Assembly (NCBI RefSeq): GCF_011492945.1
Contig: NZ_CP045119.1
Location: 3,782,001 to 3,846,000, forward strand
DNA from: Rubrobacter tropicus
GTDB lineage: Bacteria > Actinomycetota > Rubrobacteria > Rubrobacterales > Rubrobacteraceae
Reading direction: 5' to 3'
Length of the DNA: 64,000 bases
Of the stretch, positions 1-64,000 are shown in pieces. Within the stretch, counting starts at the first letter, position 1. Each line of letters opens with the position of its first letter. A program made the translations under genes and the position numbers. The notes under the pieces were generated by a model. That model did not search any database. It had not been told where the DNA came from and saw nothing but the letters and a program-made list of their open reading frames with translations.

Positions 1-555
1 GCAGGGTCCACACGTCGAGCTGCCGCTTGACCTTGCGCGGCGGCTTGACCGCGCGGACCGGGTTGGCAGGTATCGTGCCCCTCCCTACCGCGTATCCAAG
101 GGCCTTACCAAGGGTCTGCATGGCGTAGCGCACGGTGCGGTTCGAGAGGCCGGAGGAGAGCATCTCCGACTTGAGGTCGAGCACGTGATCCTGGTCGAGT
201 TCTTTGAGCCTGACGTGGCCCAGAATGGGCGCGAGGTGACGACTCGCCATGCGGGCGTAGCCGTCCCAGGTCGTCTGCTTCACCGTGTCGGCCACGACTT
301 TCTCCAGCCACCACGGCAGGTAGTCGGCGAGTTGGGGGTTGTGCGAGTCCAGAAGGACGCTGTCGTCGCGATCCCCGAGGGCGCGGATGAGGTTGCGCTC
401 GCACTCGGTCGGCGTCTTGCCGTAGACGGTCCTCAGCTTGGGCACCCTCCCCTTCGGCCCCCTGACGTAGACCGTGTAGTTGGAGTAGAAGCGTCCGTCT
501 TTGCGCTGCTTCGGCTTGCTACCCAGGCCGTTGGCCCGTTTCTTGTCGGTCATCT
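1..555 (-). CDS. Tyrosine-type integrase, N-terminal part (runs off the window)
   Basis: The minus-strand frame starts at ATG 553-555 and stays open to base 1, giving 185 codons with no stop. The N-terminus is basic and like an AP2-type arm-binding domain (GRFYSNYTVYVRGPKG). It is followed by a SAM-like core-binding domain (residues about 80-150) with KQTTWDGYARMASRHLAP and GLSNRTVRYAMQTLGKAL, and the frame enters the linker to the catalytic domain (NPVRAVKPPR). The catalytic R-H-R-Y residues would lie outside the window. Such enzymes insert and excise phages and integrative elements, so an element boundary probably lies just left of base 1 or near this gene. A palindrome overlaps its likely promoter. 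The family call is firm; the element it serves is unknown. Confidence 0.85.
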
Positions 556-616
556 TCACCCCTTCCAGGCTTCCTCATACGAACCGTGCGCGTCGCACAG
601 GAGGTCGGCACACCAA

Positions 617-639
617 ATTATACCGACAATATCGGTATA
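617..639 (-). promoter_or_regulatory. Palindromic operator over a -10-like element, upstream of the integrase
   Basis: Perfect 8-bp arms TATACCGA (619-626) and TCGGTATA (632-639) flank a 5-bp spacer. Read on the minus strand, a TATAAT hexamer (617-622) overlaps the near arm, about 62 bp upstream of the integrase ATG. No convincing -35 box is seen. A repressor bound here would block the -10. The XRE protein at 1484 is a candidate binder by proximity only. Confidence 0.55.
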
Positions 640-808
640 GCCCATCATGTTATTGTCCGGTCTCTTGTCCGGCCGCCGCGGTCAGAGGCGAGAGACGACG
701 ATTGCTGGCGGCCTGTGCCCGCGACGTATCCTGTTGCCTCGCGTACTCTTCTGGGTTGCGTTGGCCCTTGCTGGCCTTCAGCCTGCTCCGACTTCGGCAG
801 CCACGATC

Positions 809-1207
809 TTATTCCGCCGGGTGGCGCAGGAAGCCTTCGTGGACGGGCACGCCGAGGTCAAACTCCCGCAGCCCGCGTTCGATCTCCGTCCGAATCTCTT
901 CACAGGCCTCTTGCTGCCGGTCTTCGGTCTTGGCGACGGTCTCGGGTAGTTCCACGGCGTTGGAGGTGGTCCTGGTGTAGGAGACCCGGTCCCTCCCGTA
1001 GGCGAAAGCGGCGATTATGTAACGCCTGACGAGCGGAAACACGAAGTTCGAGGGTTGCCGGTCCATCATCTGTGCAACGAACACGCCCTTTCCCGTGACG
1101 CCGCGTCCGTTATGCCGGTCATTCTCGTCTTCCCTCTCCTTCAGCAACCGCAGAAACTCCTCGACGTTCGCGACCTCTATTTCGAAACCAGGCTCAGCGT
1201 TGGTCAT
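809..1207 (-). CDS. Hypothetical protein, 132 aa
   Basis: I do not recognise a family. The start at 1207 is chosen over an upstream in-frame ATG at 1264 because GGGAGAGGGGAGAGG lies just ahead of it. The protein is acidic and helical, with an N-terminal VEEFLRLLKEREDEN segment, a central aromatic stretch (NFVFPLVRRYIIAAFAYGRD) and a charged C-terminal helix (EEIRTEIERGLREFDLGVP). There is no signal peptide or membrane segment. It points toward the integrase and may be cargo or a control gene of the same element. Another possibility is a small phage or plasmid protein. No function is proposed. Confidence 0.6.
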   Translation of the reverse strand: MTNAEPGFEIEVANVEEFLRLLKEREDENDRHNGRGVTGKGVFVAQMMDRQPSNFVFPLVRRYIIAAFAYGRDRVSYTRTTSNAVELPETVAKTEDRQQEACEEIRTEIERGLREFDLGVPVHEGFLRHPAE

Positions 1208-1354
1208 GGCCTCTCCCCTCTCCCGACGATCGATAGGGCAGTCAGTGGGAGAACGAGCCCTCATCGCTCAGTGCGTGCGGACGCAGGAACTCCTCATTCG
1301 TAGGTGAAACGGTCAAACGGTACCGGCCCACTCCAAGCACTCCTTCCGAGGCTT

Positions 1355-1387
1355 TCCGGGGACCCTCGCCCGAGAGGGGTCCCCGGA
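1355..1387. terminator. GC-rich stem-loop, putative terminator or GGGGACC-type hairpin
   Basis: Arms TCCGGGGACCC (1355-1365) and GGGTCCCCGGA (1377-1387) are perfectly complementary across 11 bp with an 11-nt loop. No T-tract follows. It lies between divergent genes (809-1207 on minus, 1484 on plus), so termination is not obviously needed here. It resembles the hairpins at 12731 and 46308, which share a GGGGACC core. Confidence 0.4.
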
Positions 1388-1421
1388 GAGGCGACGCAAA
1401 GAGGACATGTAAATCGTTGTT

Positions 1422-1451
1422 TTGCGGGTCTTATTATATTTAGTCTATAAA
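1422..1451 (+). promoter_or_regulatory. Candidate promoter for the XRE regulator
   Basis: TTGCGG (1422-1427) and TATAAA (1446-1451) are separated by 18 bp in a locally AT-rich stretch, unusual for this window. Transcription would start near 1458, giving a leader of about 26 nt. No strong Shine-Dalgarno is visible before ATG 1484. Confidence 0.45.
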
Positions 1452-1483
1452 CTCTTTGCCCGCGGCTCCCTACGCTCGGTCCC

Positions 1484-1729
1484 ATGGCCGAGGAGGAGTT
1501 GGCGAAGAGGTTCGGCGAGCTGGTGCGGCGCCTGCGCCAGGCGAAGGGCTACTCGCAGGAAGACTTCTCCTTCAGGGTGGGGCTGCACCAGACCTACGTC
1601 AGCTCGGTCGAGCGGGGGGAGAGGAACGTCACCATCGGGACCGCAAACCGGATAGCGCGGGCGCTCGGGACCACGCTGGCGGATCTGTTCGTGGAGCTCG
1701 AGCGGAGGCCCTCTGGTCCCGACGACTGA
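1484..1729 (+). CDS. XRE-family helix-turn-helix transcriptional regulator
   Basis: An 81-aa cytoplasmic DNA-binding protein that is almost entirely one HTH_3 domain. Residues about 10-65 hold FGELVRRLRQAKGYSQEDFS, then GLHQTYVSSVERGERNVTIG with the recognition helix, then IARALGTTLADLF. Such single-domain proteins are phage or plasmid repressors or antitoxin-like regulators. No toxin gene lies beside it. A promoter with TATAAA is present 30-60 bp upstream. It may control the nearby integrase, but the palindrome at 619-639 is not repeated at its own promoter, so self-regulation through that site is not supported. Confidence 0.85.
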   Translation: MAEEELAKRFGELVRRLRQAKGYSQEDFSFRVGLHQTYVSSVERGERNVTIGTANRIARALGTTLADLFVELERRPSGPDD

Positions 1730-1817
1730 CTACGGCGCGGCGTCTCGGCGCGCAAGGCCGTCTCCTATCCAGGATGACGACGGCTGAGCCTCGTCGGGTG
1801 GGATCGTCGCCGCGCGG

Positions 1818-2057
1818 CTACCAGGTCGAGCGCGCTTCGATGCCGTGCCTCGATAGAGCGTGCGTTGCCCTGGCCCCCGCGGGTGGGAAATCTCCGGCGC
1901 CCAGGTCGAAGGCCAACTCTTCCACCACGGCCGCCAGGAGCTCGGCCGACCTGCACTTCCCGTCCCGGCGTGCCTCGCCGAGCGAGGCGGTCGCCCGGAG
2001 GAAAGCCTCCTCGTCGCCGCACACTCCTGCCTTCTCGACCGCCGTATGCGTGGCCAT
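1818..2057 (-). CDS. Hypothetical protein, 79 aa
   Basis: No family is recognised. The start at 2057 is preceded on the minus strand by AGGAG and GGGGG tracts within 20 nt. The sequence begins MATHTAVEKAGVCGDEEAFL and continues as a soluble Ala/Glu-rich protein (SAELLAAVVEELAFDLGAGD), without membrane segments. The opposite-strand frames over the same bases are very Arg/Pro-rich and look like shadows, which favours this frame. It stands alone. Existence is moderately supported; function is unknown. Confidence 0.4.
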   Translation of the reverse strand: MATHTAVEKAGVCGDEEAFLRATASLGEARRDGKCRSAELLAAVVEELAFDLGAGDFPPAGARATHALSRHGIEARSTW

Positions 2058-2106
2058 TGCTTACCCCCGTCTCCTGATAACGCCTCCCATACTAGGCCAG
2101 GGACGG

Positions 2107-2182
2107 GTACCGCGGGTTAAAGGACTGTTAGGAATCGGTTACGAAGAGAATAAGGCTGACGTCCTAGGAGCCCGTACCGCGG
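2107..2182. repeat. Short direct repeat GTACCGCGG in the spacer before the MlrC gene
   Basis: GTACCGCGG occurs at 2107-2115 and again at 2174-2182 in a 140-bp non-coding spacer. It could be a regulator half-site or chance in GC-rich DNA. No other feature was seen here. Confidence 0.25.
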
Positions 2183-2199
2183 CACCTTTCCTCACCTGT

Positions 2200-3732
2200 T
2201 TACAGTTCGTCCAATGGGTAGACGGGCCGGCTCACGTTCTCGAAGGGCAGGCGCGTCAGGCTCTCGGCGCACGGCCCCGGGAGGTCCAGGACGTAGCTGG
2301 CCCTCGCTATGGGACCGTAGGCCCGCTCGTGCTCGGTGGCGGCCTTGACCGCGATCACGAACAGATCTTCGGGATCGATGCCCTGGCTGCGCCACTGCGC
2401 GAGGTCACACGAGGGTGTTCTCCGGCTTGTCAGCAGCACGCTCACGCCCCCGTGCCTGACGACGGCGCACGGACCCATGTAGGTCTCTCCGCCAGATGAG
2501 CCGGTAAGATGGCCCTCCCGGTTCTCCGCCTCGAACCGTCCGTCACTCCTGTAGACCAACTCCACCTCCAGGGGCAGAGGCCCCGAGCCGATCTCCCCGC
2601 TCTTGCCACCGATCTCGACGGCGCGGCGCTCGCCCAGCACCGCATCTCCCAGGACTGCCACGGTCTCGGGGTCGTTGATCACCACCCCGGCGTCGGGGAC
2701 GCCGTGGTCCACCAGCGCGCGCAGAACGTGCGTGGCGTCTCCCGCCGCGCCCGCGCCCACGTTGTCCGAAGGCTCGACGAGCAAGACCGGACCTTCAAGA
2801 TGATCCCCCAGGCGCGTCATCGCCTCCTCCAGAGTCATCAGGGAAGGGGTTCCGGCTTCGCGTAGGGAGGATGCCATCACGTTGAGTTCCCGCAAAGCGC
2901 CGCGCGAGAGCTCCAGGTCGCCCGTAGTCACGGCAGAGAAACCCACCCCCGCCTCGGGCACGTCGGCGTACGGGAAGCCGGCGAGGACGTTGACGGCCAG
3001 GACGTCGGGAAGCTCGGCTTCGATCTCCCTTGCGCGCCTTTCGAGGGGGAGCATGGGTTCCTCGTCCGTCGTCGTCCCGGAGGGCGGCCACATGATCGGC
3101 GGGTGGTCCCGGACGGTCGTCGGCCGACTCTCAGTCTGCATCAGCCCTTCGAGTATGTCGGCAGCGAGGGTCGCCGCATCCCTCAAATCCGTCGGAGGAT
3201 TCTGCCGATGGGCGATAAACCCGTCCGACTGGCGCCCCATGGCCTCCGTGAAGTTGGCGTGCGGGTCTATCACCCCGCAGATCGGCACCTGGGAGAGGTG
3301 CTCGACGCCGCGGATGCGACGCAGCATCTCGCCCTCGACGTCCTGCAAAGACTCACTCACCATCGCCCCGTGCAAGACGAGGAAGACGCCATCGATACCA
3401 TCCTCCGCCTCCCTGTCGGCGACCGCCCGGAACTCGGCCCAGAAGAGGTCCACTACGGCGTCGGCGACCGTCGGTCCTGAGATGGCACGCACGTCCACAA
3501 CGGGCAGCGCCTCCCAGCCTTTGTCCTCCGCGACCTCCATCACTCCCGAAACCGGCGAGGCGCCGGCCCGCATGCGCAGCATCTCTCCGCCGCGATGGAT
3601 CTCGAAGTCCTCCAGGTTCGTACGCCCCTCGACGAACGCGTTCGTCTGATGAACGAACCCTGCCACGAGCACCCGTCTGTTTGCGTACAGGTCCTCTTGG
3701 GCTTGCTCCAGCAGTCCCTCCGGATCGATCAT
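2200..3732 (-). CDS. M81-family metallopeptidase, MlrC-like
   Basis: A 510-aa protein with the full MlrC layout. The N-terminal domain has the metal-site motifs VLVAGFVHQTNAFVEGRTNL, FLVLHGAMVSE and GVIDPHANFTEAM. The C-terminal MlrC domain begins around PVLLVEPSDNVGAGAAGDAT. The family was named for the enzyme opening linearised microcystin in sphingomonads, but most actinobacterial members have unknown peptide or amide substrates. The N-terminus carries about 20 extra residues before the conserved VLVAGF strand, so a later start is possible. The gene has no clear operon partner. The neighbouring amino-acid permease (4798-6144) would fit uptake of peptides or amino acids, but that link is inference. 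Confidence 0.85.
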   Translation of the reverse strand: MIDPEGLLEQAQEDLYANRRVLVAGFVHQTNAFVEGRTNLEDFEIHRGGEMLRMRAGASPVSGVMEVAEDKGWEALPVVDVRAISGPTVADAVVDLFWAEFRAVADREAEDGIDGVFLVLHGAMVSESLQDVEGEMLRRIRGVEHLSQVPICGVIDPHANFTEAMGRQSDGFIAHRQNPPTDLRDAATLAADILEGLMQTESRPTTVRDHPPIMWPPSGTTTDEEPMLPLERRAREIEAELPDVLAVNVLAGFPYADVPEAGVGFSAVTTGDLELSRGALRELNVMASSLREAGTPSLMTLEEAMTRLGDHLEGPVLLVEPSDNVGAGAAGDATHVLRALVDHGVPDAGVVINDPETVAVLGDAVLGERRAVEIGGKSGEIGSGPLPLEVELVYRSDGRFEAENREGHLTGSSGGETYMGPCAVVRHGGVSVLLTSRRTPSCDLAQWRSQGIDPEDLFVIAVKAATEHERAYGPIARASYVLDLPGPCAESLTRLPFENVSRPVYPLDEL

Positions 3733-4044
3733 AGCCCCCTCCTCCCCGTCTCCTCAGATTGCCGTCAGCACCTCTACTCCTCGTTCGTGGTAAGTTCCGG
3801 TCTCGTCGACGCCGTAGCCCGTTTTCGTTTCGCAGGCGTGCGGACAAGGCTTCCTCCTTCGTCTCTCGCGAACGGTCGCCGTCAACCTTCGAGCCGCCCG
3901 ACCGCGGCGACCGGTTGCGGGTGGCACGTAATGCCGAGTCTCGCGACCCGACGGGTCCTGCGCGGTCTCCGAGGATTGCAGCGACCCCTCATCTCTGGTG
4001 CTCGTTGCGCAAGTAACGGGTCTGTGCGATGGGAACGGGCGTCT
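3733..4044. other. Non-coding spacer with one inverted repeat
   Basis: I see no gene in these 312 bases. A 9-bp inverted repeat, CGGTCGCCG (3873-3881) and CGGCGACCG (3905-3913), could form a stem with a 23-nt loop. The spacer separates the MlrC gene from decayed sugar-metabolism genes and is probably partly deletion debris. Confidence 0.4.
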
Positions 4045-4412
4045 TCACATCATGCCACCACGCGCGTCTCCACCAGCCGCCTGCAGGGCCGCTAACACTG
4101 AGTTCAGGTTCCTCAACGAGCCGACCGAGGCGTCCGCCTCCGCTAGCATTCTGGCGGGGTGCGTGGTGGTGAGGGCCACCACCGACATGCGGGCCGCCCG
4201 GGCTGCCTGGACACCGATGGGTGCGTCTTCCACCACCACGCAGTCCTGTGGCCTCACCCCGAGGAGGGCAAGAGCGTTGCCGAGCCCAATCGAAGAGTTC
4301 GGCACGCCGGAGGCCTAGCCACGCTTGCCTTCTTCCACGCCGCCGGTAGCAGTCGACCACATCGGAACCTTCGCCGTCGCGAACCCGGACTCGTACACCA
4401 CCGTGCCCACGA
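4045..4412 (-). pseudogene. Remnant of a HAD-superfamily sugar-phosphate phosphatase/phosphoglucomutase
   Basis: The frame 4045-4305 encodes LGVRPQDCVVVEDAPIGVQA and the following VVALTTTHPA segment, which is HAD motif III of beta-phosphoglucomutase-like enzymes. Upstream in the same frame, beyond an in-frame TAG, GGVEEGK resembles the D-D-V-x-x-G-K stretch that precedes it in intact proteins. The N-terminal catalytic Asp motif and the cap domain are absent. The remnant abuts the broken glycosidase at 4413. Together they look like the two ends left by a deletion in a trehalose/maltose breakdown cluster. A short translated C-terminal piece would have no catalytic site. Confidence 0.75.
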
Positions 4413-4817
4413 TCACGACGAGGTGTGGTTCGGCACGAAGTCGAGCAGTACCCTGATGCTCCGCTCGTGCGCCGTTTCGAGGATCTCGTCAAATTCTTCT
4501 AGCGTGCCGAACATCGGGTGGACGTCCTCGTAGTCAGAGATATCGTAGCCGAAGTCTGCCATCGGGGACGGACAGATCGGGCCAATCCACGCGGCGTCCA
4601 CCTCCAGCCACTCCAGGTAACCGAGCTTTTCGGCGATGTCCCCGAGATCGTCAACCCCGTCGCCGTTGGAGTCTTTGAAGCTGCGCGGGTAGATTTGGTA
4701 GATCACCCCCGACCGCCACCACGGCGGCTCCTGGAGCTCCTGCGGCCCCGCGGCGAAGCCCTTCCGGACTTCTGTGGTATCTGTCGTCGGACCCGGCTCA
4801 AACATCCTTGCGAGCAC
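4413..4817 (-). pseudogene. Truncated GH13 alpha-glucosidase/trehalose synthase-like gene
   Basis: Only the first 134 residues of a family-13 (alpha-amylase-type) enzyme of roughly 500 or more residues remain. WWRSGVIYQIYPRSFKDSNG, DLGDIAEKLGYLEWL and VLLDFVPNHTSS are the expected barrel motifs, but the reading frame stops immediately after the VPNHTS motif, before the catalytic Asp and Glu. The start overlaps the end of the permease gene by 20 bp, so the two were probably one transcript. The break adjoins HAD-phosphatase debris. It is non-functional unless the fragment has another use. Confidence 0.85.
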
Positions 4818-6144
4818 CTCCTTTCTCGGGTGCCGTTTCTTTTTGCCCGGTCGCAGCCTGGTGGGCCCTTCTTCGGAGGCTTTGCGCGGTAGCGCCCATG
4901 ACGACCAAGACAGCCGGATAGAGCAGTCCCCAACCGAACGACCCCGCCACGAGCAAGCAAGGCAGGAGGGCGCAGAGCCCGAATGCTCGCGCCGGCCACG
5001 ACCGGACCAAGCGCAGGTAGGCTCCGACGCTGAACAGGTAAAGCAGGAAGAAGTTTTGTCCGGCCAGGGAAAGCATCGCCTGTTGGGAGAAGGCGCCCGC
5101 GGCGTGGGCCGCCACGACGACCAAGAAGGCCGCGGTGGTGACCACCACCGCGTTACGTGGCAGCCGCGAACCGGTGGTCACTCGCGCGAGGCCGCCGGGG
5201 AGAAGGCCCTCTCTGGCCGAGGAGAAGGCCAAACGGGAGGCCGCCCAGGTGGCACCGTTGACGTTGGCCACCACGATCGCCACCCCTACCCCCGCCATCG
5301 TCCCGCCGCTCCAAATGCCGACCGACTCCTCGAGCACCGCCGCTATGGGAGCCGACGAGATCCGCGGGTCGTCCGGCGATAGCAAGAGTTGTACCGCCAG
5401 GGCTAGCGCCACGTACAAGCCGATCACCACGACGAAGCTGACCGCCACCGCTATCGGGTAGTCGCGCCTGGGGTTCTTGTACTCCTCCGTCGTGAAGGAC
5501 AGCATCTCCCAGCCGGTGAACGCGAAGAACACCAGTCCGAGTGCCGGAACGGCACCCGCCCACGCCGAGAGCGGCGCGATACCGGACCCCGCCGCGGATC
5601 CCGCGCCGGAAAAACCGGCCGTCAGACCGGCGACGGCCACGCCACACAGCACGGCGACGAGCAGGTAGGAAACGATCTGCTGCACGCTGCCGGAGAGGCG
5701 CGCTCCGGCAGCGTTGGTCGTTCCGGCGAGTAGCACCAGCACCGCCGCGGCGGCCGACGCCATCGCGTCCCCCCCGCCGGTCAGGTAAGAAAGGTAGTCC
5801 CCGCCGACGATCGCTATGGCGGGGATACCGAGAGAAAAAGTGCCCAAGAGGAGGGTCTCAGTGGCGGCCCCGGCCCTCGGTCCAAAACCCTCCCGGACGA
5901 AACCCGCGATCCCGCCGGCCTGCGGGTGGCGTGAGCCCAGATACCCGAAGATGACGAGCAAAGGCACGACGATCAGGCCGTCGATCACCCAGGCGTACAC
6001 GGCGGCCGGACCCGCTTCCCGGTACGCGAGCCCGGGCAGGGCGAGCAACCCCGCGCCGATTACCACGCCGAGGGCGAGGGCCACAGCCGAGGTCACCGTG
6101 AGGGTGCCCTCCAAGCGCTCCCCGCGCTCCTCCCGGGAACCCAC
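4798..6144 (-). CDS. APC-superfamily amino-acid permease
   Basis: A 448-aa integral membrane protein with about 12 predicted hydrophobic segments. The APC signature in the first helix is GVVIGAGLLALPGL, with the unwound G-x-G-x-L region. The N-terminal half continues with AGPAAVYAWVIDGLIVVPLL and the C-terminal tail is Lys/Arg-rich and cytoplasmic. The family exchanges or imports amino acids and amines with protons or sodium. Substrate cannot be assigned from sequence alone. Its 3' end overlaps the broken glycosidase. It could provide amino acids from peptide or amide cleavage by the MlrC-like enzyme downstream, but that is speculative. Confidence 0.85.
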   Translation of the reverse strand: MGSREERGERLEGTLTVTSAVALALGVVIGAGLLALPGLAYREAGPAAVYAWVIDGLIVVPLLVIFGYLGSRHPQAGGIAGFVREGFGPRAGAATETLLLGTFSLGIPAIAIVGGDYLSYLTGGGDAMASAAAAVLVLLAGTTNAAGARLSGSVQQIVSYLLVAVLCGVAVAGLTAGFSGAGSAAGSGIAPLSAWAGAVPALGLVFFAFTGWEMLSFTTEEYKNPRRDYPIAVAVSFVVVIGLYVALALAVQLLLSPDDPRISSAPIAAVLEESVGIWSGGTMAGVGVAIVVANVNGATWAASRLAFSSAREGLLPGGLARVTTGSRLPRNAVVVTTAAFLVVVAAHAAGAFSQQAMLSLAGQNFFLLYLFSVGAYLRLVRSWPARAFGLCALLPCLLVAGSFGWGLLYPAVLVVMGATAQSLRRRAHQAATGQKETAPEKGGARKDV

Positions 6145-6267
6145 GCTTGGGTCGGAGTCGAGTATCGGCTCGTTCGGTCCCCCGCCCGAATTCGGCGCCT
6201 TCGCTATGATGCCCTCCTCTCCGGGACCCCTTAAGGTTGGCCCGTGCTGCTCGCCCCCGACGACGCC

Positions 6268-7398
6268 CTACGCCACCGTTTCCAGCGCGATCACGTACAC
6301 GCACCCTTCCTCGCCCGCCACGGAGGAATGCTTCGTGCCCTCGGGCAAAAGGAGGCGGTCTCCCGACGTGCAGGCCGCCTCCTCGTCGTCGTAGCGGAAC
6401 GTGATCGAGCCGTCGACGATCAAGAGCGTTTCGTCGGTCGGGTGCGTGTGAGTCTCGTGCTCGCGCCCCGGGGTGTCGCGCTGAACCTCCACCGAACCCG
6501 TCTCTGGCAGCAGCTCCATCACCGCCATCTCAAGCTCGACGCCCCCGCCGCGGACTATCTCGGGCCTTCTGCCCGCCTCTTGCGTCATCGCGTCCTCCCT
6601 TCGGTCGCCTTTTTCCCGGGCCCGTGTCCGTTCTCCCGCCAGGCCGCCGCGCGTCACCGCACGGTCCGTCGCGGCGTGGAAGGGACAGCGCCCGGTCACG
6701 GGCGTGTTGTCGTCGGGCAGGAAGTACTGTTTCCACTCGTGCGATGACGGGTCCCCGTAGCTTCCCATGTCCGGGTGCGCCTCCATGCCCTCCCACGCCT
6801 CCATCCTGGCTCGGATGATCTCGCGCGCCCGCGTCCCGGCAGGCGTCCCGCCCTCTATTCCGTCGAAGACCCTCCTGGGCTGGAACAAGAGGACCAGCGA
6901 ATCGCCCATATTCCTCGAATCCCGGAGACGATACGCCGGCGCCGAGGCGAACACGAACATCGGCTCCCCGGCGAAACAGAACTCCCACTTGGGATCTACA
7001 GGGTCGTACGGACGATCCTCCGGCCATGGACTCTCGTCCAGCCCGTGCAGGAAACGTAGGACGTACCAGAACCGCTCCTCGTAAAAAGATAGCGGCCTCC
7101 GCGCCCGTTCGGGCTCGAAGAACAGCGCCAGGGCGTGCCTGACCTGCGGGTTGGCCTTCGAGAGGGCGAGGAACTCCCGCAGCAGCGCGGGTACGTGTCC
7201 GACGTCGTCTCCTTCGACGTACCCGTAGCGCAGCTCCCCCCGCTTCTCCGCGGAGGTCCCGAAGTAGCACGGGTACTCGGGATCGAGGAGACGATCTCGG
7301 AAACGGCCGTACTCGCGCACGAGCCAGCGCGGCACCATCCCATCAGCCCCGGACACGTCCTGCCCTGTAAGCAGCAACCTTTGCTCGACTTTGACCAA
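6268..7398 (-). CDS. YqcI/YcgG-family protein fused to a C-terminal cupin
   Basis: Residues about 20-240 match the YqcI/YcgG family: DPEYPCYFGTSAEKRGELRY, the aromatic LFFEPERARRPLSFYEERFW stretch and a final CPFH. Members studied in natural-product pathways are, as I recall, haem-dependent amino-acid N-oxygenases. Most are uncharacterised. Residues about 271-376 form a cupin (HETHTHPTDETLLIVDGSI, then LLPEGTKHSS). The join is a charged linker. Inside it, AAGGGAGG precedes an in-frame ATG at 6588, so a separate 106-aa cupin may also be made. The divergent GntR gene is the likely regulator. The fusion could be an operon whose stop codon was lost. Confidence 0.75.
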   Translation of the reverse strand: MVKVEQRLLLTGQDVSGADGMVPRWLVREYGRFRDRLLDPEYPCYFGTSAEKRGELRYGYVEGDDVGHVPALLREFLALSKANPQVRHALALFFEPERARRPLSFYEERFWYVLRFLHGLDESPWPEDRPYDPVDPKWEFCFAGEPMFVFASAPAYRLRDSRNMGDSLVLLFQPRRVFDGIEGGTPAGTRAREIIRARMEAWEGMEAHPDMGSYGDPSSHEWKQYFLPDDNTPVTGRCPFHAATDRAVTRGGLAGERTRAREKGDRREDAMTQEAGRRPEIVRGGGVELEMAVMELLPETGSVEVQRDTPGREHETHTHPTDETLLIVDGSITFRYDDEEAACTSGDRLLLPEGTKHSSVAGEEGCVYVIALETVA

Positions 7399-7468
7399 CG
7401 CGTCACCCCCCGCGACAAAGTAGGTCAGGGTTCTTACCTTGTTAATCGCACGTAAACCGGGCTATGCT

Positions 7469-7507
7469 TACCGCCAGTCCGGTATCCGGCGTTGGTGACA
7501 TAGTCAC
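7469..7507 (+). promoter_or_regulatory. Two inverted repeats in the divergent GntR/YqcI spacer
   Basis: GTGAC (7495-7499) and GTCAC (7503-7507) form a palindrome around ATA, 15 bp before the GntR start. TACCG (7469-7473) and CGGTA (7480-7484) form a second one. Both suit a dimeric GntR-family repressor controlling itself and the divergent YqcI/YcgG-cupin gene. No binding data are available. Confidence 0.5.
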
Positions 7508-7521
7508 ATAGGTAGGTAGGT

Positions 7522-8499
7522 GTGTCAAGCGACCCGTACCAAAATCTGCTCAACGTGGACGCCTCCGTGGGCGTTCCGATCCACGTGCAGCTCGAAGAAC
7601 AACTCAAGCACCTCATCCTAAGCGGTTACTTTGAGGAGGGGGGCGAGTTCCCCTCGAACCGCGAATTGGCGGGTTACCTGAGGGTCAACCGGAACACCGT
7701 CGCGCGCGTCATGTCCCGGCTCGAGCGTCAAGGGTACGCTGAGAGCAGGCGTGGTCTGGGCCGGCGCGTGAAGCGCCCGCCTGTGAACGTTAGGGAGGCC
7801 GAGAGAGAAAGGCTTGTGGAAGAGGTTCTCTGGTCGGCGGCGGCTCGCGGATTTTCCGCCGAGGAGGTCGGACGAGCGCTGCTGGCGCGCGCGGGGGGTC
7901 CCGCGCTTGAGAAGATCCCAATCGTCTTCGTGGAGTGCAATCCTTGGCAGGTTCAGAAGTTCAGCGCGGAGCTCGAGGAACGGTTGCCGGTCCAGGCCAA
8001 GGGCCTCCTGATCTCGGAACTCCGCGATGCCATCGGGCGCGGGGAGGAAGTATCCTCGTCTTGGGTGGTGACGACCTTCTTTCACGTGCGCGAGGTCGAG
8101 AGCCTAACAGAAGGTACTGGGGTGGAAACCGTCGGTCTGTTGTCGGTCGCGACCCTCGACAATCTGCAGCGCCTTCAGGACCTTGACCCCGGGACGACCG
8201 TGGCGGTCCTCGGCGACGTGCGAGAGGGCGTCTACAACTTGGTGCGCTCGATCAAGGGAGCCGGTCTGGACCATCTTGACTTGGTGGCGCTGTGGGAGAA
8301 CGGTGACGAGATGCGGGAGGTCTTTGGTCGGGCGCAGGCCGTGGTGTGCTCCAGCCGCGTAGCCCGCGACTTGGCGCAGCTTGGTGCTCCCGCTGACCTG
8401 CCGGTTATCGTCGAAGACAGGACGCTAGATCAAGGCGGCATCGACATGCTCGGACGCCTGCTCAAGCAGTCAAAGCCTGAAGGCCGATCAAGTCTTTAA
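7522..8499 (+). CDS. GntR-family transcriptional regulator with an unusual C-terminal domain
   Basis: The 325-aa protein starts at GTG 7522 behind a GGTAGGTAGG stretch. The winged helix occupies residues about 15-80: IHVQLEEQLKHLILSGYFEE, FPSNRELAGYLRVNRNTVAR and LERQGYAESRRGLGRRV, as in the YtrA/MocR-like GntR group. The remaining 230 residues are not an aminotransferase, FCD or UTRA domain that I recognise. Alternating beta strands and helices (IPIVFVECNPWQ, LDLVALWENGDE) suggest a periplasmic-binding-protein-like sensor. It is divergent from the YqcI/YcgG-cupin gene with palindromes between them, so it probably senses a small molecule tied to that enzyme. Confidence 0.8.
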   Translation: MSSDPYQNLLNVDASVGVPIHVQLEEQLKHLILSGYFEEGGEFPSNRELAGYLRVNRNTVARVMSRLERQGYAESRRGLGRRVKRPPVNVREAERERLVEEVLWSAAARGFSAEEVGRALLARAGGPALEKIPIVFVECNPWQVQKFSAELEERLPVQAKGLLISELRDAIGRGEEVSSSWVVTTFFHVREVESLTEGTGVETVGLLSVATLDNLQRLQDLDPGTTVAVLGDVREGVYNLVRSIKGAGLDHLDLVALWENGDEMREVFGRAQAVVCSSRVARDLAQLGAPADLPVIVEDRTLDQGGIDMLGRLLKQSKPEGRSSL

Positions 8500-8915
8500 T
8501 GAGGATCTAACTATGAATCGGACGCAGGCCTCCTCGCTGTTCTGGTAGCCCCGCTGTCGGATCTCCCGGAACAGCCGCTTGCCGTTGCGGCACCCTTCGT
8601 TCCAGCGCTTGAGGAGGTACGTGACGTACGGGTCCAAGGCGCTCGCCTTCCTCTTGTACGCCCGGCGCGGGGGAGATTCTGAGAGGTCCTTGCAGCGGTA
8701 GACGGTCCTGGCGCTTTGCCGAGCCTTCGGCAGACGTCGCGGAGGTCGGCCCCGGCCAGGTAGAGGCACAGGATGTCCCTCCACTGATCCACTAGCCGCT
8801 CGTGGCGTTTCCTCGCGGCCTCCTCGACTTTGTAGTCGTGCTTCCTCGGCCGGTTCGGCAAGATGGGCCCGGAACCGAGGGCGTCGTCGCCCTCCTGTCT
8901 GTGGGATAAGGGCAA
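8488..8915 (-). pseudogene. ISL3-type transposase remnant, frameshifted
   Basis: Two overlapping minus-strand frames together give the middle of an ISL3-family (IS204/IS1001/IS1096/IS1165) transposase. The first has CLYLAGADLRDVCRRLGKA. After a shift near 8715-8725 the other frame continues with ARTVYRCKDL, ALDPYVTYLLKRWNEGC and NGKRLFREIRQRGYQNS. The helix-turn-helix and following linker are recognisable. The DDE catalytic region and the terminal inverted repeats are missing. Its 3' end overlaps the GntR stop by 12 bp. It is a dead trace of an insertion. Confidence 0.7.
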
Positions 8916-9075
8916 GCCCGATGGTCACGAGGTTGCCGTTAGGTCCCGTGATACAGAGCCGGAGAGGTCTCGATGGCGTCCCCACAAGCCCGGACAACAG
9001 GTTCTTGACGTTCGACACGGGTCTACCTCCCCCTGACCGAGGCCGGAGGCGGACTCCCGGCCTCGGCACGCGTTT

Positions 9076-9789
9076 TTAACCCTGCGGGGACCACTGCTCG
9101 CGCCACCGCTCCATCTGCCCTGTTTCGCGCCTCTGGGCGTCCACGATGTCCCGGGCGATCCCTTTTGTCTGCTGGTTGTCGCTCTCCTTCAGGGCGACCT
9201 TCGCCATCGCTATGGCCGAGCGATAGTGCGGCATCATGGCGTCGATAAACGCCCTGTCGAGCGGCCTCTTGTCCGCGAGCTCCTGCGGGTCGGTCATCCC
9301 CATCGCGTCCATCTCGCCCTGGGCCATGGCGGAAGGGATCTCAGAGGTGCCGAACTCTTCGCGCTTTATGCCGCGAAGCTCCTCTATCTCGGCCTCCTGG
9401 GCGCCGACTATGTCCTCGGCGAGGATCCTTATCTCCTCGTGCTCGGCGTTCTCCAGTGCCACCTCGGCCATCTCCACGGCGCCCAAGATCGTCACCGGGT
9501 TGGGGGGCGAGCCCGGACCGTAGCGCCATTTCAGGAATGCCGCGTCCTTCTCCACCACACACGGAACCTCGGCGGACACCTCCTCGGAGAGCCCGTCGAA
9601 GAGCTTGCCGGAGCCGCCCCCGAAACCGAACAAAGGCTCGACGGCCGGCCCCCGCCCGAAGGCGGCCCCGAGGGCCCGATCCACGGCCCTGAGTCCCAAG
9701 GTCGGCACTTTCATCGCGGGCCTGAGCGGGGCGGGGACCCTCGTGGGCCGAGAGAGGTCGAGCGGCGCCCAATTCTTGAGAGGACCCAC
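9076..9789 (-). CDS. Chimeric DUF305 protein with a foreign N-terminus
   Basis: Residues about 130-237 are a DUF305 ferritin-like helical domain: AFIDAMMPHYRSAIAMAKVA with the conserved M-M-x-H, then IARDIVDAQRRETGQMERWR. Residues 1-125 are unlike DUF305 proteins. They lack a signal peptide, and the FLKWRYGPGSP stretch resembles the middle of GNAT-type acetyltransferases. The first DUF305 half begins abruptly at AVEMAEVALENAEHEEIRIL. I read it as a deletion fusion of an acetyltransferase 5' part to a DUF305 3' part near 9470. DUF305 proteins are usually exported and found in metal-resistance loci; without export this one may be non-functional. Confidence 0.65.
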   Translation of the reverse strand: MGPLKNWAPLDLSRPTRVPAPLRPAMKVPTLGLRAVDRALGAAFGRGPAVEPLFGFGGGSGKLFDGLSEEVSAEVPCVVEKDAAFLKWRYGPGSPPNPVTILGAVEMAEVALENAEHEEIRILAEDIVGAQEAEIEELRGIKREEFGTSEIPSAMAQGEMDAMGMTDPQELADKRPLDRAFIDAMMPHYRSAIAMAKVALKESDNQQTKGIARDIVDAQRRETGQMERWREQWSPQG

Positions 9790-9910
9790 GGCGGGGGCTC
9801 ACTCTCCGGACTCCGATTCGTCGGAGGCGAACTCGCCGTGACCGTCGCGATCGCAGCGCCGCCTTTTCCGTGATCATCAATCCTGTTTTCGTCCTCACTC
9901 CAGCGGAGGA

Positions 9911-10927
9911 TCACCCGCACGGCACGGCCTCCACCACGAGCCTTTCGAGCTTAGGTACTGCGCGCCTAGCTTCCGCGGAGAGCCTCTCTCTGATCCTCGC
10001 GATCTCCGATGCACTCACGCCGCCCAGCACGCCGATCTCGACCTCCGAGTGGATGCGGTGGCCAACCCACCGCGCCCTGACCACACCAACCCCCTCTACG
10101 CCGGGGACGCCGGCGGCTACCTCCTCTATAGAGTCGACGACCTCTGGCTCGACCGCGTCCATCATCCGTCTCCACATCGAGCTCGCCGAGTCCTTCACGA
10201 TGAAGAGGATGGCGACCGTGATCCCGAGTCCCACCAGCGGATCCAGGATCGGGTAACCGAACGCCACCCCCAAAGCGCCGGCCACGACCGCCAACGAGGT
10301 GAACCCGTCCGTCCTGGCGTGCTGGCCGTCGGCCACGAGCGCGGCGCTCCCGATCTTCTTGCCAACCCGGATGCGGAACTGAGCCACCAACTCGTTACCC
10401 AAGAACCCCACTACCCCCGCGGCGGCGACCCACCCGACATTGGAGACCTCCGAGCCGTTGATGAGCTTCGTCACCGACTGGTAGCCTGCCACGCACGCGG
10501 AGAAGAGGATGAGGCCCACGATCGCGACCCCGGCTAGATCCTCAGCCCGGCCGTAGCCGTAGGTGTAGGCCCTGTTGGCTGGACGTTTCGCGAGCGCGAA
10601 GGCCACCCACAGGGGCAGGGCCGTAAGCGCGTCGCCGAAATTGTGGATCGTGTCCGCGAGCAGCGCGACCGACCCAGAGAAGGCGACCACGACAGCCTGC
10701 AGGAGCGCCGTGACCACCAGCGCCACCAGCGAGATCTTGAGCGCCCGGATGCCCTCCTCGTTCGAGGCCAGGGCGTCGTCCACCGAGTCCGCGGCGTCGT
10801 GGGAGTGGCCGAACGGGTTTAGATGCGAGAGCACGTGCGAGAACGAACGACGCACCCCGGCCCACCCGCCCCCGTGGTGCCCATCGGCGTCGTGATGGTC
10901 ATCCCCGTGACCGTGGCGACCGCTCAT
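9911..10927 (-). CDS. Cation diffusion facilitator (zinc-type CDF exporter)
   Basis: The 338-aa protein starts at 10927, overlapping the ArsR stop by 4 nt (ATGA). The longer upstream frame is out of keeping with this coupling. The His-rich N-terminus (HGHGDDHHDADGHHGG, HSHD) is typical of CDF metal loading. The transport site has two HxxxD pairs, LADTIHNFGDAL in helix II and ADGQHARTDGF in helix V, the Zn/Cd pattern. Six helices are followed by a cytoplasmic ferredoxin-like domain (residues about 250-338). It exports divalent metal in exchange for protons. The coupled ArsR regulator carries a zinc-type alpha-5 site, which agrees with Zn, Cd or Co export. Confidence 0.9.
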   Translation of the reverse strand: MSGRHGHGDDHHDADGHHGGGWAGVRRSFSHVLSHLNPFGHSHDAADSVDDALASNEEGIRALKISLVALVVTALLQAVVVAFSGSVALLADTIHNFGDALTALPLWVAFALAKRPANRAYTYGYGRAEDLAGVAIVGLILFSACVAGYQSVTKLINGSEVSNVGWVAAAGVVGFLGNELVAQFRIRVGKKIGSAALVADGQHARTDGFTSLAVVAGALGVAFGYPILDPLVGLGITVAILFIVKDSASSMWRRMMDAVEPEVVDSIEEVAAGVPGVEGVGVVRARWVGHRIHSEVEIGVLGGVSASEIARIRERLSAEARRAVPKLERLVVEAVPCG

Positions 10928-11304
10928 ACTCGCCCACCCCCCGAAGAGAGGCGGGCGTGGTCCACGTGGTAGAGCGACTCTTTGAGGAGAACCCCGAGGT
11001 GGTCGTCGGCCAAAGAGTAGAAGACCCTGCGGCCCTCCCTCCGGCGCTCGACCAGCCCCAAGTCCCGCAAGACCCTCAGCTGGTGGCTCGTCGCCGACTC
11101 GCTCATCCCCACGGCCTTGGCGAGCTCCCCGACCGCGAGCTCGCCAGCACCCAGCAGTGCGAACAGCGCCCGGATGCGGGTGGGGTTGGACAGGGCGCCC
11201 ATCAGCGAGGCCACCCTCTCGTCCACGCGTCCCATCTCGCCGCCCAACACGTCCCCGGGCTCCAGGAGCCTGGCGTCGGGCGGCGCGTCCTCGAAGTGTG
11301 CCAT
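10924..11304 (-). CDS. ArsR/SmtB-family metal-sensing repressor, alpha-5 zinc-site type
   Basis: A 126-aa winged-helix protein with LMGALSNPTRIRALFALLGA and the recognition helix SESATSHQLRVLRDLGLVER. The C-terminal helix carries D100-x-H102, ten residues, then H113-x2-H116. This is exactly the DxHx10HxxH alpha-5 site of SmtB/CzrA-type Zn/Co sensors. The alpha-3 Cys-Val-Cys arsenic or cadmium site is absent. Its stop overlaps the CDF start, so the pair is co-transcribed and co-translated. An imperfect TGAAA/TTTCA operator lies just upstream. Expected behaviour is repression released by zinc or a similar ion. Confidence 0.92.
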   Translation of the reverse strand: MAHFEDAPPDARLLEPGDVLGGEMGRVDERVASLMGALSNPTRIRALFALLGAGELAVGELAKAVGMSESATSHQLRVLRDLGLVERRREGRRVFYSLADDHLGVLLKESLYHVDHARLSSGGGRV

Positions 11305-11315
11305 GCGAGAGATTG

Positions 11316-11341
11316 TATGAAAACATGAAGACTATTTCAAA
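11316..11341 (-). promoter_or_regulatory. Candidate ArsR/SmtB-type operator
   Basis: TGAAA (11318-11322) and TTTCA (11335-11339) form an imperfect inverted repeat in an AT-rich stretch 12-37 bp upstream of the ArsR start. Spacing and sequence resemble the 12-2-12 operators of SmtB/CzrA repressors. Confidence 0.55.
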
Positions 11342-11591
11342 TTTTGTCTGCGCTGAAATCCCGAAACGCCCTACTGGGACATAGGACACGCACCTGAGCA
11401 CGGGAGCAACGTGGTGAGAGCTACCACGCTGGCGTTAGACTTTAGTTGCGGTGCCCTTACTATGCGTTCTCGCCTCTCGGCATCCCGATGGCGTAGGCAA
11501 AATCGCTACGGTGCGGGAGCGGGACGGGAGATTAGATGCTCCGATGTCTCGTTGGGCCCTCCGTTGATCGTCCGCGCCGAGCGCCGAGCCG

Positions 11592-12569
11592 CTAGTGCTC
11601 GTGGCCCCCGCCATCGCCGCCGTTCTCGCCGCTCGTCGGTTCGAGGGGCAGGGCGACCGGATCTCCGCCGACCCCGAGGCTCAGCTCCAAACCGTCGGCG
11701 TCTTCGGGGGCCTGGAAGACGACGGTGCCCGATATCCTGCCGCCTGCGGGAACAGGGCCGTCCGTGAGGGTGGTCCGGAGGGGCCCGGCCCCTTCCATCC
11801 CCTCGCCCGTGAGCCGGAAGTCGTCCGCAGAGTAGGCGAGGTCGCCGCCTTCCCCGGCCGCGAGCGTGACGTCCACGGCGAAGCGCCGCTGCCCTTCGGG
11901 CGCCATGTCCATGCCCATCGGATCACCCATGCTCATTCCCTGCTCGGCGAACTTGTCCATCTGCATGGCCGCCATGCTCTCGGGGGCCACCCTGTCAACG
12001 CGAAGGAGCCCACCAGGCGCCTGCACCCAGCTTCCGACCCGGGCGGCGGGCGGCTCGGCGCCGAGGGAGGAGGAGATCCCCCAGCCACCGGCCGAGAGAG
12101 CACCGACGACTCCGAATAGGAGCAGGACGTGCCCGACCGCGGCCCGGTAGCGGCCCACGAGGAGCGTGATGACGGCGACGGCGAGAGCGACCTCCGAGGC
12201 CGTCGCGGCGAGGTCTAGCCCGCCTACCTTCTCCGGGTGCCACGCGTGCGGCCCCAAGAACGGCATGCCGACGGTGCGCGTAACGACGTACCCACCCGCG
12301 ATGGAGAGGTTACCCGCCACCACTGACAGCAAGAATTGCTGTCCCGGTCGGCGCAGCAGGCCCGCGGCAAAGATCGCCTGGACCGCCGCGGTCGCAAGGA
12401 ACATCGCGCCGTAGCCCCACCACTGCTGGAAGTGTTGGAAGGCGGCCCATACGTGGATGAGGACAGCCGCCACCGAGAGGGCTGCCGCCGCGCAAAGCAC
12501 CGCCCTCTTGGGTGTGGCCGCCGCTTCGCCGTCTCTTACGTTTCTGGGCGAAGTTAACGCTGCGGCCAT
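11592..12569 (-). CDS. Membrane protein with four N-terminal helices and an extracytoplasmic domain
   Basis: The start at 12569 is favoured over 12614 because AGGAGG sits 9 nt ahead of it. The 325-aa protein has about four hydrophobic segments in residues 25-165 (LCAAAALSVAAVLIHVWAAF, AMFLATAAVQAIFAAGLL, VALAVAVITLLVG). These are followed by a soluble part with a Met-rich stretch (MAAMQMDKFAEQGMSMGDP) and a beta-rich domain (ISGTVVFQAPEDADGLELSL) like the DUF4352 fold, ending in a His/Gly tail. The Met and His runs suggest soft-metal contact. I do not recognise the whole protein. It stands between the CDF/ArsR pair and a DUF302/DUF305 cluster, so a metal-stress role is plausible. Confidence 0.6.
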   Translation of the reverse strand: MAAALTSPRNVRDGEAAATPKRAVLCAAAALSVAAVLIHVWAAFQHFQQWWGYGAMFLATAAVQAIFAAGLLRRPGQQFLLSVVAGNLSIAGGYVVTRTVGMPFLGPHAWHPEKVGGLDLAATASEVALAVAVITLLVGRYRAAVGHVLLLFGVVGALSAGGWGISSSLGAEPPAARVGSWVQAPGGLLRVDRVAPESMAAMQMDKFAEQGMSMGDPMGMDMAPEGQRRFAVDVTLAAGEGGDLAYSADDFRLTGEGMEGAGPLRTTLTDGPVPAGGRISGTVVFQAPEDADGLELSLGVGGDPVALPLEPTSGENGGDGGGHEH

Positions 12570-12655
12570 CGGCGCTGTCCTCCTGGTTTCGGATCTTGTC
12601 CGACATGGTCGCACGGCGCGTCAAACACGCCGTCGCGTCGATGGGCCATCTTTGC

Positions 12656-12673
12656 CTAGCCCAGGTGGGCTAG
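12656..12673. promoter_or_regulatory. Perfect 18-bp palindrome upstream of the membrane protein gene
   Basis: CTAGCCCA (12656-12663) and TGGGCTAG (12666-12673) flank GG. The site is about 90 bp upstream of the start at 12569 and could be an operator for a dimeric regulator. Confidence 0.4.
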
Positions 12674-12730
12674 CCGGTCCAGGGCGATTAGGATGGGACC
12701 GAGTGTTCGCTCGTGGCGGACAGTACAGAT

Positions 12731-12755
12731 GGGGACCGGCGACGCGCCGGTCCCC
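12731..12755 (-). terminator. Strong GC hairpin after the DUF302 gene
   Basis: GGGGACCGGC (12731-12740) pairs perfectly with GCCGGTCCCC (12746-12755) around a 5-nt loop. It lies 31 bp beyond the DUF302 stop. No T-tract follows. It shares its GGGGACC core with the hairpins at 1355 and 46308. Confidence 0.55.
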
Positions 12756-12785
12756 TCAGACCACGGAGTTCGTTGGACAGGGCGT

Positions 12786-13205
12786 CTAGCTTCTGGCTAG
12801 CCCTTCGACCACGTTGCTCAGGTCGGTGCGCACCTGCTTCGCGATCGGCTTGAGCGCTTCGTTGCCCACGATGGAGAGCATCCGCTCCGGTTCCACCGCG
12901 CTCACGTGCGTGCGGCCTTCTCGCTCGTAGACGACGACATTACACGGCAAGAGCGCGCCGAGATCCGGCTCGGCGTCGAGGCCTTGCCTTGCCAGCGGCG
13001 GGTTGCAGGCGCCGAGGATCACGTACGGTTCGCGTTCGATCCCGAGCTTCTCCTCCAGCTTGGCCTGTACGTCGATCTCGCAAAGGATCCCGTAACCGGC
13101 CTCCTGAAGTAGGGTGCGCGTCAGTTCTACGGCCTCCCCAAACGGCAGGCGCGTCTCGCTCGATAGGGTATAGCTCTGACTGGTTCCCACTTCGACCTCC
13201 CTCAA
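12786..13205 (-). CDS. DUF302 family protein
   Basis: A 139-aa soluble protein matching DUF302 along its length. It has PFGEAVELTRTLLQEAGYGI, then EIDVQAKLEEKLGI, YVILGACNPPLA and LLPCNVVVYEREGRTHVSAV. DUF302 proteins are small alpha/beta folds often found beside copper or heavy-metal genes; their biochemical role is unsettled. Here it ends a likely operon SHOCT (14299), DUF305 (14010), DUF302 (13205) whose promoter carries a TTGA array. The Cys residues in LGACNPPLA and LPCNVVV are family features and could bind metal or thiol. A strong hairpin follows the gene. Confidence 0.85.
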   Translation of the reverse strand: MREVEVGTSQSYTLSSETRLPFGEAVELTRTLLQEAGYGILCEIDVQAKLEEKLGIEREPYVILGACNPPLARQGLDAEPDLGALLPCNVVVYEREGRTHVSAVEPERMLSIVGNEALKPIAKQVRTDLSNVVEGLARS

Positions 13206-13296
13206 TCATCTTTTCTCTTCCTCGAGAACCAACGCCGGACAGGTCGGTCTCGCCCATCACCCTTGCGGGTCGTCCGACCCATCGTAGGTTGGTTCA

Positions 13297-14010
13297 CTAG
13301 CCCTGGCTTTCTGCGCGCTCGATCTCTTCCAGGTACCCTTGCATCAGCTTTATCTCGGCCGACTGTTCGTCGATGATCTTCTTGGCCAGCCCCTGAATCT
13401 CTGGGTGCTCGGCCTTGTCGAGTGCCTGCTCGGACATCTCGATCGCCTGCTCGTGGTGCGGGATCATCATCCTGAGGAACATCTCGTCGGCCACGTCCGC
13501 GCCCATTGACTCCTGCATGGAGCCGCCTGCCATACCTTCCATCATTCCAGAGTTCATCGTACCGCCGGTCGTGCCGTAGGCAGGTCCCGCGTCGGGGTAC
13601 CAGCGCTGACGCCACTCCCGCATCTGCCCGATCTGGTCGGACTGGCTCTTCTGGATGTCGTCCGCGAGCTTGCGGAGTTCCGGACGGTCGGAGTCCGAGA
13701 TCATGTGCTCCGAAGACACGATCGCCATCTGGTGATGCATGATCATCTCGTCTATGAACCGCAGGTCGAAGGGTTGGCTCTTATCGAGATTCTCCGGTCT
13801 GGGGCCGCTGAACGTCCCCGGACCGTTCATCATGTGACCCATCATAGAGTCGGAGCCGTTCACCATCCCCGAACCGTATCCTGTAGACTGTCCGCCCATC
13901 ATGCTCTGGCCGCCCCAGGCGGAGGGTCTACCGTCTGCGTAAACCGTTCCGATCCCCGCCAGCAAGATGGCCAATACCGCCAGGACGGGTACCAGGTACT
14001 TCGCCGTCAT
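13297..14010 (-). CDS. Exported DUF305 protein, Met/His-rich
   Basis: The start is set at ATG 14010, one base after a TAG that would end the ancestral SHOCT frame, the same junction seen at 17018 and 32382. A GTG at 14022 is the alternative. The 237-aa product has an N-terminal signal helix (LVPVLAVLAILLAGIGTVYA), a Met/Gly linker and two DUF305 halves. These are FIDEMIMHHQMAIVSSEHMI with IQKSQSDQIGQMREWRQRWY, and MFLRMMIPHHEQAIEMSEQA. The MHH and PHH pairs in a four-helix fold are the probable metal ligands. It likely acts outside the membrane in copper or metal handling. Confidence 0.85.
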   Translation of the reverse strand: MTAKYLVPVLAVLAILLAGIGTVYADGRPSAWGGQSMMGGQSTGYGSGMVNGSDSMMGHMMNGPGTFSGPRPENLDKSQPFDLRFIDEMIMHHQMAIVSSEHMISDSDRPELRKLADDIQKSQSDQIGQMREWRQRWYPDAGPAYGTTGGTMNSGMMEGMAGGSMQESMGADVADEMFLRMMIPHHEQAIEMSEQALDKAEHPEIQGLAKKIIDEQSAEIKLMQGYLEEIERAESQG

Positions 14011-14068
14011 CCTAGACACCACCTCTCAGATAGTTCTCTTCGCCATTGAGCGCTCTCATCGAACGTCC

Positions 14069-14299
14069 CTACTCTTCGGCGTCGATCTGTCCGCGGGCGA
14101 AGCGTTCCCGCAGGACGTCTTCGGCCGACTCCGTGGGCACCCCCTGGTGCAGGCGGCCACTGCCTGCGTTCGGCACGATCCTCGCTACCGCCCAGATCAC
14201 AAGCGCTATGAGGCCGACCCAGAACAGCAGCGGGATGAGCATCCCGAGCCAGCCAAACACACCCCATCCGCCCATCACTCCGTCCAAACCGCCCATCAT
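14069..14299 (-). CDS. SHOCT-domain membrane protein interrupted by an in-frame amber codon
   Basis: The frame encodes 76 residues: a Met/Gly N-terminus (MMGGLDGVMGGWGVFGW), one membrane helix and the start of a SHOCT motif (AEDVLRERFARGQIDAEE). A TAG at 14069-14071 stands where its paralogs have Tyr (DAEEYE). Reading on in frame, 18 further codons (GRSMRALNGEENYLRGGV) match the paralog tail and end at a second TAG one base before the DUF305 ATG. So this is a recent nonsense mutation or a readthrough case. SHOCT motifs are short oligomerisation modules. A TTGA array lies upstream. The paralogs are at 17020 and 32384. Confidence 0.8.
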   Translation of the reverse strand: MMGGLDGVMGGWGVFGWLGMLIPLLFWVGLIALVIWAVARIVPNAGSGRLHQGVPTESAEDVLRERFARGQIDAEE

Positions 14300-14342
14300 T
14301 GTCGATCGTCTCCTCTCCTGGGTTGCCTCTGTTTACGGTTCC

Positions 14343-14396
14343 AGTCTAGAAGACGGACCTCAAGCGTCCGTCGAACTACGATCAAGATCGGGTCAA
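14343..14396 (-). promoter_or_regulatory. TTGA-type 11-bp direct-repeat array with -10
   Basis: On the plus strand TCAA (minus TTGA) starts at 14360, 14382 and 14393, with a degenerate TCGA at 14371: period 11 bp. Eleven bases separate it from a -10 hexamer TAGACT on minus (14343-14348). It overlaps the 3' end of the histidine-kinase gene and drives SHOCT-DUF305-DUF302. This layout fits an OmpR-family activator. Confidence 0.7.
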
Positions 14397-15526
14397 GATC
14401 CGGGGCCGGCGGCGGGCAGGGTGAAACTGAACGTAGACCCCTTGCCCGGTCCGGCGCTCTCCGCGTGAATCCCGCCGCCCATGGCCCGCACGAACGCGTG
14501 GGAGATGGCGAGCCCCAACCCCGAACCTCCTCCCTCCCGCGAGCGGGATTTCTCGATCCTGTACAGCCGCTCGAAGACGTGGGGCAGGTGCTCGGACGCT
14601 ATCCCCGCGCCCGTGTCCCGCACGCTGAATCGGATCTCGCCGTCCCGGTGCTCGGCCTCCACCGTGACCCTCCCGCCGGCCGGCGTGTAGCGCAGCGCGT
14701 TGGCCAGCAGGTTCGTCAGAACCTGGACGAGACGGTCCCTGTCCGCGAGCACCGGCGGCAGGTCTAGGCCAACCGCCTCATCGAGTTCGACACCTTTTTC
14801 GGCGAAGAGGGGGAGCATGCTCTCGGCGGCGATGCGCGCCGCATCATGGGGAGGATGAGTCGCGATCTCGAGAGAGAGTTGTCCGGCCTCAGCCCGCGAG
14901 AGCTGCTGCAGGTCGTCCACCAGGCGCCGCATACGCTCCGCCTCGGCGTAGAGAACCGCCCAGGTCTCCTGGGAGGGTTCGACGACCTCGTCCATGAGCC
15001 CTTCCATGTACCCCTGAAGCGTCGAGAGCGGGGTGCGCAACTCGTGGGAGATGTCGGAGATGAACTCCTGCCTGTGCCGTTCGGTCTCTTCGAGGGCGGC
15101 GGCCATCGTGTTGAGGCTCTCCGAGAGGTCACCCAGTTCGTCGCCCTCGCCCACCGGCACGCGCTCGCCGTAGCGGCCCGTGGAGATGCGGCGGGTCGCG
15201 TCCAGCATGTGGCGCACGGGGGTCCAGATCCTCCGGGCCACGAAGAGGCTCGCTACGCTCGCGGTGGCAGCCGCGGCGAGGGTTGCGGCGATCAAGGAGT
15301 AGAGAAGCGTCTGCCCGAACGCGCGGTAGACCGACGCCATCATATCCCCCATGCCCGCCATGCCCCCCGGCCCCATCATTCCGCCCATCAGGTTCCCGAA
15401 TACGACCGGCGCCACGATGGCAACGGCGGCGAGGAACGTAAAGGCGCCAACCAGCGCGACCAGCACGTGGGAGAAAAAGAGCCTGGTTCCGAGGCTCCTG
15501 ATCAGGCGGCGAGGCAGCCTTCTCAC
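14393..15526 (-). CDS. Sensor histidine kinase with a Met-rich extracytoplasmic loop
   Basis: A 377-aa membrane kinase. TM1 is at about 14-44 and TM2 at about 73-96. Between them is a short loop (NLMGGMMGPGGMAGMGDMMA) with eight Met residues. HAMP follows to about 150, then HisKA with the phosphoacceptor H161 in ISDISHELRTPL, then HATPase_c with VLTNLLANALRYTPAG, DTGAGI and GGSGLGLAISHAF. It overlaps the regulator stop by 4 nt. The Met-rich loop resembles the Met-rich segments of the SHOCT and DUF305 proteins encoded on both sides. I infer direct sensing of Cu(I), Ag(I) or a soft metal, or of the partner proteins, but this is untested. Confidence 0.9.
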   Translation of the reverse strand: MRRLPRRLIRSLGTRLFFSHVLVALVGAFTFLAAVAIVAPVVFGNLMGGMMGPGGMAGMGDMMASVYRAFGQTLLYSLIAATLAAAATASVASLFVARRIWTPVRHMLDATRRISTGRYGERVPVGEGDELGDLSESLNTMAAALEETERHRQEFISDISHELRTPLSTLQGYMEGLMDEVVEPSQETWAVLYAEAERMRRLVDDLQQLSRAEAGQLSLEIATHPPHDAARIAAESMLPLFAEKGVELDEAVGLDLPPVLADRDRLVQVLTNLLANALRYTPAGGRVTVEAEHRDGEIRFSVRDTGAGIASEHLPHVFERLYRIEKSRSREGGGSGLGLAISHAFVRAMGGGIHAESAGPGKGSTFSFTLPAAGPGS

Positions 15527-16209
15527 CGGCCGAACCTGTAGCCGACCCCACGCACCGTCCGGATGTGACAGGGGTTCGCGGGGTCGTCCTCGATCTTTTT
15601 GCGCAGGTTCGCCACATGTACGTCCACCACGTGCTCGTCGCCGAAATAGGTCTCGCCCCAGACGCGCCTCAGCAACTGCCCGCGGGTGAAGACCATGCCA
15701 GGCCGGGACACCAGGGCCGCCAGGAGGTCGAACTCCAGGGCCGTCAGACTTACCTCCGCGCCCCCCGACCGCACCTCCCGACGCCCGGGGTCTATGGTGA
15801 GGTCTCCGAAGCTGAGCGGCGCCTCGGCGGCCTCCGCACCGCGATCCCGCGGTCTTCGCAGCATGGCCCTGATGCGGGCCACGAGCTCGCCGGGAGAGAA
15901 GGGTTTGGTCAGGTAGTCGTCGGCGCCCGCGGAGAGGCCGACTATCTTGTCCACCTCCTCCGCGCGGGCGGTCAGCATGATCACGTACGCGTCCGAGAAG
16001 CGCCTCAACTCTCCCAAAACCCGTGTACCGTCCAATCCGGGCAGCATCCAGTCCAGGACCACGAGATCCGGCCCCACCCGCCGGGCCACCTCGAGGGCCT
16101 CGGGACCGTCGAGGGCCTCGTGGACCTCGAAACCCTCACGTTCGAGGTAACCGCGCAAGAGGTTCACGAGGTTCTTCTCGTCGTCGACTACCAAGACCCG
16201 AACGCTCAT
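15523..16209 (-). CDS. OmpR/PhoB-family response regulator
   Basis: The 228-aa protein has a receiver domain (VLVVDDEKNLVNLLRGYL, phosphoacceptor D53 in VVLDWMLPGLDG, K in YLTKPFSPGELVARI) and a C-terminal winged helix (SLTALEFDLLAALVSRPGMV, then RVWGETYFGDEHVVDVHVAN and a final VGYRFG). It is cotranscribed with the kinase at 14393-15526. PhoB-type regulators bind direct repeats of 11 bp. TTGA arrays with that period flank this gene pair at 14360-14396 and 17348-17384. I therefore assign those sites to it, as an inference from position. Confidence 0.93.
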   Translation of the reverse strand: MSVRVLVVDDEKNLVNLLRGYLEREGFEVHEALDGPEALEVARRVGPDLVVLDWMLPGLDGTRVLGELRRFSDAYVIMLTARAEEVDKIVGLSAGADDYLTKPFSPGELVARIRAMLRRPRDRGAEAAEAPLSFGDLTIDPGRREVRSGGAEVSLTALEFDLLAALVSRPGMVFTRGQLLRRVWGETYFGDEHVVDVHVANLRKKIEDDPANPCHIRTVRGVGYRFGR

Positions 16210-16325
16210 GCCACCATTCTAACCATCGCGTGCCCGGTTCCACGCCTGCGCGAACTTCTTCGCCAACCCGCAACCGCCAAGGAGGACCCGACCAGCGGCC
16301 CCTTTCTTCTAATGCCTGGGAGCCT

Positions 16326-17018
16326 CTAGTGCGTCGCCTCTTCCCCCTCCATGCCTACGAAGGCTCCGTGCCAGGTGTGGTACCAGACCTCTCCGGAGTA
16401 CCCGTTGACGCTGAGCATCCCGGTCACCTCGCCGTCGCGCTCGGTGTGCAGGGTGTAGTAGCCGTAAAAGGTGTCCGGCTTCTCCGCCTCCGTACCGGGC
16501 GAGACCCGGTCGAGGTAATCTTCGGCGATCTTCCGGGCTTGCTCTGGGGTCACGGGCATCTCGTCGGACGGCGTCCCGGGTATCCTCTGCGGGGGGCCGT
16601 TCACCGTGCCGTTTCCGCCCGCGCCCATCATGGGCCCCATGCCGCCGGACATCATGCCGTATTTGGTGTTCCACATCATGTTCGGCCCCGGCTCAGGGTA
16701 GACTTGGCCCGTGCGTTTGTCTATCAGGAGCTCCATCGCGTAGATACCGGTGCCGGATTCTCTGACCTCAGCGTAGTAGTTGCTCGAGAACTCCATCACC
16801 TCCCCCACCTCGAGGTCGGCGTTGCCGTAGCCTTCCACGGCCCGTTCGAAAGTCTCTCTGGCCTCCGGGAGACTCTCGACGCTGCTCGCAGACGAGAAAG
16901 GGTTGCCGCGCGCGGCAAAGGCGCTCGCCAGGATCGCAAGGACCACCGCGGCGGCCATCATCCCGAGCCCGGCCAGGAGGAGGCCCCTGCCCCTTCGTGT
17001 TCCGTGGGCGGTGGCCAT
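16326..17018 (-). CDS. Membrane-anchored PepSY-like protein with Met/Gly-rich centre
   Basis: The start at 17018 lies one base after the SHOCT stop (GGTGCCTAGGATG), so translation is coupled. The 230-aa product has an N-terminal membrane helix (LLLAGLGMMAAAVVLAILAS). It is followed by a domain with FERAVEGYGNADLEVGEVME, a beta strand ELLIDKRTGQVYPEPGPNMM, a Met/Gly segment (MMSGGMGPMMGAGGNG) and a second alpha/beta repeat ending LSVNGYSGEVWYHTWHGAFV. The arrangement is like tandem PepSY domains, which occur in extracytoplasmic sensors and protease inhibitors. It shares the TTGA-controlled operon with the SHOCT protein. A role in metal sensing or envelope quality control is possible. Confidence 0.7.
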   Translation of the reverse strand: MATAHGTRRGRGLLLAGLGMMAAAVVLAILASAFAARGNPFSSASSVESLPEARETFERAVEGYGNADLEVGEVMEFSSNYYAEVRESGTGIYAMELLIDKRTGQVYPEPGPNMMWNTKYGMMSGGMGPMMGAGGNGTVNGPPQRIPGTPSDEMPVTPEQARKIAEDYLDRVSPGTEAEKPDTFYGYYTLHTERDGEVTGMLSVNGYSGEVWYHTWHGAFVGMEGEEATH

Positions 17019-17019
17019 C

Positions 17020-17289
17020 CTAGGCACCCCCGTGCAATATCCGGCGCCGCTCCTCGTACTCCTCGGCATCGATCTCGCCGCGGGCGAAGCGGCCCCTGAG
17101 GATCTCCTCGGCCGATTGCGTACCACGTTCAAGAGGCTCGCCGCCCGTCCGCGCGCCCGGGAAGATGCGCATCACGGCCCAGACTATGAGGGTCAGCAGG
17201 CCGCCCCAGAACAGCAGCGCGACGATCATCCACAGCCAGCCGAAAGCGCCCCAGCCGCCCATCATTCCGCCGTCCCAACCGCCCATCAT
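17020..17289 (-). CDS. SHOCT-domain membrane protein
   Basis: An 89-aa protein with a Met/Trp/Gly-rich start (MMGGWDGGMMGGWGAFGW), one membrane helix (MIVALLFWGGLLTLIVWAVM) and a complete C-terminal SHOCT motif (AEEILRGRFARGEIDAEEYE). Paralogs lie at 14069-14299 and 32384-32626. All three start with MMGG, have a single helix and end in SHOCT, and all follow a TTGA array. SHOCT modules are thought to mediate oligomerisation or membrane-proximal contacts. The Met-rich end could face the outside and bind soft metal. Stop and next start are separated by one base. Confidence 0.88.
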   Translation of the reverse strand: MMGGWDGGMMGGWGAFGWLWMIVALLFWGGLLTLIVWAVMRIFPGARTGGEPLERGTQSAEEILRGRFARGEIDAEEYEERRRILHGGA

Positions 17290-17330
17290 GGCCGATCACT
17301 TCCTTTCTCCTCGGTCTCCTTTACGTCCCG

Positions 17331-17384
17331 AGTGTAGGGTGCGGAGGTCAAGCCCAGATCCGGACAGGGTCAATGTTCGATCAA
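17331..17384 (-). promoter_or_regulatory. TTGA-type 11-bp direct-repeat array with -10
   Basis: Plus-strand TCAA starts at 17348, 17370 and 17381, with a degenerate TCCG at 17359: period 11 bp. Eleven bases separate it from TACACT on minus (17331-17336). It lies 42 bp upstream of the SHOCT start at 17289 and drives SHOCT plus the PepSY-like gene. Confidence 0.7.
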
Positions 17385-17471
17385 AATCCCCTGTGTCCTC
17401 TGAAGTACCTCCAGGGTAGAACGCCGTCGCCGCAACATTCGAAGCGGCCCTGCCCTCTCGAAAGCTGAGGG

Positions 17472-17966
17472 TCAGGTGCCCCCGTGCGCCGGGTGGGCCG
17501 GCTCGCAGGCCATCTTGCGCTGGCGGCGGATCTTGAGCGCCAGGTAGATGATCCCGGCGAGGTTCATGACGATCCCGACCCACAGCAGCGGCGTCTTGTA
17601 CGCGTTCAGGAACACGGCCGCCCCCGAGAGGCCGACGATCGGCAACACGTCGGTCAGGTGGTGGGCGCAGCAGGCGAGCATCGCCGCCGTGCTGGTTCCC
17701 GTGCTCGCGGCGACGCCGCCGGCCGCCGCGCGGCTGTGCATCCCGCGCAGGTAGACGAAGAGACCCACCTGGGTGCCGAACCCCGCCACGATGGCCCCGA
17801 CGAAAGGCAAATCTTCGCCGAGCTGCTGGACGGCGTGCGTCCAGCCCTGCGCCACGGTGATGACGCCCAGGTAGAAGACGATAAGCGCGAGGGCGGCAAG
17901 AGCCCCGAAGACAGCTGGACGCAGGAGTCGTGGCCCACCCGACAACCCCGTTCCTACAAATTCCAT
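17472..17966 (-). CDS. Four-helix membrane protein with a CC-HH motif
   Basis: A 164-aa integral membrane protein with four to five hydrophobic segments. A conserved-looking stretch, AAMLACCAHHLTDVLPIVGL, places two Cys and two His at a membrane edge, a good soft-metal site. The C-terminus is basic and cytoplasmic (KIRRQRKMACEPAHPAHGGT). Its start overlaps the end of the lipoprotein gene by 13 bp, and both follow the 54-aa membrane protein in an operon led by a TCAG array. I do not recognise a named family. Copper handling or transport is a guess from motif and context. Confidence 0.7.
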   Translation of the reverse strand: MEFVGTGLSGGPRLLRPAVFGALAALALIVFYLGVITVAQGWTHAVQQLGEDLPFVGAIVAGFGTQVGLFVYLRGMHSRAAAGGVAASTGTSTAAMLACCAHHLTDVLPIVGLSGAAVFLNAYKTPLLWVGIVMNLAGIIYLALKIRRQRKMACEPAHPAHGGT

Positions 17967-18454
17967 TCGAAGCTCCTCTCGGGCACGCCCGCCACGTCGC
18001 GGATGATCAGCGTGATCTCCCTGGTGTCTCTACCGATCACGGCGCCACCGTCTGAGGCCTTCTCGGGAAAACTCAACTTCCCTTCTCGGTGGTGCCCGCC
18101 CTTCGGCGCAGCCCACGCCCTGGCCCGGACCTCCTGCCCGCCATCGTTGCGCAGCACCGCGAGCTTCCTGAGATCGTAGCCGTCGAGGTCCACGGAATGC
18201 GTGTCCATCGTCACGTCGAACGTGGGTCCGGCGTCCCTGCCTTCCCACACAACCTTGATGGTCACTTCGCCACTCTCGTTCGTCCTGGTCGCGGCGCCCT
18301 GCTTCGCCACCCCGTTCCCGGCTTCCGAGAACGAATCGTCGGGCGACTTCGTCGCCCCGCACCCCGAGAACTCCAGCGCGAGCGCGATGAGCAGGCCGGT
18401 GACCGCCAGCGCCCGAAAGGGACGCCCGGACCATTTCCAGAGCGCCTCAGGCAT
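17954..18454 (-). CDS. Lipoprotein, unknown function
   Basis: The start at 18454 is chosen because AGGAG lies 6 nt before it and it overlaps the upstream stop (ATGCCTGA). The 166-aa protein has an N-terminal signal with a lipobox (ALEFSGC) giving a lipid-modified Cys. The rest is a mostly beta domain (GEVTIKVVWEGRDAGPTFDV, MDTHSVDLDGYDL) that would face outward. It resembles small Ig-like exported domains but I cannot name it. The C-terminal FEWNL overlaps the next gene. It belongs to the TCAG-controlled operon at 18.6-17.5 kb. Confidence 0.7.
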   Translation of the reverse strand: MPEALWKWSGRPFRALAVTGLLIALALEFSGCGATKSPDDSFSEAGNGVAKQGAATRTNESGEVTIKVVWEGRDAGPTFDVTMDTHSVDLDGYDLRKLAVLRNDGGQEVRARAWAAPKGGHHREGKLSFPEKASDGGAVIGRDTREITLIIRDVAGVPERSFEWNL

Positions 18455-18611
18455 CCCTGCTCCTGGCGGGAGAGGTAACCACATCGCCTGCCTTCTCACC
18501 CCGAATGGCCTTGACTACGGTGTATATCAGGCTGCCCACCGCCAGCAGGAACAGGGCGACCGGCAGGATGACGAGTAGCACCACGGCCAGGAGGACAAAC
18601 ACCAGCTCCAT
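18447..18611 (-). CDS. Small single-helix membrane protein, 54 aa
   Basis: The start is ATG 18611 behind AAGGAG with 9-nt spacing. An in-frame start at 18689 lies upstream of the predicted -10 and is rejected. The protein is one or two long hydrophobic helices (MELVFVLLAVVLLVILPVAL, LLAVGSLIYTVVKAIRG) with a short cytoplasmic tail. It is the first gene behind the TCAG array at 18695-18732. It overlaps the lipoprotein start by 8 nt. No family is known to me. It may stabilise or anchor the following proteins. Confidence 0.65.
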   Translation of the reverse strand: MELVFVLLAVVLLVILPVALFLLAVGSLIYTVVKAIRGEKAGDVVTSPARSRDA

Positions 18612-18678
18612 GTCGTTCGTCTCCTTCCGCCGGACCCTTCGCGGTCGTCCACGGTCAGCTCCGGCTGTCTCTGTCTGG

Positions 18679-18732
18679 AGGTTAACCACCCGTGCTGAAG
18701 AAGCCCTGAAGCGATCCTGAGCGTATGCTGAA
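18679..18732 (-). promoter_or_regulatory. TCAG array A (four 11-bp direct repeats plus -10)
   Basis: Plus-strand CTGAA/CTGAG pentamers start at 18695, 18706, 18717 and 18728. Exactly 10 bp separates the array from TAACCT on minus (18679-18684). It drives the operon 18611 to 17472. The divergent thioredoxin-like gene at 18825 could share the site. Confidence 0.75.
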
Positions 18733-18824
18733 AGAGAAGGAGAATGACGACACCGGTCAAAGCAACCATACGAGAGCCCTGGTCTAATCGGGTTCTCGGT
18801 CGACAGGGACGAAAGAAAGGGGCG

Positions 18825-19148
18825 ATGGTGAAGGTAGAGGTCCTGTACTTCGACGGCTGCCCGACGTACCGGGAGGCGGAGGAGACCCTGAGGGAGGTGC
18901 TTGCGGAGGCGGGCGCGGGTGCCGGCGTGGCGCTTGTCGCCGTGAACACCGACGAGGAGGCCGAGAGACTACGCTTTCCGGGGAGCCCGACGATCCGGGT
19001 GGAGGGCGAGGATCTGTTCCCAGCCGGCGAGCGGGGGGAATGGCGACTGGGCTGCCGGGTCTACGCCACCCCGGAAGGGTTGAAGGGTTCGCCGACAAAG
19101 GAGATGCTCAGGCAGGCGCTGGAGCGCGCCGCCGTCTTGCCCTCCTGA
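18825..19148 (+). CDS. Thioredoxin-fold protein of the DF-family (seleno)protein type
   Basis: The start at 18825 has AAAGGGG ahead of it. The 107-aa protein begins KVEVLYFDGCPTYREAEETL, where GCPTY replaces a thioredoxin CxxC by a single Cys. It ends with a beta-alpha unit around FPGSPTIRVEGEDLFPAGE, including the cis-Pro region (GSPT). This is the small single-Cys thioredoxin-like group often annotated as DF-family proteins and found with mercury or thiol-stress genes. It is convergent with the CsoR-like gene. A Met/Cys redox or metal-thiol role is likely; substrate is unknown. Confidence 0.7.
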   Translation: MVKVEVLYFDGCPTYREAEETLREVLAEAGAGAGVALVAVNTDEEAERLRFPGSPTIRVEGEDLFPAGERGEWRLGCRVYATPEGLKGSPTKEMLRQALERAAVLPS

Positions 19149-19248
19149 CGGGTCGCGAGCGCCACGCGATGGTAGGGGTGACCGTAGCGGGCATGCGTCC
19201 TGGACGTCTACGGTTCGCGTGGGCTGCCAGGGCGCGTTTGCCCGGCCT

Positions 19249-19629
19249 CTACGTGTCCCGCGATGCGCCCTCCCTCCCCTCCCCGCGGCCCTCCTTCGCT
19301 CGTATCGGCAGGATGCGCTCGACGGCGGACGCGAGCTCGTCCACGGTCTCGTCGGGTCCGAGGTCGTTCCCGGCGGCGCCGTGCAGACGGTGACCAGCAT
19401 GGTACTGAAGGACTAGCAGCGCGACCTTCTCCGACGCGGCGGCTACGGCCCCGATCTGGGTGAGGATATCCGCGCACGGGGCATCCTCCTCGACCATGCG
19501 TTGCACGCCACGCACCTGCCCTTCTATCCGCCGCAGGCGTATCTTCAGCTTCTCCCTGTCGTCCGCGCCGATGCAGGCCTCACCCGGCCGCCCGAAGTCC
19601 CGCTCCCCGTCGTGCGCGATGGGACTCAC
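19249..19629 (-). CDS. CsoR/RcnR-family metal-sensitive repressor with an altered metal site
   Basis: A 126-aa all-helical DUF156 protein. REKLKIRLRRIEGQVRGVQR is the family signature, and the ligand helices read CADILTQIGAVAAASEKVAL and LQYHAGHRLHG. Copper-sensing CsoR uses Cys, His and Cys at relative positions 0, +25 and +29. Here C52 and H77 are present, but position +29 is Arg81; the nearest extra ligand is H80. The canonical Cu(I) trigonal site is therefore incomplete, and another metal, another signal or loss of sensing is possible. It is the last gene of the long copper-ATPase operon and starts 1 bp after the methyltransferase stop. Confidence 0.88.
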   Translation of the reverse strand: MSPIAHDGERDFGRPGEACIGADDREKLKIRLRRIEGQVRGVQRMVEEDAPCADILTQIGAVAAASEKVALLVLQYHAGHRLHGAAGNDLGPDETVDELASAVERILPIRAKEGRGEGREGASRDT

Positions 19630-19630
19630 C

Positions 19631-20284
19631 TCACACCGCTTTCCGGTTAGCGCGGCGCAGGCGCGGGAAAAAGGCAGGGACGAGCGCGGCGTACCTTTCG
19701 TACTCCTCGCCGAATTCCTCCCTCACCTCCCGCTCCTCGCGGCGGGCAAGCCTAACGTACATCATCACCAGCACGGGGAACATGGCGAGCGTGATGAGCG
19801 TCGGCCACTGCATCAGGAAACCGAACATGATCAGGACGAAGCCAGCGTACTGCGGGTGGCGCACGCGGGCGTAGGGGCCCGTCGTGGCGAGCCGCTTCTC
19901 ACGCTGCGCCCTGTAGAGCACGTTCCAGGAGGCGGAGAGCAGAATGAAGCCGGCGGCGATGACCACGTTGCTCAGGACGTGCAGCGGGTTCAGGTGCGGG
20001 TTCCCCTCCCACCCGAGAAGCACCTCCCACAGGTGGCCGTTCGCGTGCGAGAACGGGTCGATACCGGGGTAGCGGCTGCCGAGCCATCCGGAGAGCAGGT
20101 AGATCGTGAGCGGGAAACCGTACATCTCCGTGAAGAGCGCCACCAGAAACGCAGAGAAGGCGCCGAAGGAACGCCAGTCGCGCTTCGTACGCGGTCGCGC
20201 GAAGCTGAAGGCAAAGATGATGAAAATCGCCGAGTTGATTATGACGAGCAGCCAGAGGCCGTAAGCGGGCGAATCGGAGATCAT
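19631..20284 (-). CDS. Isoprenylcysteine carboxyl methyltransferase-family membrane protein
   Basis: A 217-aa integral membrane protein with about five helices and the C-terminal ICMT/PEMT signature: TTGPYARVRHPQYAGFVLIM, then RREEREVREEFGEEYERYAA. These residues bind S-adenosylmethionine. Bacterial members methylate unidentified membrane substrates and are common beside heavy-metal ATPases, as here. The start overlaps the end of the His-tailed small membrane protein by 4 nt. It probably acts with the cyclopropane synthase in the same operon to modify the membrane during metal stress; that is inference. Confidence 0.85.
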   Translation of the reverse strand: MISDSPAYGLWLLVIINSAIFIIFAFSFARPRTKRDWRSFGAFSAFLVALFTEMYGFPLTIYLLSGWLGSRYPGIDPFSHANGHLWEVLLGWEGNPHLNPLHVLSNVVIAAGFILLSASWNVLYRAQREKRLATTGPYARVRHPQYAGFVLIMFGFLMQWPTLITLAMFPVLVMMYVRLARREEREVREEFGEEYERYAALVPAFFPRLRRANRKAV

Positions 20285-20523
20285 CGCGTACCCTCCTTAG
20301 GCGGCTTTACACGTTCATCGTCGTCGGCCGAATGTCCGCCGTGCCCTCCATGTCCGCCGTGCCCCCTGTGCATGAAGAGGTGGAACACGATGAAGAGCGC
20401 CACCAGCGCGTACGGCAGGAACCCGGAGAGATGGACCCTGTGCTCCAGGACCAGAAAGAAACCGGCGACGGCGAGGGAGGCTAGCAGGACCACCCCCGCG
20501 CGGGAGCGCAAGAAGGCGATCAT
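20281..20523 (-). CDS. Small membrane protein with a His/Gly tail (DUF2933-like)
   Basis: An 80-aa protein with two hydrophobic helices (AGVVLLASLAVAGFFLVLEH, LPYALVALFIVFHLFMH) and a [11 protein letters not shown] tail that can bind Cu, Ni or Zn. The shape matches DUF2933 proteins found beside copper ATPases. It overlaps both neighbours by 4 nt (cyclopropane synthase before, methyltransferase after), so translation is coupled along the operon. The four-His tail probably faces the cytoplasm. Confidence 0.75.
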   Translation of the reverse strand: MIAFLRSRAGVVLLASLAVAGFFLVLEHRVHLSGFLPYALVALFIVFHLFMHRGHGGHGGHGGHSADDDERVKPPKEGTR

Positions 20524-21923
20524 CGCGTACCTCCGTTCGTCGCGGGGCGGACCGTCACCCGGTACAGGTCTTCCCGCGTGGGCGGCAACGGGCAGAGTCC
20601 GTCCTCGCCCGTTCTGCAGAAGAGCGTCTGGGTGACGCCGATCCGGCCCGTCGCGAACGCCCGCGCGCAGGCCGCCATGTAGAGCCTCCAGATCCGGTAG
20701 GTCCGCTCGCCCGCCAACCGCGCAGCCTCCTCGTGCCGGTCTTCGAGGCGCCGCACCCAGTGTCGTAGCGTCAACGCGTAGTGCTCGCGCAAGCTCTCCA
20801 GGTCGCGCGCCTCGAATCCGGCGTCTTCGGCGTAACGCAACGCTTCTCCCGGCGTCACCAACTCCCCGTCCGGGAAGACGTGGCGCTGGAGGAAGGAGGT
20901 CCTCGGTGCGAGCGCCCTCCCCAGGGCCCGCCTGGGCGCAGAGACCGGGGAGAGGAGGACGATGCCGTGGTTCATGAAGAAGCCTCCGGGTTTCGTGAGC
21001 CGGTAGGACCCTGAGAAGTAGGCCGGGAGCCTCGTGCGACCGACGTGCTCGAACATGCCCACGCTGGCGACCTTGTCGAAGGCGATGCCCCGCGGGAGGT
21101 CCCTGTAGTCACACACCTCGACGCGGCACCTGTCCTCCAGGCCGGCCTCGCCGATGCGGCGGCGGGCCAGCTTCGCCTGGGGCTCGCTGAGCGTGATCCC
21201 CAGAGCTTGAACGCCATAGTTCTCGGCGGCGTGCAGCACCAGGCTCCCCCAGCCGCAGCCGATGTCCAGCAGGGTCTCCCCGGGCGTGAGGCGCAGCTTG
21301 CGGCAGATGTGGTCGAGCTTGGCCTCCTGCGCCGCGTCGATGCTCTCCGTGCCCGTCGTGAAGTAAGCGCACGAGTACACCATGCGTTCGTCCAGCCAGA
21401 GCGCGTAGAAGTCGTTGCCCACGTCGTAGTGGGAGCGCACCGCCGCGGCGTCCCGGTCCCTGGAATGGAGCCTGCCGGTCGGGTGACGCGGGACATCTCC
21501 GCCGTCACCCTGCGGTGGATAGTCGGGGGGCAGCGTGCGGAGGCGTGCCAGCAGCCGTGCGAGCACTACCGGCGACCGGAGGCGGGAGGAGATCTCGCCG
21601 GCCAGGGCCGTCGCGGCCTCCGCGTCCCCCTCCACGTCGAAGTCGTCATGCAGGAAGGCCTCGCCCAGCGCGAGCTCCGTTGGCGGCAGCAGCATTCGCC
21701 GGAGCGCCCCCGGCCGCCGCAGCACGAGGGTAAAGGAGGGCTGCTGTCCGTTATCCGGTAGCTCGACCGAGCCGTCCCACAGCCGCACGGCGAACGTCCG
21801 CACGGCAGGCGGGCCGAACAGGTTCTCCAGTACCCCTCTAGCCGTCAGCACCGCCGGCGCAGCGGTCTCGACCTCCGCTCTAGGCGCTCGTGGTTGCGCT
21901 GTTGTCGGTCCTGGTCTCCTCAC
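20520..21923 (-). CDS. cfa: Cyclopropane-fatty-acyl-phospholipid synthase
   Basis: The start at 21923 is a GTG overlapping the preceding stop (GTGA) with AGGAAGG upstream. An ATG at 22205 would bury the DUF2892 gene and is rejected. The 467-aa protein has the usual two parts: an N-terminal lipid-binding domain (residues about 20-170) and a SAM methyltransferase domain with SHYDVGNDFYALWLDERMVY, ETLLDIGCGWGSLVLHAAEN, VGMFEHVGRTRLPAYF and NHGI. It adds a methylene group to unsaturated phospholipid chains and lowers membrane permeability to protons and metals. Its place inside a copper-export operon suggests membrane protection. Confidence 0.92.
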   Translation of the reverse strand: MRRPGPTTAQPRAPRAEVETAAPAVLTARGVLENLFGPPAVRTFAVRLWDGSVELPDNGQQPSFTLVLRRPGALRRMLLPPTELALGEAFLHDDFDVEGDAEAATALAGEISSRLRSPVVLARLLARLRTLPPDYPPQGDGGDVPRHPTGRLHSRDRDAAAVRSHYDVGNDFYALWLDERMVYSCAYFTTGTESIDAAQEAKLDHICRKLRLTPGETLLDIGCGWGSLVLHAAENYGVQALGITLSEPQAKLARRRIGEAGLEDRCRVEVCDYRDLPRGIAFDKVASVGMFEHVGRTRLPAYFSGSYRLTKPGGFFMNHGIVLLSPVSAPRRALGRALAPRTSFLQRHVFPDGELVTPGEALRYAEDAGFEARDLESLREHYALTLRHWVRRLEDRHEEAARLAGERTYRIWRLYMAACARAFATGRIGVTQTLFCRTGEDGLCPLPPTREDLYRVTVRPATNGGTR

Positions 21924-22186
21924 CGCGGACGCGGCCTTCCTCGTCCCGGTCCGCCGCCAGCGCGCGCCGTGCTCCAGCCTAGCTTGTTGTACAGCGGGCA
22001 GTAGCCCGTTACTCCGGTGTAGACGAAGTCCGAACCTAGCAAGACAAGCGCCAGTCCGAGCACCCCCGCGCCTACCGAGGCCGGGACCGGCAGCAGGAGC
22101 ATCAGGCCGACGAGCGCCGCCAGTCCCCCGCCCACGATCCGCAACCAGCGTTCGGCCGTCCCCACGTTCTGTACCTTCCGCGCCAC
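21920..22186 (-). CDS. DUF2892 inner-membrane protein
   Basis: GTG 22186 follows AAGGAG with 6-nt spacing and is preferred over ATG 22213. The 88-aa product reads VQNVGTAERWLRIVGGGLAA, then two helices (LVGLMLLLPVPASVGAGVLG) and TGYCPLYNKLGWST. This is the DUF2892 fold: an N-terminal amphipathic N-V-G-x-x-E-R-x-x-R element, two membrane helices and a GYCPLY motif. Homologues are often fused to rhodaneses. In this operon it lies between the 33-aa protein and the cyclopropane synthase. The Cys may bind metal or sulfur. Confidence 0.85.
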   Translation of the reverse strand: MARKVQNVGTAERWLRIVGGGLAALVGLMLLLPVPASVGAGVLGLALVLLGSDFVYTGVTGYCPLYNKLGWSTARAGGGPGRGRPRPR

Positions 22187-22242
22187 TTCCAACTCCTTCC
22201 GGCAAGAATGCATCGACCCGTGCTCGCCTCGGGTTTCAGGCT

Positions 22243-22344
22243 CTACCTGACGATCAGCCACACGACTATCGCTATCATCGGCGCGCAGCACAGGGCCATC
22301 AACGCCCAGTGTTTCCACCCACCGCCTCCACCGCCGTGGTTCAT
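22243..22344 (-). CDS. 33-aa CC-motif membrane micro-protein
   Basis: The ATG at 22342-22344 is preceded by GGGAGGAGGTGA, one of the strongest ribosome sites in the operon, and the frame ends in TAG at 22243. The product is a Gly-rich start (MNHGGGGGGWKHW), then one helix with adjacent cysteines C19-C20 and flanking Met (ALMALCCAPMIAIVVWLIVR). Met-x2-Cys-Cys-x2-Met in a membrane helix is well suited to Cu(I). It lies between the cupredoxin gene and the DUF2892 gene. It is too short for ordinary gene callers. Copper binding is inferred. Confidence 0.7.
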   Translation of the reverse strand: MNHGGGGGGWKHWALMALCCAPMIAIVVWLIVR

Positions 22345-22366
22345 CCGTCACCTCCTCCCGGTCTTC

Positions 22367-22744
22367 CTACTCGACCACCAGCTTGCCGCGGATCATGCCC
22401 ATCTGGCAGGCAAACCCGTACTCGCCGGATTCCTCCGGAAGGAACTCCACGGACACCGTCTCTCCCTCGGGCAGGCGCGCGCTCTTGTCGAAGTCGCCGA
22501 AGACGACCATCTCCGAGCAGGCTGCGCTCTCCTCGCGTCGGAAGTTGAGACGCACGGGCTTGCCGCGCTCCACCAGGATCACGTCCGGCGTGTACCCGCC
22601 CTTGACCAGCACCATTGCTTCCTGGTATCCGCCGGAAGTTACCGGAACCCGGTAGCCTCCCCTGCGCGGCCCCCAGAAGAAAAAGGCGATGGCGGCGATG
22701 GCGGCGAGACCGCCGATAACGACCAGTACGTCTGCGGTAGTCAT
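22367..22744 (-). CDS. Membrane-anchored cupredoxin
   Basis: Start 22744 has GGGAGG 7 nt ahead; a longer frame from 22807 is not supported. The 125-aa protein has one N-terminal helix (VLVVIGGLAAIAAIAFFFWG) and a cupredoxin domain from about residue 30. Its end carries the type-1-like ligand pattern: CSEMVVFGDFDKSARLPEGE, then GEYGFACQMGMIRGKLVVE with Cys and Met. It sits directly downstream of the four-helix protein and the copper ATPase. It probably receives or delivers Cu on the outer face of the membrane for the exporter or the multicopper oxidase. Confidence 0.88.
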   Translation of the reverse strand: MTTADVLVVIGGLAAIAAIAFFFWGPRRGGYRVPVTSGGYQEAMVLVKGGYTPDVILVERGKPVRLNFRREESAACSEMVVFGDFDKSARLPEGETVSVEFLPEESGEYGFACQMGMIRGKLVVE

Positions 22745-22826
22745 GCTTGAACCTCCCTGGTCTTGTGGGGCGTCTCGACGGAGCACGTGTCCGGCAATGA
22801 CCGCCACCCGGTCCGGCAGTGGAGCC

Positions 22827-23240
22827 TCATCGGGCCACCGCCGCGAGGACGAGGGCGATGGCCCACAGGCCTGCGAGGGCCAGGAGCGGTCGCTTGAAGT
22901 CCGAGTCGATCACGACGTTCACCAGCGCCATCCAGCCGATCGAGGTCGCCCATACCAGGGCGAGAACGACCAGCGCGCCGCCTTCGCCCGAACGCAGACT
23001 GGTGTTTGCCAGGTACGCGACGAGCACCCCGGTCGAGACGATGTAGCCGCCCATCACCCAGAACACGCGCTTGAGCCATCGAGAGAGGTCGGGCGCGGCC
23101 TTTAGGAGGGCAGCCTGAGTAGTGCCCATGAAACGGGCATCCTCGGGTAGCAGGGCCGGGCGGGCGATGATGAAGTACCCGCCGATCCCGACGAGGGCGA
23201 GGCCGGAGAGGGTCAGCAGCCAGGCGGCTACCGAGGTCAC
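22827..23240 (-). CDS. Four-helix membrane protein of unknown function
   Basis: A 137-aa integral membrane protein with four hydrophobic segments ([75 protein letters not shown]). No Cys, His or Met cluster is seen, unlike its neighbours. Its start overlaps the end of the copper ATPase gene by 4 nt, so it is tightly coupled to it. It may be an accessory or assembly subunit. I do not recognise a named family. Confidence 0.65.
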
Positions 23241-26032
23241 TCAGTCACCCCCTTCGCTTCCTTCGGCTTCCAGAGCTTGAGCCGGTTGGCGTTGGTGATC
23301 ACGGTGATGGAACTGAGGCTCATCGCCAACGCCGCCAGCAGCGGCGAGAGCAGTATCCCCGCGAACGGGTAGAGGAGCCCGAGGGCCACCGGGATGCCGA
23401 GCCCGTTGTAGACGAAGGCCCCGAACAGGTTCTGTCGGACGTTGCGCATGGTGGACTTGGAGATCTCGACCGCCGTCACCACGCCCCGCAGGCTGCCGCT
23501 GATGAGCGTTACGTCCGCCGCCTCTATGGCCACGTCGGTGCCGGTCCCGATGGCGAAACCGACGTCGGCCTGGGCGAGCGCGGGGGCGTCGTTTATTCCG
23601 TCGCCGACCATCCCGACCTTCTTGCCTTCCAGTTGAAGCTTCTGAACGTTGTGGGCCTTGTCCTGCGGCAGCACCTCGGCGAGCACCCGATCGATACCGA
23701 CCTGCCGCCCGATCGCCTCGGCCGTGCGCTGGTTGTCGCCGGTGATCATGGCGACTTCGAGCCCCAGGCGCTTGAACGCAGCGACGGCCGACACGGAGTC
23801 CTCCTTGATGGTGTCCGCCACGGCGATGACGCCCGCCGCGGCGCCGCCGATGGCGACGTACATCGGGGTCTTGCCGTCGTCCGCGAGCCGGCGGGCCTCA
23901 GCTTCGAGCCTTCCGAGGGCGATGCCCCGGTCGTCCATCAACTTCGCGTTGCCGAGCATGACGCCCCTACCTTCTACGCCGGCCTCAACGCCGTGGCCGG
24001 GGATGGCGGAGAAGCCCGCCACCTGGGGCAAGTCGAGCTCCCCTGCGCCCTCGACTATCGCGCCGGCTAGCGGGTGCTCGGAGTTGCGTTCGATGGCGGC
24101 GGCGAGCCTGAGGACCTCGTCCTCGTCGAAGCCGTTCTCGGTTACGACGTTTGTCAGCTCGGGTTTCCCCTTTGTTATGGTGCCGGTCTTGTCCAGGACG
24201 ACGGTCTGGAGCTTCGAGGCGGTCTGGAGGGCGTCTCCGGAGCGGATCAGGATGCCGTTCTGGGCGCCCAGGCCCACGCCTGTAGTCAGGCTGACCGGTG
24301 TCGCCATACCCAGGGCGCACGGGCAGGCGATGATGAGGGTGGTGACCGCCACGATGAGGGCGTAGGCGAGGGCCGGAGCTGGGCCGAAGACGAACCAGAC
24401 GACGAAGCCCGCGATGGCCAGGATCATGACCGCCGGGGTGAAGTAGCTAGAGACTGTGTCCACGACGCGCTGGATCGGGACCTTCGACCCCTGGGCGTCC
24501 TGCACCATGCGGATGATGTTAGAGAGCGCCGTGTCCTTGCCGACCTTGGTGGCCGTAAAGCGGAAGCTCCCGGTCGCGTTGATCGTCGCCCCGATGACCT
24601 CGTCGCCCTCGTGCTTCTCCACGGGTATGGATTCGCCGGTGATCATGGACTCGTCCACAGACGAGGTACCCTCCAGCACGACGCCGTCCACCGGCACCTT
24701 CTCTCCGGGACGGACGACCACGGCGTCGCCAACGAGCACCTCTTCGACGGGTATGTCCATCTCCCGTCCATCCCGGACCACGCGTGCGGTCTTGGCCTGC
24801 AACCCGATGAGCTTCTTGATGGCCTCCGACGTACGTCCCCGGGCCTTGACCTCGAGCGCCAGGCCTAGAACCACCAGCGCCGTCACCACCACGGTCACGT
24901 CGTAGTAGACGTCGGTCATCGCCTCGTCCGGGAAGATCCGGGGGAAGAGCAACGCGATGGTGGAGTAGATCCAGGCGACGCCGGTGCCGGTGGCGATGAG
25001 GGTGTGCATGTTGGCCTGCCGGCGCTTGATCCCCTGCCACATACCCACGAAGAACTGGCTACCGCTGTAGACGAGCACGGCCAGGCTGGCTATTCCCATC
25101 AGTCCCCAAACGACGCGCAGCTCGGCGCTTCCTCGGGGCAGGACGTCCCGCAGAATTGGGATGATCCACGGGTAGGACAGGATCATGGTCGGCCCGCCGA
25201 CCGCGGCCCCGAACCACCACTTGCGCATCAGGCGCCGGTACTCCCGCTCCTGCTCGGACACCTCTTCCTCTTCGGCCCGTTCGCCGGGCTCTCTAGCCTC
25301 CTGTGCGATGTACGGGCCGGCGCTCTCCACCGCCCGCTCCAGTCCCTTAAGGTCCACTACACCCGGCAGGTAGTCCACCTTCACCTCCTCGGTGGCGGCG
25401 TTCATGGTGGCATCCAGCACGCCCGGTGCGGCCTTGAGGGCTTTCTCTATCTGGTCTATGCACGCCGAGCAATACAGGCCCGTGACCTTCAGACGCAACG
25501 ACGCGCCGCCGGTGTCGAAGCCGGCGTCCCGTACCGCCCGCACCAGCCGCCCGACGCCGACCCGCTCCGGGTCGTATTCGACGCGGGCACGCTCCCCGCG
25601 GACGTTGACCCGGGCTTCGCCCACGCCGGGCACGGCTTCCAGCGCCCGCTCCAGAGCTGGGCCACCCGGACGGCTTCGCTCCAGGCCCGTGAGCGGCAGC
25701 TCGATCCACACCCGACCGCCGGTCTTCGGCGGGACTCCCGTCGTCGCCGACGGCGTGGCCATGGGTGTCCCGCGTGCGTCGTGTTCGTAGCCTCCGGCGT
25801 GGGTGTGTCCCGTGTGGGCGTGGCCCCCGGCGCGCATGTGCTCTCTCATGTACGTGGCCTCCATGTACCTCTGCGGCTCCGCGTCGAACCGCCTCGCGCA
25901 TCCTTCCGAGCAGAAGAAGAGATCCGTCCCGTCGTGGCGGCGCGAGGCTTTGGCCTTTCTCGCGTCTATCAGCATCCCGCACACCGGGTCCCAGCCCGGG
26001 CTCGGAGACCGGTTCACGTCCGGATTCTCCAT
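23237..26032 (-). CDS. copA: Copper-exporting P1B-type ATPase with YHS and two HMA domains
   Basis: The 931-aa pump has, in order: a YHS domain at 15-56 (DPVCGM with C18; C41 and C45), a His-rich linker ([14 protein letters not shown]), a degenerate HMA at about 108-175 with no CxxC, and a second HMA with C188-S-A-C191. The P-type core has TGES, CPC at 570-572 (P1B-1, Cu(I)/Ag(I)), DKTGT, the HP motif in SEHPLAGA, and [10 protein letters not shown]. It hydrolyses ATP to move Cu(I) out of the cytoplasm. A TCAG array lies 40 bp upstream. It heads an operon running to the CsoR-like gene, in which several neighbouring genes overlap. Confidence 0.93.
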
Positions 26033-26057
26033 CAGGCCTCTCTTTCTCTCCGGCCGC

Positions 26058-26111
26058 AGTCTCGCATCCGGCCCTGAAGCCTCCCTGAACCGGACCTGAG
26101 GCTTCGCTGAA
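26058..26111 (-). promoter_or_regulatory. TCAG array B (copper ATPase promoter)
   Basis: Pentamers CTGAA, CTGAA, CTGAG, CTGAA (plus strand) start at 26074, 26085, 26096 and 26107. A 10-bp gap leads to GAGACT on minus (26058-26063) preceded by TG, an extended -10. The hexamer is the same as at the multicopper oxidase promoter. Confidence 0.8.
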
Positions 26112-26133
26112 CGGCGGGACGAGCTCCCGGCTC

Positions 26134-27615
26134 CTACGCCACCTTGATGATGCGCGTCATGCCCCGCTCGGCGTGGTAGATCTGGTGGCAGTGGAAGGCC
26201 CAGTCGCCGGGGTTGTCCGCCAGCCAGTCGAAGGCGAGCCTCTGCTTCGGGTCGACGAGCACGGTGTCCTTGATCGGGCCGCGACCGGTGCCGTTGTCCA
26301 CCCTGAAGAAGTGGCCGTGCAGGTGCATCGGATGGGGCATCATGGTCGTGTTCTCCATCTCGAAGCGCACCCGCTCGCCGCGACCCGCCTCTATGGGGTC
26401 GGCGTCGGGGAAGGCCTGGCCGTTTATGGTCCAGACGTAGGTCTCCTCGTCACCGTTGAGCGTGATGGGCAGCACCCGGTCCGGGCTGCCAGACTCCGGG
26501 GCTCCGGCTTCCTGTGTAGCCCTGAGTGCATCGTAGTAGAGCATCCGGCCTGCGAGCTCTGCCGGCCTTTGGTCGGGCCTGGGCCTCGGGTCTTTCGCTC
26601 CTCTGTAACGGAAGACGGCGCGGGCCTGCTTCTCGGTGCCTTCGGCGTGCGCGGCGAGTTGCCAGGCGCCGGGATTACTCGCCTCCACGAGCACATCGTA
26701 GCGTTCGCCCATGCCGATGCGGATCGTCTCGACCTCCACTGGCTCTACCGGCTGGCCGTCGGTGTGGGTGACGGTCATGCGGTGGCCCTGCAACGCCACC
26801 CGGTAGATGGTGGCGGATGAGGGGTTGAGGAGCCTGAGCCGCACCTTCTCTCCCCGCCGGACCTCCAGCTCCTCCGGTGAATCGGGGGGCTTGCCGTTTA
26901 TGAGGTACATGGGGTAGACGACGTCCGGCGGCCACTGGGGAGGCGCGTCTCCGCCCTCCGTGCCGAGCATCCCCTCCATGCCCTCCATGTCCGCCATCGC
27001 GCCCCGGTCGGACTTCAGCTTCTCCATCTCCTCCTCCGGGGTGCCCCGCACGCCGTCGAGCCAGTCGTCGAGCACGAGCGTGTACTCGCGGTCGTAGGAG
27101 AGCGTCTCGTTCCTGGGCTCCACGATCAGGGGCCCATACAGGCCGCGGTCGAGCTGCGTGCCGACGTGGGAGTGGTACATGTAGGAGCCGGAGACGGGCA
27201 CCTCGAACTCGTAGACGAAGTCCCCTTCAGGCTTTATGGGCTCCTGGGTGACGCCCGCGACGCCGTCCATGCGGTTTGGAACCGGCAGGCCGTGCCAGTG
27301 GATGGTCGTGTCCTCCGGCAAGCGGTTGCGCACCTCCACGCGCAGGATCTCGTCCTGCTTGAGCCTTATCTCGGGCCCCGGCAGGTCCTTTCCGTACCCC
27401 CAGGTCGAGACCTTGCGCCCGCCCAGGTCCAACTCCAGCGCAGAGGCCTCCAGGGCGTATTCGGCAATTCTGGACGCGCTACGGGCTGTCGGAGGGTTCT
27501 GTCTCGCGGGTGACAGGACCCCACATCCGCCCAGGACGAGCGCCCCGGCCCCCAATCCTGCCATTCCAATGAATCCCCGGCGGGTCAACCTCGGCGGTCT
27601 TCTGGACTCCCTCAT
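26134..27615 (-). CDS. Multicopper oxidase, Tat-exported
   Basis: The 493-aa protein begins with a twin-arginine signal ([20 protein letters not shown]) and a lipobox-like GGCG. Copper sites are complete: [42 protein letters not shown] and [15 protein letters not shown] with the type-1 Cys and Met. A Met-rich insert ([16 protein letters not shown]) sits between domains, as in CueO-like enzymes that oxidise Cu(I) to the less toxic Cu(II). Other substrates are possible. It has its own TCAG array 80 bp upstream and lies immediately upstream of the copper-ATPase operon. Confidence 0.93.
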
Positions 27616-27676
27616 TCCTTCGCGCCTCCTCTCGTTTCGTGCCTTCTCTTGCGCTTGTGTCTTCTTCTAAGCGTGC

Positions 27677-27730
27677 AGTCTCGCACCCGGCACTGAGTCG
27701 TCCCTGAGTTGCTCCTGAGAACAGTCTGAA
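27677..27730 (-). promoter_or_regulatory. TCAG array C (multicopper oxidase promoter)
   Basis: Pentamers CTGAG (27693, 27704, 27715) and CTGAA (27726) on plus have an exact 11-bp period. Ten bases lead to GAGACT on minus (27677-27682), preceded by TG. Sequence beyond the last repeat (CGGGTGCGAGACTGC) is nearly the same as at array B. Confidence 0.8.
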
Positions 27731-27771
27731 CGCCCGACAGAAGGGCGGCGCGGCCGGCCGGTATCGAGCGT

Positions 27772-29133
27772 CTACGAGCTGGATGGTGCCAGGCTCGACC
27801 TGATGAGCGGAGCTTTGCCCATGGGCCCCTTCGGGATCTCGGATACACGCCGTACCTCCAACTTGGGCGTGATCGCCCCCTGCGCGCCCAGCTCTCGCCT
27901 GAGGGCGTCCGTCAAGACCCCGTGCGCGAAGTCTTTCGGCGCTCCACTCAACAACACAGTCAGGCCGCCCGGCTCCTGCACCACCTGCCAGCCGGCTGCC
28001 GGCACCGTGTCCATAACGCGGTGAAACACGATAGGCTGCACGGAGACCTCCGCTCCGGAGTCGGAAGAGAAGCGCAGCACATCCTCTACGCGGCCCTGGA
28101 TGCCATCGATGAGGTCAAAGGGACGACCGCAAGGGCAGTGAGGAGCGGTAGCTGGGCGCACGCTGTCGCTCATCTCGTAGCGAATCAGGGGCATGGTGCG
28201 GGAGAAGAGAACGGTGGCAAGCACCTTATCGCCGTAGGTTCCCGGAGGAACGGGGCGGTTCTGCCCGTCGACCACCTCGGTGATCACCAGGTCCTCGAAG
28301 AGGTGCATGCCGGCATGCCGGTCGCATTCGGAGGCTATGCCGGCGGGTTCTGTGGCCGCGTAGACGTTGAAAGGTTTTCTCTCCCAGGCCTCCTCGGCAC
28401 GGCGCCTCGTCTGATCCGTGAGGACCTCGGAGGCGCTGAATATGATGTCCGGTGAGATCCGCAAAAGTCCGGCGATTTGCTCCTCGGCCAGAAGGCGCAG
28501 CATCGAAGCGTAGGCCACCAGCACTTCGGGCTGCCAGTGGTTGAGCCGCTCGATGATGCTCTCCATAGGGTCTCCGGAGTCCAGACGCAGAGTCGGCACC
28601 CAGGGGCTGTGGACCGACGCGCCGACCCTTGAGGACTGGTGCCAGGGAGTGGTGGAACTCACGATCGCCATCTTCGTGCGGCGGGTCAGGCCGGCCTTCG
28701 AGCCAGCCCAATCGAAAGAGCGGTTGTAGGAGGCCAGCACGGTAATCCACTCGTCCAGGTCCCAGAGAAAGATGCCCCTCAGGCCCGTGCTTCCGGAGGT
28801 GGAGGCGACGTAATAGCGCCCGTGGAAGCGCTCGTTACCGCGCAGAGCGTTTACGTGCGCCTCGACATCGGTGAGGTGTACGGAGCGATCCGCAACTATT
28901 TCGTCAAAGTGCTCCATCACCAGAGCTTTTGTCAGGATCGGCAACTCGTCGAGCGGACGATCGGTCAGGCCCTTATGGAAACGCCGGTAGAACGGGGAGT
29001 GGGAGTAAGCATGCTCGCGCATCAGCCGGAGCGAGCGGGCCTGATGTGCCTCCAGTTGGCGGCGCGTCCACCGGTCTCGTCGGCGTAGTTGACGGCGCGA
29101 CCACAGAACCTTCAAGATAATCCGGGTGTTCAT
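27772..29133 (-). CDS. Phenylacetate-CoA ligase-like AMP-binding enzyme
   Basis: The start at 29133 follows TAGGAGGT with 5-nt spacing; the upstream ATG at 29286 lies inside the HMA gene. The 453-aa protein matches the PaaK/CapK-type adenylate-forming group: SHSPFYRRF near the N-terminus, STSGSTGLRGIFLWD as the P-loop, YAATEPAGIASECDRHAGMH and LIRYEMSDSV with a Cys-rich CPCGRPF. The family adenylates and CoA-ligates aromatic or other carboxylic acids, and some members act on cell-envelope sugars or lipids. Its substrate is unknown. It lies 118 bp after the HMA gene and may share the TCAG-controlled transcript. Confidence 0.8.
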   Translation of the reverse strand: MNTRIILKVLWSRRQLRRRDRWTRRQLEAHQARSLRLMREHAYSHSPFYRRFHKGLTDRPLDELPILTKALVMEHFDEIVADRSVHLTDVEAHVNALRGNERFHGRYYVASTSGSTGLRGIFLWDLDEWITVLASYNRSFDWAGSKAGLTRRTKMAIVSSTTPWHQSSRVGASVHSPWVPTLRLDSGDPMESIIERLNHWQPEVLVAYASMLRLLAEEQIAGLLRISPDIIFSASEVLTDQTRRRAEEAWERKPFNVYAATEPAGIASECDRHAGMHLFEDLVITEVVDGQNRPVPPGTYGDKVLATVLFSRTMPLIRYEMSDSVRPATAPHCPCGRPFDLIDGIQGRVEDVLRFSSDSGAEVSVQPIVFHRVMDTVPAAGWQVVQEPGGLTVLLSGAPKDFAHGVLTDALRRELGAQGAITPKLEVRRVSEIPKGPMGKAPLIRSSLAPSSS

Positions 29134-29251
29134 CACAGACCTCCTACAGCCTTCACCGCTCCCGCAGAACGCCGATGACCGTGACACCGTCGGGATGAGC
29201 TGGCGCCTACCGTGATGGCCGCCGAGCCGGTCGTCGTTTTGGGCGGCGGCT

Positions 29252-29482
29252 TCACCGCGCGATGGGCTCTCCGGCCCGGAAGCCAACCCTCTCGACTGCC
29301 GCCACGAGCCTGTTCGCTCCTACGACCGCGGGGTCGTACTCGACGTAGGCCGTCTCCGTCGCGGGGTTGACGTACACTTGCACCACCCCCGGTACTTTGG
29401 CGAGCGCCCGCTCTACGGTCAGCGCGCCCCCTCCTCCGCACCCCAGCTCGTAGATGAACACCGTGACCCGTCGGGTCTTCAC
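29252..29482 (-). CDS. HMA-like protein with a degenerate metal motif
   Basis: GTG 29482 has AAAGGAG upstream; the earlier ATG at 29626 lies beyond the predicted promoter. The 76-aa protein has the ferredoxin-like HMA pattern (ALTVERALAKVPGVVQVYVN, then YVEYDPAVVGANRLVAAVER), but the binding loop reads LGCGGGG. One Cys (C15) remains and the second of CxxC is Gly. It resembles the first, also degenerate, HMA of the copper ATPase ([10 protein letters not shown]). Weak or one-Cys metal binding, or a dimeric site, is possible. It has its own TCAG array. Confidence 0.75.
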   Translation of the reverse strand: MKTRRVTVFIYELGCGGGGALTVERALAKVPGVVQVYVNPATETAYVEYDPAVVGANRLVAAVERVGFRAGEPIAR

Positions 29483-29544
29483 GGCTGCTCCTTTCGTCGT
29501 TCGAGCGTCCTCGACCGCCTGTTCAACTGCCTTTTCTGTCTTGC

Positions 29545-29598
29545 AGAATCGCACTCCGAGTTGAGGAACGGCTGAGGTTTTCCTGATTTGTTGCTGAG
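29545..29598 (-). promoter_or_regulatory. TCAG array D (HMA protein promoter)
   Basis: TTGAG, CTGAG, CTGAT, CTGAG (plus strand) start at 29561, 29572, 29583 and 29594. Ten bases lead to GATTCT on minus (29545-29550), preceded by TG. It lies about 60 bp upstream of GTG 29482. Confidence 0.75.
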
Positions 29599-29656
29599 AG
29601 CGCCGAGGGATCGTGAAAGTTAGCATTTCGGGCCGTTGGCGACGCGAACTACGGCG

Positions 29657-31330
29657 TCATCTTCTTCCCGAGCGCAGGAGGCCGAAGAGCAGCCAGAGGC
29701 CGAAGAACACCGCGCCGATAAACGAGACGCCGAAGAACCAGCCGGCGTAGTCGCTGCTGGTCTCGGGCGCGAACATGTGCAGGAACAGGCTCAGGCCCAC
29801 GATCAGCGATCCTACGAGGATGCTGACGGCCAGCCGGTTGACCATGGCCTGGATCACGGACAGGAACCTATCCATGTCGCCCAGCTCGACCCGCGCCCCG
29901 AGCTGGCCGCGCTCCGCCTGCGTCATGAACCGCCTGAGGTGGCGGGGAAGCGTCATCCCGAGATCGGTCATCTCCGCGACCCCTTCGGCCATCCTCTCCT
30001 TTATCTTCTCCGGCGAACGTTTCGCGAGCCAGAAGCGCTTGAAGTACGGCGTGGCGAAGGGCACGAACTGGAAGTCGGGGTCGAGGCGTGTGCCCAACCC
30101 CTCGCTCATCGCCATGACCCTCGCCATGAGGAGCAGATCGCTCGGAAGGCCCAGGCGGTGGCGCCGGGCCAGTCCGGTCATCTCCTCGAAGATGTGGGCG
30201 GCCTCGAGTTCTTTGGCGGAGCTGTTTTTGTACAGGATGATCATGTGGTCCAGGTCCCGCTTCAACGCGATCCTGTTTACCCGGGTCCGGGAGACGTCCA
30301 TCGCCAGGAGCTCGTCCATCATCCGCTCGGTGTCCCCTTTGAACAGGGCCATGAAGAGCCGCGTGAGGCTCTCCTGCAGCGGATCGTCGAGGTAGCCGAT
30401 CATGCCGAAGTCCATCATGCCTATGCCGCCGTCTTCCAGGACGAAGAAGTTCCCCGGGTGCGGGTCGGCGTGGAAGAAGCCGTGCAAGAACATTTGCTCC
30501 AACGTCAGACACACGGTGTCCGCGGCGAGCTTCTTGCGGTCGACTCCCGCCGACTCCAGCGCCGCGAGGTTGTCCGCCTTGACGCCCCGCAACCGCTCCT
30601 GGACGATCACGCGGTCCGTGGTGTAGTCCCAGTAGACATGCGGGACGTAGAAACCGGGTTCCCCCGAGAACGCCTCCCGGAAACGATCGGCGTTCTGTCC
30701 CTCTCGGGTGTACATCAGTTCGCTGCGCAGGGTAAAGGCGAACTCGTCGGCCAGCCCGGTCGCATCGTAATCTGAGCCGAAGGCGGTGTGGTCCTCGGCA
30801 AGCCCGGCGATCTCGGTAAGCACGTCGAGGTCTCGCTCCACAGCGGCCGCCACGCCCGGCCGCTGCACCTTGACCACGACCTCCTCCCCGCTGTGTAGCC
30901 GCGCGGCGTGTACCTGGCCGATGGAGGCCGAGGCCAGGGGGCTCTCATCGAAGGCGGCGAAGACCTTCTCGGGCGCCGCGCCCAGCTCGGCTTCGAGGAC
31001 GACGGCCACCTGGGCGTAGGGCGCCGGCGGCGTCGCGTCCTGCAGTCTGGATAGTTCGGCGATGTAGTCGGGAGGAAGCAGGTCCGGACGAGTGCTGAGA
31101 AGTTGTCCCACCTTGATAAACGCGGTCCCCAACTCCTCGAAGGCAAGACGCAGGCGCGCCGGCTGCGTCACTTTCTCAGGCTCCTCCGCCCGTCCAAGCC
31201 GCTGGGAGAACGGCACGAGGTCCCGTAGCCCGAGCCCGGCTACAAGCCAGCCGAAGCCGTGCCGGGCGAGCACGGCGGCGATCTCCCGGTAGCGTCCGAG
31301 GTTCGAAGTGCCGGGTAGCGAGGTGCTCAC
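29657..31330 (-). CDS. AarF/UbiB-family atypical kinase (first copy)
   Basis: A 557-aa ABC1 kinase with two C-terminal membrane helices (LAVSILVGSLIVGLSLFLHM, VSFIGAVFFGLWLLFGLL). Family motifs are FIKVGQLLSTRPDLLPPDYI (KxGQ), ASIGQVHAARL (the Ala-rich loop), VVVKVQRPG, GFFHADPHPGNFF and MMDFGMIG. Homologues bind ATP and support ubiquinone or other isoprenoid-lipid metabolism, probably by extracting lipids from the membrane. A paralog (35220-36896) sits beside a geranylgeranyl-reductase-like gene. This copy follows the rhodanese with a short gap and is likely cotranscribed with it. Confidence 0.9.
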   Translation of the reverse strand: MSTSLPGTSNLGRYREIAAVLARHGFGWLVAGLGLRDLVPFSQRLGRAEEPEKVTQPARLRLAFEELGTAFIKVGQLLSTRPDLLPPDYIAELSRLQDATPPAPYAQVAVVLEAELGAAPEKVFAAFDESPLASASIGQVHAARLHSGEEVVVKVQRPGVAAAVERDLDVLTEIAGLAEDHTAFGSDYDATGLADEFAFTLRSELMYTREGQNADRFREAFSGEPGFYVPHVYWDYTTDRVIVQERLRGVKADNLAALESAGVDRKKLAADTVCLTLEQMFLHGFFHADPHPGNFFVLEDGGIGMMDFGMIGYLDDPLQESLTRLFMALFKGDTERMMDELLAMDVSRTRVNRIALKRDLDHMIILYKNSSAKELEAAHIFEEMTGLARRHRLGLPSDLLLMARVMAMSEGLGTRLDPDFQFVPFATPYFKRFWLAKRSPEKIKERMAEGVAEMTDLGMTLPRHLRRFMTQAERGQLGARVELGDMDRFLSVIQAMVNRLAVSILVGSLIVGLSLFLHMFAPETSSDYAGWFFGVSFIGAVFFGLWLLFGLLRSGRR

Positions 31331-31369
31331 CTAAGCGGCCTTCCTGGAAGCGCGTCGGGTATTCTCATT

Positions 31370-31849
31370 TCACGACGGCTCCCCACCGGGGGACGTATCG
31401 TCGGAGGCGACCGGCAGCCCGAGGGTCATCCAGTCGTGCAGGCCGCCCCGGTAGTAGAGGATCTTCTCCGGCGAGTGGCCTGCTTCGATCAGGGCCTGGA
31501 TGGCCGCCGGGGACTGCCCGCACTGCGGACCGTTGCAGAAGAAGACCGTCGGCGCCTCCCGGTCCAGCTCACCCAGGCGTGCGGCCGTCTCCTTGAAGTG
31601 GACGTTCGTGGCGCCGGGGATGGTGGATTCTTCGTAAGAGTCCCGCCCCCGGGAGTCCACCATGGGCAGGCCCTGTTCCAGGTGCTCGATCACCTCCGCC
31701 TCGCCAACGGTGCGCACGCCACTGGCCACCGTCATCGGCTGGATGGTACCCCAGGTCGCGTCCACCTCTACCAGGCCGGGGGCACCTTCGACGGGTCGCG
31801 GGACCCTCCGCGGCTCCGTCCTCTTCATGGCCCGCTCTACTCCGGGCAT
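31370..31849 (-). CDS. Single-domain rhodanese
   Basis: A 159-aa sulfurtransferase-like protein; the domain spans residues about 50-150. It has PMVDSRGRDSYEESTIPGAT and an active-site loop FFCNGPQCGQSP with the catalytic Cys in CNGPQC. A second Cys four residues later could form a persulfide relay. Rhodaneses move sulfane sulfur between thiols and cyanide or proteins. It is the first gene of a likely operon with the AarF kinase. A long paired structure precedes it in the leader. An ATG eight codons in is an alternative start. Confidence 0.88.
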   Translation of the reverse strand: MPGVERAMKRTEPRRVPRPVEGAPGLVEVDATWGTIQPMTVASGVRTVGEAEVIEHLEQGLPMVDSRGRDSYEESTIPGATNVHFKETAARLGELDREAPTVFFCNGPQCGQSPAAIQALIEAGHSPEKILYYRGGLHDWMTLGLPVASDDTSPGGEPS

Positions 31850-31878
31850 GCTCTATCCTCTCCTACCCGGGCCCGCCG

Positions 31879-31997
31879 GGCACACCGGCGGCCACTGGTA
31901 GCTCTCTGCTTGAAGGGCGAGGACAGCGGGCGTTTTGCCCGTACGTCTTTAACGCGGTGACCGCACAGTCGAGATCCCTCTGAGCCGCCGGTGTGCC
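31879..31997 (-). promoter_or_regulatory. Structured leader upstream of the rhodanese gene
   Basis: GGCACACCGGCGGC (31879-31892) is the exact reverse complement of GCCGCCGGTGTGCC (31984-31997), a 14-bp closing stem across 91 nt. Inside is a second perfect stem CGGGC/GCCCG (31927-31941) with a 5-nt loop. The element ends 30 nt before the rhodanese ATG, so it may be a 5'-leader RNA. It matches no riboswitch class I recognise. Confidence 0.5.
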
Positions 31998-32011
31998 GGA
32001 CCCGTCGGATT

Positions 32012-32239
32012 TCACCGCCGGCCTCCACCCACGATCAACATCGTCACCGCGGCAATCAATGCGACCAGGAAACCCCAGAAGAGCAGCATGAACAGCAGCC
32101 CGAAGGCGCCGCCGCCCCACATGCCCCCGCCCATCATGGAGCCCACGCCCATCATGCCGCCGCCGGTGAAGACGGCGAGCAAGAGGAGCAGTAACAACGC
32201 TCCGATCAGGACCCATACGATCGTCCTTCCATCGTTCAT
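32012..32239 (-). CDS. Two-helix membrane protein with Met/Gly-rich loop
   Basis: A 75-aa protein: one helix (TIVWVLIGALLLLLLLAVF), a loop GGGMMGVGSMMGGGMWGGGA with five Met, then a second helix (LLFMLLFWGFLVALIAAVTM) and a basic end. The loop echoes the Met-rich ends of the SHOCT proteins and of kinase 14393-15526. Its ATG overlaps the stop of the 48-aa gene (ATGA). It is the third gene of the SHOCT operon with two array types upstream. Soft-metal binding at the membrane surface is inferred. Confidence 0.75.
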   Translation of the reverse strand: MNDGRTIVWVLIGALLLLLLLAVFTGGGMMGVGSMMGGGMWGGGAFGLLFMLLFWGFLVALIAAVTMLIVGGGRR

Positions 32240-32382
32240 CGAGTGACCTCCCGGTCCTGGCGCTCCACGAGTTCTCCAGTCACGTTCTCCGGATCCTTAC
32301 GGACTCGCGGAGCGATGGGTTCGAGCACCGCGTTGTGGGCTATGCCAGGGAGGGGATCCGGCTCCACGAAGCCGACGCGCAT
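32236..32382 (-). CDS. 48-aa hypothetical protein between SHOCT and Met-rich genes
   Basis: ATG 32380-32382 lies one base after the SHOCT stop (GGTGCCTGAGATG) with AAAGGTGG upstream. The TGA overlaps the next ATG. The product is hydrophilic: MRVGFVEPDPLPGIAHNAVL, then a charged tail with EVTR at the end. No family is recognised. Coupling on both sides and the conserved junction argue that it is translated. It is too short for standard ORF callers. Confidence 0.55.
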   Translation of the reverse strand: MRVGFVEPDPLPGIAHNAVLEPIAPRVRKDPENVTGELVERQDREVTR

Positions 32383-32383
32383 C

Positions 32384-32626
32384 TCAGGCACCACCTTTCA
32401 CGCGATCCTTCTCACCCCGCAAGACGTCTAGGGATCTCTCGTACTCCTCGGCGTCGATCTCACCGCGGGCGAAGCGCTCGCGCAGTATCTCTTCCGCCGA
32501 GCCCGTACGGCCGGCCGCCCCGAATCCTTCCAGCCGTTCCCGCCAGTCGGGGAACACCCTAGCCGCGGCCCAGGCAGCGAGGACAAGCAACCCTATGAAG
32601 AACAATATGCCCAATCCGCCCATCAT
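32384..32626 (-). CDS. SHOCT-domain membrane protein
   Basis: An 80-aa protein: MMGGLGILFFIGLLVLAAWA as N-terminus and helix, a linker, then the complete SHOCT motif (AEEILRERFARGEIDAEEYE) and tail RSLDVLRGEKDRVKGGA. The tail aligns with the sequence beyond the amber codon of the 14069 paralog. It is the first gene of a three-gene operon. Two promoters are predicted upstream, one with a TTGA array (32663-32716) and one with a TCAG array (32807-32860), so it would respond to both two-component systems. Confidence 0.88.
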   Translation of the reverse strand: MMGGLGILFFIGLLVLAAWAAARVFPDWRERLEGFGAAGRTGSAEEILRERFARGEIDAEEYERSLDVLRGEKDRVKGGA

Positions 32627-32662
32627 CTTCCGTCCACTCCTTACTCGTTGTCTTACGGTTTT

Positions 32663-32716
32663 AGTCTAGAGTGCCCTCATCAAGCTCCCATAAGGTCGAC
32701 GTCAAGCTCTGCTCAA
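32663..32716 (-). promoter_or_regulatory. TTGA-type array with -10 (proximal promoter of the SHOCT operon)
   Basis: TCAA starts at 32680, 32702 and 32713 on plus, with degenerate TAAG at 32691: period 11 bp. Eleven bases lead to TAGACT on minus (32663-32668), the same hexamer as at 14343. Confidence 0.7.
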
Positions 32717-32806
32717 GATCGAACCAACACGGGTCACGGGTGTTCTCGAGGTCCTGCAAGAGGATCTTTCACCGCCGACCACCACCTTTGGCTACAGGTC
32801 CCTTCC

Positions 32807-32860
32807 ATTGTGCCGGGACTCCCTGAGGCGTTGCTGAAACGAGACTGACGGTATCCTGAG
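32807..32860 (-). promoter_or_regulatory. TCAG array E (distal promoter of the SHOCT operon)
   Basis: CTGAG, CTGAA, CTGAC, CTGAG start at 32823, 32834, 32845 and 32856. Ten bases lead to CACAAT on minus (32807-32812). The array begins 10 bp beyond the stop of the second histidine-kinase gene. Confidence 0.78.
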
Positions 32861-32870
32861 AGAAGCTGGT

Positions 32871-34298
32871 TTACGGGTAGAGGGGCAGGCGCACCGTAAC
32901 GGTCGTCCCCTCGCCCGGCTTGCTGTCTAGCTGTACTCTGCCTCCGTGCGCCTCGGAGATCCAGCGCGCAATAGGGAGGCCGAGTCCCGTGCCGCCGGGG
33001 TCGCGGGCGCGGGCCGGATCCGCCCGGTAGAAGCGGTCGAAGACGCGCGGCAGGTCCTCGGGGGCGATACCGACGCCGGTATCGCGGACGGTGACCCTCG
33101 CCGACGCGCCGTTCCGGCAGAGGTTCACGATTATTTGTCCGTCTGGCGGCGTGTACTTGATGGCGTTGTCGAGCAGGATAAGGAAGAGTTCCTTGAGTCG
33201 ATCGGCGTCCCCTTCTACTATCGCCGGTTCCAGGGCCGCAAGCTCCACCTGCTGTCCGCGGGTCATATGACGCGCGGTGGAGATCGCCTCCAGCACCACC
33301 CGGTCCAGCTCGACCCGATCACGCCGGAGCGAGACGCCTGCGTCCGCGCGGGCCAGCGAGAGCAGGTCGGCGACCAGGTGAGCGAGGCGTCTGGCCTCGC
33401 GGTTCGCCTCGCTCACCGCCTCGCGTTGTTCGGCCGGTGGTTTGTCCGGGTGACGCTGCAGCAGTTCCAGGTTGCCCTGAATGGCGGTCAGCGGAGCCCG
33501 CAGCTCGTGCGAGGCGTCGGCGACGAATCGCTTCTGGGCCTGATAGGCTCCCTCCAGACTGTCGAGCATCCCGTTGAAGGTGGCCGCCAGCCGTCCGAGT
33601 TCGTCCCGATCTTTGCCCACGGCCACCCGCCGGCCGAAGTCCCGCGAACGGGCTATGGAGCCCGCCGTCTCGTCGAGGTCCGCAGCGGGCCTCAGGGCGC
33701 GTCCGGCCAACAGGGCGCTGGCGGCCATGGTCGTTGCGACCGCGCCCAACGTCAGAAAGGCCACGAGCCAGCGTAGCTGCGCAACCGTTGCATCGACGTC
33801 CGCGATCGGTGTCGCGAACACGAAGTACCGGGCCGGACCGTTGTCGGCCGGCAACACGTAGAGGCGCCAACGGTTACCGTCAGAATCCGAGGTAAGGCCG
33901 AACGCGCCGCGGCCGGCCTCGATCTCTTCGAGCTGCGGCCCGAGCCTCGCTAACGGATCAAAAGCCGGTCCGGACGGCCGGGCGAGCACCCCGCGCGGGT
34001 CCACCTCGGGCGCGCGCCCGCGGGCGTTCGGACCTTCCGCCAACATCCCTTTATCAGGACCGTAGACCCGCACCGCCATGCTCGGCCCCACGGGTACCGA
34101 GAGCATCGCGTCGAGCTGCTGTTGCGTTGGGTTCTCCGCGTACCTCCCGACCGTGTGTTCGGCGACCCCGGTCAGCATCATGTCGACGTCATCGTAATGT
34201 GCCCGAGTGTGTACGACGTAGACGATCATGCAGACCAGCACGACGACCACGCCCGTCAGCGCACCGTACCAGAGGGTCAGGCGTAGCCGTATCGGCAC
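32871..34298 (-). CDS. Sensor histidine kinase with a large extracytoplasmic domain
   Basis: A 475-aa kinase. TM1 is at about 8-30 and TM2 at about 177-199, with a 145-residue sensor between them (APEVDPRGVLARPSGPAFDP, LYVLPADNGPARYFVFATPI). HAMP follows, then HisKA with H264 in VADASHELRAPLTAI, then HATPase_c with LILLDNAIKYTPPDG, DTGVGI and GTGLGLPIARWI. It starts 3 nt after the regulator stop. The layout matches MprB/PrrB-type actinobacterial kinases for envelope stress. TCAG arrays E and J bracket the pair, so its regulator is the best candidate for reading those sites. Confidence 0.92.
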   Translation of the reverse strand: MPIRLRLTLWYGALTGVVVVLVCMIVYVVHTRAHYDDVDMMLTGVAEHTVGRYAENPTQQQLDAMLSVPVGPSMAVRVYGPDKGMLAEGPNARGRAPEVDPRGVLARPSGPAFDPLARLGPQLEEIEAGRGAFGLTSDSDGNRWRLYVLPADNGPARYFVFATPIADVDATVAQLRWLVAFLTLGAVATTMAASALLAGRALRPAADLDETAGSIARSRDFGRRVAVGKDRDELGRLAATFNGMLDSLEGAYQAQKRFVADASHELRAPLTAIQGNLELLQRHPDKPPAEQREAVSEANREARRLAHLVADLLSLARADAGVSLRRDRVELDRVVLEAISTARHMTRGQQVELAALEPAIVEGDADRLKELFLILLDNAIKYTPPDGQIIVNLCRNGASARVTVRDTGVGIAPEDLPRVFDRFYRADPARARDPGGTGLGLPIARWISEAHGGRVQLDSKPGEGTTVTVRLPLYP

Positions 34299-34301
34299 CG
34301 C

Positions 34302-34976
34302 CTACCCCTCCCGCATCACGTAGCCGGTGCCGCGCAGCGTGTGGATCAGGCGCGGCTCCCCCTCCGCCTCCAGCTTCTGCCTGAGCTGCTTGACGTAGAC
34401 CTCGAGCACGTTGGTGTTGCCCCCGAAATCGTAACCCCAGACGCGGTCCATAAGGAAGTCCCTCGGCAACACGCGCCTCGGGTGCTCCATGAACTGGAGC
34501 AGGAGGTCGTACTCGGTCGTGGTCAGGTCGATCTCCCTCTTCCCGCGCAGCGCCTGCCGGGTGCCGGTGTCCAGGCAGAGATCCCCGAAGCGCAAGACCG
34601 CGGGCCGCTCGGCCTCCTGGCGCCTCAAGAGCGCCTTCACCCGCGCCAGCAGCACGTCGAAGGCGAAGGGCTTCACCACGTAGTCGTCGGCCCCCTCCCC
34701 GAGGCCCAGGACCTCGTCAGAAGGCGCGTCCTTCGCCGTCAGCATCAGGACCGGGAGCTGCAAGTCTGCGGACCTGAGCCGCTTCAGCACCTCGATGCCG
34801 TCCATGCCGGGCATCATGATGTCCAGGATCACGAGGTCCGGGTAGCGCTCGCGGGCGATTGCGAGGCCGTCCTCGCCGCTCGACGCCACGTCCACGTCGA
34901 AGCGCTCGTAGGAGAAGCCCCGTTTGAGAAGGCTGGTTACTGCCGGATCGTCGTCGATCACCAAAACGTGCGGCAT
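34302..34976 (-). CDS. OmpR/PhoB-family response regulator (MprA/PrrA-like)
   Basis: Start 34976 follows AAGGAGG with good spacing; an ATG at 35045 is less likely. The 224-aa protein has a receiver domain (VLVIDDDPAVTSLLKRGFSY, D52 in VILDIMMPGMDG, K in YVVKPFAFDVLLARV) and a winged helix (DLTTTEYDLLLQFMEHPRRV, RVWGYDFGGNTNVLEVYVKQ, TLRGTGYVMRE). PhoB-type dimers bind 11-bp direct repeats. Because arrays E (32823) and J (35134) flank this gene pair, I infer that it binds the ten TCAG arrays and activates from overlapping -35 regions. Direct evidence is lacking. Confidence 0.93.
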   Translation of the reverse strand: MPHVLVIDDDPAVTSLLKRGFSYERFDVDVASSGEDGLAIARERYPDLVILDIMMPGMDGIEVLKRLRSADLQLPVLMLTAKDAPSDEVLGLGEGADDYVVKPFAFDVLLARVKALLRRQEAERPAVLRFGDLCLDTGTRQALRGKREIDLTTTEYDLLLQFMEHPRRVLPRDFLMDRVWGYDFGGNTNVLEVYVKQLRQKLEAEGEPRLIHTLRGTGYVMREG

Positions 34977-35133
34977 GGGCACATCCTCCTTACAACGGAA
35001 AATGTAACGGCCGGCAGACGCACCGTCCTGAGCAACTTGGCCCAACTACCTGATGAGAATTGCGCTAAAGGCGACCACACCAGGTAGATTGCCCTTATCC
35101 GTCGGCAGGTCGTATGATCCCCCTTCTAACGCG

Positions 35134-35187
35134 TTCAGCAGCCGTTCAGGCTCGCTTCAGGTTCTTCTCAGAGGGCCATGCTAGCTT
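35134..35187 (+). promoter_or_regulatory. TCAG array J (second AarF kinase promoter)
   Basis: TTCAG starts at 35134, 35145 and 35156, and CTCAG at 35167, all on plus with an 11-bp period. Ten bases lead to TAGCTT (35182-35187), preceded by TG. Transcription near 35194 excludes ATG 35178 as the kinase start. It is the only array on the plus strand. Confidence 0.8.
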
Positions 35188-35219
35188 GGGTCTTCGCGAC
35201 TTTCAGGACGGGAGGACGA

Positions 35220-36896
35220 GTGGAGAACCGGCGCGGGGGATCACACCTGAACCGTTACCGGCAGATAGCCGAGGCCCTCTCTCGCCACGGACTCGGGTAC
35301 ATGGTCGGCATCTTCGGGTTGGAGCAGTTCGTACCCTTCCACAGAGGGCTGTTTAGCCACGAGCGCCGCGAAGAACCCTACACCCGCCCCGAGCACCTGC
35401 GCCTGGCACTCGAGGACCTGGGAGCCACCTTCATCAAGCTCGGCCAAATCCTCTCCACCCGCCCGGATCTTCTGCCCCCCGACTACGTCTCCGAGCTCTC
35501 GAAGCTCCAGGACGCCGCCCCGCCCGTACCCGGAGAGGAGGTCAGGGGACTGCTCGTCGAGGAGCTCGGCCTTCCGCCGGAGAAGGTCTTCGCCAGCTTC
35601 GACCCGGAACCTCTGGCCGCGGCCTCCATCGGGCAGGCTCACGTCGCCACGCTGGCGGCCGGCACGGACGTAGTGGTAAAGGTAAGAAGACCCGGCGTCG
35701 TCGAGCAGGTCGAGGAGGACTTAATGATCCTCCAGAGCCTGGCCGCGCGGGCGAACCGCCGCTGGGAGGTGGCCGAGCGTTACGACATCGTCGCGCTCGC
35801 GCGGGAGTTCGCCGAGACGCTCCGCGCGGAGCTTGATTACGTCCGGGAGGGCAGGAGCGCCGGGCGCTTCGCGGAGAACTTCGCCGGGGACGAGGACGTC
35901 CACATCCCCCAGGTGTACCAGGAGACGAGCACGGCGCGGGTCCTCACCCTGGAGCGCATCCGCGGGATCAAGGTCAACGACCTGGCAGCCCTGGACGCGG
36001 CCGGTATCGACCGTACGGAGCTGGCCGGGCGCGCGGCCGGGATGGTCCTGGACATGATCTTCGAGCATGGCTTCTTCCACGCCGACCCGCACCCGGGGAA
36101 CTTCTTCGTCGAGGAGGGCGGGGTGCTCGGGATCATCGATTTCGGCATGGTCGGCACGGTCGACGAGGCCACCCAGGAGCAACTCGCGCGCCTGCTGGTC
36201 GCCATCACGAGCCAGGACGCCGATAGGCTGGTCGACGCCTTTCTCGAGCTCGGTTTCGCGAAGAGGAGGGTGCGGCGCGACCTCCTGCGCCAGGACCTCT
36301 CTCGGCTGCTCTCCCGTTACAACGGGCTCCCGCTCGGTGAGATACCGCTCGGGTCTCTGATCGAAGAAGCCCTCTCCATCGTCAGGCGGCATCACCTGCA
36401 GTTCCCTCCCAACCTCGTACTGCTGCTCAAGATGACGATCATGAGCGAGGGCATGGGCACGCAACTCGACCCGGGCTTCAACCTGACCAGCGCGCTCGCA
36501 CCCTACGCCGAGCGGCTCGTGATGCGCCGGTACTCGCCGTCTGTCGTGGCGCGGCGCCTGAAGGCGACGGGGATGGAAGCGGCGCAACTCGGACTGGACC
36601 TGCCCGAACAACTGCGCCGGATCGCCGGCGATATCGAGCGCGGCGATCTCGAAGTCGGCGTGCGCCCGGAGGGCTTCGAGCCGATGTTCGGGCGCTTCGA
36701 GCGGCTCGCGAACCGGATCGTGCTCGGCATCATCACCGCCGCCTTCATAAACGGGCTCGCGGTGCTCGTGTCCGTCTACCATCCGGGCGGGCCGGGGCGG
36801 TGGATCGGGCTAATGCTCGCCGCGGGCTTCGCCACGGCCGCCGCGCTCGGGCTGTACCTGGCCTGGAGCATCCTGCGCCCCGGCCGCCGTCGTTGA
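35220..36896 (+). CDS. AarF/UbiB-family atypical kinase (second copy)
   Basis: The start is GTG 35220 (GGGAGGACGA upstream). ATG 35178 precedes the predicted transcription start and gives an N-terminus longer than the paralog. The 558-aa protein has FIKLGQILSTRPDLLPPDYV, ASIGQAHVATL, VVKVRRPG, GFFHADPHPGNFFVE and IIDFGMVGT. Two membrane helices end it (IVLGIITAAFINGLAVLVSV, WIGLMLAAGFATAAALGLYL). It is a clear paralog of 29657-31330. It leads a plus-strand run with a geranylgeranyl-reductase-like flavoprotein and a methyltransferase, suggesting work on an isoprenoid quinone or lipid. Confidence 0.9.
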   Translation: MENRRGGSHLNRYRQIAEALSRHGLGYMVGIFGLEQFVPFHRGLFSHERREEPYTRPEHLRLALEDLGATFIKLGQILSTRPDLLPPDYVSELSKLQDAAPPVPGEEVRGLLVEELGLPPEKVFASFDPEPLAAASIGQAHVATLAAGTDVVVKVRRPGVVEQVEEDLMILQSLAARANRRWEVAERYDIVALAREFAETLRAELDYVREGRSAGRFAENFAGDEDVHIPQVYQETSTARVLTLERIRGIKVNDLAALDAAGIDRTELAGRAAGMVLDMIFEHGFFHADPHPGNFFVEEGGVLGIIDFGMVGTVDEATQEQLARLLVAITSQDADRLVDAFLELGFAKRRVRRDLLRQDLSRLLSRYNGLPLGEIPLGSLIEEALSIVRRHHLQFPPNLVLLLKMTIMSEGMGTQLDPGFNLTSALAPYAERLVMRRYSPSVVARRLKATGMEAAQLGLDLPEQLRRIAGDIERGDLEVGVRPEGFEPMFGRFERLANRIVLGIITAAFINGLAVLVSVYHPGGPGRWIGLMLAAGFATAAALGLYLAWSILRPGRRR

Positions 36897-36948
36897 GCCG
36901 GGACGCCCGGAGAACCGTTGCGCAACCCGCGAACAAGAAGGAGAAAAC

Positions 36949-38181
36949 GTGGCAGATAGGGCAGATCTCGTGGTCGTCGGGGCCGGACCGGCCGGCTCCT
37001 CCACCGCCTACCACGCGGCGCGCTCGGGACTGAGCGTGCTGCTCCTGGACCGCCAGGAGTTCCCGCGCGACAAAACCTGCGGCGATGGCCTCATGCCCCA
37101 CGCCGTCTCGGAGATCTCGCTGATGGGCCTTTCGGACTGGCTATCCGATCCCCGCCACGGCAGGTTCCGCGGCTTCGCGCTGCATACCCAGACCGCCGAC
37201 TTCAAGGAGCCCGTCCCACCCTCCATCCATGGCCCCCGAGGCTACGTCGTCCCCCGGATCGAGACCGACGCCGCGCTCCTCGAACGGGCACGTAAGGCCG
37301 GGGCGCGCTTCCGCGGCGGGGTGCATGTTACGGAGGTCGCGCGCTCGGCGGATGGTCGGGTGGCGGGCGTCGAGGCGGAATCCAACGACGACACTTCACG
37401 CTTCGAGGCCCCGCTGGTGGTCGTTGCCGACGGCTCCGGCGGTGGGCTTGTCCACGAACGCAAGGCCCACCAGAACGCCGTCGCGAGAAGGCAGTACTTC
37501 AGGAACGTCTCGGGGCCGGACAAGGACCACCTGCACATCTTCGCCACGAAGGAGCTAAACGAGCGGGGTGCGGGCTACGGCTGGATCTTCTACCTGGGCG
37601 ACGGGCGTGCCAACGTCGGGGCCGGGCTCACGAACGAGGCCCTCTCGCGCTCGTCCTATACCCTGCAACAACTCTTCGACCGGTTCCTCAAGAAGCAGCC
37701 CGTCGCGGAATGGCTCGCGGACGCAAAGCCCGACGGCCCGGCCAGGAGCTGGTCACTCAAGATGGGGATGTGGGGGGCCAGGAGAGTCGGGCAAGGCCTC
37801 ATGCTCGTCGGGGACGCGGGGAGCATGATCCACCCGATAAGCGGCGAGGGCGTCGGTTACGCGATCCAGAGCGGCCGGCTGGCCGCCGCCTTCGCCCACG
37901 AGGCGCACGCCAAAAGCGACTTCTCCGCGAGGCTCCTCTCCGGCTACGAGAAGGGACTCAGACGCGAGTGGGCCCTAAGATACTTCTCCGGGCGCGCGCT
38001 CGTCAAGGCCTTACCGAACCTGGCCGTCCTAGAGCCGATCTTCAAGGCCAGTGAGGTGGACCGCGAGCTGCGTCGGACCCTGATCGAGAGCTTCACCGGC
38101 GACGCCTCCGTCTTCAAGCTGCTCAAGCACCCGAAAGTTTTCGCGAGCCTAGTTCGAGAGCGAGCTCGAAAGGCCGGTTGA
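36949..38181 (+). CDS. Geranylgeranyl reductase-family FAD oxidoreductase
   Basis: Start is GTG 36949 behind AAGGAGAAAAC. The 410-aa flavoprotein has the Rossmann motif LVVVGAGPAGSSTAYHAARS, the family's GDGLMPHAV active-site stretch with CGDG (Cys in KTCGDGL), and the second FAD motif LMLVGDAGSMIHPISGEGVG. Such enzymes saturate geranylgeranyl chains of chlorophyll, archaeal lipids or menaquinone side chains. In actinobacteria the usual substrate is menaquinone. Its neighbours are an AarF kinase and a methyltransferase, in keeping with quinone or carotenoid modification. It is probably transcribed from array J. Confidence 0.88.
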   Translation: MADRADLVVVGAGPAGSSTAYHAARSGLSVLLLDRQEFPRDKTCGDGLMPHAVSEISLMGLSDWLSDPRHGRFRGFALHTQTADFKEPVPPSIHGPRGYVVPRIETDAALLERARKAGARFRGGVHVTEVARSADGRVAGVEAESNDDTSRFEAPLVVVADGSGGGLVHERKAHQNAVARRQYFRNVSGPDKDHLHIFATKELNERGAGYGWIFYLGDGRANVGAGLTNEALSRSSYTLQQLFDRFLKKQPVAEWLADAKPDGPARSWSLKMGMWGARRVGQGLMLVGDAGSMIHPISGEGVGYAIQSGRLAAAFAHEAHAKSDFSARLLSGYEKGLRREWALRYFSGRALVKALPNLAVLEPIFKASEVDRELRRTLIESFTGDASVFKLLKHPKVFASLVRERARKAG

Positions 38182-38289
38182 GCAGCGTCTTCGCGGTGGA
38201 CCTTTGTATTACGAAACGCTAGGCTGTGTTCCCGGCATCGAGCAACGTTCTGGAGGCCGAGAACGGAAAGCATACAGAGCACCGAAAAG

Positions 38290-38961
38290 GTGAGCGAGGA
38301 CTTCGACCGCATTGCGGATCTTTCGGGCACGGGCGGATGGGACCACAACGTCCACTACCACGCCTTCCTGCTGGAGCAACTCCCCCTACGCCTAGGTGAG
38401 GCCCTGGAGGTCGGATGCGGCACCGGCCAGTTCGCCCGCTCGCTGGCGGAGCGCTGCGAGCGGGTCCTCGCCATCGACCTCTCGCCGCGCATGATCGAGG
38501 TCGCCAGGGACCGCTCGAAGGAGCACGCGAACATAGAGTACGCCGTCGCCGACGCCAACTCGTGGGAGTTCCCGGAAGAACGCTTCGACTGCGTGGCCTC
38601 CATCACGACGCTGCACCACCTGCCCCTCGCGCCGACACTCGCCAGGATACGTGACGCCCTGAAGCCCGGCGGAACGCTGCTGGTGCTCGACCTCTACCAG
38701 GTGCGGAGTGTGGGCGACTACCTCGTGGGCGCATTGGGGTTCCCTGCGAGCAAGGCGCTGAAGCTGGCTAAGACCGGTAGGCTGTCCAACCGTCAATCTC
38801 CGGAGTTGCGGCGAGCGTGGGAGGAGCACGGCGCGACGGACCGCTACCCGACCCTCGCCGAGGTGCGCGGGGCCTGCGCCGAGGCGGGGCTGCGAGGGGC
38901 GAAGGTGAGGAGGCACCTCCTCTGGCGCTACTCGCTGGTCTGGCGCAAGCCGGATTCGTAG
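38290..38961 (+). CDS. Class I SAM-dependent methyltransferase
   Basis: The 223-aa soluble protein has LGEALEVGCGTGQFARSLAE (motif I), VLAIDLSPRMIEVARDRSKE, VADANSWEFPEERFDCVASI and ALKPGGTLLVLDLYQV, a complete SAM fold. It starts at GTG 38290. Its similarity to UbiE/Coq5-type enzymes is only general. Position after the reductase and kinase suggests a small isoprenoid or quinone substrate. A GC hairpin closes the transcript. Confidence 0.8.
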   Translation: MSEDFDRIADLSGTGGWDHNVHYHAFLLEQLPLRLGEALEVGCGTGQFARSLAERCERVLAIDLSPRMIEVARDRSKEHANIEYAVADANSWEFPEERFDCVASITTLHHLPLAPTLARIRDALKPGGTLLVLDLYQVRSVGDYLVGALGFPASKALKLAKTGRLSNRQSPELRRAWEEHGATDRYPTLAEVRGACAEAGLRGAKVRRHLLWRYSLVWRKPDS

Positions 38962-38975
38962 GGTAGCAAGGAGGA

Positions 38976-38995
38976 GGGGGCCTGCGCCGGCCCCC
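38976..38995 (+). terminator. GC hairpin after the methyltransferase gene
   Basis: GGGGGCC (38976-38982) pairs with GGCCCCC (38989-38995) around a 6-nt loop, 15 bp beyond the stop. No T-tract is present. Confidence 0.5.
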
Positions 38996-39118
38996 AGCAG
39001 CGACGGTCTTCGGCCCGAGCATCCGAAGCTCCAGGCCAGGCTTCCGCGCCCGAAGAGCACTCGAGCGACTTCCGCCGCGTGCCGCCAACGCACGGACGTA
39101 AGCCCCGCGGCGAGAGGG

Positions 39119-39166
39119 CGGAGGGCCACCCTGCCGTTCCGGTAATCGGTTGGCGAGGGCCCTCCG
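39119..39166 (-). terminator. Inverted repeat after mannosylglycerate hydrolase gene
   Basis: CGGAGGGCC (39119-39127) and GGCCCTCCG (39158-39166) form a 9-bp perfect stem with a 30-nt loop, just past the hydrolase stop at 39187. It may end the minus-strand transcript. Confidence 0.4.
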
Positions 39167-39186
39167 CGAGGACCAGTTATCGATCC

Positions 39187-40503
39187 CTACCACCAGCTGT
39201 CAGACATCGCGTCGAGCAACAAGGCCGCCGACCAGGAGAAGAGATCGGAGCCGTGGCCCACCCCGGTTCTGGGGTTGAAGTATTCGTAGAAACCGTTGTC
39301 CCGGACGAGGTTCACGATGGACTCGCGCAGGCCCCGGGCGTGTTTCTCGTACCCGTATCGCTCGAGCCCGCGCATGAGGAGCCAGTCTATGTTGATCCAC
39401 ACCGGTCCTCGCCAGTACCTGGACGGCGAGAAGCCGAAGCCCAGGGGGTCGTAGGAAGGCACTGCGATCATACCCTCGCCCCCCAAATCGAATCCTGTCG
39501 TCTTCAGACGCTCGACCATCCGCCGGGCACACTGCTCCTCCGGTATGCCCGCGAAGAGAGGAAGGAAGCCCGCCGCGGCGTAGACGCGGATGGGCTGTCC
39601 GGTCGCGAGGTCGAAGTCCAGGTAGGTTCCGTGCTCCTCGTCCCAGAGCTTCCGGTTCACCGCCCCTGCGGTCTTGCCGGCCCGTTCCTCGTTTGGCGAT
39701 GGGTCTTCGCCGATAAGTTGGGCGATCTGCGCGAGATCCCTCTCTCCCTGACACAACAGCGAGTTGAAGAGCACGTCCTGCACCAGGAAGGGACAGTCCT
39801 CCCTTATGCGGGCTTCGTCGTAGTTCAGCCTGGAGAAAAGCTGAACCAGGTAGGCGAAGCGGTCGTAGGCCGCGCTTTCGGGGCGATCCGCCGGGGAGAC
39901 CACGTGCGTGTCGACGCGCCGGTAGGCTGGGATCTCGTGGGAGCGGAGTTGCATCCGCAGCATGATCGCATCCCACAGCGGAGAGTTGTCCATGCCCGAC
40001 TCCCAGGGATGACGGATGTAGACGAGCCCTTCGTTCTCCGGGTCCCGCTCCCTGTAGAGATAGTCGTGCCAGGCCACGAGACGTGGGAACGCCTCCTCAA
40101 GAAACGCCCGAGCGCCCGGGCGGTCTACGCCGTGCCGGTATACGTGGAGGGTCGCGGTGGCGTGGATGGGCGGTTGGACGACGCCTGAGGTCTTGTAGAC
40201 GCACACCGCGCTCTCGCTGCACTCGGCGTGCCAGAAGTCTATTCCGGGGAAGTACTCGCCAAAGTGCGGGTCAAAGACTATCTGCGGCAACAGCCCGTTG
40301 GTCCACTGGTTATCGAAGAGGTGCCGGAGCTCCTGTATGGCCCGCTTCTGGTCGTAGCGGGCGTAGCCAAAGGCGATGAACGCCGAGTCCCAGGACCACT
40401 GGTGCGGGTAGAGCCTGGGGCCGGGGCGCGTGTACTCTCCGGTCCAATTGGAGTCCAGGACCATCTTGGCCTGATGGATGAGCGTGTCGAGATTCTGTGG
40501 CAC
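39187..40503 (-). CDS. mgh: Mannosylglycerate hydrolase-like GH63 enzyme
   Basis: The 438-aa protein is an (alpha/alpha)6 barrel glycosidase: GPRLYPHQWSWDSAFIAFGY with the substrate-contact WDS, YIRHPWESGMDNSPLWD with the probable general acid Asp, and FGFSPSRYWRGPVWINIDWL near the end. This pattern is that of MgH enzymes described from Thermus thermophilus and Rubrobacter radiotolerans, which split mannosylglycerate into mannose and glycerate. The solute protects against heat, salt and drying; breakdown recycles it. Length matches the family. The EamA gene begins 4 nt upstream in the same operon. Glucosylglycerate could also be a substrate. Confidence 0.85.
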   Translation of the reverse strand: MPQNLDTLIHQAKMVLDSNWTGEYTRPGPRLYPHQWSWDSAFIAFGYARYDQKRAIQELRHLFDNQWTNGLLPQIVFDPHFGEYFPGIDFWHAECSESAVCVYKTSGVVQPPIHATATLHVYRHGVDRPGARAFLEEAFPRLVAWHDYLYRERDPENEGLVYIRHPWESGMDNSPLWDAIMLRMQLRSHEIPAYRRVDTHVVSPADRPESAAYDRFAYLVQLFSRLNYDEARIREDCPFLVQDVLFNSLLCQGERDLAQIAQLIGEDPSPNEERAGKTAGAVNRKLWDEEHGTYLDFDLATGQPIRVYAAAGFLPLFAGIPEEQCARRMVERLKTTGFDLGGEGMIAVPSYDPLGFGFSPSRYWRGPVWINIDWLLMRGLERYGYEKHARGLRESIVNLVRDNGFYEYFNPRTGVGHGSDLFSWSAALLLDAMSDSWW

Positions 40504-40507
40504 GGAT

Positions 40508-41401
40508 CTATTCTCCTAGTTTCCGCGGACTCCAATGCGACGTCTCGCCGGGCCGGGCCACGAAGGCGATGCCGGAGACCGTCACCACGACCCCGATGAC
40601 GCTCAGAAGGCCGAGCGTTTCGCCAAAGAGGAAGGTGCCCACACCCAGACCGAAAATCGGCACCAGGAACAAGAACAGCACCAAACGGCCGACGTCGCCG
40701 CGCTGAAGGAGCCAGTACCAGACGACGGTGGTCAACGAGGTCCCTACCAGCGCCAGGAAGAGCAGCAGACCCACGAACTCGACGGTCCAGTCGACCGCCG
40801 CGTCGCGCTCGACCAGGGCTGAGATCGCCAGCAACGGCAGGCTGCCAATGGTTGACTGCCAGGCGGTCAGTATCAGCAAGTTGGGTGGCGTGCCCATGCG
40901 TTTGACGAGCACCATGCCGACGGCCAGGCTGACCGAAGCTACCAGCGCGAGCACCGCGCCCGAGATGCCGAAGGCGTCCGGCCCGGTCAGCGCCGGGGCG
41001 GCGATCAGCGCGGCACCGGTCAGCCCGAGCGCGAGGGCGACCGCCTTGTCGCGGGTTAGCGGCTCTCTCAGAAACAACCCGGCCAGCCCGATGACGAGCA
41101 AGGGCTGCAGGTTGCCCAGCAAGGAGGCGATCCCGACGCCCGTCCGGCCTGGACTCAGGAACATCGCGCCGAAGGCAAGGGTGGTCGCGGTGAGAGCCAG
41201 GGTGAGCAGTAAAGGCCACTCTCGGCGGGCGGGGAACAACTGCTGGCGCAGGATGATCATAAGTCCGAAGAGGGCCAGGCCCGCGATCAACGCCCTCAGG
41301 CCGCCAAACCACAGCGGCGGCGCGAACGGCAAGCCGGCCTTGACCGCGGCATAGCAGGTGGCGTAGATCGCGCTCAACACCGCCACTATCAGGATTCTCA
41401 T
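40508..41401 (-). CDS. EamA-family (DMT) transporter
   Basis: A 297-aa membrane protein with ten predicted helices in two EamA repeats: LWFGGLRALIAGLALFGLMI in the first and ILTAWQSTIGSLPLLAISAL in the second. The drug/metabolite transporter superfamily exports amino acids, sugars or small metabolites. Its gene ends 4 nt before the mannosylglycerate hydrolase start, so export or exchange of a solute-breakdown product is plausible but unproven. Confidence 0.87.
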   Translation of the reverse strand: MRILIVAVLSAIYATCYAAVKAGLPFAPPLWFGGLRALIAGLALFGLMIILRQQLFPARREWPLLLTLALTATTLAFGAMFLSPGRTGVGIASLLGNLQPLLVIGLAGLFLREPLTRDKAVALALGLTGAALIAAPALTGPDAFGISGAVLALVASVSLAVGMVLVKRMGTPPNLLILTAWQSTIGSLPLLAISALVERDAAVDWTVEFVGLLLFLALVGTSLTTVVWYWLLQRGDVGRLVLFLFLVPIFGLGVGTFLFGETLGLLSVIGVVVTVSGIAFVARPGETSHWSPRKLGE

Positions 41402-41534
41402 CCGGACGACCGCCGTCCCTTACGTTGTCCCGGGCGATGCAGGCCGCGATCTCGACCCGAGGACACCCGGCAAAGCCTGCAAACAACACCGTCTTCCGTC
41501 TTTCGCCGAGCAACCAGCGACGAGCGTGCGACCG

Positions 41535-41780
41535 CTATTTCGGTATCTCTGCGCCGCTCTTGGCCGCTACGCTGATCAGACAGACGGCGTCGCTGAGGGC
41601 TTCGACGGCGTGGCGTACGCCGGGGTCGCAGGCAATAAGAGTCTCCGGCCCGGCTTCGACCACCTCGCCCGCCGCCGAGAAGCGGACGCTGCCCTCGCGC
41701 ACGCCGAGGGAGTTGGCCCCGGGGGCGGCGTGCTCTTCGAGCCTGTCTCCCGCCCTCATGACCATCAGCACCACGTTCAT
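41535..41780 (-). CDS. Cupin, C-terminal part of a split gene
   Basis: An 81-aa single-domain cupin: VVLMVMRAGDRLEEHAAPGA, then VRFSAAGEVVEAGPETLIAC and GVRHAVEALSDAVCLISVA. Only about one conserved His per motif is retained (EEH, RHA). In many actinobacteria the matching cupin has an N-terminal extension ending in R-N-A-x-T-L-x-K before this sequence. That extension is encoded separately upstream (41777-41929) in another frame. ATG 41780 overlaps its stop (ATGA). The two parts may be translated together by coupling or frameshift. Ligand is unknown. Confidence 0.75.
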   Translation of the reverse strand: MNVVLMVMRAGDRLEEHAAPGANSLGVREGSVRFSAAGEVVEAGPETLIACDPGVRHAVEALSDAVCLISVAAKSGAEIPK

Positions 41781-41929
41781 TCCCTCCCCTTGCGCAGGGT
41801 GATCGCGTTGCGACGACCCTCGGTAAAGGCGCGCTCCCCGCGCAGACGGGCAAGCTCGGCCTCCAGGTCGAAGTGCTGAAGTGGCCCGTGCATCAGCCGC
41901 TCGGATTCCGGGTGGGGTCGGTTCGTCAT
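41777..41929 (-). CDS. 50-aa N-terminal piece of the split cupin
   Basis: ATG 41929 follows GAAGGAAGGAGAGAG. The product is MTNRPHPESERLMHGPLQHF, then LEAELARLRGERAFTEGRRN and ITLRKGRE before TGA. The segment LRGERAFTEGRRNAITL resembles the helix and strand that precede the cupin barrel in single-chain homologues. Its frame is shifted by one relative to the cupin at 41780, at the purine run AAGGGGAGGGAATGA. It can be a recent frameshift or a coupled two-chain version. Confidence 0.65.
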   Translation of the reverse strand: MTNRPHPESERLMHGPLQHFDLEAELARLRGERAFTEGRRNAITLRKGRE

Positions 41930-41987
41930 CTCTCTCCTTCCTTCGACGCGCCGCTAGGGGAGGCTGACCGTGTCGAATTCGGTGCCA

Positions 41988-44384
41988 CTAGGCGTGGTCA
42001 CTATGCCCGGGGGTCGCCACGGACGTGGGGTGCGGGGTCTCGGGGCTGTCGCCGGGCTCGGAGCGCTCCACGCCGGGTAGACGGGCCCGCTTCAGGAGCA
42101 AGGCGTTGACCGCCACCAGTAGCGAGCTTCCGGCCATCGAGAGCGCCGCTATCTCCGGCCGCAGTAGCAGCCCGATGCTCGGATAGAAAACCCCCGCCGC
42201 GATCGGGAAAGCCACGGTGTTGTAGCCCACCGCCCAGAAGAGGTTCTGCTTCATCTTGCGTACCGTCGCCCGGCTGAGGGCGATGGCGCCGATCACGTCC
42301 GACGGGTCGCTCTTCATCAACACCACGTCCGCCGCCTCCATCGCGACGTCGGTGCCCGCCCCAATAGCGACCCCAACGTCAGCCTGGGCGAGCGCCGGGG
42401 CGTCGTTTATCCCGTCCCCGACCATCGCCACCAGCTTGCCTTCGTCCTGGAGCTCTCTCACCTTGTCCGCCTTCTGGCCGGGCAGCACCTCCGCGAAGAC
42501 CGTCCCGACGCCAAGCTCTCCGGCGATCCGTTCGGCGGTGGCGCGGTTGTCGCCCGTCAGCATCGCCACCTGGACCCCCAGGTCGCCGAGCTCCTCGACC
42601 GCCTTCTGAGAGGTGGGCCGGATCGCGTCGGCGATCGCGATGAAGCCGGCGGCTTCGCCGTCCGCGGCGGCGTAGACCACCGTCCGCCCGGCGCCCTCCA
42701 GGCTCGCCGCCCGCTCGCCGAGACCGTCCAGCTCGACGCCGCTCTCGCGCATCAGCTTGCGGTTGCCGACCAGCAACGTCCGGCCGTCCACCGCCGCCCG
42801 CAACCCGTGCCCGGGGATAGCCTCGAAGTCTGTCGGCTCGGAGAGCGTCAGGTGTTGCTCCCTGGCCAGGTCCACCACCGCCTGCGCCAGCGGGTGTTCG
42901 CTCGACTGCTCTGCGGAGGCCACGAGCTTCAGCAACTCTTCTTCCAAGATGGGGTTGCCGGAGGCCGCGACCTCGACCACCTTTGGCTCTCCCACGGTAA
43001 GGGTACCGGTCTTGTCGAAGATGATCGCCTCCACCTTGCTGGCCTGCTCCAGGGCCGTGGCGTTCTTGTACAAGATTCCGTTCATCGCCCCCAGGCCCGT
43101 GCCGACCATGATGGCGGTGGGGGTCGCGAGGCCCAGGGCGTCCGGGCAGGCGATGATGACCACCGTGATCGCCAGGGTCAGGGCGAAGATCAGACCGGCG
43201 CCGGCAACCCAGTACCAGCCGGCGAAGGTCGCCAGGCCGAAGAGTACCGCCGCGGCCACCAGCCACTGCGAGGCCCTGTCGGCCAGGCGCTGCGCCGGCG
43301 CCTTGGAGTTCTGGGCGAGCTGCACCAGCTTCACGATCTGGGCCAGCGCCGTGTCCGCGCCGACCTTGGTTGCGCGGAATCGGAAGGTGCCCGTCTTGTT
43401 GATGGTCGCCCCGATCACCCCGTCACCCGGTTTCTTCTCCACGGGTACGCTCTCGCCGGTTATCATGGACTCGTCCACGCTGGAATCGCCCTCGCTGACG
43501 ACGCCGTCGACCGGGATCTTGTCACCGGGACGTATCAGGACGGTATCGTCCATCACCACCTCGGAGGTCGGCACCTCGATCGGCTCACCGTCCCGGATTA
43601 CCGTGGCCTTGGGCGGCGCGAGGTCCAGGAGCGCCCGGATCGCGTCCGACGCCCCGGCCCTCGCCCTCATCTCCATCCAGTGCCCGAACAGGACGAATGC
43701 CAGCAGCACCACCGACGCCTCGTAGAACACCTCGCTCTCGAACAGGAACGTCGCACCGACGCTGAACAGGTACCCCGCCCCGACCGAGAGCGCCACCAGC
43801 ACCGACATGTCCAGGACGCGGTTCTTGAGCGACCGGTAGGCCCCGACGAAGAACATCTTCCCGCCCCAGAGCACCGCGGGCGTGGCGAGCACGAACAGCA
43901 GGATGTCGTCCGGTATCCCGAAAGGGATCGGCAGCCGGATCCCGAACACCTCCGTCGCCAGCGGCGAGTAGAGCGTGACGAGGATTCCCAGGACGAAGGC
44001 GACCCAGAAACGGTTGCGCATGTCGCGCACCATCTCATCCATGCCCATCCCGGCGCCGTGGCCCATCTCGCGCGCCATCTGCTCCGTCCGACCGGAGGGA
44101 GCCTCTTCTTCCAGGACCGGGGGCCCGAGTTCGGTGGCTACTTCCTCTGGACCGACGAGGTTGCGAGGAATCACCTCACCCTCGCAATGGCAGCCGAACT
44201 CCTCGATCAGACGGCGCACTTCGGCCTCGGAGACCTCCGCCTCATCGTACTCCACTGTCACCGTCTCGCTCATGTAGCCGGCTTCGGCGCGGCGGATGCC
44301 CCGGTGGCGGAGCAGGAAGCTCTCCAGCGCCGGTCCCGAGCTGCCCCGCAGCAACCCGCCGGCTTCGAGCACTACCTCTTTCAC
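41988..44384 (-). CDS. P1B-type heavy-metal ATPase with CPD metal motif
   Basis: The 798-aa pump has an N-terminal HMA-like domain with GCHCEGE instead of a plain CxxC, and a Met/His linker ([16 protein letters not shown]). The P-type core has [30 protein letters not shown] and [10 protein letters not shown]. The transmembrane metal motif is CPD (residues 413-415, [13 protein letters not shown]), not the CPC of the copper pump at 23237 or the CPH of CopB. This alters one metal ligand to carboxylate, so the ion cannot be read from known classes. The C-terminus has His (TPGHSDHA). It follows a hydrolase gene by 18 bp. Confidence 0.9.
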
Positions 44385-44402
44385 AAAGTTCCTCCTCTAC
44401 TG

Positions 44403-45641
44403 CTACCCTTGTCTCCGGGCACGCGCGCCGTTCGGTCGCGGTTCGGCGGGCGCCCAAGACCCGTCCCTTCGCCCGAGGCCGTCCATCCAACCGACGACGA
44501 CATCCAGCGCCAGGCCCGTGTTACCGACCTGACAGTGATTCTGGGCCTGTTCGGTCCGCGTGAAGATCCTGCCGGTTACGGACCCGGCGCCGGTGAGCGC
44601 CCGGATCTGGCGGTAGAACTGGGAGAGCGGCACGTAGTGGTCATCCGCCCCCGCGAGCAGCAGGACGTCGCACTCGACATGACGGGAGACGCGGGCGGTG
44701 TTGTAGCGATCCAGTTCGCGCAGGTACTCGTAGGGGCTCTCGACCCCGAAGACGTTCATTCCGTGACGCAGGCCCCACTGCAACATGAGGCTCTTCGATA
44801 TAGTGCGACGGGCCAAATCGTTCACCGTGTCGGCGGCGTGCACCGCGAGCAGTGACCGCAGCGCCACCCGCACGATCGGGTTCGTCTGCCGGAGGTTGCA
44901 CTCGAGGAAGTCGAGGAGAATGTCCCAGGCGACAACCCTCCGTACGCGCCGGTCGAACGCCGCCGCCCGGATCGCCAGCCCGCCCCCCAGCGAGAGACCG
45001 ACGAGCGTCACCTCGTCGAGCCCGAAGTGGTCTAGTACCGCCCCGACCGGCCGCTCCCACTCGGGGGTCATGGGGAGCCGCGACTCCTCCAGGGCTCCGC
45101 CCTGCCCTGGTCCCTCGAACACGACGACCTGATAGCCGGACGCCACGAGGAAGAAGGCCATCGGGAAGAGTTCCTCCGCGTAGCTGTCGAAACCGCCGAA
45201 CAAGACGACCGTCCCCTTCGGATTCTCGGGAACGAAGCGGTGGGCCGGCAGGGAGCCGCCATCGTAGGGTACGGTCTCCGCCGCGCCCACCCCGTAGGAG
45301 GACCGCGCCAGGGCGACGAACCGTTCCCGGGCGGGCAGCTTGTCGGGGTCGTCGGGCATCATGTAGAACTCCGCGGCCCGGAAGTAGTAGGCTGCGTCTA
45401 GCCTCCTCCCGCCCGTGAGTGCCCCTTCTGCCAGGCTCAGCAGTTCCCGTTTCCAGTCGCGGTGGTCCCGGATCCTGGGTGCCGCCGCCCGCACCTCCCG
45501 AAGGACCTCTTCACCCATACCCCCGAAGAACCGGTTGAGCTGGAAGTTGAGGCCCGCGTCTTCGTGCAACCGGTGGTAGCCGACCGGGAAGGCCGGTGCC
45601 ATACGAACCTCGCCCACGCTCAGGGTGTTGTCATGGGTCAT
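44403..45641 (-). CDS. Alpha/beta hydrolase of the DUF1100/FrsA-like group
   Basis: Start 45641 has AAGGAG 5 nt ahead; 45746 is rejected. The 412-aa protein has an N-terminal helical part (YHRLHEDAGLNFQLNRFFGG, LLSLAEGALTGGRRLDAAYY) and a hydrolase fold: GTVVLFGGFDSYAEELFPMA, VTLVGLSLGGGLAIRAAAFD with the nucleophile Ser in GLSLGG, LLLAGADDHYVPLSQFY with the acid, and QNHCQVGN with the His. The substrate is unknown; helical lids of this kind occur in 2,6-dihydropseudooxynicotine hydrolase-like enzymes and esterases. It precedes the CPD ATPase. Confidence 0.82.
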   Translation of the reverse strand: MTHDNTLSVGEVRMAPAFPVGYHRLHEDAGLNFQLNRFFGGMGEEVLREVRAAAPRIRDHRDWKRELLSLAEGALTGGRRLDAAYYFRAAEFYMMPDDPDKLPARERFVALARSSYGVGAAETVPYDGGSLPAHRFVPENPKGTVVLFGGFDSYAEELFPMAFFLVASGYQVVVFEGPGQGGALEESRLPMTPEWERPVGAVLDHFGLDEVTLVGLSLGGGLAIRAAAFDRRVRRVVAWDILLDFLECNLRQTNPIVRVALRSLLAVHAADTVNDLARRTISKSLMLQWGLRHGMNVFGVESPYEYLRELDRYNTARVSRHVECDVLLLAGADDHYVPLSQFYRQIRALTGAGSVTGRIFTRTEQAQNHCQVGNTGLALDVVVGWMDGLGRRDGSWAPAEPRPNGARARRQG

Positions 45642-45773
45642 GCTGCTCCTTCCTGGTCGTGCCGAGGCTCGCACGGCCGGCCGGGTGTCTTTGCGCACCG
45701 CGTGCGACCGCCCGCGCCGGCGTACAGGGGCGACGGCCCCCGACACGACGCCTCCGCCTCGCTACGTCGCCGG

Positions 45774-46193
45774 CTACCGGCGCCTGGCCCCTTTCGCGGA
45801 AGGTGTGGGGCCGGGCTTCATCTCGAAGCGGTGCTGCTCGACGAGCTTCAGCAGGTCGAGGGAACTGAGCATCCCCACGATCTCCTTCTCGTGCGTCACG
45901 ACGACGTGGTGGACGCGGCGGTTGCGCATCAGCCGCGCCGCATGATGCACGTCGTTGTAGGGCGGGATGGTATGCACCTCGCTCGTCATCACGCGGCTGA
46001 TGGGCGTTGCGCCCTTGAGGTTCGCGGCGAGGTCCTTCGACGAGACGATGCCCGCAGCCGTCCCGTCCGGGTCGGCGACCGGCAGCGCGTGGATCCTGTG
46101 GCGTCGCATAAGCTCGCGCGCGTGCTCCACCGTGTTGTGCCTCTGGACCGCCACCACGTCTTCGGCCATAAGATCCGCGACCTTGACGTTCAT
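45774..46193 (-). CDS. Two-CBS-domain protein
   Basis: The 139-aa cytoplasmic protein is a CBS pair: VADLMAEDVVAVQRHNTVEH with HRIHALPVADPDGTAAGIVS, and VMTSEVHTIPPYNDVHHAAR with RRVHHVVVTHEKEIVGMLSS. Tandem CBS domains bind adenosyl ligands and sense energy state. Similar free-standing CBS proteins appear in hypoxia responses of mycobacteria. It lies after the LDH gene beyond a hairpin, so it may have its own promoter. The partner is unknown. Confidence 0.88.
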   Translation of the reverse strand: MNVKVADLMAEDVVAVQRHNTVEHARELMRRHRIHALPVADPDGTAAGIVSSKDLAANLKGATPISRVMTSEVHTIPPYNDVHHAARLMRNRRVHHVVVTHEKEIVGMLSSLDLLKLVEQHRFEMKPGPTPSAKGARRR

Positions 46194-46307
46194 GCTCTAC
46201 CTCCTATGCTCGCCTTCTCATTGGCTCTCCGGACCTTCCGTCCTCCTCCGCACCCCGGGACGCGCCCCGACTCGCTGCGCGCCGTCCCGGTCGAATTCTC
46301 GGCCTTC

Positions 46308-46332
46308 CCGGGGACCGTCTCCCGGTCCCCGG
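46308..46332 (-). terminator. GC hairpin after the LDH gene
   Basis: CCGGGGACCG (46308-46317) and CGGTCCCCGG (46323-46332) pair perfectly across 10 bp with a 5-nt loop, about 50 bp after the LDH stop. No T-tract follows. The core matches hairpins at 1355 and 12731. Confidence 0.5.
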
Positions 46333-46384
46333 CATGAGAGGTCGTCCTCGTCCGATCGTGCTCGCCCATGCGCAAAACCCCTCT

Positions 46385-47353
46385 TCACGCCCCCTCCGGC
46401 TCCAGCCCGGCCAGCGCCTCTTTCAGTACGGCGGCCGACCGGCGCAGGCCCTCTATCTCCTCCGGGTCGAGATCCGGCCTGAGTACCCGCTCCACGCCCT
46501 CCCGGCTCACCACTGTGGGCAGGCTCAGGCAAACGTCGTCGACGCCGTAGTAGCCGTCGATGAGGCTGGAGACAGAGAGCACGGTGCGCTGGTCCCGGAG
46601 GATGGCCTCGACGATGCGCACCAACCCGGCGGCCACCGCGTAGTAGGTGGCGCCCTTGCGTTCTATGATGGCGTAAGCGGCCTCGCGCGTCCGCCGGAAG
46701 ATGTCGTCCAGTTCCGAGGTATCGTGGGCCAGCCCCTGGGCGGCGCAGAAGGCTGGCAGGCGCATGCCGGCTATGTTGGCCAGCGACCACACCGGCACCT
46801 CGCTGTCGCCGTGCTCCCCCACGACGAACGCGTGGACGCTGCGGGGATCCACGCCGAAATGCCGGCCCAGCAGGTAGCGAAAGCGGGCCGTGTCGAGGAC
46901 GGTGCCCGAACCGATGACCCGCCGCGCCGGCAGCCCCGAGCTCTTCCAGGCAGCGTAGGTCAGCAAGTCCACCGGGTTGGTGGCCACGAGCAGAATGCCG
47001 TTCGGGTTGACGCGGGCCACCGAAGCCGCCACCTCCTGGATGATCGCCGCGTTCCGCCCGGCGAGCTCTAGCCTCGTCTCGCCCGGCTTCTGCGCCGCCC
47101 CGGCGGCGACTACGGTCACCACCGCCCCGGCACAATCTTCGTAGTCGCCGGCCCAGACGTGGGCGGGGGGCCCGAAGGGGACCGCGTGGCCCAGGTCCAT
47201 GGCCTCTCCCTCGGCCCTGGTCCGGTTGCTGTCCACCAGCACGATCTCCGCCGCCAGCCCGCTCAGGAGCAGCGTGTAGGCGAAGGTGGCGCCCACGCTG
47301 CCGGCGCCGACGATGGCTACCCGGGTGGGATGTTCGTCTCCGGCGCGTTTCAA
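46385..47353 (-). CDS. ldh: L-lactate dehydrogenase
   Basis: The 322-aa enzyme has the NAD-binding GAGSVGATFAYTLLLSG, the loop AQKPGETRLEL with Gln89, which selects pyruvate over oxaloacetate, VLLVATNPVDLLTY, and the catalytic H181 in VGEHGDSEVPVWS. It reduces pyruvate to L-lactate with NADH. It starts 10 bp after the GAPDH stop, so NADH made by that dehydrogenase can be reoxidised in the same operon. A strong hairpin follows. Malate dehydrogenase is excluded by the Gln. Confidence 0.92.
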   Translation of the reverse strand: MKRAGDEHPTRVAIVGAGSVGATFAYTLLLSGLAAEIVLVDSNRTRAEGEAMDLGHAVPFGPPAHVWAGDYEDCAGAVVTVVAAGAAQKPGETRLELAGRNAAIIQEVAASVARVNPNGILLVATNPVDLLTYAAWKSSGLPARRVIGSGTVLDTARFRYLLGRHFGVDPRSVHAFVVGEHGDSEVPVWSLANIAGMRLPAFCAAQGLAHDTSELDDIFRRTREAAYAIIERKGATYYAVAAGLVRIVEAILRDQRTVLSVSSLIDGYYGVDDVCLSLPTVVSREGVERVLRPDLDPEEIEGLRRSAAVLKEALAGLEPEGA

Positions 47354-47363
47354 CTCCCCACCG

Positions 47364-48539
47364 TTACACTGACCACGGGTCGGTCGGCTCCTCGGAACCC
47401 TTGAAGCCGGTCTCCCTGAACCCCACGTGCGCCGCCCGCACCGCGCCCATGCCGGGATGTCCGACCTCCGCGCCGGCCAGGTGCTCGACCGGCTGCGTGG
47501 TCGCCGGCAGGAAGGCCTTGGCGATCCCCATCGCCGCGTCGGTCTTCTCGATGGAGGCCGCCCCGTCGGGCTCGATCCCGGTCAAGGCCCGGACACAATC
47601 GATGGTCTCCGGCACTACGATGGCCTCGTTATGTACTTGGAAGGTCAGGTAGACCTCGCGCTCGTCGGCGGCCAGGGCGTCTTCCCACACCGCCACCTCC
47701 CACATGTCCCCGCGCGGGCGGTCCAGGTCGCGCATCAGCTCGATCACGGAATTGAGCGCCACGACCCCGTCGGTCGCGCGCACGAAGGCCACGCGTGGCG
47801 CGTCCCAGAGGGCGTCGCGCAGCTCGTCGAGGCTCACCGGCCTGGTGGTCTCGATCATGGCGAAGTGGATGTGGCTCAGGTTGTAAGGGCCCGCGCCCGC
47901 GACGGTGGTGATATCCAGGTCCGGGAGGACCGTTCGGGCGTCGGGCCCCTGGTGGCTCGGGACCTTGGTTTCGGGGATGACCGTGTTGATCATGCCGTTC
48001 TCGTGCGACTCCCAGGGGTCGGTGCCGCGCCTCAGGAGCACGGCACGCACCCTCTTCACCCAGCCGTGGCGGTGCAGGGCGTGGCTGATGCGGCTCAGGG
48101 CCGTGGTGTTGCAGGAGACCACGCGGGCCGAGTCGCGCCCGACGGCGCCCTCGTAGTTGACCTGCGCCACGAAGGAGTAGCCGGCCACCTCGTGCTTCTC
48201 GCCCCCCTGCCAGATCGACTTCACCCCCGCCTCCGCGTAGCGCGGCCGGTTCTGGACGCCCACCTTCTTCGGCGTGCAGTCCACGACCACGTCAGCCCGC
48301 GAGAGCAGGTCGTCGAGAGTGCCGGCGACCGGGATTCGGGCGGCCTCCATCTCGGCCCGGCTTTCGGGGGTAGAGGCGTGGACTGGGTAGCCGCGCTCGA
48401 CGGCCACCCGGATGCGGTAGTCGTGCATCACATCGGCGACGCCTACCAGTTCCATGTCGTCTTGCAAGGCGACAGCGTCGGCGACCCGCTTGCCGATCAC
48501 CCCGTAGCCATTGATTGCCACCCGCGCTGTCTGCGTCAT
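47364..48539 (-). CDS. gap: Type II (archaeal-class) glyceraldehyde-3-phosphate dehydrogenase
   Basis: The 391-aa enzyme has VAINGYGVIGKRVADAVALQ, VGVADVMHD and the active-site SCNTTALSR with C143. It also has LNSVIELMRDLDRPRGDMWE as in the archaeal type II enzymes rather than the usual 330-aa bacterial GapA. Type II GAPDH uses NAD or NADP and phosphorylates the substrate. Its presence in an actinobacterium points to transfer from archaea or a thermophilic source. It is coupled to LDH (10-bp gap) and follows the S2P protease by 48 bp. Confidence 0.9.
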   Translation of the reverse strand: MTQTARVAINGYGVIGKRVADAVALQDDMELVGVADVMHDYRIRVAVERGYPVHASTPESRAEMEAARIPVAGTLDDLLSRADVVVDCTPKKVGVQNRPRYAEAGVKSIWQGGEKHEVAGYSFVAQVNYEGAVGRDSARVVSCNTTALSRISHALHRHGWVKRVRAVLLRRGTDPWESHENGMINTVIPETKVPSHQGPDARTVLPDLDITTVAGAGPYNLSHIHFAMIETTRPVSLDELRDALWDAPRVAFVRATDGVVALNSVIELMRDLDRPRGDMWEVAVWEDALAADEREVYLTFQVHNEAIVVPETIDCVRALTGIEPDGAASIEKTDAAMGIAKAFLPATTQPVEHLAGAEVGHPGMGAVRAAHVGFRETGFKGSEEPTDPWSV

Positions 48540-48587
48540 CTTTGCACGCCCCTTTCTGTTTCGATTGACATCCCTGCCCCAGACCTT

Positions 48588-49808
48588 CTAACCGGCATGG
48601 ACCCTATTCTTGCCCCTCGCTCCTCCGGCAGCCGCTCTGGCGAGTCCGGCCTGGCCGATATCCTCCACGGTAAACACGCCCAACAACTCGCCCCCCTCGA
48701 CGACTGGGATGCCGCGCAGCCCGCTTTCCAAAAGGAGATTCTGTCCTTCCTCGAAGAGGTCGGCCGTGGGCGAGACGGTCGGGAACTCAGTCCTCATCAG
48801 GTCGCGGACCGTCGCGTAGCGCTCCGGAGAGTGGGCCGCGGCGAGGATCTCCCGGCGGGTGAGCATCCCGACCAGACGGTCCTCCTCGTCGACCACCGGG
48901 AAGTCCTCCTGGTAGCCGTGGATCACCATGTCCAGGACCTGTCCGAAGGTGTGGTAGGGGGTTACGGTCTCCGTGCGGCCCCTCGTGCCCATCACGTCCG
49001 CTACGGAGAGGCCGCGCATCGTCTCCCGCTGGCGGACCATCTGCGTCTCGCCGCCGGCCCCGAAGAAGATGAAGACGGCCACCAGGACTAGGACGAAGTT
49101 GCCACTCAAGAGACCGTAGAAGAAAAACAGGAAGGCGAAGGCCTTCCCAACCGCCGCCGCGGCCTCCGTTGCCCGTACCGCTCCCATCCTGGCGGCGAGC
49201 AGGCCCCTCAGGACCCTGCCCCCATCCATCGGGAAGGCCGGTACGAGATTGAAGACGGCGAGGACGGCATTGAGCAGGGCCAGGTAGGCGAAGACGGCGC
49301 CCCCGGTGAGGCCGGGCGCGTGGATGTCTACCATCTGGAGGGGGGCGCTCCCGAAGCCCAGGTAGGCTATGGCGCCCAACGCGAGCGCCAGGACCACGTT
49401 GACCAGAGGGCCGGCGAGGGCTATCTTCACCTCGTCGGCGGGCCTCTCGGGGAGGGACTTCATCCGGGCCAGGCCGCCTATCGGCAGGAGGGTTATGTCC
49501 AGGATCTCGGTGCCGAGCCGTTGGGCGACGAGCGAGTGTCCGTACTCGTGGAGCAGCACGAAGGCGAAGAGCGCCAGGATAAGCCCGGTCATCAGGACCG
49601 CTCCGGTCAAATTCCCTCCCTGCACGTAGCCGTAGCCGGCGAAGAAGACCAATAGGAACAGGAAGGTCCAGTGAACCCTGACGTCTATGCCGAAAGCCCG
49701 CCCTATCTTGAAAGACCCGCCGCCCAACACATCTCCGCTTCGGGGTGACGGGTTGCCGCCGACCCTGCCGCCGTTTGAAGTTGTCCGAGTCGAGTTCTCT
49801 TGCGCCAT
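48588..49808 (-). CDS. Site-2 protease-like M50 metallopeptidase with CBS pair
   Basis: Start 49808 has AAAGGGG upstream; 49904 would overlap the oleate hydratase end. The 406-aa membrane protease has the zinc motif LLHEYGHSLVAQRLG, the second ligand motif NLVPAFPMDGGRVLRGL, six hydrophobic segments, and a C-terminal CBS pair (VADVMGTRGRTETVTPYHTF, VPVVEGG-like repeats). Such enzymes cut membrane-bound anti-sigma factors or other proteins inside the bilayer. The CBS pair may let adenylate charge control it. It lies in a run with oleate hydratase, GAPDH and LDH. Confidence 0.9.
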   Translation of the reverse strand: MAQENSTRTTSNGGRVGGNPSPRSGDVLGGGSFKIGRAFGIDVRVHWTFLFLLVFFAGYGYVQGGNLTGAVLMTGLILALFAFVLLHEYGHSLVAQRLGTEILDITLLPIGGLARMKSLPERPADEVKIALAGPLVNVVLALALGAIAYLGFGSAPLQMVDIHAPGLTGGAVFAYLALLNAVLAVFNLVPAFPMDGGRVLRGLLAARMGAVRATEAAAAVGKAFAFLFFFYGLLSGNFVLVLVAVFIFFGAGGETQMVRQRETMRGLSVADVMGTRGRTETVTPYHTFGQVLDMVIHGYQEDFPVVDEEDRLVGMLTRREILAAAHSPERYATVRDLMRTEFPTVSPTADLFEEGQNLLLESGLRGIPVVEGGELLGVFTVEDIGQAGLARAAAGGARGKNRVHAG

Positions 49809-49900
49809 AATCCGTGCCCCTTTCTGTTCGGTGGACAACGTCAGCTTCCCGGAGGGAAGACCGCCGATAGGTGGCTGCCCGTGGCGAGGCATCGCTTCGA

Positions 49901-51502
49901 TCAACCGAACGATGTCTTCAATACAGGCAGCGCCACCTTCGGATCCAGCAGCCCGTGATAGATTCCGGGGATCTCCTTATCTATGCTGAGCAATCCGTAC
50001 ACGCCGTGCATGGCGCCGCGCACCGAGTACTCCACGGTGAACACGACGTCCTCGGGCACCTCGGCGTACTGTCCGAGGAAGGCGAAATTCCTTGAGCCTT
50101 TCGGAACGACCTGCGGGCGATCCTCGGGTTGTCGCCTCTCGAACTGGCTGGTGATGTAGGGCATCATGACCGTAACCACGGAGGTCGTGCGGCGGATCTC
50201 CTCCAGTGCGTCCTCGAACCCGAGCTGATGGACCAACTCGGTGAGGATCTCCTGTCCGGTGGCCTCGGAGAACTTCTTCTTGACGTAGTCTCCCTCGTTG
50301 TCGATGAACAACGCGTATCCCCACAGGGTGAAGACGTCCTCGGGCTGTCCGGCGAAGTGGGGCTGGTGCGGAACGACGATCGACATGAGCCAGCTAGAGT
50401 CCTTGAAGGTCATCAGACCGCCAGTGCCGGGTAGGTTGCCTGAGAACTCCACGATCCGGTGCAGCAGGAGAGGGCTGTGCATGGTCAGCGTGAACGATTC
50501 CCATTTGGCCTCGTCGACGTTCCCGTTGAAGACGTTCGGCCGGCCGAAGTCGGGCGCCTTCGGCGCGATCGCCTCCCAGAGCCGCCAGCCGCCGTCCCGC
50601 TTGTCCCGGATCAACTCCGGCACGCTGTCGCCGTCGCCGTAGGTCGCGTCGGCCGTCATCGAGCCCAGCGTCAGGAACGCGTAACCGTCGGCGCCCAGCT
50701 CGATCGTGTCGTGTCGTGCGTCCCGCGTGACGTGCAGACGCTCCAGGCGCCGCTCCCCGTGCCCGTCCGTTCCGAAGTCGGCGTCCTCGACCCGGACTCC
50801 GTACTCGACCTTCGCGCCGCGTTCCGCGAGCCACCGCTCGATCGGGCGAACCACCGAGTCGTACTGGTTGTACTTGGTCCGTCGCACGCCGCCGAGGGTA
50901 TGGAACCGTGGGAGTTCCTGAATGAAGCGGAGGCTATAGCGTTTCAGTTCGATGGCACTGTGCCAGTTCTGGAACGCGAACGTGGTCCGCCACATGTACC
51001 AGAAGTTCGTCCGGAAGAAGTGGTCGGAGAAGAAGTCCTCGATGCGCCGGGCGCCGATCACACGCTCGGGCGTCGCGAGTAGCCGGGCGAATTCGGCGCG
51101 GTCACGGGCATTCAGTTGCAGGTCCGACGCATCGACGATGGCGTGATTCTCGTCGATCAGCCGCGCTTTGGAGTTCGACTTCCACTTCGCGTTGAACTTC
51201 CATGTCTCGTCCTTGACCGACGTGGAAGGATCCTCGAGCGAAGGAATGGTCTCTAGCAGGTTCCAGAGGCAGACGTAGGCCTCTTCCGTGAGCATGCGTC
51301 CACCGCGCGTCACGTACCCGCCGTCGGGCACGTTGGGCAAAGTGGTGCCGTCGAGCGAGCCGCCCGCGATCGGCAGTTCCTCCAGAATATGGACGTTCTC
51401 GCCCTTCAAACCGCCGTCGCGAATCAAGAACACGGCGGCGGCCAGAGAGCCGATGCCGGCGCCTACGAGATAGGCTTTGGTCTCTTGGTGGCTGTCTATC
51501 AT
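49901..51502 (-). CDS. ohyA: Oleate hydratase
   Basis: The 533-aa FAD enzyme has AYLVGAGIGSLAAAVFLIRD, the active-site loop PIAGGSLDG and TRGGRMLTEEAYVCLWNLLE. WYMWRTTFAFQNWHSAIELK contacts the substrate, and the C-terminus carries SVRGAMHGVYGLLSIDKEIP. It adds water to the cis-9 bond of oleate to give 10-hydroxystearate, a detoxification and membrane-lipid reaction. It has its own TCAG array 100 bp upstream and is followed by the S2P gene after 92 bp. Length agrees with the shorter actinobacterial type. Confidence 0.93.
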   Translation of the reverse strand: MIDSHQETKAYLVGAGIGSLAAAVFLIRDGGLKGENVHILEELPIAGGSLDGTTLPNVPDGGYVTRGGRMLTEEAYVCLWNLLETIPSLEDPSTSVKDETWKFNAKWKSNSKARLIDENHAIVDASDLQLNARDRAEFARLLATPERVIGARRIEDFFSDHFFRTNFWYMWRTTFAFQNWHSAIELKRYSLRFIQELPRFHTLGGVRRTKYNQYDSVVRPIERWLAERGAKVEYGVRVEDADFGTDGHGERRLERLHVTRDARHDTIELGADGYAFLTLGSMTADATYGDGDSVPELIRDKRDGGWRLWEAIAPKAPDFGRPNVFNGNVDEAKWESFTLTMHSPLLLHRIVEFSGNLPGTGGLMTFKDSSWLMSIVVPHQPHFAGQPEDVFTLWGYALFIDNEGDYVKKKFSEATGQEILTELVHQLGFEDALEEIRRTTSVVTVMMPYITSQFERRQPEDRPQVVPKGSRNFAFLGQYAEVPEDVVFTVEYSVRGAMHGVYGLLSIDKEIPGIYHGLLDPKVALPVLKTSFG

Positions 51503-51598
51503 TTTCGGACCGCTTCCCTTCTGCTGGGGTGTTTGGCACCCGGTTCCTACGCGGCCGTCCGCGCCAAGTCATCCCGCGTCACGTCCCGTTACTGCGGA

Positions 51599-51652
51599 AG
51601 CATAGGAGGACGCGCTGATGGAAGACTGAGCGAAGGCTGAGTGTTGGCTGAG
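51599..51652 (-). promoter_or_regulatory. TCAG array G (oleate hydratase promoter)
   Basis: CTGAT starts at 51615, CTGAG at 51626, 51637 and 51648 on plus. Ten bases lead to TATGCT on minus (51599-51604). It fills the space between the phosphoketolase stop and oleate hydratase. Confidence 0.8.
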
Positions 51653-51662
51653 GGAGCGGGGT

Positions 51663-54128
51663 TCACGGCGTCCAGACCCAGTCGCGTATCTCCGGCGGGT
51701 CCTCCAGGTGCTCGCGCGAGTAGGCCGTAACTCTGGAGATCAGAGACTCAAGCTCGGAGGTCAGAGTCGAGGCGCACGAGTGCGCCCGGCACCCAGGCCC
51801 GACGCATTTGAGGGCGTCCATCGCAAGGTGGTAACGGCTCATCTTGTTGAGAACGACCATATCGAACGGCGTCGTGGTGGTGCCCTGCTCGTTGAAGCCG
51901 CGAACGTGGAAGCGGTCCACGTCGACGTGGCCGTGCACGATCTCGTGTATCGCCCTCTGGTAGCCGTGGAACGCGAAGACTACCTGCTTGTCGGGCGTAA
52001 ACAGCTCTACGAAGCGTGACTCACTCATGCCGTGCGGGTGGAACTCGCGCGGGAAGAGCGTCATGAGGTCCACGACGTTGACGACCCGCACCTTGAGTTC
52101 GGGGGCGTGCTCGCGCAGCCAGTGGGCCGCCGCGACGGTCTCCAAAGTGGGGATGTCCCCGGCGCATCCCAGCACGACGTCGGGCTCCTCGCCATCGGGC
52201 ACGTTGGACGCCCACTCCCAGATCGAGACACCACGCGTGGCGTGTTCGATGGCCGCGTCCATGTCGAGCCACTGAAGCTGGGGTTGCTTGTCTATGACGA
52301 TCAGGTTCACGTAGTCGCGGCTGCGAAGGCAGTGATCCGCGACCGAGAGCAGGGTGTTGGCGTCTGGGGGCAGGTAGATGCGCGCGACGGTGCCCCTCTT
52401 GGAGAGCATCACGTCTATGAGGCCAGGCCCCTGGTGGGAGAAGCCGTTGTGGTCGTTGCGCCAGGCCGTGGAGGTCAGGAGGATGTTGAGCGAGGAGATC
52501 GGCTCCCGCCAGGGCAGGTGGACCGCCTCCTCCAGCCACTTGGTGTGCTGGACCACCATCGAGGCGGGGATCATCGCGAAGGCCTCATAGGTGGCGAACA
52601 GGCCGTGTCGTCCGGTCAGCAGGTAGCCTTCCAGCCACCCCTCGCACAGGTGCTCGCTCAAGACCTCCAAGACCCTCCCGTCCGGCGAAACGTGGTCGTC
52701 TATCCGGATCGTCGGCCCAACAAAGCAGCGGTCCTCGACCTCGAAGACGGCGCCGAGGCGGTTGGAGTTGGTCTCGTCCGGGCAGAAGAGCCGGAAGTTC
52801 CGCCGCGCGGCGTTGAGCGTGAAGGTGTCGCGCAAGAGATCCCCAAGCTTGCGTGTGGACTCCTGGCGCATCGTGGCTGGCGCCGGTACCCCGACGGCGT
52901 AGTCGCGGAAGTCGGGAACTTCGAGATCCTTTAGCACCCGACCGCCGTTGGCGTGAGGGTTCGCGCCCATGCGCCTATCCCCCTCCGGGGCGAGCGCGAC
53001 AAGCTCGGGAATCAGACGTCCCTCTTCGTCGAACAGTTCCTCGGGGTGGTAGGAGCGCATCCATTCTTCGAGCCGCGCGAGCTGGTCCGGGTCTGACCTC
53101 ACCCTGGAGAGCGGCACCTGGTGGGAGCGGAAGGTACCGGTGGCCGGCAAGCCGCTCACCTCGCCTGGGCCGGTCCAGCCCTTGGGGGTGCGGAGCACGA
53201 TGGCCGGCCATCGCGGGCGTTCCGAGATGCCATTCTCGCGTGCCTGACGCTGGATAGCCCGGATCTCCTCGTAGCACCGGTCGAGAGTGGCAGCGAAGGC
53301 TTGGTGCACGCGAGCCGGGTCGTCCCCCTCGACGAAGTGGACCCAGTAGCCGTGTCCCCTGAGGATGGCGCGGACCTCGTCGTTCGATGCGCGGCCCAGC
53401 ACGGTGGGGCCCGAGATCTTGTAGCCGTTCAGGTGCAGTATCGGTAACACCGCCCCATCACGCGCCGGGTTGAGGAAGCTCGTGGACTTCCAGGAACCCT
53501 CCAGAGGGGCGGTCTCGGCCTCGCCGTCTCCGACCACCGCGGCGACGAGGAGGTCCGGGTTGTCGAAGGCGGCGCCGAAGGCATGGGAGAGCACGTAGCC
53601 CAGCTCGCCGCCCTCGTGGATCGAGCCGGGAGTGGGCACGCTGACGTGGCTCGGCACGCCCCCGGGCGTGGAGAACTGGCGAAAAAGCCTTTGCATCCCG
53701 GCCGCGTCCCCGGAGACCTCCGGGTAAACCTCGGAGTATGTTCCTTCGAGGTAGACGTTGGCCAGGACGGCCGGGCCCCCGTGGCCTGGGCCGGCCAGGT
53801 AGATGGCGTCCACGTCGCGCTCCCGTATGAGGCGGTTCAGATGCACGTAGACGAGGCTCAGGCCTGGGGAGGTGCCCCAGTGGCCGAGCAGGCGCGGCTT
53901 GATGTGCGAAGGGTCCAGGGGGTCGCGCAGGAGTGGGTTGTCCTTCAGGTAGATCTGGCCGACCGTCAGGTAGTTGGCGGCCAGCCAGTAGCGGTCTATT
54001 TTTTCCAACAGCTCCGGCGAGAGTGGCCCTTCCACCGGCGTTTCCCGTAAACGGGGCGGTGGGCCGCCGTCGCTCTCGACCGCGCTGGAGATATTGGGGT
54101 CGAAACGGTACGCGGGGCTCTCCTTCAT
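51663..54128 (-). CDS. xfp: Phosphoketolase (xylulose-5-P/fructose-6-P)
   Basis: The 821-aa ThDP enzyme has the full-length layout: [40 protein letters not shown], the ThDP motif [18 protein letters not shown], and [20 protein letters not shown]. The C-terminal domain has [15 protein letters not shown]. It cleaves xylulose-5-phosphate or fructose-6-phosphate with phosphate to give acetyl phosphate and glyceraldehyde-3- or erythrose-4-phosphate. Acetate kinase starts upstream with a 1-nt gap, so acetyl phosphate is turned into ATP and acetate. Expression is probably from array F. Confidence 0.95.
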
Positions 54129-54129
54129 A

Positions 54130-55311
54130 CTACGCTCCTTCCTGTGACGTGAACCTTGCGAGTTTGTAGGTGTGGCGGGCGATCGTCAGGTCCTCGTCGG
54201 CGGGGATCACGTGAACGGCCACCGGTTCGCCGTCGCGGGAGACGACGGGCGCGTTCTGCGCGTTGCGCTCCGGGTCTAGCCGGATACCGAGGAACTCCAG
54301 CCCCTCGCAGATGCGCCACCGCACGGCCGACGCGTGCTCCCCGATGCCGCCGGTGAAGACGAGCGTGTCCAGCCCGCCGAGCGCGGCTGCTAAAGAGCCC
54401 AGGGACTTCTTCGCCGCGTAGCAGAAGAGGGCGACGGCCTCGGCGGCGCGCGGGTCTTCCGCCACGCGCTCCAGCAGGTCGCGCATGTCCGCGCTGGTCC
54501 CCGAGACCCCGAGGAGCCCCGACTCCCGGTTGACGAGTTCGCGCAGGGCGCCGGGGTCCATCGACCGTAGCAGGTGGAGGATCACACCGGGGTCGAGGTC
54601 GCCGGGCCTGGTGCCCATCACGAGCCCGCCCGAGGGGGTGAAACCCATCGTCGTGTCCACGCCCACGCCTTCTCTTACCGCGGCCATGCTCGCCCCGTTC
54701 CCGAGGTGTGCTATGACGACGCGCCCGGCCGCCGCCTCCGGGTCCAGGCGGCGCAGCTCGCCCACCACGTACTCGTAGGAGAGACCGTGGAACCCGTAGC
54801 GGACAACGCCTTCGTCCGCGAAGCGGCGCGGGAGGGCGAAGAGCCGGGCGACGTGGGGCATGGTCCGGTGAAAGGCGGTGTCGAAGGCGGCCACCTGCGG
54901 TATCTCCGGCCCGAGGGCTTCACGAACGGCCCGAATCGCGGCGAGGGCGGGTCTGTTGTGCAGGGGCGCGAGCTTTCCCAGGGCTTCGATCCCTTTTAGC
55001 GCCGCGGGATCCAGGAGCGCCGGCCCGGAGAAGCGCGCCCCGCCGTGGACGATCCGGTGGCCGACGGCCCCGACGCCGTCCAACAGGCCGCAGCGGTCGA
55101 GCTGTCGCATCACCAGGAGCGCAGCCCAGATGTGATCGCCCGCCGAGGCGGGCCGTACCGTCTTCTCGCCCCTCTCGCTGTAGATCTCGACGTTTCCGCC
55201 GGAACCCCCGATCCTGTCCACGGCCCCGCGGACCAGAAACCGCTCGCCCTCCGACTCGAAGAGCCCGAACTTCAACGTCGAGCTTCCGCAGTTGATAGTG
55301 AGGACCCTCAT
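54130..55311 (-). CDS. ackA: Acetate kinase
   Basis: The 393-aa enzyme has [56 protein letters not shown] and [20 protein letters not shown], all the family motifs. It makes ATP from acetyl phosphate and ADP. It overlaps the TreT-YHS end by 4 nt and is followed by phosphoketolase after 1 nt, a phosphoketolase-acetate bypass under one promoter. A phosphotransacetylase gene is not in the window. Confidence 0.95.
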
Positions 55312-56741
55312 GACCCCGCGACGGCCCGAAGAAAGTATTCCGGTGAAGCCTCGAACTGACCCCGGCAGGACTCAGAGCAAAAGTCGTAGCGGTGCCCGCG
55401 GTACTCGTACCCGAACGCCGGTGTCGGTCCGAGCAGCATCCCGCAGACCGGGTCCCTATCCTCCCTGCCGAGACCCGCCTGGGCGACCGCCACGTCCGGT
55501 TGCCGCGCCCCGAGTAAGGCCCCATAGAGCCTGAGCTCGTCGGCGATCAGGCGTGTAAGCAGGAACCGCCCGCGCACGAGCTCCCGACCCATCCCGGCAA
55601 GCTCCGCTCCTTCCTCTGGATCTTTGAGCAGGCGCAGGGTCTTCGCGGCGCACTCCTCGACGGAGTCAACGAGGAAACCGCCGGCCCCGCCCTGCATCTG
55701 CAGCGGGATGCCCCCGGCCCGGCCGGCCACCACGGGCGTCTCCTTCCACAGCGCCTCGGAGACGACCAGGCCGAAGCCCTCGCGGATCGACTTCTGTATC
55801 ACCACGTCGGAGAGGCGTTGGAAGGCGTTGACCTCCACGTTGCCCACCCCGGTGAGGTTGGTAAAGAGGTGGATGTGGAGATCGGACTTTGAGGCGGCCT
55901 GGATCCGGCGGTAGATCTCCCACCCCTCAGGATCGTCGAGCGCCATCGAGCCGACGAGGGCCAGTTGCAGGTCGGGCACCTCCTCCCGGACGAGCCGGTA
56001 CGCTTCCATGACGCCAAGGGGGTCCTTCCAGGGGTCGAAGCGCGAGACCTGGGTGACGAGGGGTCTGGCCGTGTCAACCCCGATCCAGGCCAGCACGTTC
56101 TGCGCGGTCCTACGGTCGAGCCTCATGTTCTTGGGGCTCTCCGGGTCTATGGCCGGAGGTACGATCTCCACCCTCCCCACCGGCACGTCGGGCGGCGCGA
56201 AGCTCCCCAGGGTGAAAACGGCCGCGTCGTAGCCCTCGAGGTACTGCCGCAAGAAGCCCCAGACCTGCGGGTTGGGCTCGGCGGTGTCTATGTGACAGCG
56301 CCAGACCCAGCGCGAGCTGCCCTTGCCCCGCAACTTCAGGAGCGCGAGAGGCTGCGGGTCGTGGACGACGATCAGGTCGTACTCCTCCTCCAGGAGGGAG
56401 GCGTTGCGGGCTGAGTAGGTCAGGTAAGTCTCCCGCTCGGCCGGTGTCAACTCGCGTTCGGCCCCCTGCAAACCGTTGTGCATGGCCTTCGTCACGGAGA
56501 AGAAGGGTTCGTCTCCGGTGATTAATCTCCAATCCGCCACGATCCCGAGATCCCTCAAAAGCGGTATCTCGGAGCGCAGGATCTCGGCCACCCCGCCGCC
56601 GTAGGGCGTCGCGTTGAGGTGGAGCACCCGCGCCCCGCGCAGGGGCTCCGCCAGCTCCCTCAGTTGCGCCACGGCCTCAGCCCCTGCGCTCGATTCGTAG
56701 AGGTTTACGTACTGCCTCCCAACGTCCACGGTCTCGAGCAC
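55308..56741 (-). CDS. treT: TreT-type trehalose glycosyltransferring synthase fused to a YHS domain
   Basis: Residues 1-410 are a GT4 glycosyltransferase: [59 protein letters not shown] and [20 protein letters not shown]. That pattern fits TreT, which makes trehalose from ADP- or UDP-glucose and glucose. Residues 430-477 are a YHS domain (DPVCGM with C433, C455, C459) like that of the copper ATPase at 23237. The fused pair is unusual; YHS modules bind metals. The linker has no good internal start. The gene heads the xfp operon behind array F. Confidence 0.88.
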
Positions 56742-56905
56742 CGTTACCTCCCTAGTCCGTCTGCAAGGTGCTTCCGCCCGATAGAGCTCGGGCCGGCTCT
56801 CTCACGGTAGTGCCCCGAAAGCACTTAGCGCGGCACCACCCGGAGGCCCGCCTCCTGTTCTCCCCGTGCTCGCTTCTCGATAGCCCTCACGTCGCACAGG
56901 ACAGG

Positions 56906-56959
56906 ACTTTACCCGTGGAACCTGATGGCCGGCTGAGTTCTGGCTGATCGGTAACTGAG
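56906..56959 (-). promoter_or_regulatory. TCAG array F (treT-ackA-xfp promoter)
   Basis: CTGAT, CTGAG, CTGAT, CTGAG start at 56922, 56933, 56944 and 56955. Ten bases lead to TAAAGT on minus (56906-56911). The leader to ATG 56741 is about 160 nt. Confidence 0.8.
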
Positions 56960-56983
56960 GGCCCGTCGTGGCGGGCCGACCCA

Positions 56984-57670
56984 TCAGCCGCGGCGCAGGC
57001 GCAGGACGGAGAAGGACGGCAGGCTGCCCGGCCAGCGGACCTCCTCTACCGTACCCCCGCCGAACGGGCTCTCCCCGGCCAGATCCAGGAGCCGCTGCCG
57101 TCCGCGGGCCGGGGGCCACAGCCAGCCGGCGAGGTCGTAGATCCGGGCCTCCGCGCCGGGCTTGAGGACCCGGTGGATCTCGGCAAGCCCGCGCGCGGCG
57201 TCAGGCCAGTGGTGCAGGGAGAGCGTGCTCACCACACCGTCGAACGAGGCATCGGGAAAGGGCAAAGCGCCGACGTCGCCGGTCACGAAACGCACCCGTT
57301 CTGCAAGGCCCGCCTCCTCCGCCCGCAGCGCGGCGCGCTCGACCATCCCGGGGGAGATGTCTACACCGATCACCACGAGGCGGTCCGCCCTCCGCCCCAA
57401 GCCCCCCACCGCGAGTCGCCCGGGACCGCTACCCACTTCGAGGATCTTTCCGCCTGGCGCATCGGCAACGACAACCTCCCCGGCAACGCGCTCGTAGAAC
57501 GGCTCCAGGACCGCCCCGATCAGCGCGTCGTAGAGACCGACACTCGGCAAATCGAAGTCCCGGACGTTGGCGGAGGCCCGGCCCAGAGAAGCCCGCAATC
57601 GTCTGCGGTAAAGGATGGTCACCCCCGCCACCGCGAGCAAGACGATCGAGGCCCGCTTAGACATCGGCAT
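56984..57670 (-). CDS. Class I SAM methyltransferase with an N-terminal membrane helix
   Basis: A 228-aa protein starting with a short signal-anchor (SKRASIVLLAVAGVTILYRR), then YDALIGAVLEPFYERVAGEV and motif I GGKILEVGSGPGRLAVGGLG. LVVIGVDISPGMVERAALRA, LPFPDASFDGVVSTLSLHHW and VLKPGAEARIYDLAGWLWPP complete the UbiE-like fold. The anchor suggests a lipid-soluble substrate. It lies downstream of the exported Ig-like protein gene by 50 bp. Substrate is unknown. Confidence 0.8.
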   Translation of the reverse strand: MPMSKRASIVLLAVAGVTILYRRRLRASLGRASANVRDFDLPSVGLYDALIGAVLEPFYERVAGEVVVADAPGGKILEVGSGPGRLAVGGLGRRADRLVVIGVDISPGMVERAALRAEEAGLAERVRFVTGDVGALPFPDASFDGVVSTLSLHHWPDAARGLAEIHRVLKPGAEARIYDLAGWLWPPARGRQRLLDLAGESPFGGGTVEEVRWPGSLPSFSVLRLRRG

Positions 57671-57721
57671 AGTTCCCTCCCAATGCGGTCGAGGGGCAAA
57701 TAAGAGCGTCCAGCCGTGCTC

Positions 57722-58219
57722 CTACGCCTTCTGGTGGCGAACGGGCAGGTGTGCGAAGAAGAGGCCCAGGGCCGCCAGCACGCCGAAGAGCGCCACGAGG
57801 CCGATGCTCTGGCCCAGCGGACGAGCCTCGATCACCGGCTCCGCGCCCATCGCGCCGCCTGCTTCGGACCCGGGAGCTCCGGAGACCGAGATCTGGGTCG
57901 TCGCGCTCTCTTTACCGGTCGCCTTTACTTTGTAGTTGCCCGGCTCGAGATCCGCCGGAAGCCGAAATTCCTGCGTGAAATCCCCCTCCGCGTCGGCTTT
58001 CACCTCTCCCAGGTCCACGGTCTCGCCGTTGCCGATGACCAAGACCTCCACCTCGCTGTTCGGGCCGAGCAACTCGCCGTTGACGGTTATGGGCTCGTCC
58101 GGCCGCGGTGAGAGCGGCGAGACCGTGACGCCCTTCACGCCGTCGGCCAACGCGAGGCCCGGCGCCAACGCGAGCATCATCAGCGCCAGCAAGCCCCCCA
58201 TCAAGATTCGGATCTTCAT
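57722..58219 (-). CDS. Exported Ig-like protein with C-terminal membrane anchor
   Basis: The 165-aa protein has a signal peptide (ILMGGLLALMMLALAPGLAL), one Ig/CARDB-like beta domain (VTVSPLSPRPDEPITVNGEL, YKVKATGKESATTQISVSG) and a C-terminal helix (SIGLVALFGVLAALGLFFAH) with a basic end. It would sit outside the membrane. It follows the cytochrome b gene by 40 bp and may be an accessory of it. No Rieske or haem motif is seen. Confidence 0.75.
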   Translation of the reverse strand: MKIRILMGGLLALMMLALAPGLALADGVKGVTVSPLSPRPDEPITVNGELLGPNSEVEVLVIGNGETVDLGEVKADAEGDFTQEFRLPADLEPGNYKVKATGKESATTQISVSGAPGSEAGGAMGAEPVIEARPLGQSIGLVALFGVLAALGLFFAHLPVRHQKA

Positions 58220-58259
58220 GTCCTACCTCTCTTTCGGAAGTCCGCTCCCATGGTCTCCT

Positions 58260-59399
58260 CTACTCCAGATGCGACACGACCGGGGTCACGGCGGTGATGA
58301 TCGTCAGGACCGTCAAAGCGACGACCAGCACGCCCCCGAGGCCCAGCATAAGCGGCCTCCGTCGCAGGCGACGGAGCGGCGTTCGGTCCAAGAACGGCAC
58401 GAGCACGAGGAGCCCGAAGAAGACGATCGCGGCGTACAGGACGCCGTTGACGCCGAACCACGCCTCGGGGGTGTACATCCAGTAGTAGATCGGCGACGGC
58501 TTGGTGATCTCCATCGCGGGATCGGGGGCCGCGCCGATGGCGCCCGGCAAGAGCACCGCCAAGGTTCCGGCGAGACCCAGGACGACCAGCCCGTAGCCGA
58601 GCATCTTCCGCGCGTGGGTCGCGTAGCTGGCGGTCTGCCTCTCTTTGGGCAGCTTCCCGCCGGGCGCCTCGCCGGCCTCTTCCTGGGCCGGGGTCGGGGA
58701 GATGCCGTGGTACTTGATCAGGAAGATGTGGGCGATAAGCAAGAACACCAAGAGCAGCGGGACGATGCTGACGTGCGCGATGTACAGGCGCGGCAGCATG
58801 GAGACGCTCGTCGTGAAGGCGTCCGAGAAGAACCCCCCGAAGGCTCCGAGCAGGCTCGCCAGCTCCATGTTGTGGACCATCGCCTCGTAGGCCTCCTGGT
58901 CCCAGCGCAAGACCGTCCCAGTAAAGAAGGCGCCGAACATGATCAGGCCCAGCAGACCCACCCCGACCAACCAGTTGACCTCGCGCGGGGCCTTGTAGGA
59001 GGCGGTGATGAAGACCCGGACCATGTGCAACACGGCACCGATGACCGCTATGTAAGCCGACCAGATGTGTATGCCGCGCATGACGTCGCCCAGAAGCGCC
59101 TCGTTCTGGATAAAGAGCACGCTCTCCCTCGCTGCGGCCGGGTCCGGGTTGTAGTACTGGGCGATCCAGACGCCCGAGGCGACCGAGATGAGAATCGCCA
59201 TGAAGGTGATGCCGCCGAGGATGTACCAGATCGTGTTGGCGTGCTCCGGTACCGCGTATGCGAGAGCCCGGATGCCCGTGCGGCTCTCGATCCAACCCCA
59301 CAGCCTCCCTGGCCTCGTCCCCCTCTGCCCCGCGCCCGTGAAGGTTCTGGCGCTCCTCGCGGTACCGTCGCCACGCGCAATCTCGCTGTCCTGGGCCAT
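58260..59399 (-). CDS. Cytochrome b6-type diheme cytochrome b
   Basis: Start 59399 has AAAGGAGG 6 nt ahead. The 379-aa protein has eight predicted helices. Haem ligands are HIWSAYIAVIGAVLH (H-x13-H) and HVSIVPLLLVFLLIAH (H-x14-H). The x14 spacing in the second pair marks b6/b6f-type proteins rather than bc1. The C-terminal half (YYWMYTPEAWFGVNGVLYAA) resembles subunit IV. A Rieske protein or c-type cytochrome is not adjacent on either side. It could be part of a split quinol-oxidising complex or work with other partners. Promoter is array H. Confidence 0.88.
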   Translation of the reverse strand: MAQDSEIARGDGTARSARTFTGAGQRGTRPGRLWGWIESRTGIRALAYAVPEHANTIWYILGGITFMAILISVASGVWIAQYYNPDPAAARESVLFIQNEALLGDVMRGIHIWSAYIAVIGAVLHMVRVFITASYKAPREVNWLVGVGLLGLIMFGAFFTGTVLRWDQEAYEAMVHNMELASLLGAFGGFFSDAFTTSVSMLPRLYIAHVSIVPLLLVFLLIAHIFLIKYHGISPTPAQEEAGEAPGGKLPKERQTASYATHARKMLGYGLVVLGLAGTLAVLLPGAIGAAPDPAMEITKPSPIYYWMYTPEAWFGVNGVLYAAIVFFGLLVLVPFLDRTPLRRLRRRPLMLGLGGVLVVALTVLTIITAVTPVVSHLE

Positions 59400-59448
59400 A
59401 TCTTGCCTCCTTTGGCCCGCGGCCGGCGCGAGGGCCATCCTGGACGTA

Positions 59449-59502
59449 GGAGTACCAGAGCATCCTTAATGTTTTCTGATTTGTGGCTTAGTTTTTCCTG
59501 AG
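59449..59502 (-). promoter_or_regulatory. TCAG array H (cytochrome b promoter)
   Basis: CTTAA, CTGAT, CTTAG, CTGAG start at 59465, 59476, 59487 and 59498 on plus, an 11-bp period with two weaker copies. Ten bases lead to TACTCC on minus (59449-59454). Confidence 0.72.
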
Positions 59503-59589
59503 TATTATCTCTGGGCGGACCGCAGACCGGACTCCGTGTCGGGCTCAGAAAACGCGGCGGAGTGGAAGGCCAAGACGCTACCTGGAGAA

Positions 59590-59649
59590 GAGATCTCCGG
59601 CGGAGATCTCGAAAGGAGGATGCGGGCCCGATGAGGCTTCGCATCCTCC
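59590..59649 (-). terminator. Two tandem hairpins after the His/Met-rich gene
   Basis: GAGATCTCC (59590-59598) pairs with GGAGATCTC (59602-59610); GGAGGATGCG (59615-59624) pairs with CGCATCCTCC (59640-59649). Both are perfect. They lie just beyond the stop at 59662 and separate it from the cytochrome b promoter. Confidence 0.55.
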
Positions 59650-59661
59650 GGTAACTCACCG

Positions 59662-59874
59662 CTACATGTGGTGGTGTGGGCCGAAATGCACCATTGCCAT
59701 GCCCGGGGCGGCGTGGGCGTGGACCGAACCGGCGTGCGCCATCGCCTCGCCACCACCGGCCTGCGCCATCACAGAACCGGCGCCCGCCATGACCGTACCC
59801 GTACTCGCCATCGCCGGAGATGCTGCCACCAGCATCGTCGCCAGAACGGCCGCCAGCGCGATCAACTTCCTCAT
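59662..59874 (-). CDS. Small exported His/Met-rich peptide
   Basis: ATG 59874 is preceded by GTGAGGACAAG. The 70-aa product has a signal peptide (MRKLIALAAVLATMLVAASP, cleavage near AMA-S). The mature part of about 47 residues repeats G-x-V-M-A and ends HAGSVHAHAAPGMAMVHFGP followed by HHHM. It has seven His and seven Met, so copper or silver binding is likely. No named family is recognised. It has its own TCAG array (59999-60052) and tandem terminators, so it is a monocistronic, regulated gene. Confidence 0.7.
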   Translation of the reverse strand: MRKLIALAAVLATMLVAASPAMASTGTVMAGAGSVMAQAGGGEAMAHAGSVHAHAAPGMAMVHFGPHHHM

Positions 59875-60235
59875 CTTGTCCTCACTCTCGCCTGGATCTG
59901 CTTCGTCTCCGAAAGTCCCTGCCGGGAGACTGTTTCTCCTGCTTCCACCTCCTCTGCGATTGGCCGTAGGGTGAATAAACGATCTCTCGTCTGCAATTCT
60001 CGTACCACACGGCCCTGAACTCCCGCTGATGCGAAGCTGAATGCTTCCTGAAAACCGCCTGGCGACAACAAACGATGTGGAGCGAAATCCTGGGCGGATC
60101 CGAACCTCCAGGCAGGTTGACCGTACCGTCACCCGCAGGTTCTCTTGCGAACGCGCCGCATTTAGCACCGCGACGATCGTCACAATCCCAGGCACGTGGC
60201 ATCGTAACGAACCGCGGGCGATAAACTTGGCGGCG
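59875..60235. other. Divergent intergenic region with array I
   Basis: This 361-bp stretch holds array I (59999-60052) and the leader of the His/Met-rich gene. Beyond it to 60235 I see no gene; an in-frame upstream extension of DedA-PAP2 to 60041 overlaps the array and is rejected. Confidence 0.6.
59999..60052 (-). promoter_or_regulatory. TCAG array I (His/Met-rich peptide promoter)
   Basis: CTGAA, CTGAT, CTGAA, CTGAA start at 60015, 60026, 60037 and 60048 on plus. Ten bases lead to TACGAG on minus (59999-60004), preceded by TG. Confidence 0.78.
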
Positions 60236-61615
60236 ATGGACAGGGTTCTCTCCCTCATCGAGCACTACGGCTACCTGGTCGTCTTCTTCGGCGTGATGCT
60301 GGAGAGCACGGGCGTGCCACTGCCCGGCGAAACCATTCTCCTGGCCTCCGGCCTGCTGGCGCAGCAGGGGCACCTCGACGTGGGCGACGCGATCCTGTTC
60401 GGCGTCCTTGGGGCCGTGGTCGGCGACCAGATCGGCTACTGGGTGGGCAGGGAGAAGGGCAGACCGTTCGTGCTGCGGTGGGGCAGGTACGTGCGGATCA
60501 CCCCCGAGCGCCTCGACCGTGCGGAGGCGTTCTTCTCCAGCCACGGTGGCAAGGCCGTCTTCTTGGCCCGCTTCTTCGCCGGCCTCCGAGTGTTCGGCGC
60601 GCTGGTGGCCGGCATAAGCAGGATGCACTGGCGGACCTTCGCCTTCTGGAACGCCCTGGGTGGGATCGTTTGGGCTTCGGCGGCGGTCCTCGTCGGCTAC
60701 CTCCTGGGCGGCAGCCTCGATGTGGTCGAGCGGTGGCTGGGGAGAGCGACGCTCCTGCTGGCCCTTGTCGTCGCCTCGGTGGCGGGCTTCTATCTTGCCT
60801 ACCGTTGGGTTGCGGCCCACCGGGCGCTACTCGTGTCATACGGCGAGGTCGTGCTATCCTGGCCTCGGGTGGCCAGACTGCGGGTCCGCTACGACTCCCA
60901 GCTCCGCTGGTTGCTGCGTCGCCTGACGCCGGGACAGTACCTCGGGTTGCACCTCACGCTCGGCCTGTCCTTCGCCGGCGGGTGCCTGTGGCTGTTCGGC
61001 GGGCTGGCCGAAGACCTGCTGACGAAAGATCCTCTCGTCCGCTACGACCATGCGATAGCCGGCTACCTGCACTCCCTGGCGAACCCGCCACTCACGACCT
61101 TCTTCCTCGGGCTCACCGCCCTGGGCTCCATCGAGACGATGGCGCTCTTTGGGGCGCTTGTCGCGGCGTACTTGGCCTGGAGGCGGCGTTGGCTGTTCTT
61201 TGGGATCTGGGTTGCCGCGGTTGGGGGCAGCGCGGTGCTCGACCAGCTCCTCAAGTCTTTATTCGCCAGGCCCCGCCCCGTCTTCGAACACCCGTTGCTG
61301 CTGGAGACTTCGTACTCTTTCCCCAGCGGGCACGCGATGGTGTCCTTCGTCGTCTACGGGATGCTTACCTACTTCGCGGTTCTGGCCCTAAAAACCTGGC
61401 GTGCGCGGGTAGCCGTCGTGTTCGGGGCGGGGCTCCTCGTGCTTCTGATCGGCTTCTCCAGGATGTACCTGGGCGTCCACTACTTCAGCGACGTGGCCGC
61501 CGGCTACGCCGCCGGTGGCGTATGGCTAAGCGCGCTCATCACGGGCGCGGAGACCGTCCGACGGGGCAACGGAAGATCCGAGCCATCCCGAACCGGTCTT
61601 GCGAAAGAGCACTGA
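60236..61615 (+). CDS. DedA-PAP2 fusion membrane protein
   Basis: ATG 60236 is the natural DedA start (DRVLSLIEHYGYLVVFFGVM). The 459-aa protein has a DedA/SNARE-associated domain at about 1-200 (ESTGVPLPGETILLASGLLA, FFAGLRVFGALVAGISRMHW). A PAP2 phosphatase domain covers about 240-450 with KSLFARPRP, YSFPSGHAM and SRMYLGVHYFSDVAAG as the three catalytic motifs. DedA proteins move polyprenyl phosphates or lipids across the membrane, and PAP2 enzymes dephosphorylate lipid phosphates, so undecaprenyl-phosphate recycling is a sensible combined role. No clear Shine-Dalgarno is visible. Confidence 0.88.
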   Translation: MDRVLSLIEHYGYLVVFFGVMLESTGVPLPGETILLASGLLAQQGHLDVGDAILFGVLGAVVGDQIGYWVGREKGRPFVLRWGRYVRITPERLDRAEAFFSSHGGKAVFLARFFAGLRVFGALVAGISRMHWRTFAFWNALGGIVWASAAVLVGYLLGGSLDVVERWLGRATLLLALVVASVAGFYLAYRWVAAHRALLVSYGEVVLSWPRVARLRVRYDSQLRWLLRRLTPGQYLGLHLTLGLSFAGGCLWLFGGLAEDLLTKDPLVRYDHAIAGYLHSLANPPLTTFFLGLTALGSIETMALFGALVAAYLAWRRRWLFFGIWVAAVGGSAVLDQLLKSLFARPRPVFEHPLLLETSYSFPSGHAMVSFVVYGMLTYFAVLALKTWRARVAVVFGAGLLVLLIGFSRMYLGVHYFSDVAAGYAAGGVWLSALITGAETVRRGNGRSEPSRTGLAKEH

Positions 61616-61724
61616 ACGGGCCGAGCTCCACCAGTTAACCAGGTCTATCCTGGCAAGGACGCCAGCCCGGGATACGGGCATGCCGCGGTTCTCTCATCGA
61701 CCGCCGGGTGCTCGCTACTGCGCC

Positions 61725-63083
61725 TCAAGCGACGCTTCCCAGCAACACCTGGGCCGCAACCCCTATGGCCACCGTGAACGCTAGCGCCGCAACCCAGACC
61801 ACCGCGACCGACGGTGGAGAGACCGGTGTCTCTTTTGCCCGGCCGTACATAGGGACCACGATGCGCAGGTACACCGCCAGCGAGACGACGCTGTTGAGGA
61901 TGCCTATCACGGCCAGCCAGGTAAACCCGGCCTCGATGGCCGCGCCGAAGAGCAAGAATTTCCCGACGAAGCCGCCCAGGGGAGGGATGCCGACGAGCGA
62001 GATCAGGAACACCACCATCGCAACCCCAGCGGCCGGCCTGGCACGCCCGAGTCCGGCGAAATTCCTCAGGGTGGTCCCGGACAGGGCGACGATGGCGAAC
62101 GCACCAATATTCATAGCCGCGTAGGCGGCGGCGAAGACGACCAGCGACCTCACCGCGAGCCTGCTCTCCCCCACGGCCACGACGCCGAGAAGAAAGTACC
62201 CCGACTGCGCGATCGCGGAGTAGGCCAGGAGCCTCACCACGTTCTCCTGGACGAGCGCCGTCAGGTTACCGTAGGTCATAGAGATCACGGAGAGGACGGC
62301 GACGGCGAGCGGCCAGCCCGTCTCGGCCGGCAGGTCGCGCGCGATCTGGGCCACGGCGAAGATGGCGCCGACCTTCGGAACCACGGACAGGAACGCGGCC
62401 ACCGAGACCGGCGCTCCCTCGTAGGCGTCGGGCGCCCAGAAATGGAACGGGACGAGAGAGGCCTTGTAGCCCAGGCCGACGAGCACCGCGACGAGGCCGA
62501 AAGTGGCGGCGAGCGGGATGGCCGTGAGCCCGTCCAGGTCTACCAGCAGGGTGGAGCCCGCCGCTCCGAACCAGTACGTGAGCCCGAAGATCATCACGGC
62601 CAGCGTCACCGACCCGAACACGAAGAACTTCATCGCCCCCTCCGTGGCCCGGTCGTCTGCCGGGTAGGCGACCAGCGCGAAGGAGCCGACGCTGGAAAGC
62701 AGCACGCCCAGCACCAGGAACATCACGTCCCCCGCGCCGGCCAGCACCAGCGCCCCGAGAGCCGTCAACGAGAACAGCACGTAGACCGTCCCCTCCCGCT
62801 CGGTGTCCCTGACCTCCGGGTACGCGAGGACGACGCTCAGGATGGTGGCCGGAAGCAGCGTCAGCTTGGCCCACTCGGAGAGGGCGTCTATGCGGAACGT
62901 CTCGGAAAAGACCGTCGTCTCCGTGCCAAGGAGCGGCACGGTCAGGCCGGTGGCGACGAGAAGACCTACGATGGTGAGCGGCAACGCCACCCTCGGCAGG
63001 CGCAGCATCTCGAAGAAGAGGGCGCCGACGGCGGTCAGGACAACGACGATCTCGGGAGCCAGAAGCGACAGGTCACGCGCCAC
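61725..63083 (-). CDS. nuoN: NADH-quinone oxidoreductase subunit N
   Basis: A 452-aa proton-pumping subunit of complex I with about 14 helices. Family motifs are AYPADDRATEGAMKFFVFGS, GYKASLVPFHFWAPDAYEGA with the conserved Lys, and LAYSAIAQSGYFLLG. It follows nuoM by 27 bp in the usual nuo order. The C-terminus ends after the final helix (FTVAIGVAAQVLLGSVA). The nuo operon continues beyond the right edge. Confidence 0.95.
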   Translation of the reverse strand: MARDLSLLAPEIVVVLTAVGALFFEMLRLPRVALPLTIVGLLVATGLTVPLLGTETTVFSETFRIDALSEWAKLTLLPATILSVVLAYPEVRDTEREGTVYVLFSLTALGALVLAGAGDVMFLVLGVLLSSVGSFALVAYPADDRATEGAMKFFVFGSVTLAVMIFGLTYWFGAAGSTLLVDLDGLTAIPLAATFGLVAVLVGLGYKASLVPFHFWAPDAYEGAPVSVAAFLSVVPKVGAIFAVAQIARDLPAETGWPLAVAVLSVISMTYGNLTALVQENVVRLLAYSAIAQSGYFLLGVVAVGESRLAVRSLVVFAAAYAAMNIGAFAIVALSGTTLRNFAGLGRARPAAGVAMVVFLISLVGIPPLGGFVGKFLLFGAAIEAGFTWLAVIGILNSVVSLAVYLRIVVPMYGRAKETPVSPPSVAVVWVAALAFTVAIGVAAQVLLGSVA

Positions 63084-63110
63084 GCGCCCCTCCTATCTCC
63101 AGCGCCGGGT

Positions 63111-64000
63111 TCACGGGAACATCGCCTGCGTCGCGCGGTGGATCACGTCCAGCACCACGAAAGGTACGACCCCCAGCACGACGGTGAGCGCGAGCAACGG
63201 GGCTATCGCCAGAACCTCCCGCGCGTTCAGGTCCTTCATTCCGGACCACCTCCCGGAGATCGTGCCCAGGAAGGTCCTCACTATAGCGAGCAGGTACAGG
63301 CCCGCCGTTACCACGATCCCCAGCACGACCACCACCGCGACCGGGTAGACCTGGAGCGTGCCGAGGAAGATCTGGAACTCCGCCGGGAAGTGCGCCAATG
63401 CTGGAAGACCCAGGGACGCGAACGCGGCCAGGACAAACCCCCAACCGAGGACGGGCGCCGCCCGCAATATCCCCCCGAACTCCCCCATCTCGCGCGTGTG
63501 CGTCCGGTCCTGCAAAGCCCCGACCAGCAGGAAGAGAACGCCGGTGACGACGCCGTGGCTCACCATCTGCAGGACCGCCCCGTCGAGCGCCAGCGCCCGG
63601 ACGCCCGCGTCCGTCGCAGCGGCGGCCACGCCGACGCCCACTACGACGTAGCCCATGTGGTTCACGCTGGTGTAGGCGACGAGGCGCTTGAGGTCCGTCT
63701 GGGCCAGGGCGACGAACGCGCCGTAGAGGGCGGAAAAGACGCCGAAGATCACGACGACCGGGGCGGCGGCCCGGAAGGCGTCCGGGGTCATCTGGAGGGC
63801 GAAGCGGACCAGGCCGTAGGTGCCGAGTTTCAGCAAGACGCCGGCCAGGATCACGCTCCCCGCGGTCGGGGCCTCGGTGTGGGCCAGCGGCAGCCAGGTG
63901 TGGACCGGGAAGACCGGGGTCTTCACGAAGAAGGTGACGAGCATGGCGATCAGGGCGAGCATCGCCGCGAGCCCCGTCAGGGGAGGACTCGCTATGTACT
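63111..64000 (-). CDS. nuoM: NADH-quinone oxidoreductase subunit M, C-terminal part
   Basis: The frame is open from 63111 to the right edge. An internal Met at 63962 is not the start, as codons for YIASPPLTGLAA precede it. The part seen has FFVKTPVFPVHTWLPLAHTE with the conserved Lys and His, VAYTSVNHMGYVVVGVGVAA, and SHGVVTGVLFLLVGAL. It is an antiporter-like subunit that pumps protons. Roughly the first 200 residues are outside the window. Confidence 0.94.
   Translation of the reverse strand, partial: YIASPPLTGLAAMLALIAMLVTFFVKTPVFPVHTWLPLAHTEAPTAGSVILAGVLLKLGTYGLVRFALQMTPDAFRAAAPVVVIFGVFSALYGAFVALAQTDLKRLVAYTSVNHMGYVVVGVGVAAAATDAGVRALALDGAVLQMVSHGVVTGVLFLLVGALQDRTHTREMGEFGGILRAAPVLGWGFVLAAFASLGLPALAHFPAEFQIFLGTLQVYPVAVVVVLGIVVTAGLYLLAIVRTFLGTISGRWSGMKDLNAREVLAIAPLLALTVVLGVVPFVVLDVIHRATQAMFP

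What the first reader, a model, noticed from the sequence alone, without database searches (positions are those of the whole stretch)
18679..60052. Ten promoters share a four-copy, 11-bp-period YTCAG array set exactly 10 bp from a -10: an apparent new stress regulon
Seen directly: arrays at 18695, 26074, 27693, 29561, 32823, 35134, 51615, 56922, 59465 and 60015 (first base of each). Each has four pentamers close to YTCAG in the gene direction, starting exactly 11 bp apart, then exactly 10 bp, then a -10-like hexamer (TAAAGT, TATGCT, TACGAG, GAGACT and so on), often with an extended TG. Known: PhoB/OmpR-family regulators bind tandem 11-bp direct repeats and activate from positions overlapping -35. 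Inferred: one activator controls copper export and oxidation, an HMA protein, SHOCT proteins, an AarF kinase with a geranylgeranyl-type reductase, oleate hydratase, trehalose-acetate-phosphoketolase, cytochrome b and a His/Met peptide.
Basis: partly seen in the sequence, partly recalled or inferred. Interest (0 to 1): 0.93.

Follow-up and report, generated by a model that had tools for sequence, protein, structure and literature searches.

The report
Four-site copper-regulon promoter arrays
Ten gene-start regions clustered in one stretch of this bacterial genome carry the same four-fold repeated control sequence at a fixed distance from the promoter, very likely the landing site of a neighbouring copper-stress switch protein that has moved between distant bacterial phyla together with its target genes.

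Summary
All ten arrays sit at the stated coordinates: four TCAG cores, 11-bp step, 10 bp, then a -10-like hexamer. In the 4.58-Mb genome every match to the pattern (8 exact; 14 with up to 2 mismatches, all of them the ten arrays or register shifts of them) lies in this window; reversed control 0. The regulon is confined to 41 kb.

Array and a PhoB/OmpR-type regulator (RR, 34302-34976) go together. The RR's closest relatives found are in Chloroflexota (up to 79%), not in its own family (58%). Around them the arrays recur beside copper ATPase, HMA, cupredoxin and multicopper oxidase genes. Of 59 such arrays, 50 have NANNNT exactly 10 bp downstream, at most 6 at any other offset. Array-linked RRs share a recognition helix (VYVKQLRQK) and kinases with a juxtamembrane His triad.

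Best reading: a horizontally shared, copper-responsive two-component regulon with a four-site operator over the -35 position. The mechanism is PhoB-like; operator, regulator clade and island-bound regulon were not found in my paper searches. Copper sensing, DNA binding and transcription starts are inferred. Phosphoketolase, oleate hydratase and trehalose targets look lineage-specific.

The parts
18679..18732 (-). array 1 (16/16) + 10 bp + TAACCT; upstream of small membrane ORF 18447-18611, then 17954-18484 and 17472-17966
   Evidence: homologs of 17954 or 17472 lie after arrays in L253 and L256-L260
26058..26111 (-). array 2 (16/16) + 10 bp + GAGACT; upstream of YHS/HMA copper P-type ATPase 23237-26032
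   Evidence: same array-gene pair in L199, L264, L304, L308
27677..27730 (-). array 3 (16/16) + 10 bp + GAGACT; upstream of multicopper oxidase 26134-27615
29545..29598 (-). array 4 (15/16) + 10 bp + GATTCT; upstream of HMA (CopZ-like) 29252-29482 and CoA-ligase-like 27772-29286
   Evidence: HMA follows arrays in L198, L255, L257, L259, L261, L264 and L297
32807..32860 (-). array 5 (16/16) + 10 bp + CACAAT; just past the kinase stop codon, upstream of SHOCT-like small protein 32384-32626
35134..35187 (+). array 6 (16/16) + 10 bp + TAGCTT; divergent from the RR, upstream of AarF/ABC1 kinase 35220-36896 and GGR-like 36949-38181
51599..51652 (-). array 7 (16/16) + 10 bp + TATGCT; upstream of oleate hydratase (MCRA) 49901-51502
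56906..56959 (-). array 8 (16/16) + 10 bp + TAAAGT; upstream of TreT-YHS, acetate kinase, phosphoketolase (55308-56741, 54130-55311, 51663-54128)
59449..59502 (-). array 9 (14/16) + 10 bp + TACTCC; upstream of cytochrome-b-like 58260-59399
59999..60052 (-). array 10 (16/16) + 10 bp + TACGAG; upstream of His/Met-rich exported peptide 59662-59874
34302..34976 (-). OmpR/PhoB-family response regulator (proposed activator)
   Evidence: Response_reg + Trans_reg_C; clade and helix
32871..34298 (-). sensor histidine kinase; juxtamembrane His30/His34/His48
   Evidence: HAMP, HisKA, HATPase_c; His triad
22367..22807 (-). cupredoxin, on the same strand after the copper ATPase
   Evidence: Pfam; 73% identical homolog after the ATPase in the Chloroflexi contig

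Best explanation
The arrays are operators of the adjacent two-component system. The phosphorylated RR (34302-34976) binds head-to-tail to four TCAG half-sites 11 bp apart (two dimers), covering about -59 to -23, with its third and fourth sites on either side of the place of a -35 box, and recruits the main RNA polymerase to a -10 at fixed distance (PhoB-like class II activation). The kinase senses periplasmic copper or a like metal. The switch is an island-bound copper-defence regulon shared by horizontal transfer with Chloroflexota and Gemmatimonadota; here it has also taken in phosphoketolase/acetate kinase/trehalose, oleate hydratase and other genes. Shown: array, spacing, confinement, co-occurrence with the RR clade, recurrent metal-gene targets. 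Inferred: binding, phosphorylation, copper as signal, activation rather than repression, transcription starts, direction of transfer.
For: Genome confinement. In the RR neighbourhoods of other genomes, 37 of 38 arrays of 15/16 or more (found by TCAG alone) have NANNNT at +10, at most 4 of 38 at any other offset from 2 to 24; with 16 more stretches added, 15 of them picked by the array pattern itself, 50 of 59, at most 6 at any other offset from 2 to 29, background 3.6%. RR best relatives 72-79% in Chloroflexota versus 58% in its own family; clade of 17 RRs (14 Chloroflexota, 2 Gemmatimonadota, window) with 100/98 support. Arrays of 14/16 or more by RR identity: 7 of 7 loci at 72-79%, 6 of 6 at 66-68%, 3 of 17 at 62-65%, 3 of 10 at 58-61%. 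Q-type recognition helix: arrays of 15/16 or more in 13 of 16 loci, versus 5 of 29 with other helices (L259 moved by hand to the Q group, the script's own table is 12 of 15 versus 6 of 30; L095's count entered by hand). His triad (2 or 3 of 3) in 14 of 15 Q-clade kinases versus 4 of 23 others. Metal genes after arrays in other genomes. RR genes themselves preceded by arrays in L202, L203, L289-L291. Local regulons elsewhere: Chloroflexi G396, 4 strong arrays in 34 kb around its RR and two 2-mismatch matches on other contigs; G465, 11 of 12 on one contig within 39 kb; G526, 4 of 4 within 8 kb; G568, 4 of 5 and G720, 3 of 4 near the RR.
Against: No binding or expression data. 9 of 59 arrays elsewhere lack NANNNT at +10, 8 of the 9 in stretches picked by the pattern. 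The absence of a TTGACA-like -35 (0 of 59) is weak support, because the array's own fixed bases largely forbid it. L267 has the helix and His triad but no array of 14/16 or more; L203 and L262 have none of 15/16. L253, with the highest RR identity and 4 arrays, keeps only one of the three histidines. Some array-linked genes have no metal link (SDR in G396; several unknowns). Locality is not universal: near the RR lie only 4 of 8 matches in G413, 2 of 6 in G757, 2 of 4 in G600, 1 of 4 in G708, 0 of 3 in G470, 0 of 1 in G687, and the short contigs of G529 and G728 cannot tell; G728 also had 10 reversed-control matches, the other 12 genomes none. The Deinococcus RRs with the same helix lack the His triad and no copper gene is annotated within 9 kb; the D. 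ficus array faces no evident gene. The sensor model matches no solved structure at E 0.001 or better; best is WalK, the zinc sensor CzcS only rank 20. Helix, triad and array fall in one clade and may be one evolutionary event.
Confidence: 0.77

Rival explanations
1. The same RR and operator, but the signal is not copper: envelope or redox stress, with copper genes only part of a wider response (not exclusive of most of the best explanation).
For: Window targets include phosphoketolase, oleate hydratase, trehalose synthase, AarF kinase and cytochrome-b-like genes; Deinococcus relatives with the same helix have no annotated copper gene within 9 kb; the sensor fold search is unspecific.
Against: Recurrent metal genes after arrays in many genomes, no homologs of XFP, AckA, TreT or oleate hydratase at E 1e-8 in the 28 array stretches compared, and the kinase His triad that tracks the array clade.
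Confidence: 0.25
2. The arrays belong to another regulator, for example the second OmpR-type RR of the island (15523-16209) or a distant one.
For: A second RR-kinase pair lies near the island and has a homolog about 30 kb from the first in the Chloroflexi contig.
Against: In 16 of 16 Q-helix neighbourhoods (4.5 to 21 kb held) the only OmpR-type RR found is the ortholog of 34302-34976; its recognition helix tracks the arrays.
Confidence: 0.05
3. The arrays repress (RR blocks polymerase at -35) rather than activate.
For: The sites cover the -35 region, a place where binding can also block.
Against: The array leaves no room for a good -35 box, and the spacing to the -10 is rigid, as expected for contact with sigma; in E. 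coli the pho box usually lies near the -10 in place of the -35 (PMC4971064, passage).
Confidence: 0.06
4. Chance or low-complexity repeats.
For: A few TCAG arrays in other genomes are plain tandem repeats in which the spacers repeat too (G012, G351, G398 C90).
Against: Spacers differ between copies and promoters; only period 11; reversed control 0 in the own genome; all hits in one 41-kb stretch; independent -10 conservation.
Confidence: 0.01

Closest known systems
PhoB/PhoP pho box (E. coli and others)
   Same: OmpR/PhoB-type RR; head-to-tail 11-nt direct repeat units; box near the -10 taking the place of the -35 (PMC4415409 and PMC4971064, passages seen)
   Different: Core TCAG instead of the pho-box unit; four units as a rule with fixed 10-bp distance to the -10; metal genes, not phosphate genes; regulon confined to an island
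CopRS of Corynebacterium glutamicum
   Same: OmpR-type copper two-component system controlling adjacent copper ATPase and multicopper oxidase genes; tandem repeat with 11-bp step (PMC3353115, passages seen)
   Different: Operator TGAAGATTTnnTGAAGATTT, two copies, single site; here TCAG, four copies, ten promoters
M. tuberculosis PrrA and PhoP, nearest by sequence in the PDB
   Same: Full-length OmpR-type RR homologs (phmmer E 2e-56 and 4e-56)
   Different: Paralogous regulators; M. tuberculosis origin, signals and targets recalled, not from a call
Variant arrays beside paralogous two-component systems in the window's own family (L083, L085, L092, L094)
   Same: 11-bp CTCA/TCTAA-type repeats, 10 bp, then GATAAT/GATACT/AATACT
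   Different: Other core (three clear copies in L083), one array per locus seen, downstream genes small exported proteins where one could be read

Membership tests
OmpR/PhoB-type response regulator | receiver domain plus winged-helix Trans_reg_C domain | tested here: met
   PF00072 E 3.2e-31 and PF00486 E 7.6e-27
OmpR/PhoB-type response regulator | phosphorylation-dependent tandem binding to direct repeats | not testable with these tools
   needs protein and DNA
PhoB-like class II promoter | 11-bp head-to-tail repeats covering the -35 place at fixed distance from a -10 | tested here: met
   (sequence only; the -35 count is largely forced by the array)
PhoB-like class II promoter | RR-dependent transcription from that -10 | not testable with these tools
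   needs transcription assays
Pho regulon (PhoB/PhoP) | pho-box sequence and phosphate genes as targets | tested here: not met
   core is TCAG, recurrent targets are metal genes; pho-box consensus letters recalled, not from a call
CopRS/CusRS-type copper system | copper export/oxidation genes under the RR's operator | tested here: met
   arrays before copper ATPase, MCO and HMA in the window and relatives; that the RR uses them is inferred
CopRS/CusRS-type copper system | same operator sequence as C. glutamicum CopR | tested here: not met
   TGAAGATTTnnTGAAGATTT in PMC3353115 versus TCAG-N7 units
CopRS/CusRS-type copper system | kinase responds to copper | not testable with these tools
   only the conserved His triad is seen
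MprA regulon (M. tuberculosis) | TCTCAG-like tandem operator | not tested
   resemblance recalled; the listings of three paper searches showed no paper on the MprA box, and none of the listed papers was opened

The most novel reading that the evidence does not exclude
A self-contained mobile regulon: regulator, kinase, four-site operators and targets move between phyla as one island, and new genes (central carbon, lipid, trehalose, respiration) join the regulon only by landing in the island and gaining a full four-copy array at a fixed place, so that regulon membership is set by genome position.
Probability: 0.35. Interest if true: 0.75.

Novelty: new member of a known kind. Interest (0 to 1): 0.6.

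Why it matters
It gives a simple, testable operator code (four TCAG at 11-bp steps, 10 bp, NANNNT) for a likely metal two-component system found in at least three phyla, in groups with little regulatory data, and pairs it with a candidate specificity helix and a candidate metal site. The strict confinement of ten promoters to 41 kb of a 4.6-Mb genome is a clean case for studying how a regulon is moved and enlarged. It also predicts that phosphoketolase, oleate hydratase and trehalose genes answer to the same signal as copper export.

Tried and rejected
Chance, other periods, reversed pattern: rejected. A regulon spread over the window's own genus or family: rejected for the 38 other genomes held. 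The second RR as regulator: disfavoured. Closest own-family relatives G026/G027 (RR 58%, kinase 44%): nearby sequences score only 13/16, near chance level, and lead to no convincing gene. Thermomicrobium roseum plasmid RR (57%): no TCAG array of 13/16 or more. Sensor fold search: only weak, unspecific hits. Paper searches for an MprA box and for Rubrobacter or Chloroflexi regulators gave nothing used here (listings only). The tree held wrongly stranded own-family rows (so did one row); one search replaces it. In one search L259's helix escaped the regular expression and was counted non-Q; both tallies are given; its Fisher value (2e-4, on the script's table) ignores kinship.
Full report
Observation. 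Each is four TCAG cores at an 11-bp step; eight are perfect (16/16), 29561 is 15/16 and 59465 is 14/16. Ten bases after the last core stands a hexamer with A at position 2 in 10 of 10 and T at position 6 in 8 of 10. Of periods 5 to 16 only period 11 gives matches of 14/16 or more in the window; 60 shuffles gave 0.07 on average at that score, 3 in the worst.

Genome-wide test. The window is 3782001-3846000 of a 4.38-Mb contig in a 4.58-Mb genome. So the regulon, as this pattern defines it, is bound to 41 kb. In the same family 4 of 39 genomes, own included, had any match at up to 1 mismatch; the other three had one each, one of them a plain tandem repeat. In 396 genomes of the phylum 11 had an exact match, own included, and none but the own genome had more than two.

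Genes. Downstream, in array order: small membrane protein plus two unclassified proteins; YHS/HMA copper ATPase with cupredoxin; multicopper oxidase; HMA protein with a CoA-ligase-like protein; SHOCT-like small protein; AarF kinase with GGR-like reductase; oleate hydratase; TreT (with a C-terminal YHS domain), acetate kinase and phosphoketolase; cytochrome-b-like protein; His/Met-rich exported peptide. The cytochrome b and CoA-ligase-like names rest on NCBIfam matches below the curated cut-offs, and the GGR domain match is below Pfam's.

Who else has the regulator. In the own family the best RR match is 58% (39 genomes). Among 400 Chloroflexota genomes, drawn from a larger group, 116 have a match at E 1e-80 or better, the best seven 72-79%. 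A tree of 70 RRs puts the window's RR in a clade of 17 (14 Chloroflexota, 2 Gemmatimonadota, itself; 100/98), apart from the own-family rows. Since the window is inside a 4.38-Mb contig, this argues for transfer rather than a stray contig; the direction is not shown. The Chloroflexi contig also shares copper ATPase (64%), cupredoxin (73%), HMA (57%), kinase (50%), the CoA-ligase-like protein (51%), cytochrome b (43%) and the second RR (55%) with the window.

Arrays follow the regulator. I fetched 40 Chloroflexota neighbourhoods (RR identity 79 to 58%): 29 of the 30 best places (the thirtieth, in G396, was already in hand) and 11 lower-ranked ones, chosen mostly for long contigs. Arrays of 14/16 or more are in 7 of 7 loci at 72-79%, 6 of 6 at 66-68%, 3 of 17 at 62-65% and 3 of 10 at 58-61%; in those last three one array stands before the RR gene itself. 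Around these RRs plus the G396 and Gemmatimonadota ones (44 stretches), 37 of 38 arrays of 15/16 or more, collected by TCAG alone, have NANNNT at +10, at most 4 at any other offset from 2 to 24. With 16 further stretches, 15 of them picked by the array pattern (60 stretches, 877 kb), it is 50 of 59, at most 6 at any other offset from 2 to 29, background 3.6%; 8 of the 9 misses are in the pattern-picked stretches. This independent recovery of the -10 is the strongest evidence that the arrays are promoter operators at a rigid distance. A TTGACA-like -35 at 17 bp was seen in 0 of 59, but the array's fixed bases largely force that.

Locality elsewhere. In 13 Chloroflexota genomes of the Q-helix clade (matches at up to 1 mismatch) near-RR matches are 11 of 12 in G465, 4 of 4 in G526, 4 of 5 in G568, 3 of 4 in G720, 1 of 1 in G537, but 4 of 8 in G413, 2 of 4 in G600, 2 of 6 in G757, 1 of 4 in G708, 0 of 3 in G470 and 0 of 1 in G687; G529 and G728 have contigs too short to tell. 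The reversed control was 0 in 12 and 10 in G728. So confinement is strict in the window's genome and common, not universal, elsewhere.

Specificity and sensing. The recognition-helix region reads VYVKQLRQK or nearly so in the array clade and mostly VY(V/I)RYLRQK outside it. Arrays of 15/16 or more are present in 13 of 16 Q-type loci and 5 of 29 others. Kinases of the clade carry HxRxHYD, or part of it, plus a third His just after the first membrane helix: 14 of 15 keep two or three of the histidines (L253 keeps one; L256 has no kinase on its contig), versus 4 of 23 others, and those four (L263, L268, L270, L272) are on the branches nearest the clade. Two Deinococcus plasmid RRs share the helix (VETYVKQLRQK) and have 14/16 arrays with TACTGT and TAAGCT at +10, but their kinases lack the His triad, no copper gene is annotated within 9 kb, and the D. 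ficus array faces no evident gene. This hints that helix and operator go together even when the signal changes. A three-sequence AlphaFold model of the sensor (mean pLDDT 80.5) had no structural match at E 0.001 or better.

Targets elsewhere. Array-linked genes in other genomes are HMA/CopZ, YHS copper ATPase, other P-type ATPases, multicopper oxidase, lipoproteins like 17954 with a CCAHH membrane protein like 17472, small SHOCT-like or His-rich proteins, a GGR-like reductase, and the RR itself; several are unknown or have no metal link. AarF2 has 63-65% homologs in two of the array islands. No homolog of phosphoketolase, acetate kinase, TreT-YHS, oleate hydratase or CMAS was found at E 1e-8 in the 28 array stretches compared, so these look like local additions.

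Mechanism. From PhoB-type systems (11-nt head-to-tail units, box near the -10 in place of the -35; PMC4415409 and PMC4971064, passages only) I infer that two RR dimers sit on the four sites and touch sigma near the -35 position. C. glutamicum CopR, a copper RR with a 9-bp repeat at an 11-bp step and a local copper regulon, is the nearest functional parallel (PMC3353115, passages). Copper as signal is inferred from targets and the His triad.

Novelty. The kind is known (PhoB-type class II activation, copper two-component system). The four-site TCAG operator, the regulator clade and the island-bound regulon did not turn up in the searches made (listings, with passages of four papers seen), which cover open-licence papers only.

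Noticed in passing
55308-56741: Trehalose synthase (TreT) with a YHS metal-binding domain fused at its C-terminus, under an array; it may tie trehalose synthesis to metal state.
   Followed up: partly
17472-17966: Membrane protein with a CCAHH motif and no Pfam or NCBIfam family, 47-73% identical in array islands of Chloroflexota: a candidate new copper membrane protein.
   Followed up: partly
13297-17132: A second two-component system (RR 15523-16209, kinase 14393-15526) with DUF305 and Met/His-rich neighbours; RR and kinase homologs also in the Chloroflexi contig and in L201.
   Followed up: partly
L085:11956, L083:8895, L092:8414, L094:12026: Own-family genomes carry variant 11-bp arrays (CTCA/TCTAA cores) 10 bp from a -10; in L085, L092 and L094 just past the kinase of paralogous two-component systems.
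   Followed up: partly
L293, L295: Deinococcus deserti and D. ficus plasmids hold an RR with the same recognition helix and a 14/16 array, but a different sensor and no annotated copper genes nearby.
   Followed up: partly

What the first reader, a model, noticed from the sequence alone, without database searches (positions are those of the whole stretch)
55308..56741. Trehalose synthase TreT fused to a metal-binding YHS domain
One continuous frame joins a GT4 TreT-like enzyme to a C-terminal YHS domain (DPVCGM, then two further Cys) like that at the N-terminus of the copper ATPase. YHS domains usually accompany metal pumps. Metal control of trehalose synthesis, or metal-driven oligomerisation, would be new to me.
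Basis: partly seen in the sequence, partly recalled or inferred. Interest (0 to 1): 0.66.

Follow-up and report, generated by a model that had tools for sequence, protein, structure and literature searches.

The report
Trehalose enzyme carrying a metal-binding tail
A bacterial enzyme that makes or breaks down the stress sugar trehalose carries a small extra domain of the type that binds copper-like metals; the same fusion occurs in many bacteria, often beside metal-pump genes, so it may be a metal-sensing version of the enzyme, although metal control has not been tested.

Summary
Window 55308-56741 (-) is one intact 477-residue frame. It joins a complete TreT-type GT4 trehalose synthase (residues 1-410; 44% identical to P. 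horikoshii TreT) through a flexible linker of about 18 residues to a YHS domain (430-472; Pfam 40 bits, cut-off 30.3). It is no artefact: I found the fusion in 15 distinct proteins from Rubrobacteraceae, Streptomyces (including two plasmid types), Catenulispora, Amycolatopsis, other actinobacteria and one Planctomycetota MAG. The Asp and three Cys thought to bind metal are invariant in all 15, while the linker drifts. Unfused close relatives are interspersed in the tree, so the domain was gained or lost several times. Distribution is patchy (1 of 298 Streptomycetaceae genomes). Many fused copies lie near heavy-metal ATPases that often carry YHS themselves; this genome has only two YHS domains, both in this window. 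Best reading: a mobile trehalose synthase with a cytosolic metal (probably copper) sensor tail. The precedent is the M. phlei adenylyl cyclase, whose C-terminal YHS makes it copper-activated. Metal binding and control are inferred. I found no paper describing this fusion. In this window the enzyme is co-operonic with acetate kinase and phosphoketolase.

The parts
55308..56741 (-). TreT-YHS fusion gene, 477 aa, GTG start
56196..56621 (-). TreT_GT1 N-terminal domain PF21269 (residues 41-182)
   Evidence: E 1.7e-53
55599..56075 (-). GT4 C-terminal Rossmann domain PF00534 (residues 223-381)
   Evidence: E 3.1e-19
55779..55781 (-). E321, equivalent of the residue mutated in the P. horikoshii TreT E326A structures; invariant in fused and unfused relatives
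55458..55511 (-). linker, residues 411-428, variable; residues 417-426 predicted disordered (pLDDT < 50)
55326..55454 (-). YHS domain PF04945 (residues 430-472)
55443..55445 (-). C433 of DPVCGM, proposed metal ligand (with D430 at 55452-55454); invariant in 15 of 15 fused proteins
   Evidence: ligand assignment by analogy to PMC4626032
55365..55379 (-). C455-SES-C459, the other two proposed ligands; spacing C-x21-C-x3-C
54130..55311 (-). acetate kinase gene ackA; its ATG overlaps the treT-YHS stop by 4 nt
51663..54128 (-). phosphoketolase gene xfp, 1 nt after ackA, same strand
25856..25993 (-). the only other YHS domain of this genome, N-terminal in the P1B copper ATPase 23237-26032
41988..44384 (-). 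second P1B-type heavy-metal ATPase, about 11 kb from treT-YHS; a homologue directly follows treT-YHS-ackA-xfp in relative G014 (L124)

Best explanation
A dedicated, horizontally mobile TreT paralogue whose C-terminal YHS domain is a cytosolic transition-metal sensor, most likely for copper. Shown: an intact TreT catalytic domain plus a conserved YHS domain with the full Asp+3Cys set, joined by a flexible linker; recurrence of the fusion across lineages; frequent proximity to heavy-metal ATPases. Inferred: metal binding by D430/C433/C455/C459 changes the position of the YHS relative to the C-terminal GT4 lobe, through which the known TreT dimerises, and so switches the reversible reaction NDP-glucose + glucose <-> trehalose + NDP. 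This would raise or redirect trehalose metabolism when cytosolic metal rises. In this genome the flux would connect to phosphoketolase and acetate kinase in the same operon. Activation is the likelier sign, by analogy to the M. phlei enzyme, but the sign is undetermined.
For: Intact fusion with Pfam domains. Catalytic half close to solved TreT by sequence and fold. 15 distinct fused proteins with all four proposed ligands invariant and the linker variable. Purifying selection on YHS. Linker pLDDT < 50 with a folded YHS. The YHS model matches the YHS part of toluene/phenol hydroxylases and ribosomal L24e. Fused genes lie near P1B ATPases, some with their own C-terminal YHS, and near ftsH, galT-like, merA or htpX genes. 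Both YHS domains of this genome lie in this window. The genome also has a separate unfused TreT. Precedent: the C-terminal YHS of M. phlei adenylyl cyclase makes it a 1-10 uM Cu2+ on-switch (PMC4626032). TreT dimerises through its C-terminal domain (PMC11046441).
Against: No metal binding or metal effect was measured. Unfused close relatives (72% identical, same family) work without it, and the fusion comes and goes on the tree, so it is not essential to catalysis. In this window the operon partners are ackA and xfp, not metal genes; the nearest P1B ATPase is about 11 kb away. Some fused loci show no metal ATPase within 6 kb (L125 has Ca-type ATPases, L128 none seen).
Confidence: 0.5

Rival explanations
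1. The YHS is a constitutive structural zinc-finger-like element: it binds one metal permanently and stabilises the enzyme or its dimer, with no sensing.
For: The fold resembles L24e, a TRASH protein with a bound metal in the ribosome; ligands are invariant.
Against: Predicted flexible linker and no conserved contact partner; many close unfused relatives need no such element; association with metal-stress genes would be unexplained.
Confidence: 0.2
2. The YHS is a docking or metal-handover module: it brings TreT to the YHS-bearing P1B ATPase or makes it a metal sponge, without changing catalysis.
For: In Streptomyces plasmid islands both the ATPase and TreT carry C-terminal YHS; in L065 the ATPase with C-terminal YHS lies immediately upstream of an unfused TreT; L038 has an ABC ATPase with YHS, a free YHS and TreT-YHS side by side.
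Against: Several fused loci have no ATPase nearby; a soluble sugar enzyme is an odd chaperone; no interaction data.
Confidence: 0.13
3. The three Cys act as a thiol redox or electrophile switch rather than a metal site.
For: Islands also carry thioredoxin-like, universal stress and protease genes.
Against: The Asp is invariant along with the Cys; in the M. phlei precedent, EDTA reversal argued for binding over oxidation.
Confidence: 0.1
4. A neutral passenger domain picked up by recombination in metal islands.
For: Gained or lost at least four or five times.
Against: All ligands kept at 57-81% overall identity and dN/dS well below 1 in YHS.
Confidence: 0.05

Closest known systems
TreT, trehalose glycosyltransferring synthase (GT4, EC 2.4.1.245), P. 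horikoshii 2x6q, T. uzoniensis 6zj4
   Same: Whole catalytic core, about 44% identity over about 400 residues; Foldseek TM 0.93 (target-normalised); catalytic-site Glu conserved
   Different: Known structures end near residue 410; none has a C-terminal YHS
M. phlei class IIIc adenylyl cyclase with C-terminal YHS (PMC4626032)
   Same: C-terminal YHS on a cytosolic dimeric enzyme, short linker, same Asp+3Cys set
   Different: Catalytic domain unrelated; metal response there measured, here not
YHS/TRASH domains of P1B copper ATPases (such as window 23237-26032)
   Same: Same Pfam family and ligand set, 42% identity between the two YHS of this genome
   Different: Attached to a membrane pump, N- or C-terminally, rather than to a sugar enzyme
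Unfused TreT-AckA-Xfp clusters (Nitrospira L094)
   Same: TreT with acetate kinase and phosphoketolase downstream
   Different: No YHS, and about 1.8 kb between treT and ackA

Membership tests
TreT trehalose synthase (GT4) | TreT_GT1 N-terminal domain plus GT4 C-terminal domain over their cut-offs | tested here: met
   180.6 bits (cut-off 27) and 69.6 bits (cut-off 26.4)
TreT trehalose synthase (GT4) | fold and catalytic-site Glu of solved TreT | tested here: met
   2x6q TMt 0.93, 44% identity; E321 aligns with E326
TreT trehalose synthase (GT4) | transfer of glucose from NDP-glucose to glucose to give trehalose | not testable with these tools
   needs enzyme assay
NCBIfam NF041139 TreT_Thcocales equivalog | score at or above the curated cut-off of 775 bits | tested here: not met
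   397 bits; the model is specific to Thermococcales, so the protein is not filed under it
YHS domain (PF04945) | score over the Pfam gathering cut-off | tested here: met
   40.0 against 30.3 bits
YHS domain (PF04945) | conserved Asp and three Cys implicated in metal binding | tested here: met
   D430, C433, C455, C459 invariant in 15 fused proteins
YHS/TRASH domain | treble-clef-like fold of YHS in hydroxylases and of L24e | tested here: inconclusive
   the best rows are the YHS part of toluene/o-xylene monooxygenase (Foldseek prob 1.00, E 0.08; VIA Z 6.5), then L24e; consistent, but scores for 55 residues are modest
YHS-regulated enzyme (like M. phlei AC) | C-terminal YHS joined by a short flexible linker to a catalytic domain | tested here: met
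YHS-regulated enzyme (like M. phlei AC) | activity switched by copper via the YHS | not testable with these tools
   needs assay

The most novel reading that the evidence does not exclude
Trehalose metabolism is directly gated by a transition metal through an allosteric YHS domain, as part of a mobile metal/stress-tolerance module shared by actinobacterial chromosomes and plasmids. That would be a metabolic enzyme acting as its own metal sensor.
Probability: 0.4. Interest if true: 0.75.

Novelty: new variant of a known kind. Interest (0 to 1): 0.56.

Why it matters
If the YHS controls TreT, it would be, as far as I found, the first case of a compatible-solute enzyme regulated directly by a transition metal. 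It would extend the YHS sensor role, known biochemically from one adenylyl cyclase, to primary carbon metabolism. It would also give a concrete function to a domain whose role in copper ATPases and hydroxylases is unproven, in a small soluble enzyme that is easy to assay.

Tried and rejected
Frameshift or assembly error: rejected, the fusion recurs in 14 other distinct proteins. YHS as a separate gene wrongly joined: rejected; a free YHS exists beside one fused copy (L038) but TreT keeps its own. Single origin of the fusion: holding all fused rows as one clade is rejected (AU p 1e-60). That test alone cannot tell one gain with several losses from several gains. Same-genus relatives: none of the 8 has a fused copy; in 7 the best match is an unfused TreT of 50-52% identity, and G007 has only a weak GT match. 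Phage origin: only one weak partial GT hit in phages. Direct descent of the TreT YHS from the ATPase YHS of the same genome: not resolved, since 45-residue domains give broadly similar identities within and between classes. Promoter and terminator scan: nothing above chance. tRNA-bounded island: no tRNA in the window, and GC is even at 65-69%, so no island border could be drawn by composition. Literature: searches found no paper on TreT with YHS. Automatic neighbour counts contained two false P1B hits among fused loci (L125, Ca-type ATPases; L132, a cupredoxin domain), corrected by Pfam. The counts are also not phylogenetically independent.

Full report
What is there. Pfam gives TreT_GT1 (residues 41-182), a GT4 C-terminal domain (223-381) and YHS (430-472, 40.0 bits against a cut-off of 30.3). 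The catalytic half is 44% identical to P. horikoshii TreT, with the Glu mutated in the E326A structures kept as E321. The stop of the fusion overlaps the ATG of an acetate kinase by 4 nt, and a phosphoketolase follows 1 nt after that, so treT-YHS, ackA and xfp look like one operon.

Not an artefact. I found 15 distinct fused proteins. They come from the window's genome, two further genomes of the same family (G014, G027), Rubrobacter taiwanensis, actinobacteria G078/Soudan_30, G198 and G290, several Streptomyces, a Catenulispora MAG, Amycolatopsis dendrobii, a Planctomycetota MAG and Streptomyces plasmids pI (S. mirabilis P16B-1) and pFRL3 (FR1). R. taiwanensis appears to be genome G018, marked 'same family', so the window is most likely from the Rubrobacteraceae (inference from matching contig length). 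In the alignment of all 15, D430, C433, C455 and C459 are invariant, as are R429, V432, G434, F454, S456 and F463, while the linker varies in length and sequence. Pairwise dN/dS in the YHS is about 0.2-0.4.

Evolution. All fused copies fall in one supported TreT subclade of 28 rows (99/96), which also holds 13 unfused ones. The label needs at least four to five changes, and holding all fused rows as one clade is rejected. The domain is therefore gained and lost, yet kept intact where present. Distribution is patchy: 1 of 298 Streptomycetaceae, 1 of 18 in the order of G078, and none of 8 same-genus relatives. Together with two plasmid carriers this points to horizontal spread. The window's genome also has a separate unfused TreT, 51% identical, and seven of its eight congeners have an unfused TreT of 50-52% identity to the query. 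The fused gene is thus an extra, specialised copy.

Context. In Streptomyces the fused treT lies in a recurrent block with P1B ATPases that have an N-terminal cupredoxin and a C-terminal YHS, plus ftsH, an MFS transporter, a galT-like gene, ybhN/LPG-synthase-like genes, htpX, universal stress proteins and, on pFRL3, merA, arsR and csoR. Plasmid pI is known to confer nickel (and cobalt) tolerance; its treT-YHS is not discussed in that paper. In G198 a cupredoxin gene is adjacent and a close homologue of the window's YHS-copper ATPase lies 7 kb away. In L038 an ABC ATPase ending in YHS, a free 56-residue YHS gene and treT-YHS lie in a row. In L065 an ATPase ending in YHS stands directly before an unfused treT. 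In the window the two YHS domains, in the copper ATPase and in TreT, are the only ones in the genome, 30 kb apart, with a second P1B ATPase 11 kb from treT. In relative L124 that ATPase's homologue directly follows treT-YHS-ackA-xfp. Counted automatically within 6 kb, galT-like genes occur by 8 of 14 fused and 3 of 50 unfused loci. P1B ATPases were counted at 7 of 14 against 5 of 50, and 5 of 14 after I removed two false hits; the unfused side was not hand-checked and the loci are not independent. Some fused loci (L125, L128) show no heavy-metal ATPase nearby.

Structure. An AlphaFold2 model from 32 relatives has mean pLDDT 89, a disordered linker at 417-426 and a folded YHS. The YHS modelled alone (pLDDT 85) matches best the YHS region of toluene/o-xylene monooxygenase and then ribosomal protein L24e, the TRASH protein with a bound metal. 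Scores are modest, as expected for 55 residues.

How it most likely works. The precedent is precise: M. phlei adenylyl cyclase has a C-terminal YHS on an 8-residue linker. With Mg2+ it is inactive until 1-10 uM Cu2+ is added, the isolated catalytic domain is not stimulated by low-micromolar Cu2+, the other transition metals tested do not substitute, and one Asp and three Cys are the proposed ligands (PMC4626032). TreT dimerises through its C-terminal domain (PMC11046441), so a tail there could act on lobe closure or the dimer. I therefore favour an allosteric metal sensor on a reversible trehalose enzyme (confidence 0.5). Metal identity, sign of the effect and whether trehalose is made or used are inferred. 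In the window, coupling to phosphoketolase and acetate kinase would let trehalose-derived sugar phosphates yield acetyl-phosphate and ATP; unfused treT genes of Nitrospira also stand near ackA and xfp, so that link is independent of the YHS.

Novelty. Both halves are known families; the combination, its conservation and its metal-island setting are, as far as the literature searches reach, undescribed. The library holds open-licence papers only, so absence there is weak evidence. I rate it a new variant of a known kind.

Noticed in passing
window 51663-55311; L094, L092, L098, L109, L047: ackA and xfp cluster with treT also in Nitrospira and a Solirubrobacter-type MAG that lack the YHS, suggesting a trehalose-phosphoketolase link independent of metal.
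   Followed up: partly
L038 1-3629 (= L140): ABC transporter ATPase with C-terminal YHS, a free 56-aa YHS gene and TreT-YHS in a row; three YHS domains within 3 kb.
   Followed up: partly
L134 6935-9727, L135 21156-23960, L065 3166-6213: P1B metal ATPases with an N-terminal cupredoxin domain and a C-terminal YHS domain.
   Followed up: partly
window genome G000: Nine places match the copper ATPase at E <= 1e-80, against none to three in same-genus relatives; three lie within about 55 kb around the window and three on the second contig.
   Followed up: no
L134 and L139 versus window 20000-59500: The Streptomyces plasmid island and the window share cytochrome b, oleate hydratase, AarF/UbiB, heavy-metal ATPase and TreT-YHS genes, hinting at a shared stress module that also holds FtsH and HtpX in Streptomyces.
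   Followed up: partly
window 6268-7398: YqcI/YcgG family protein fused to a C-terminal cupin domain.
   Followed up: no
window 60041-61615: VTT (DedA-type) domain fused to a PAP2 phosphatase domain.
   Followed up: no
window 39187-40503: MGH1-like glycoside hydrolase with a weaker trehalase match, a possible sugar hydrolase of the same region.
   Followed up: no
window 9076-9789 and 13297-14022: Two DUF305 proteins near a cation efflux gene and a two-component system.
   Followed up: no
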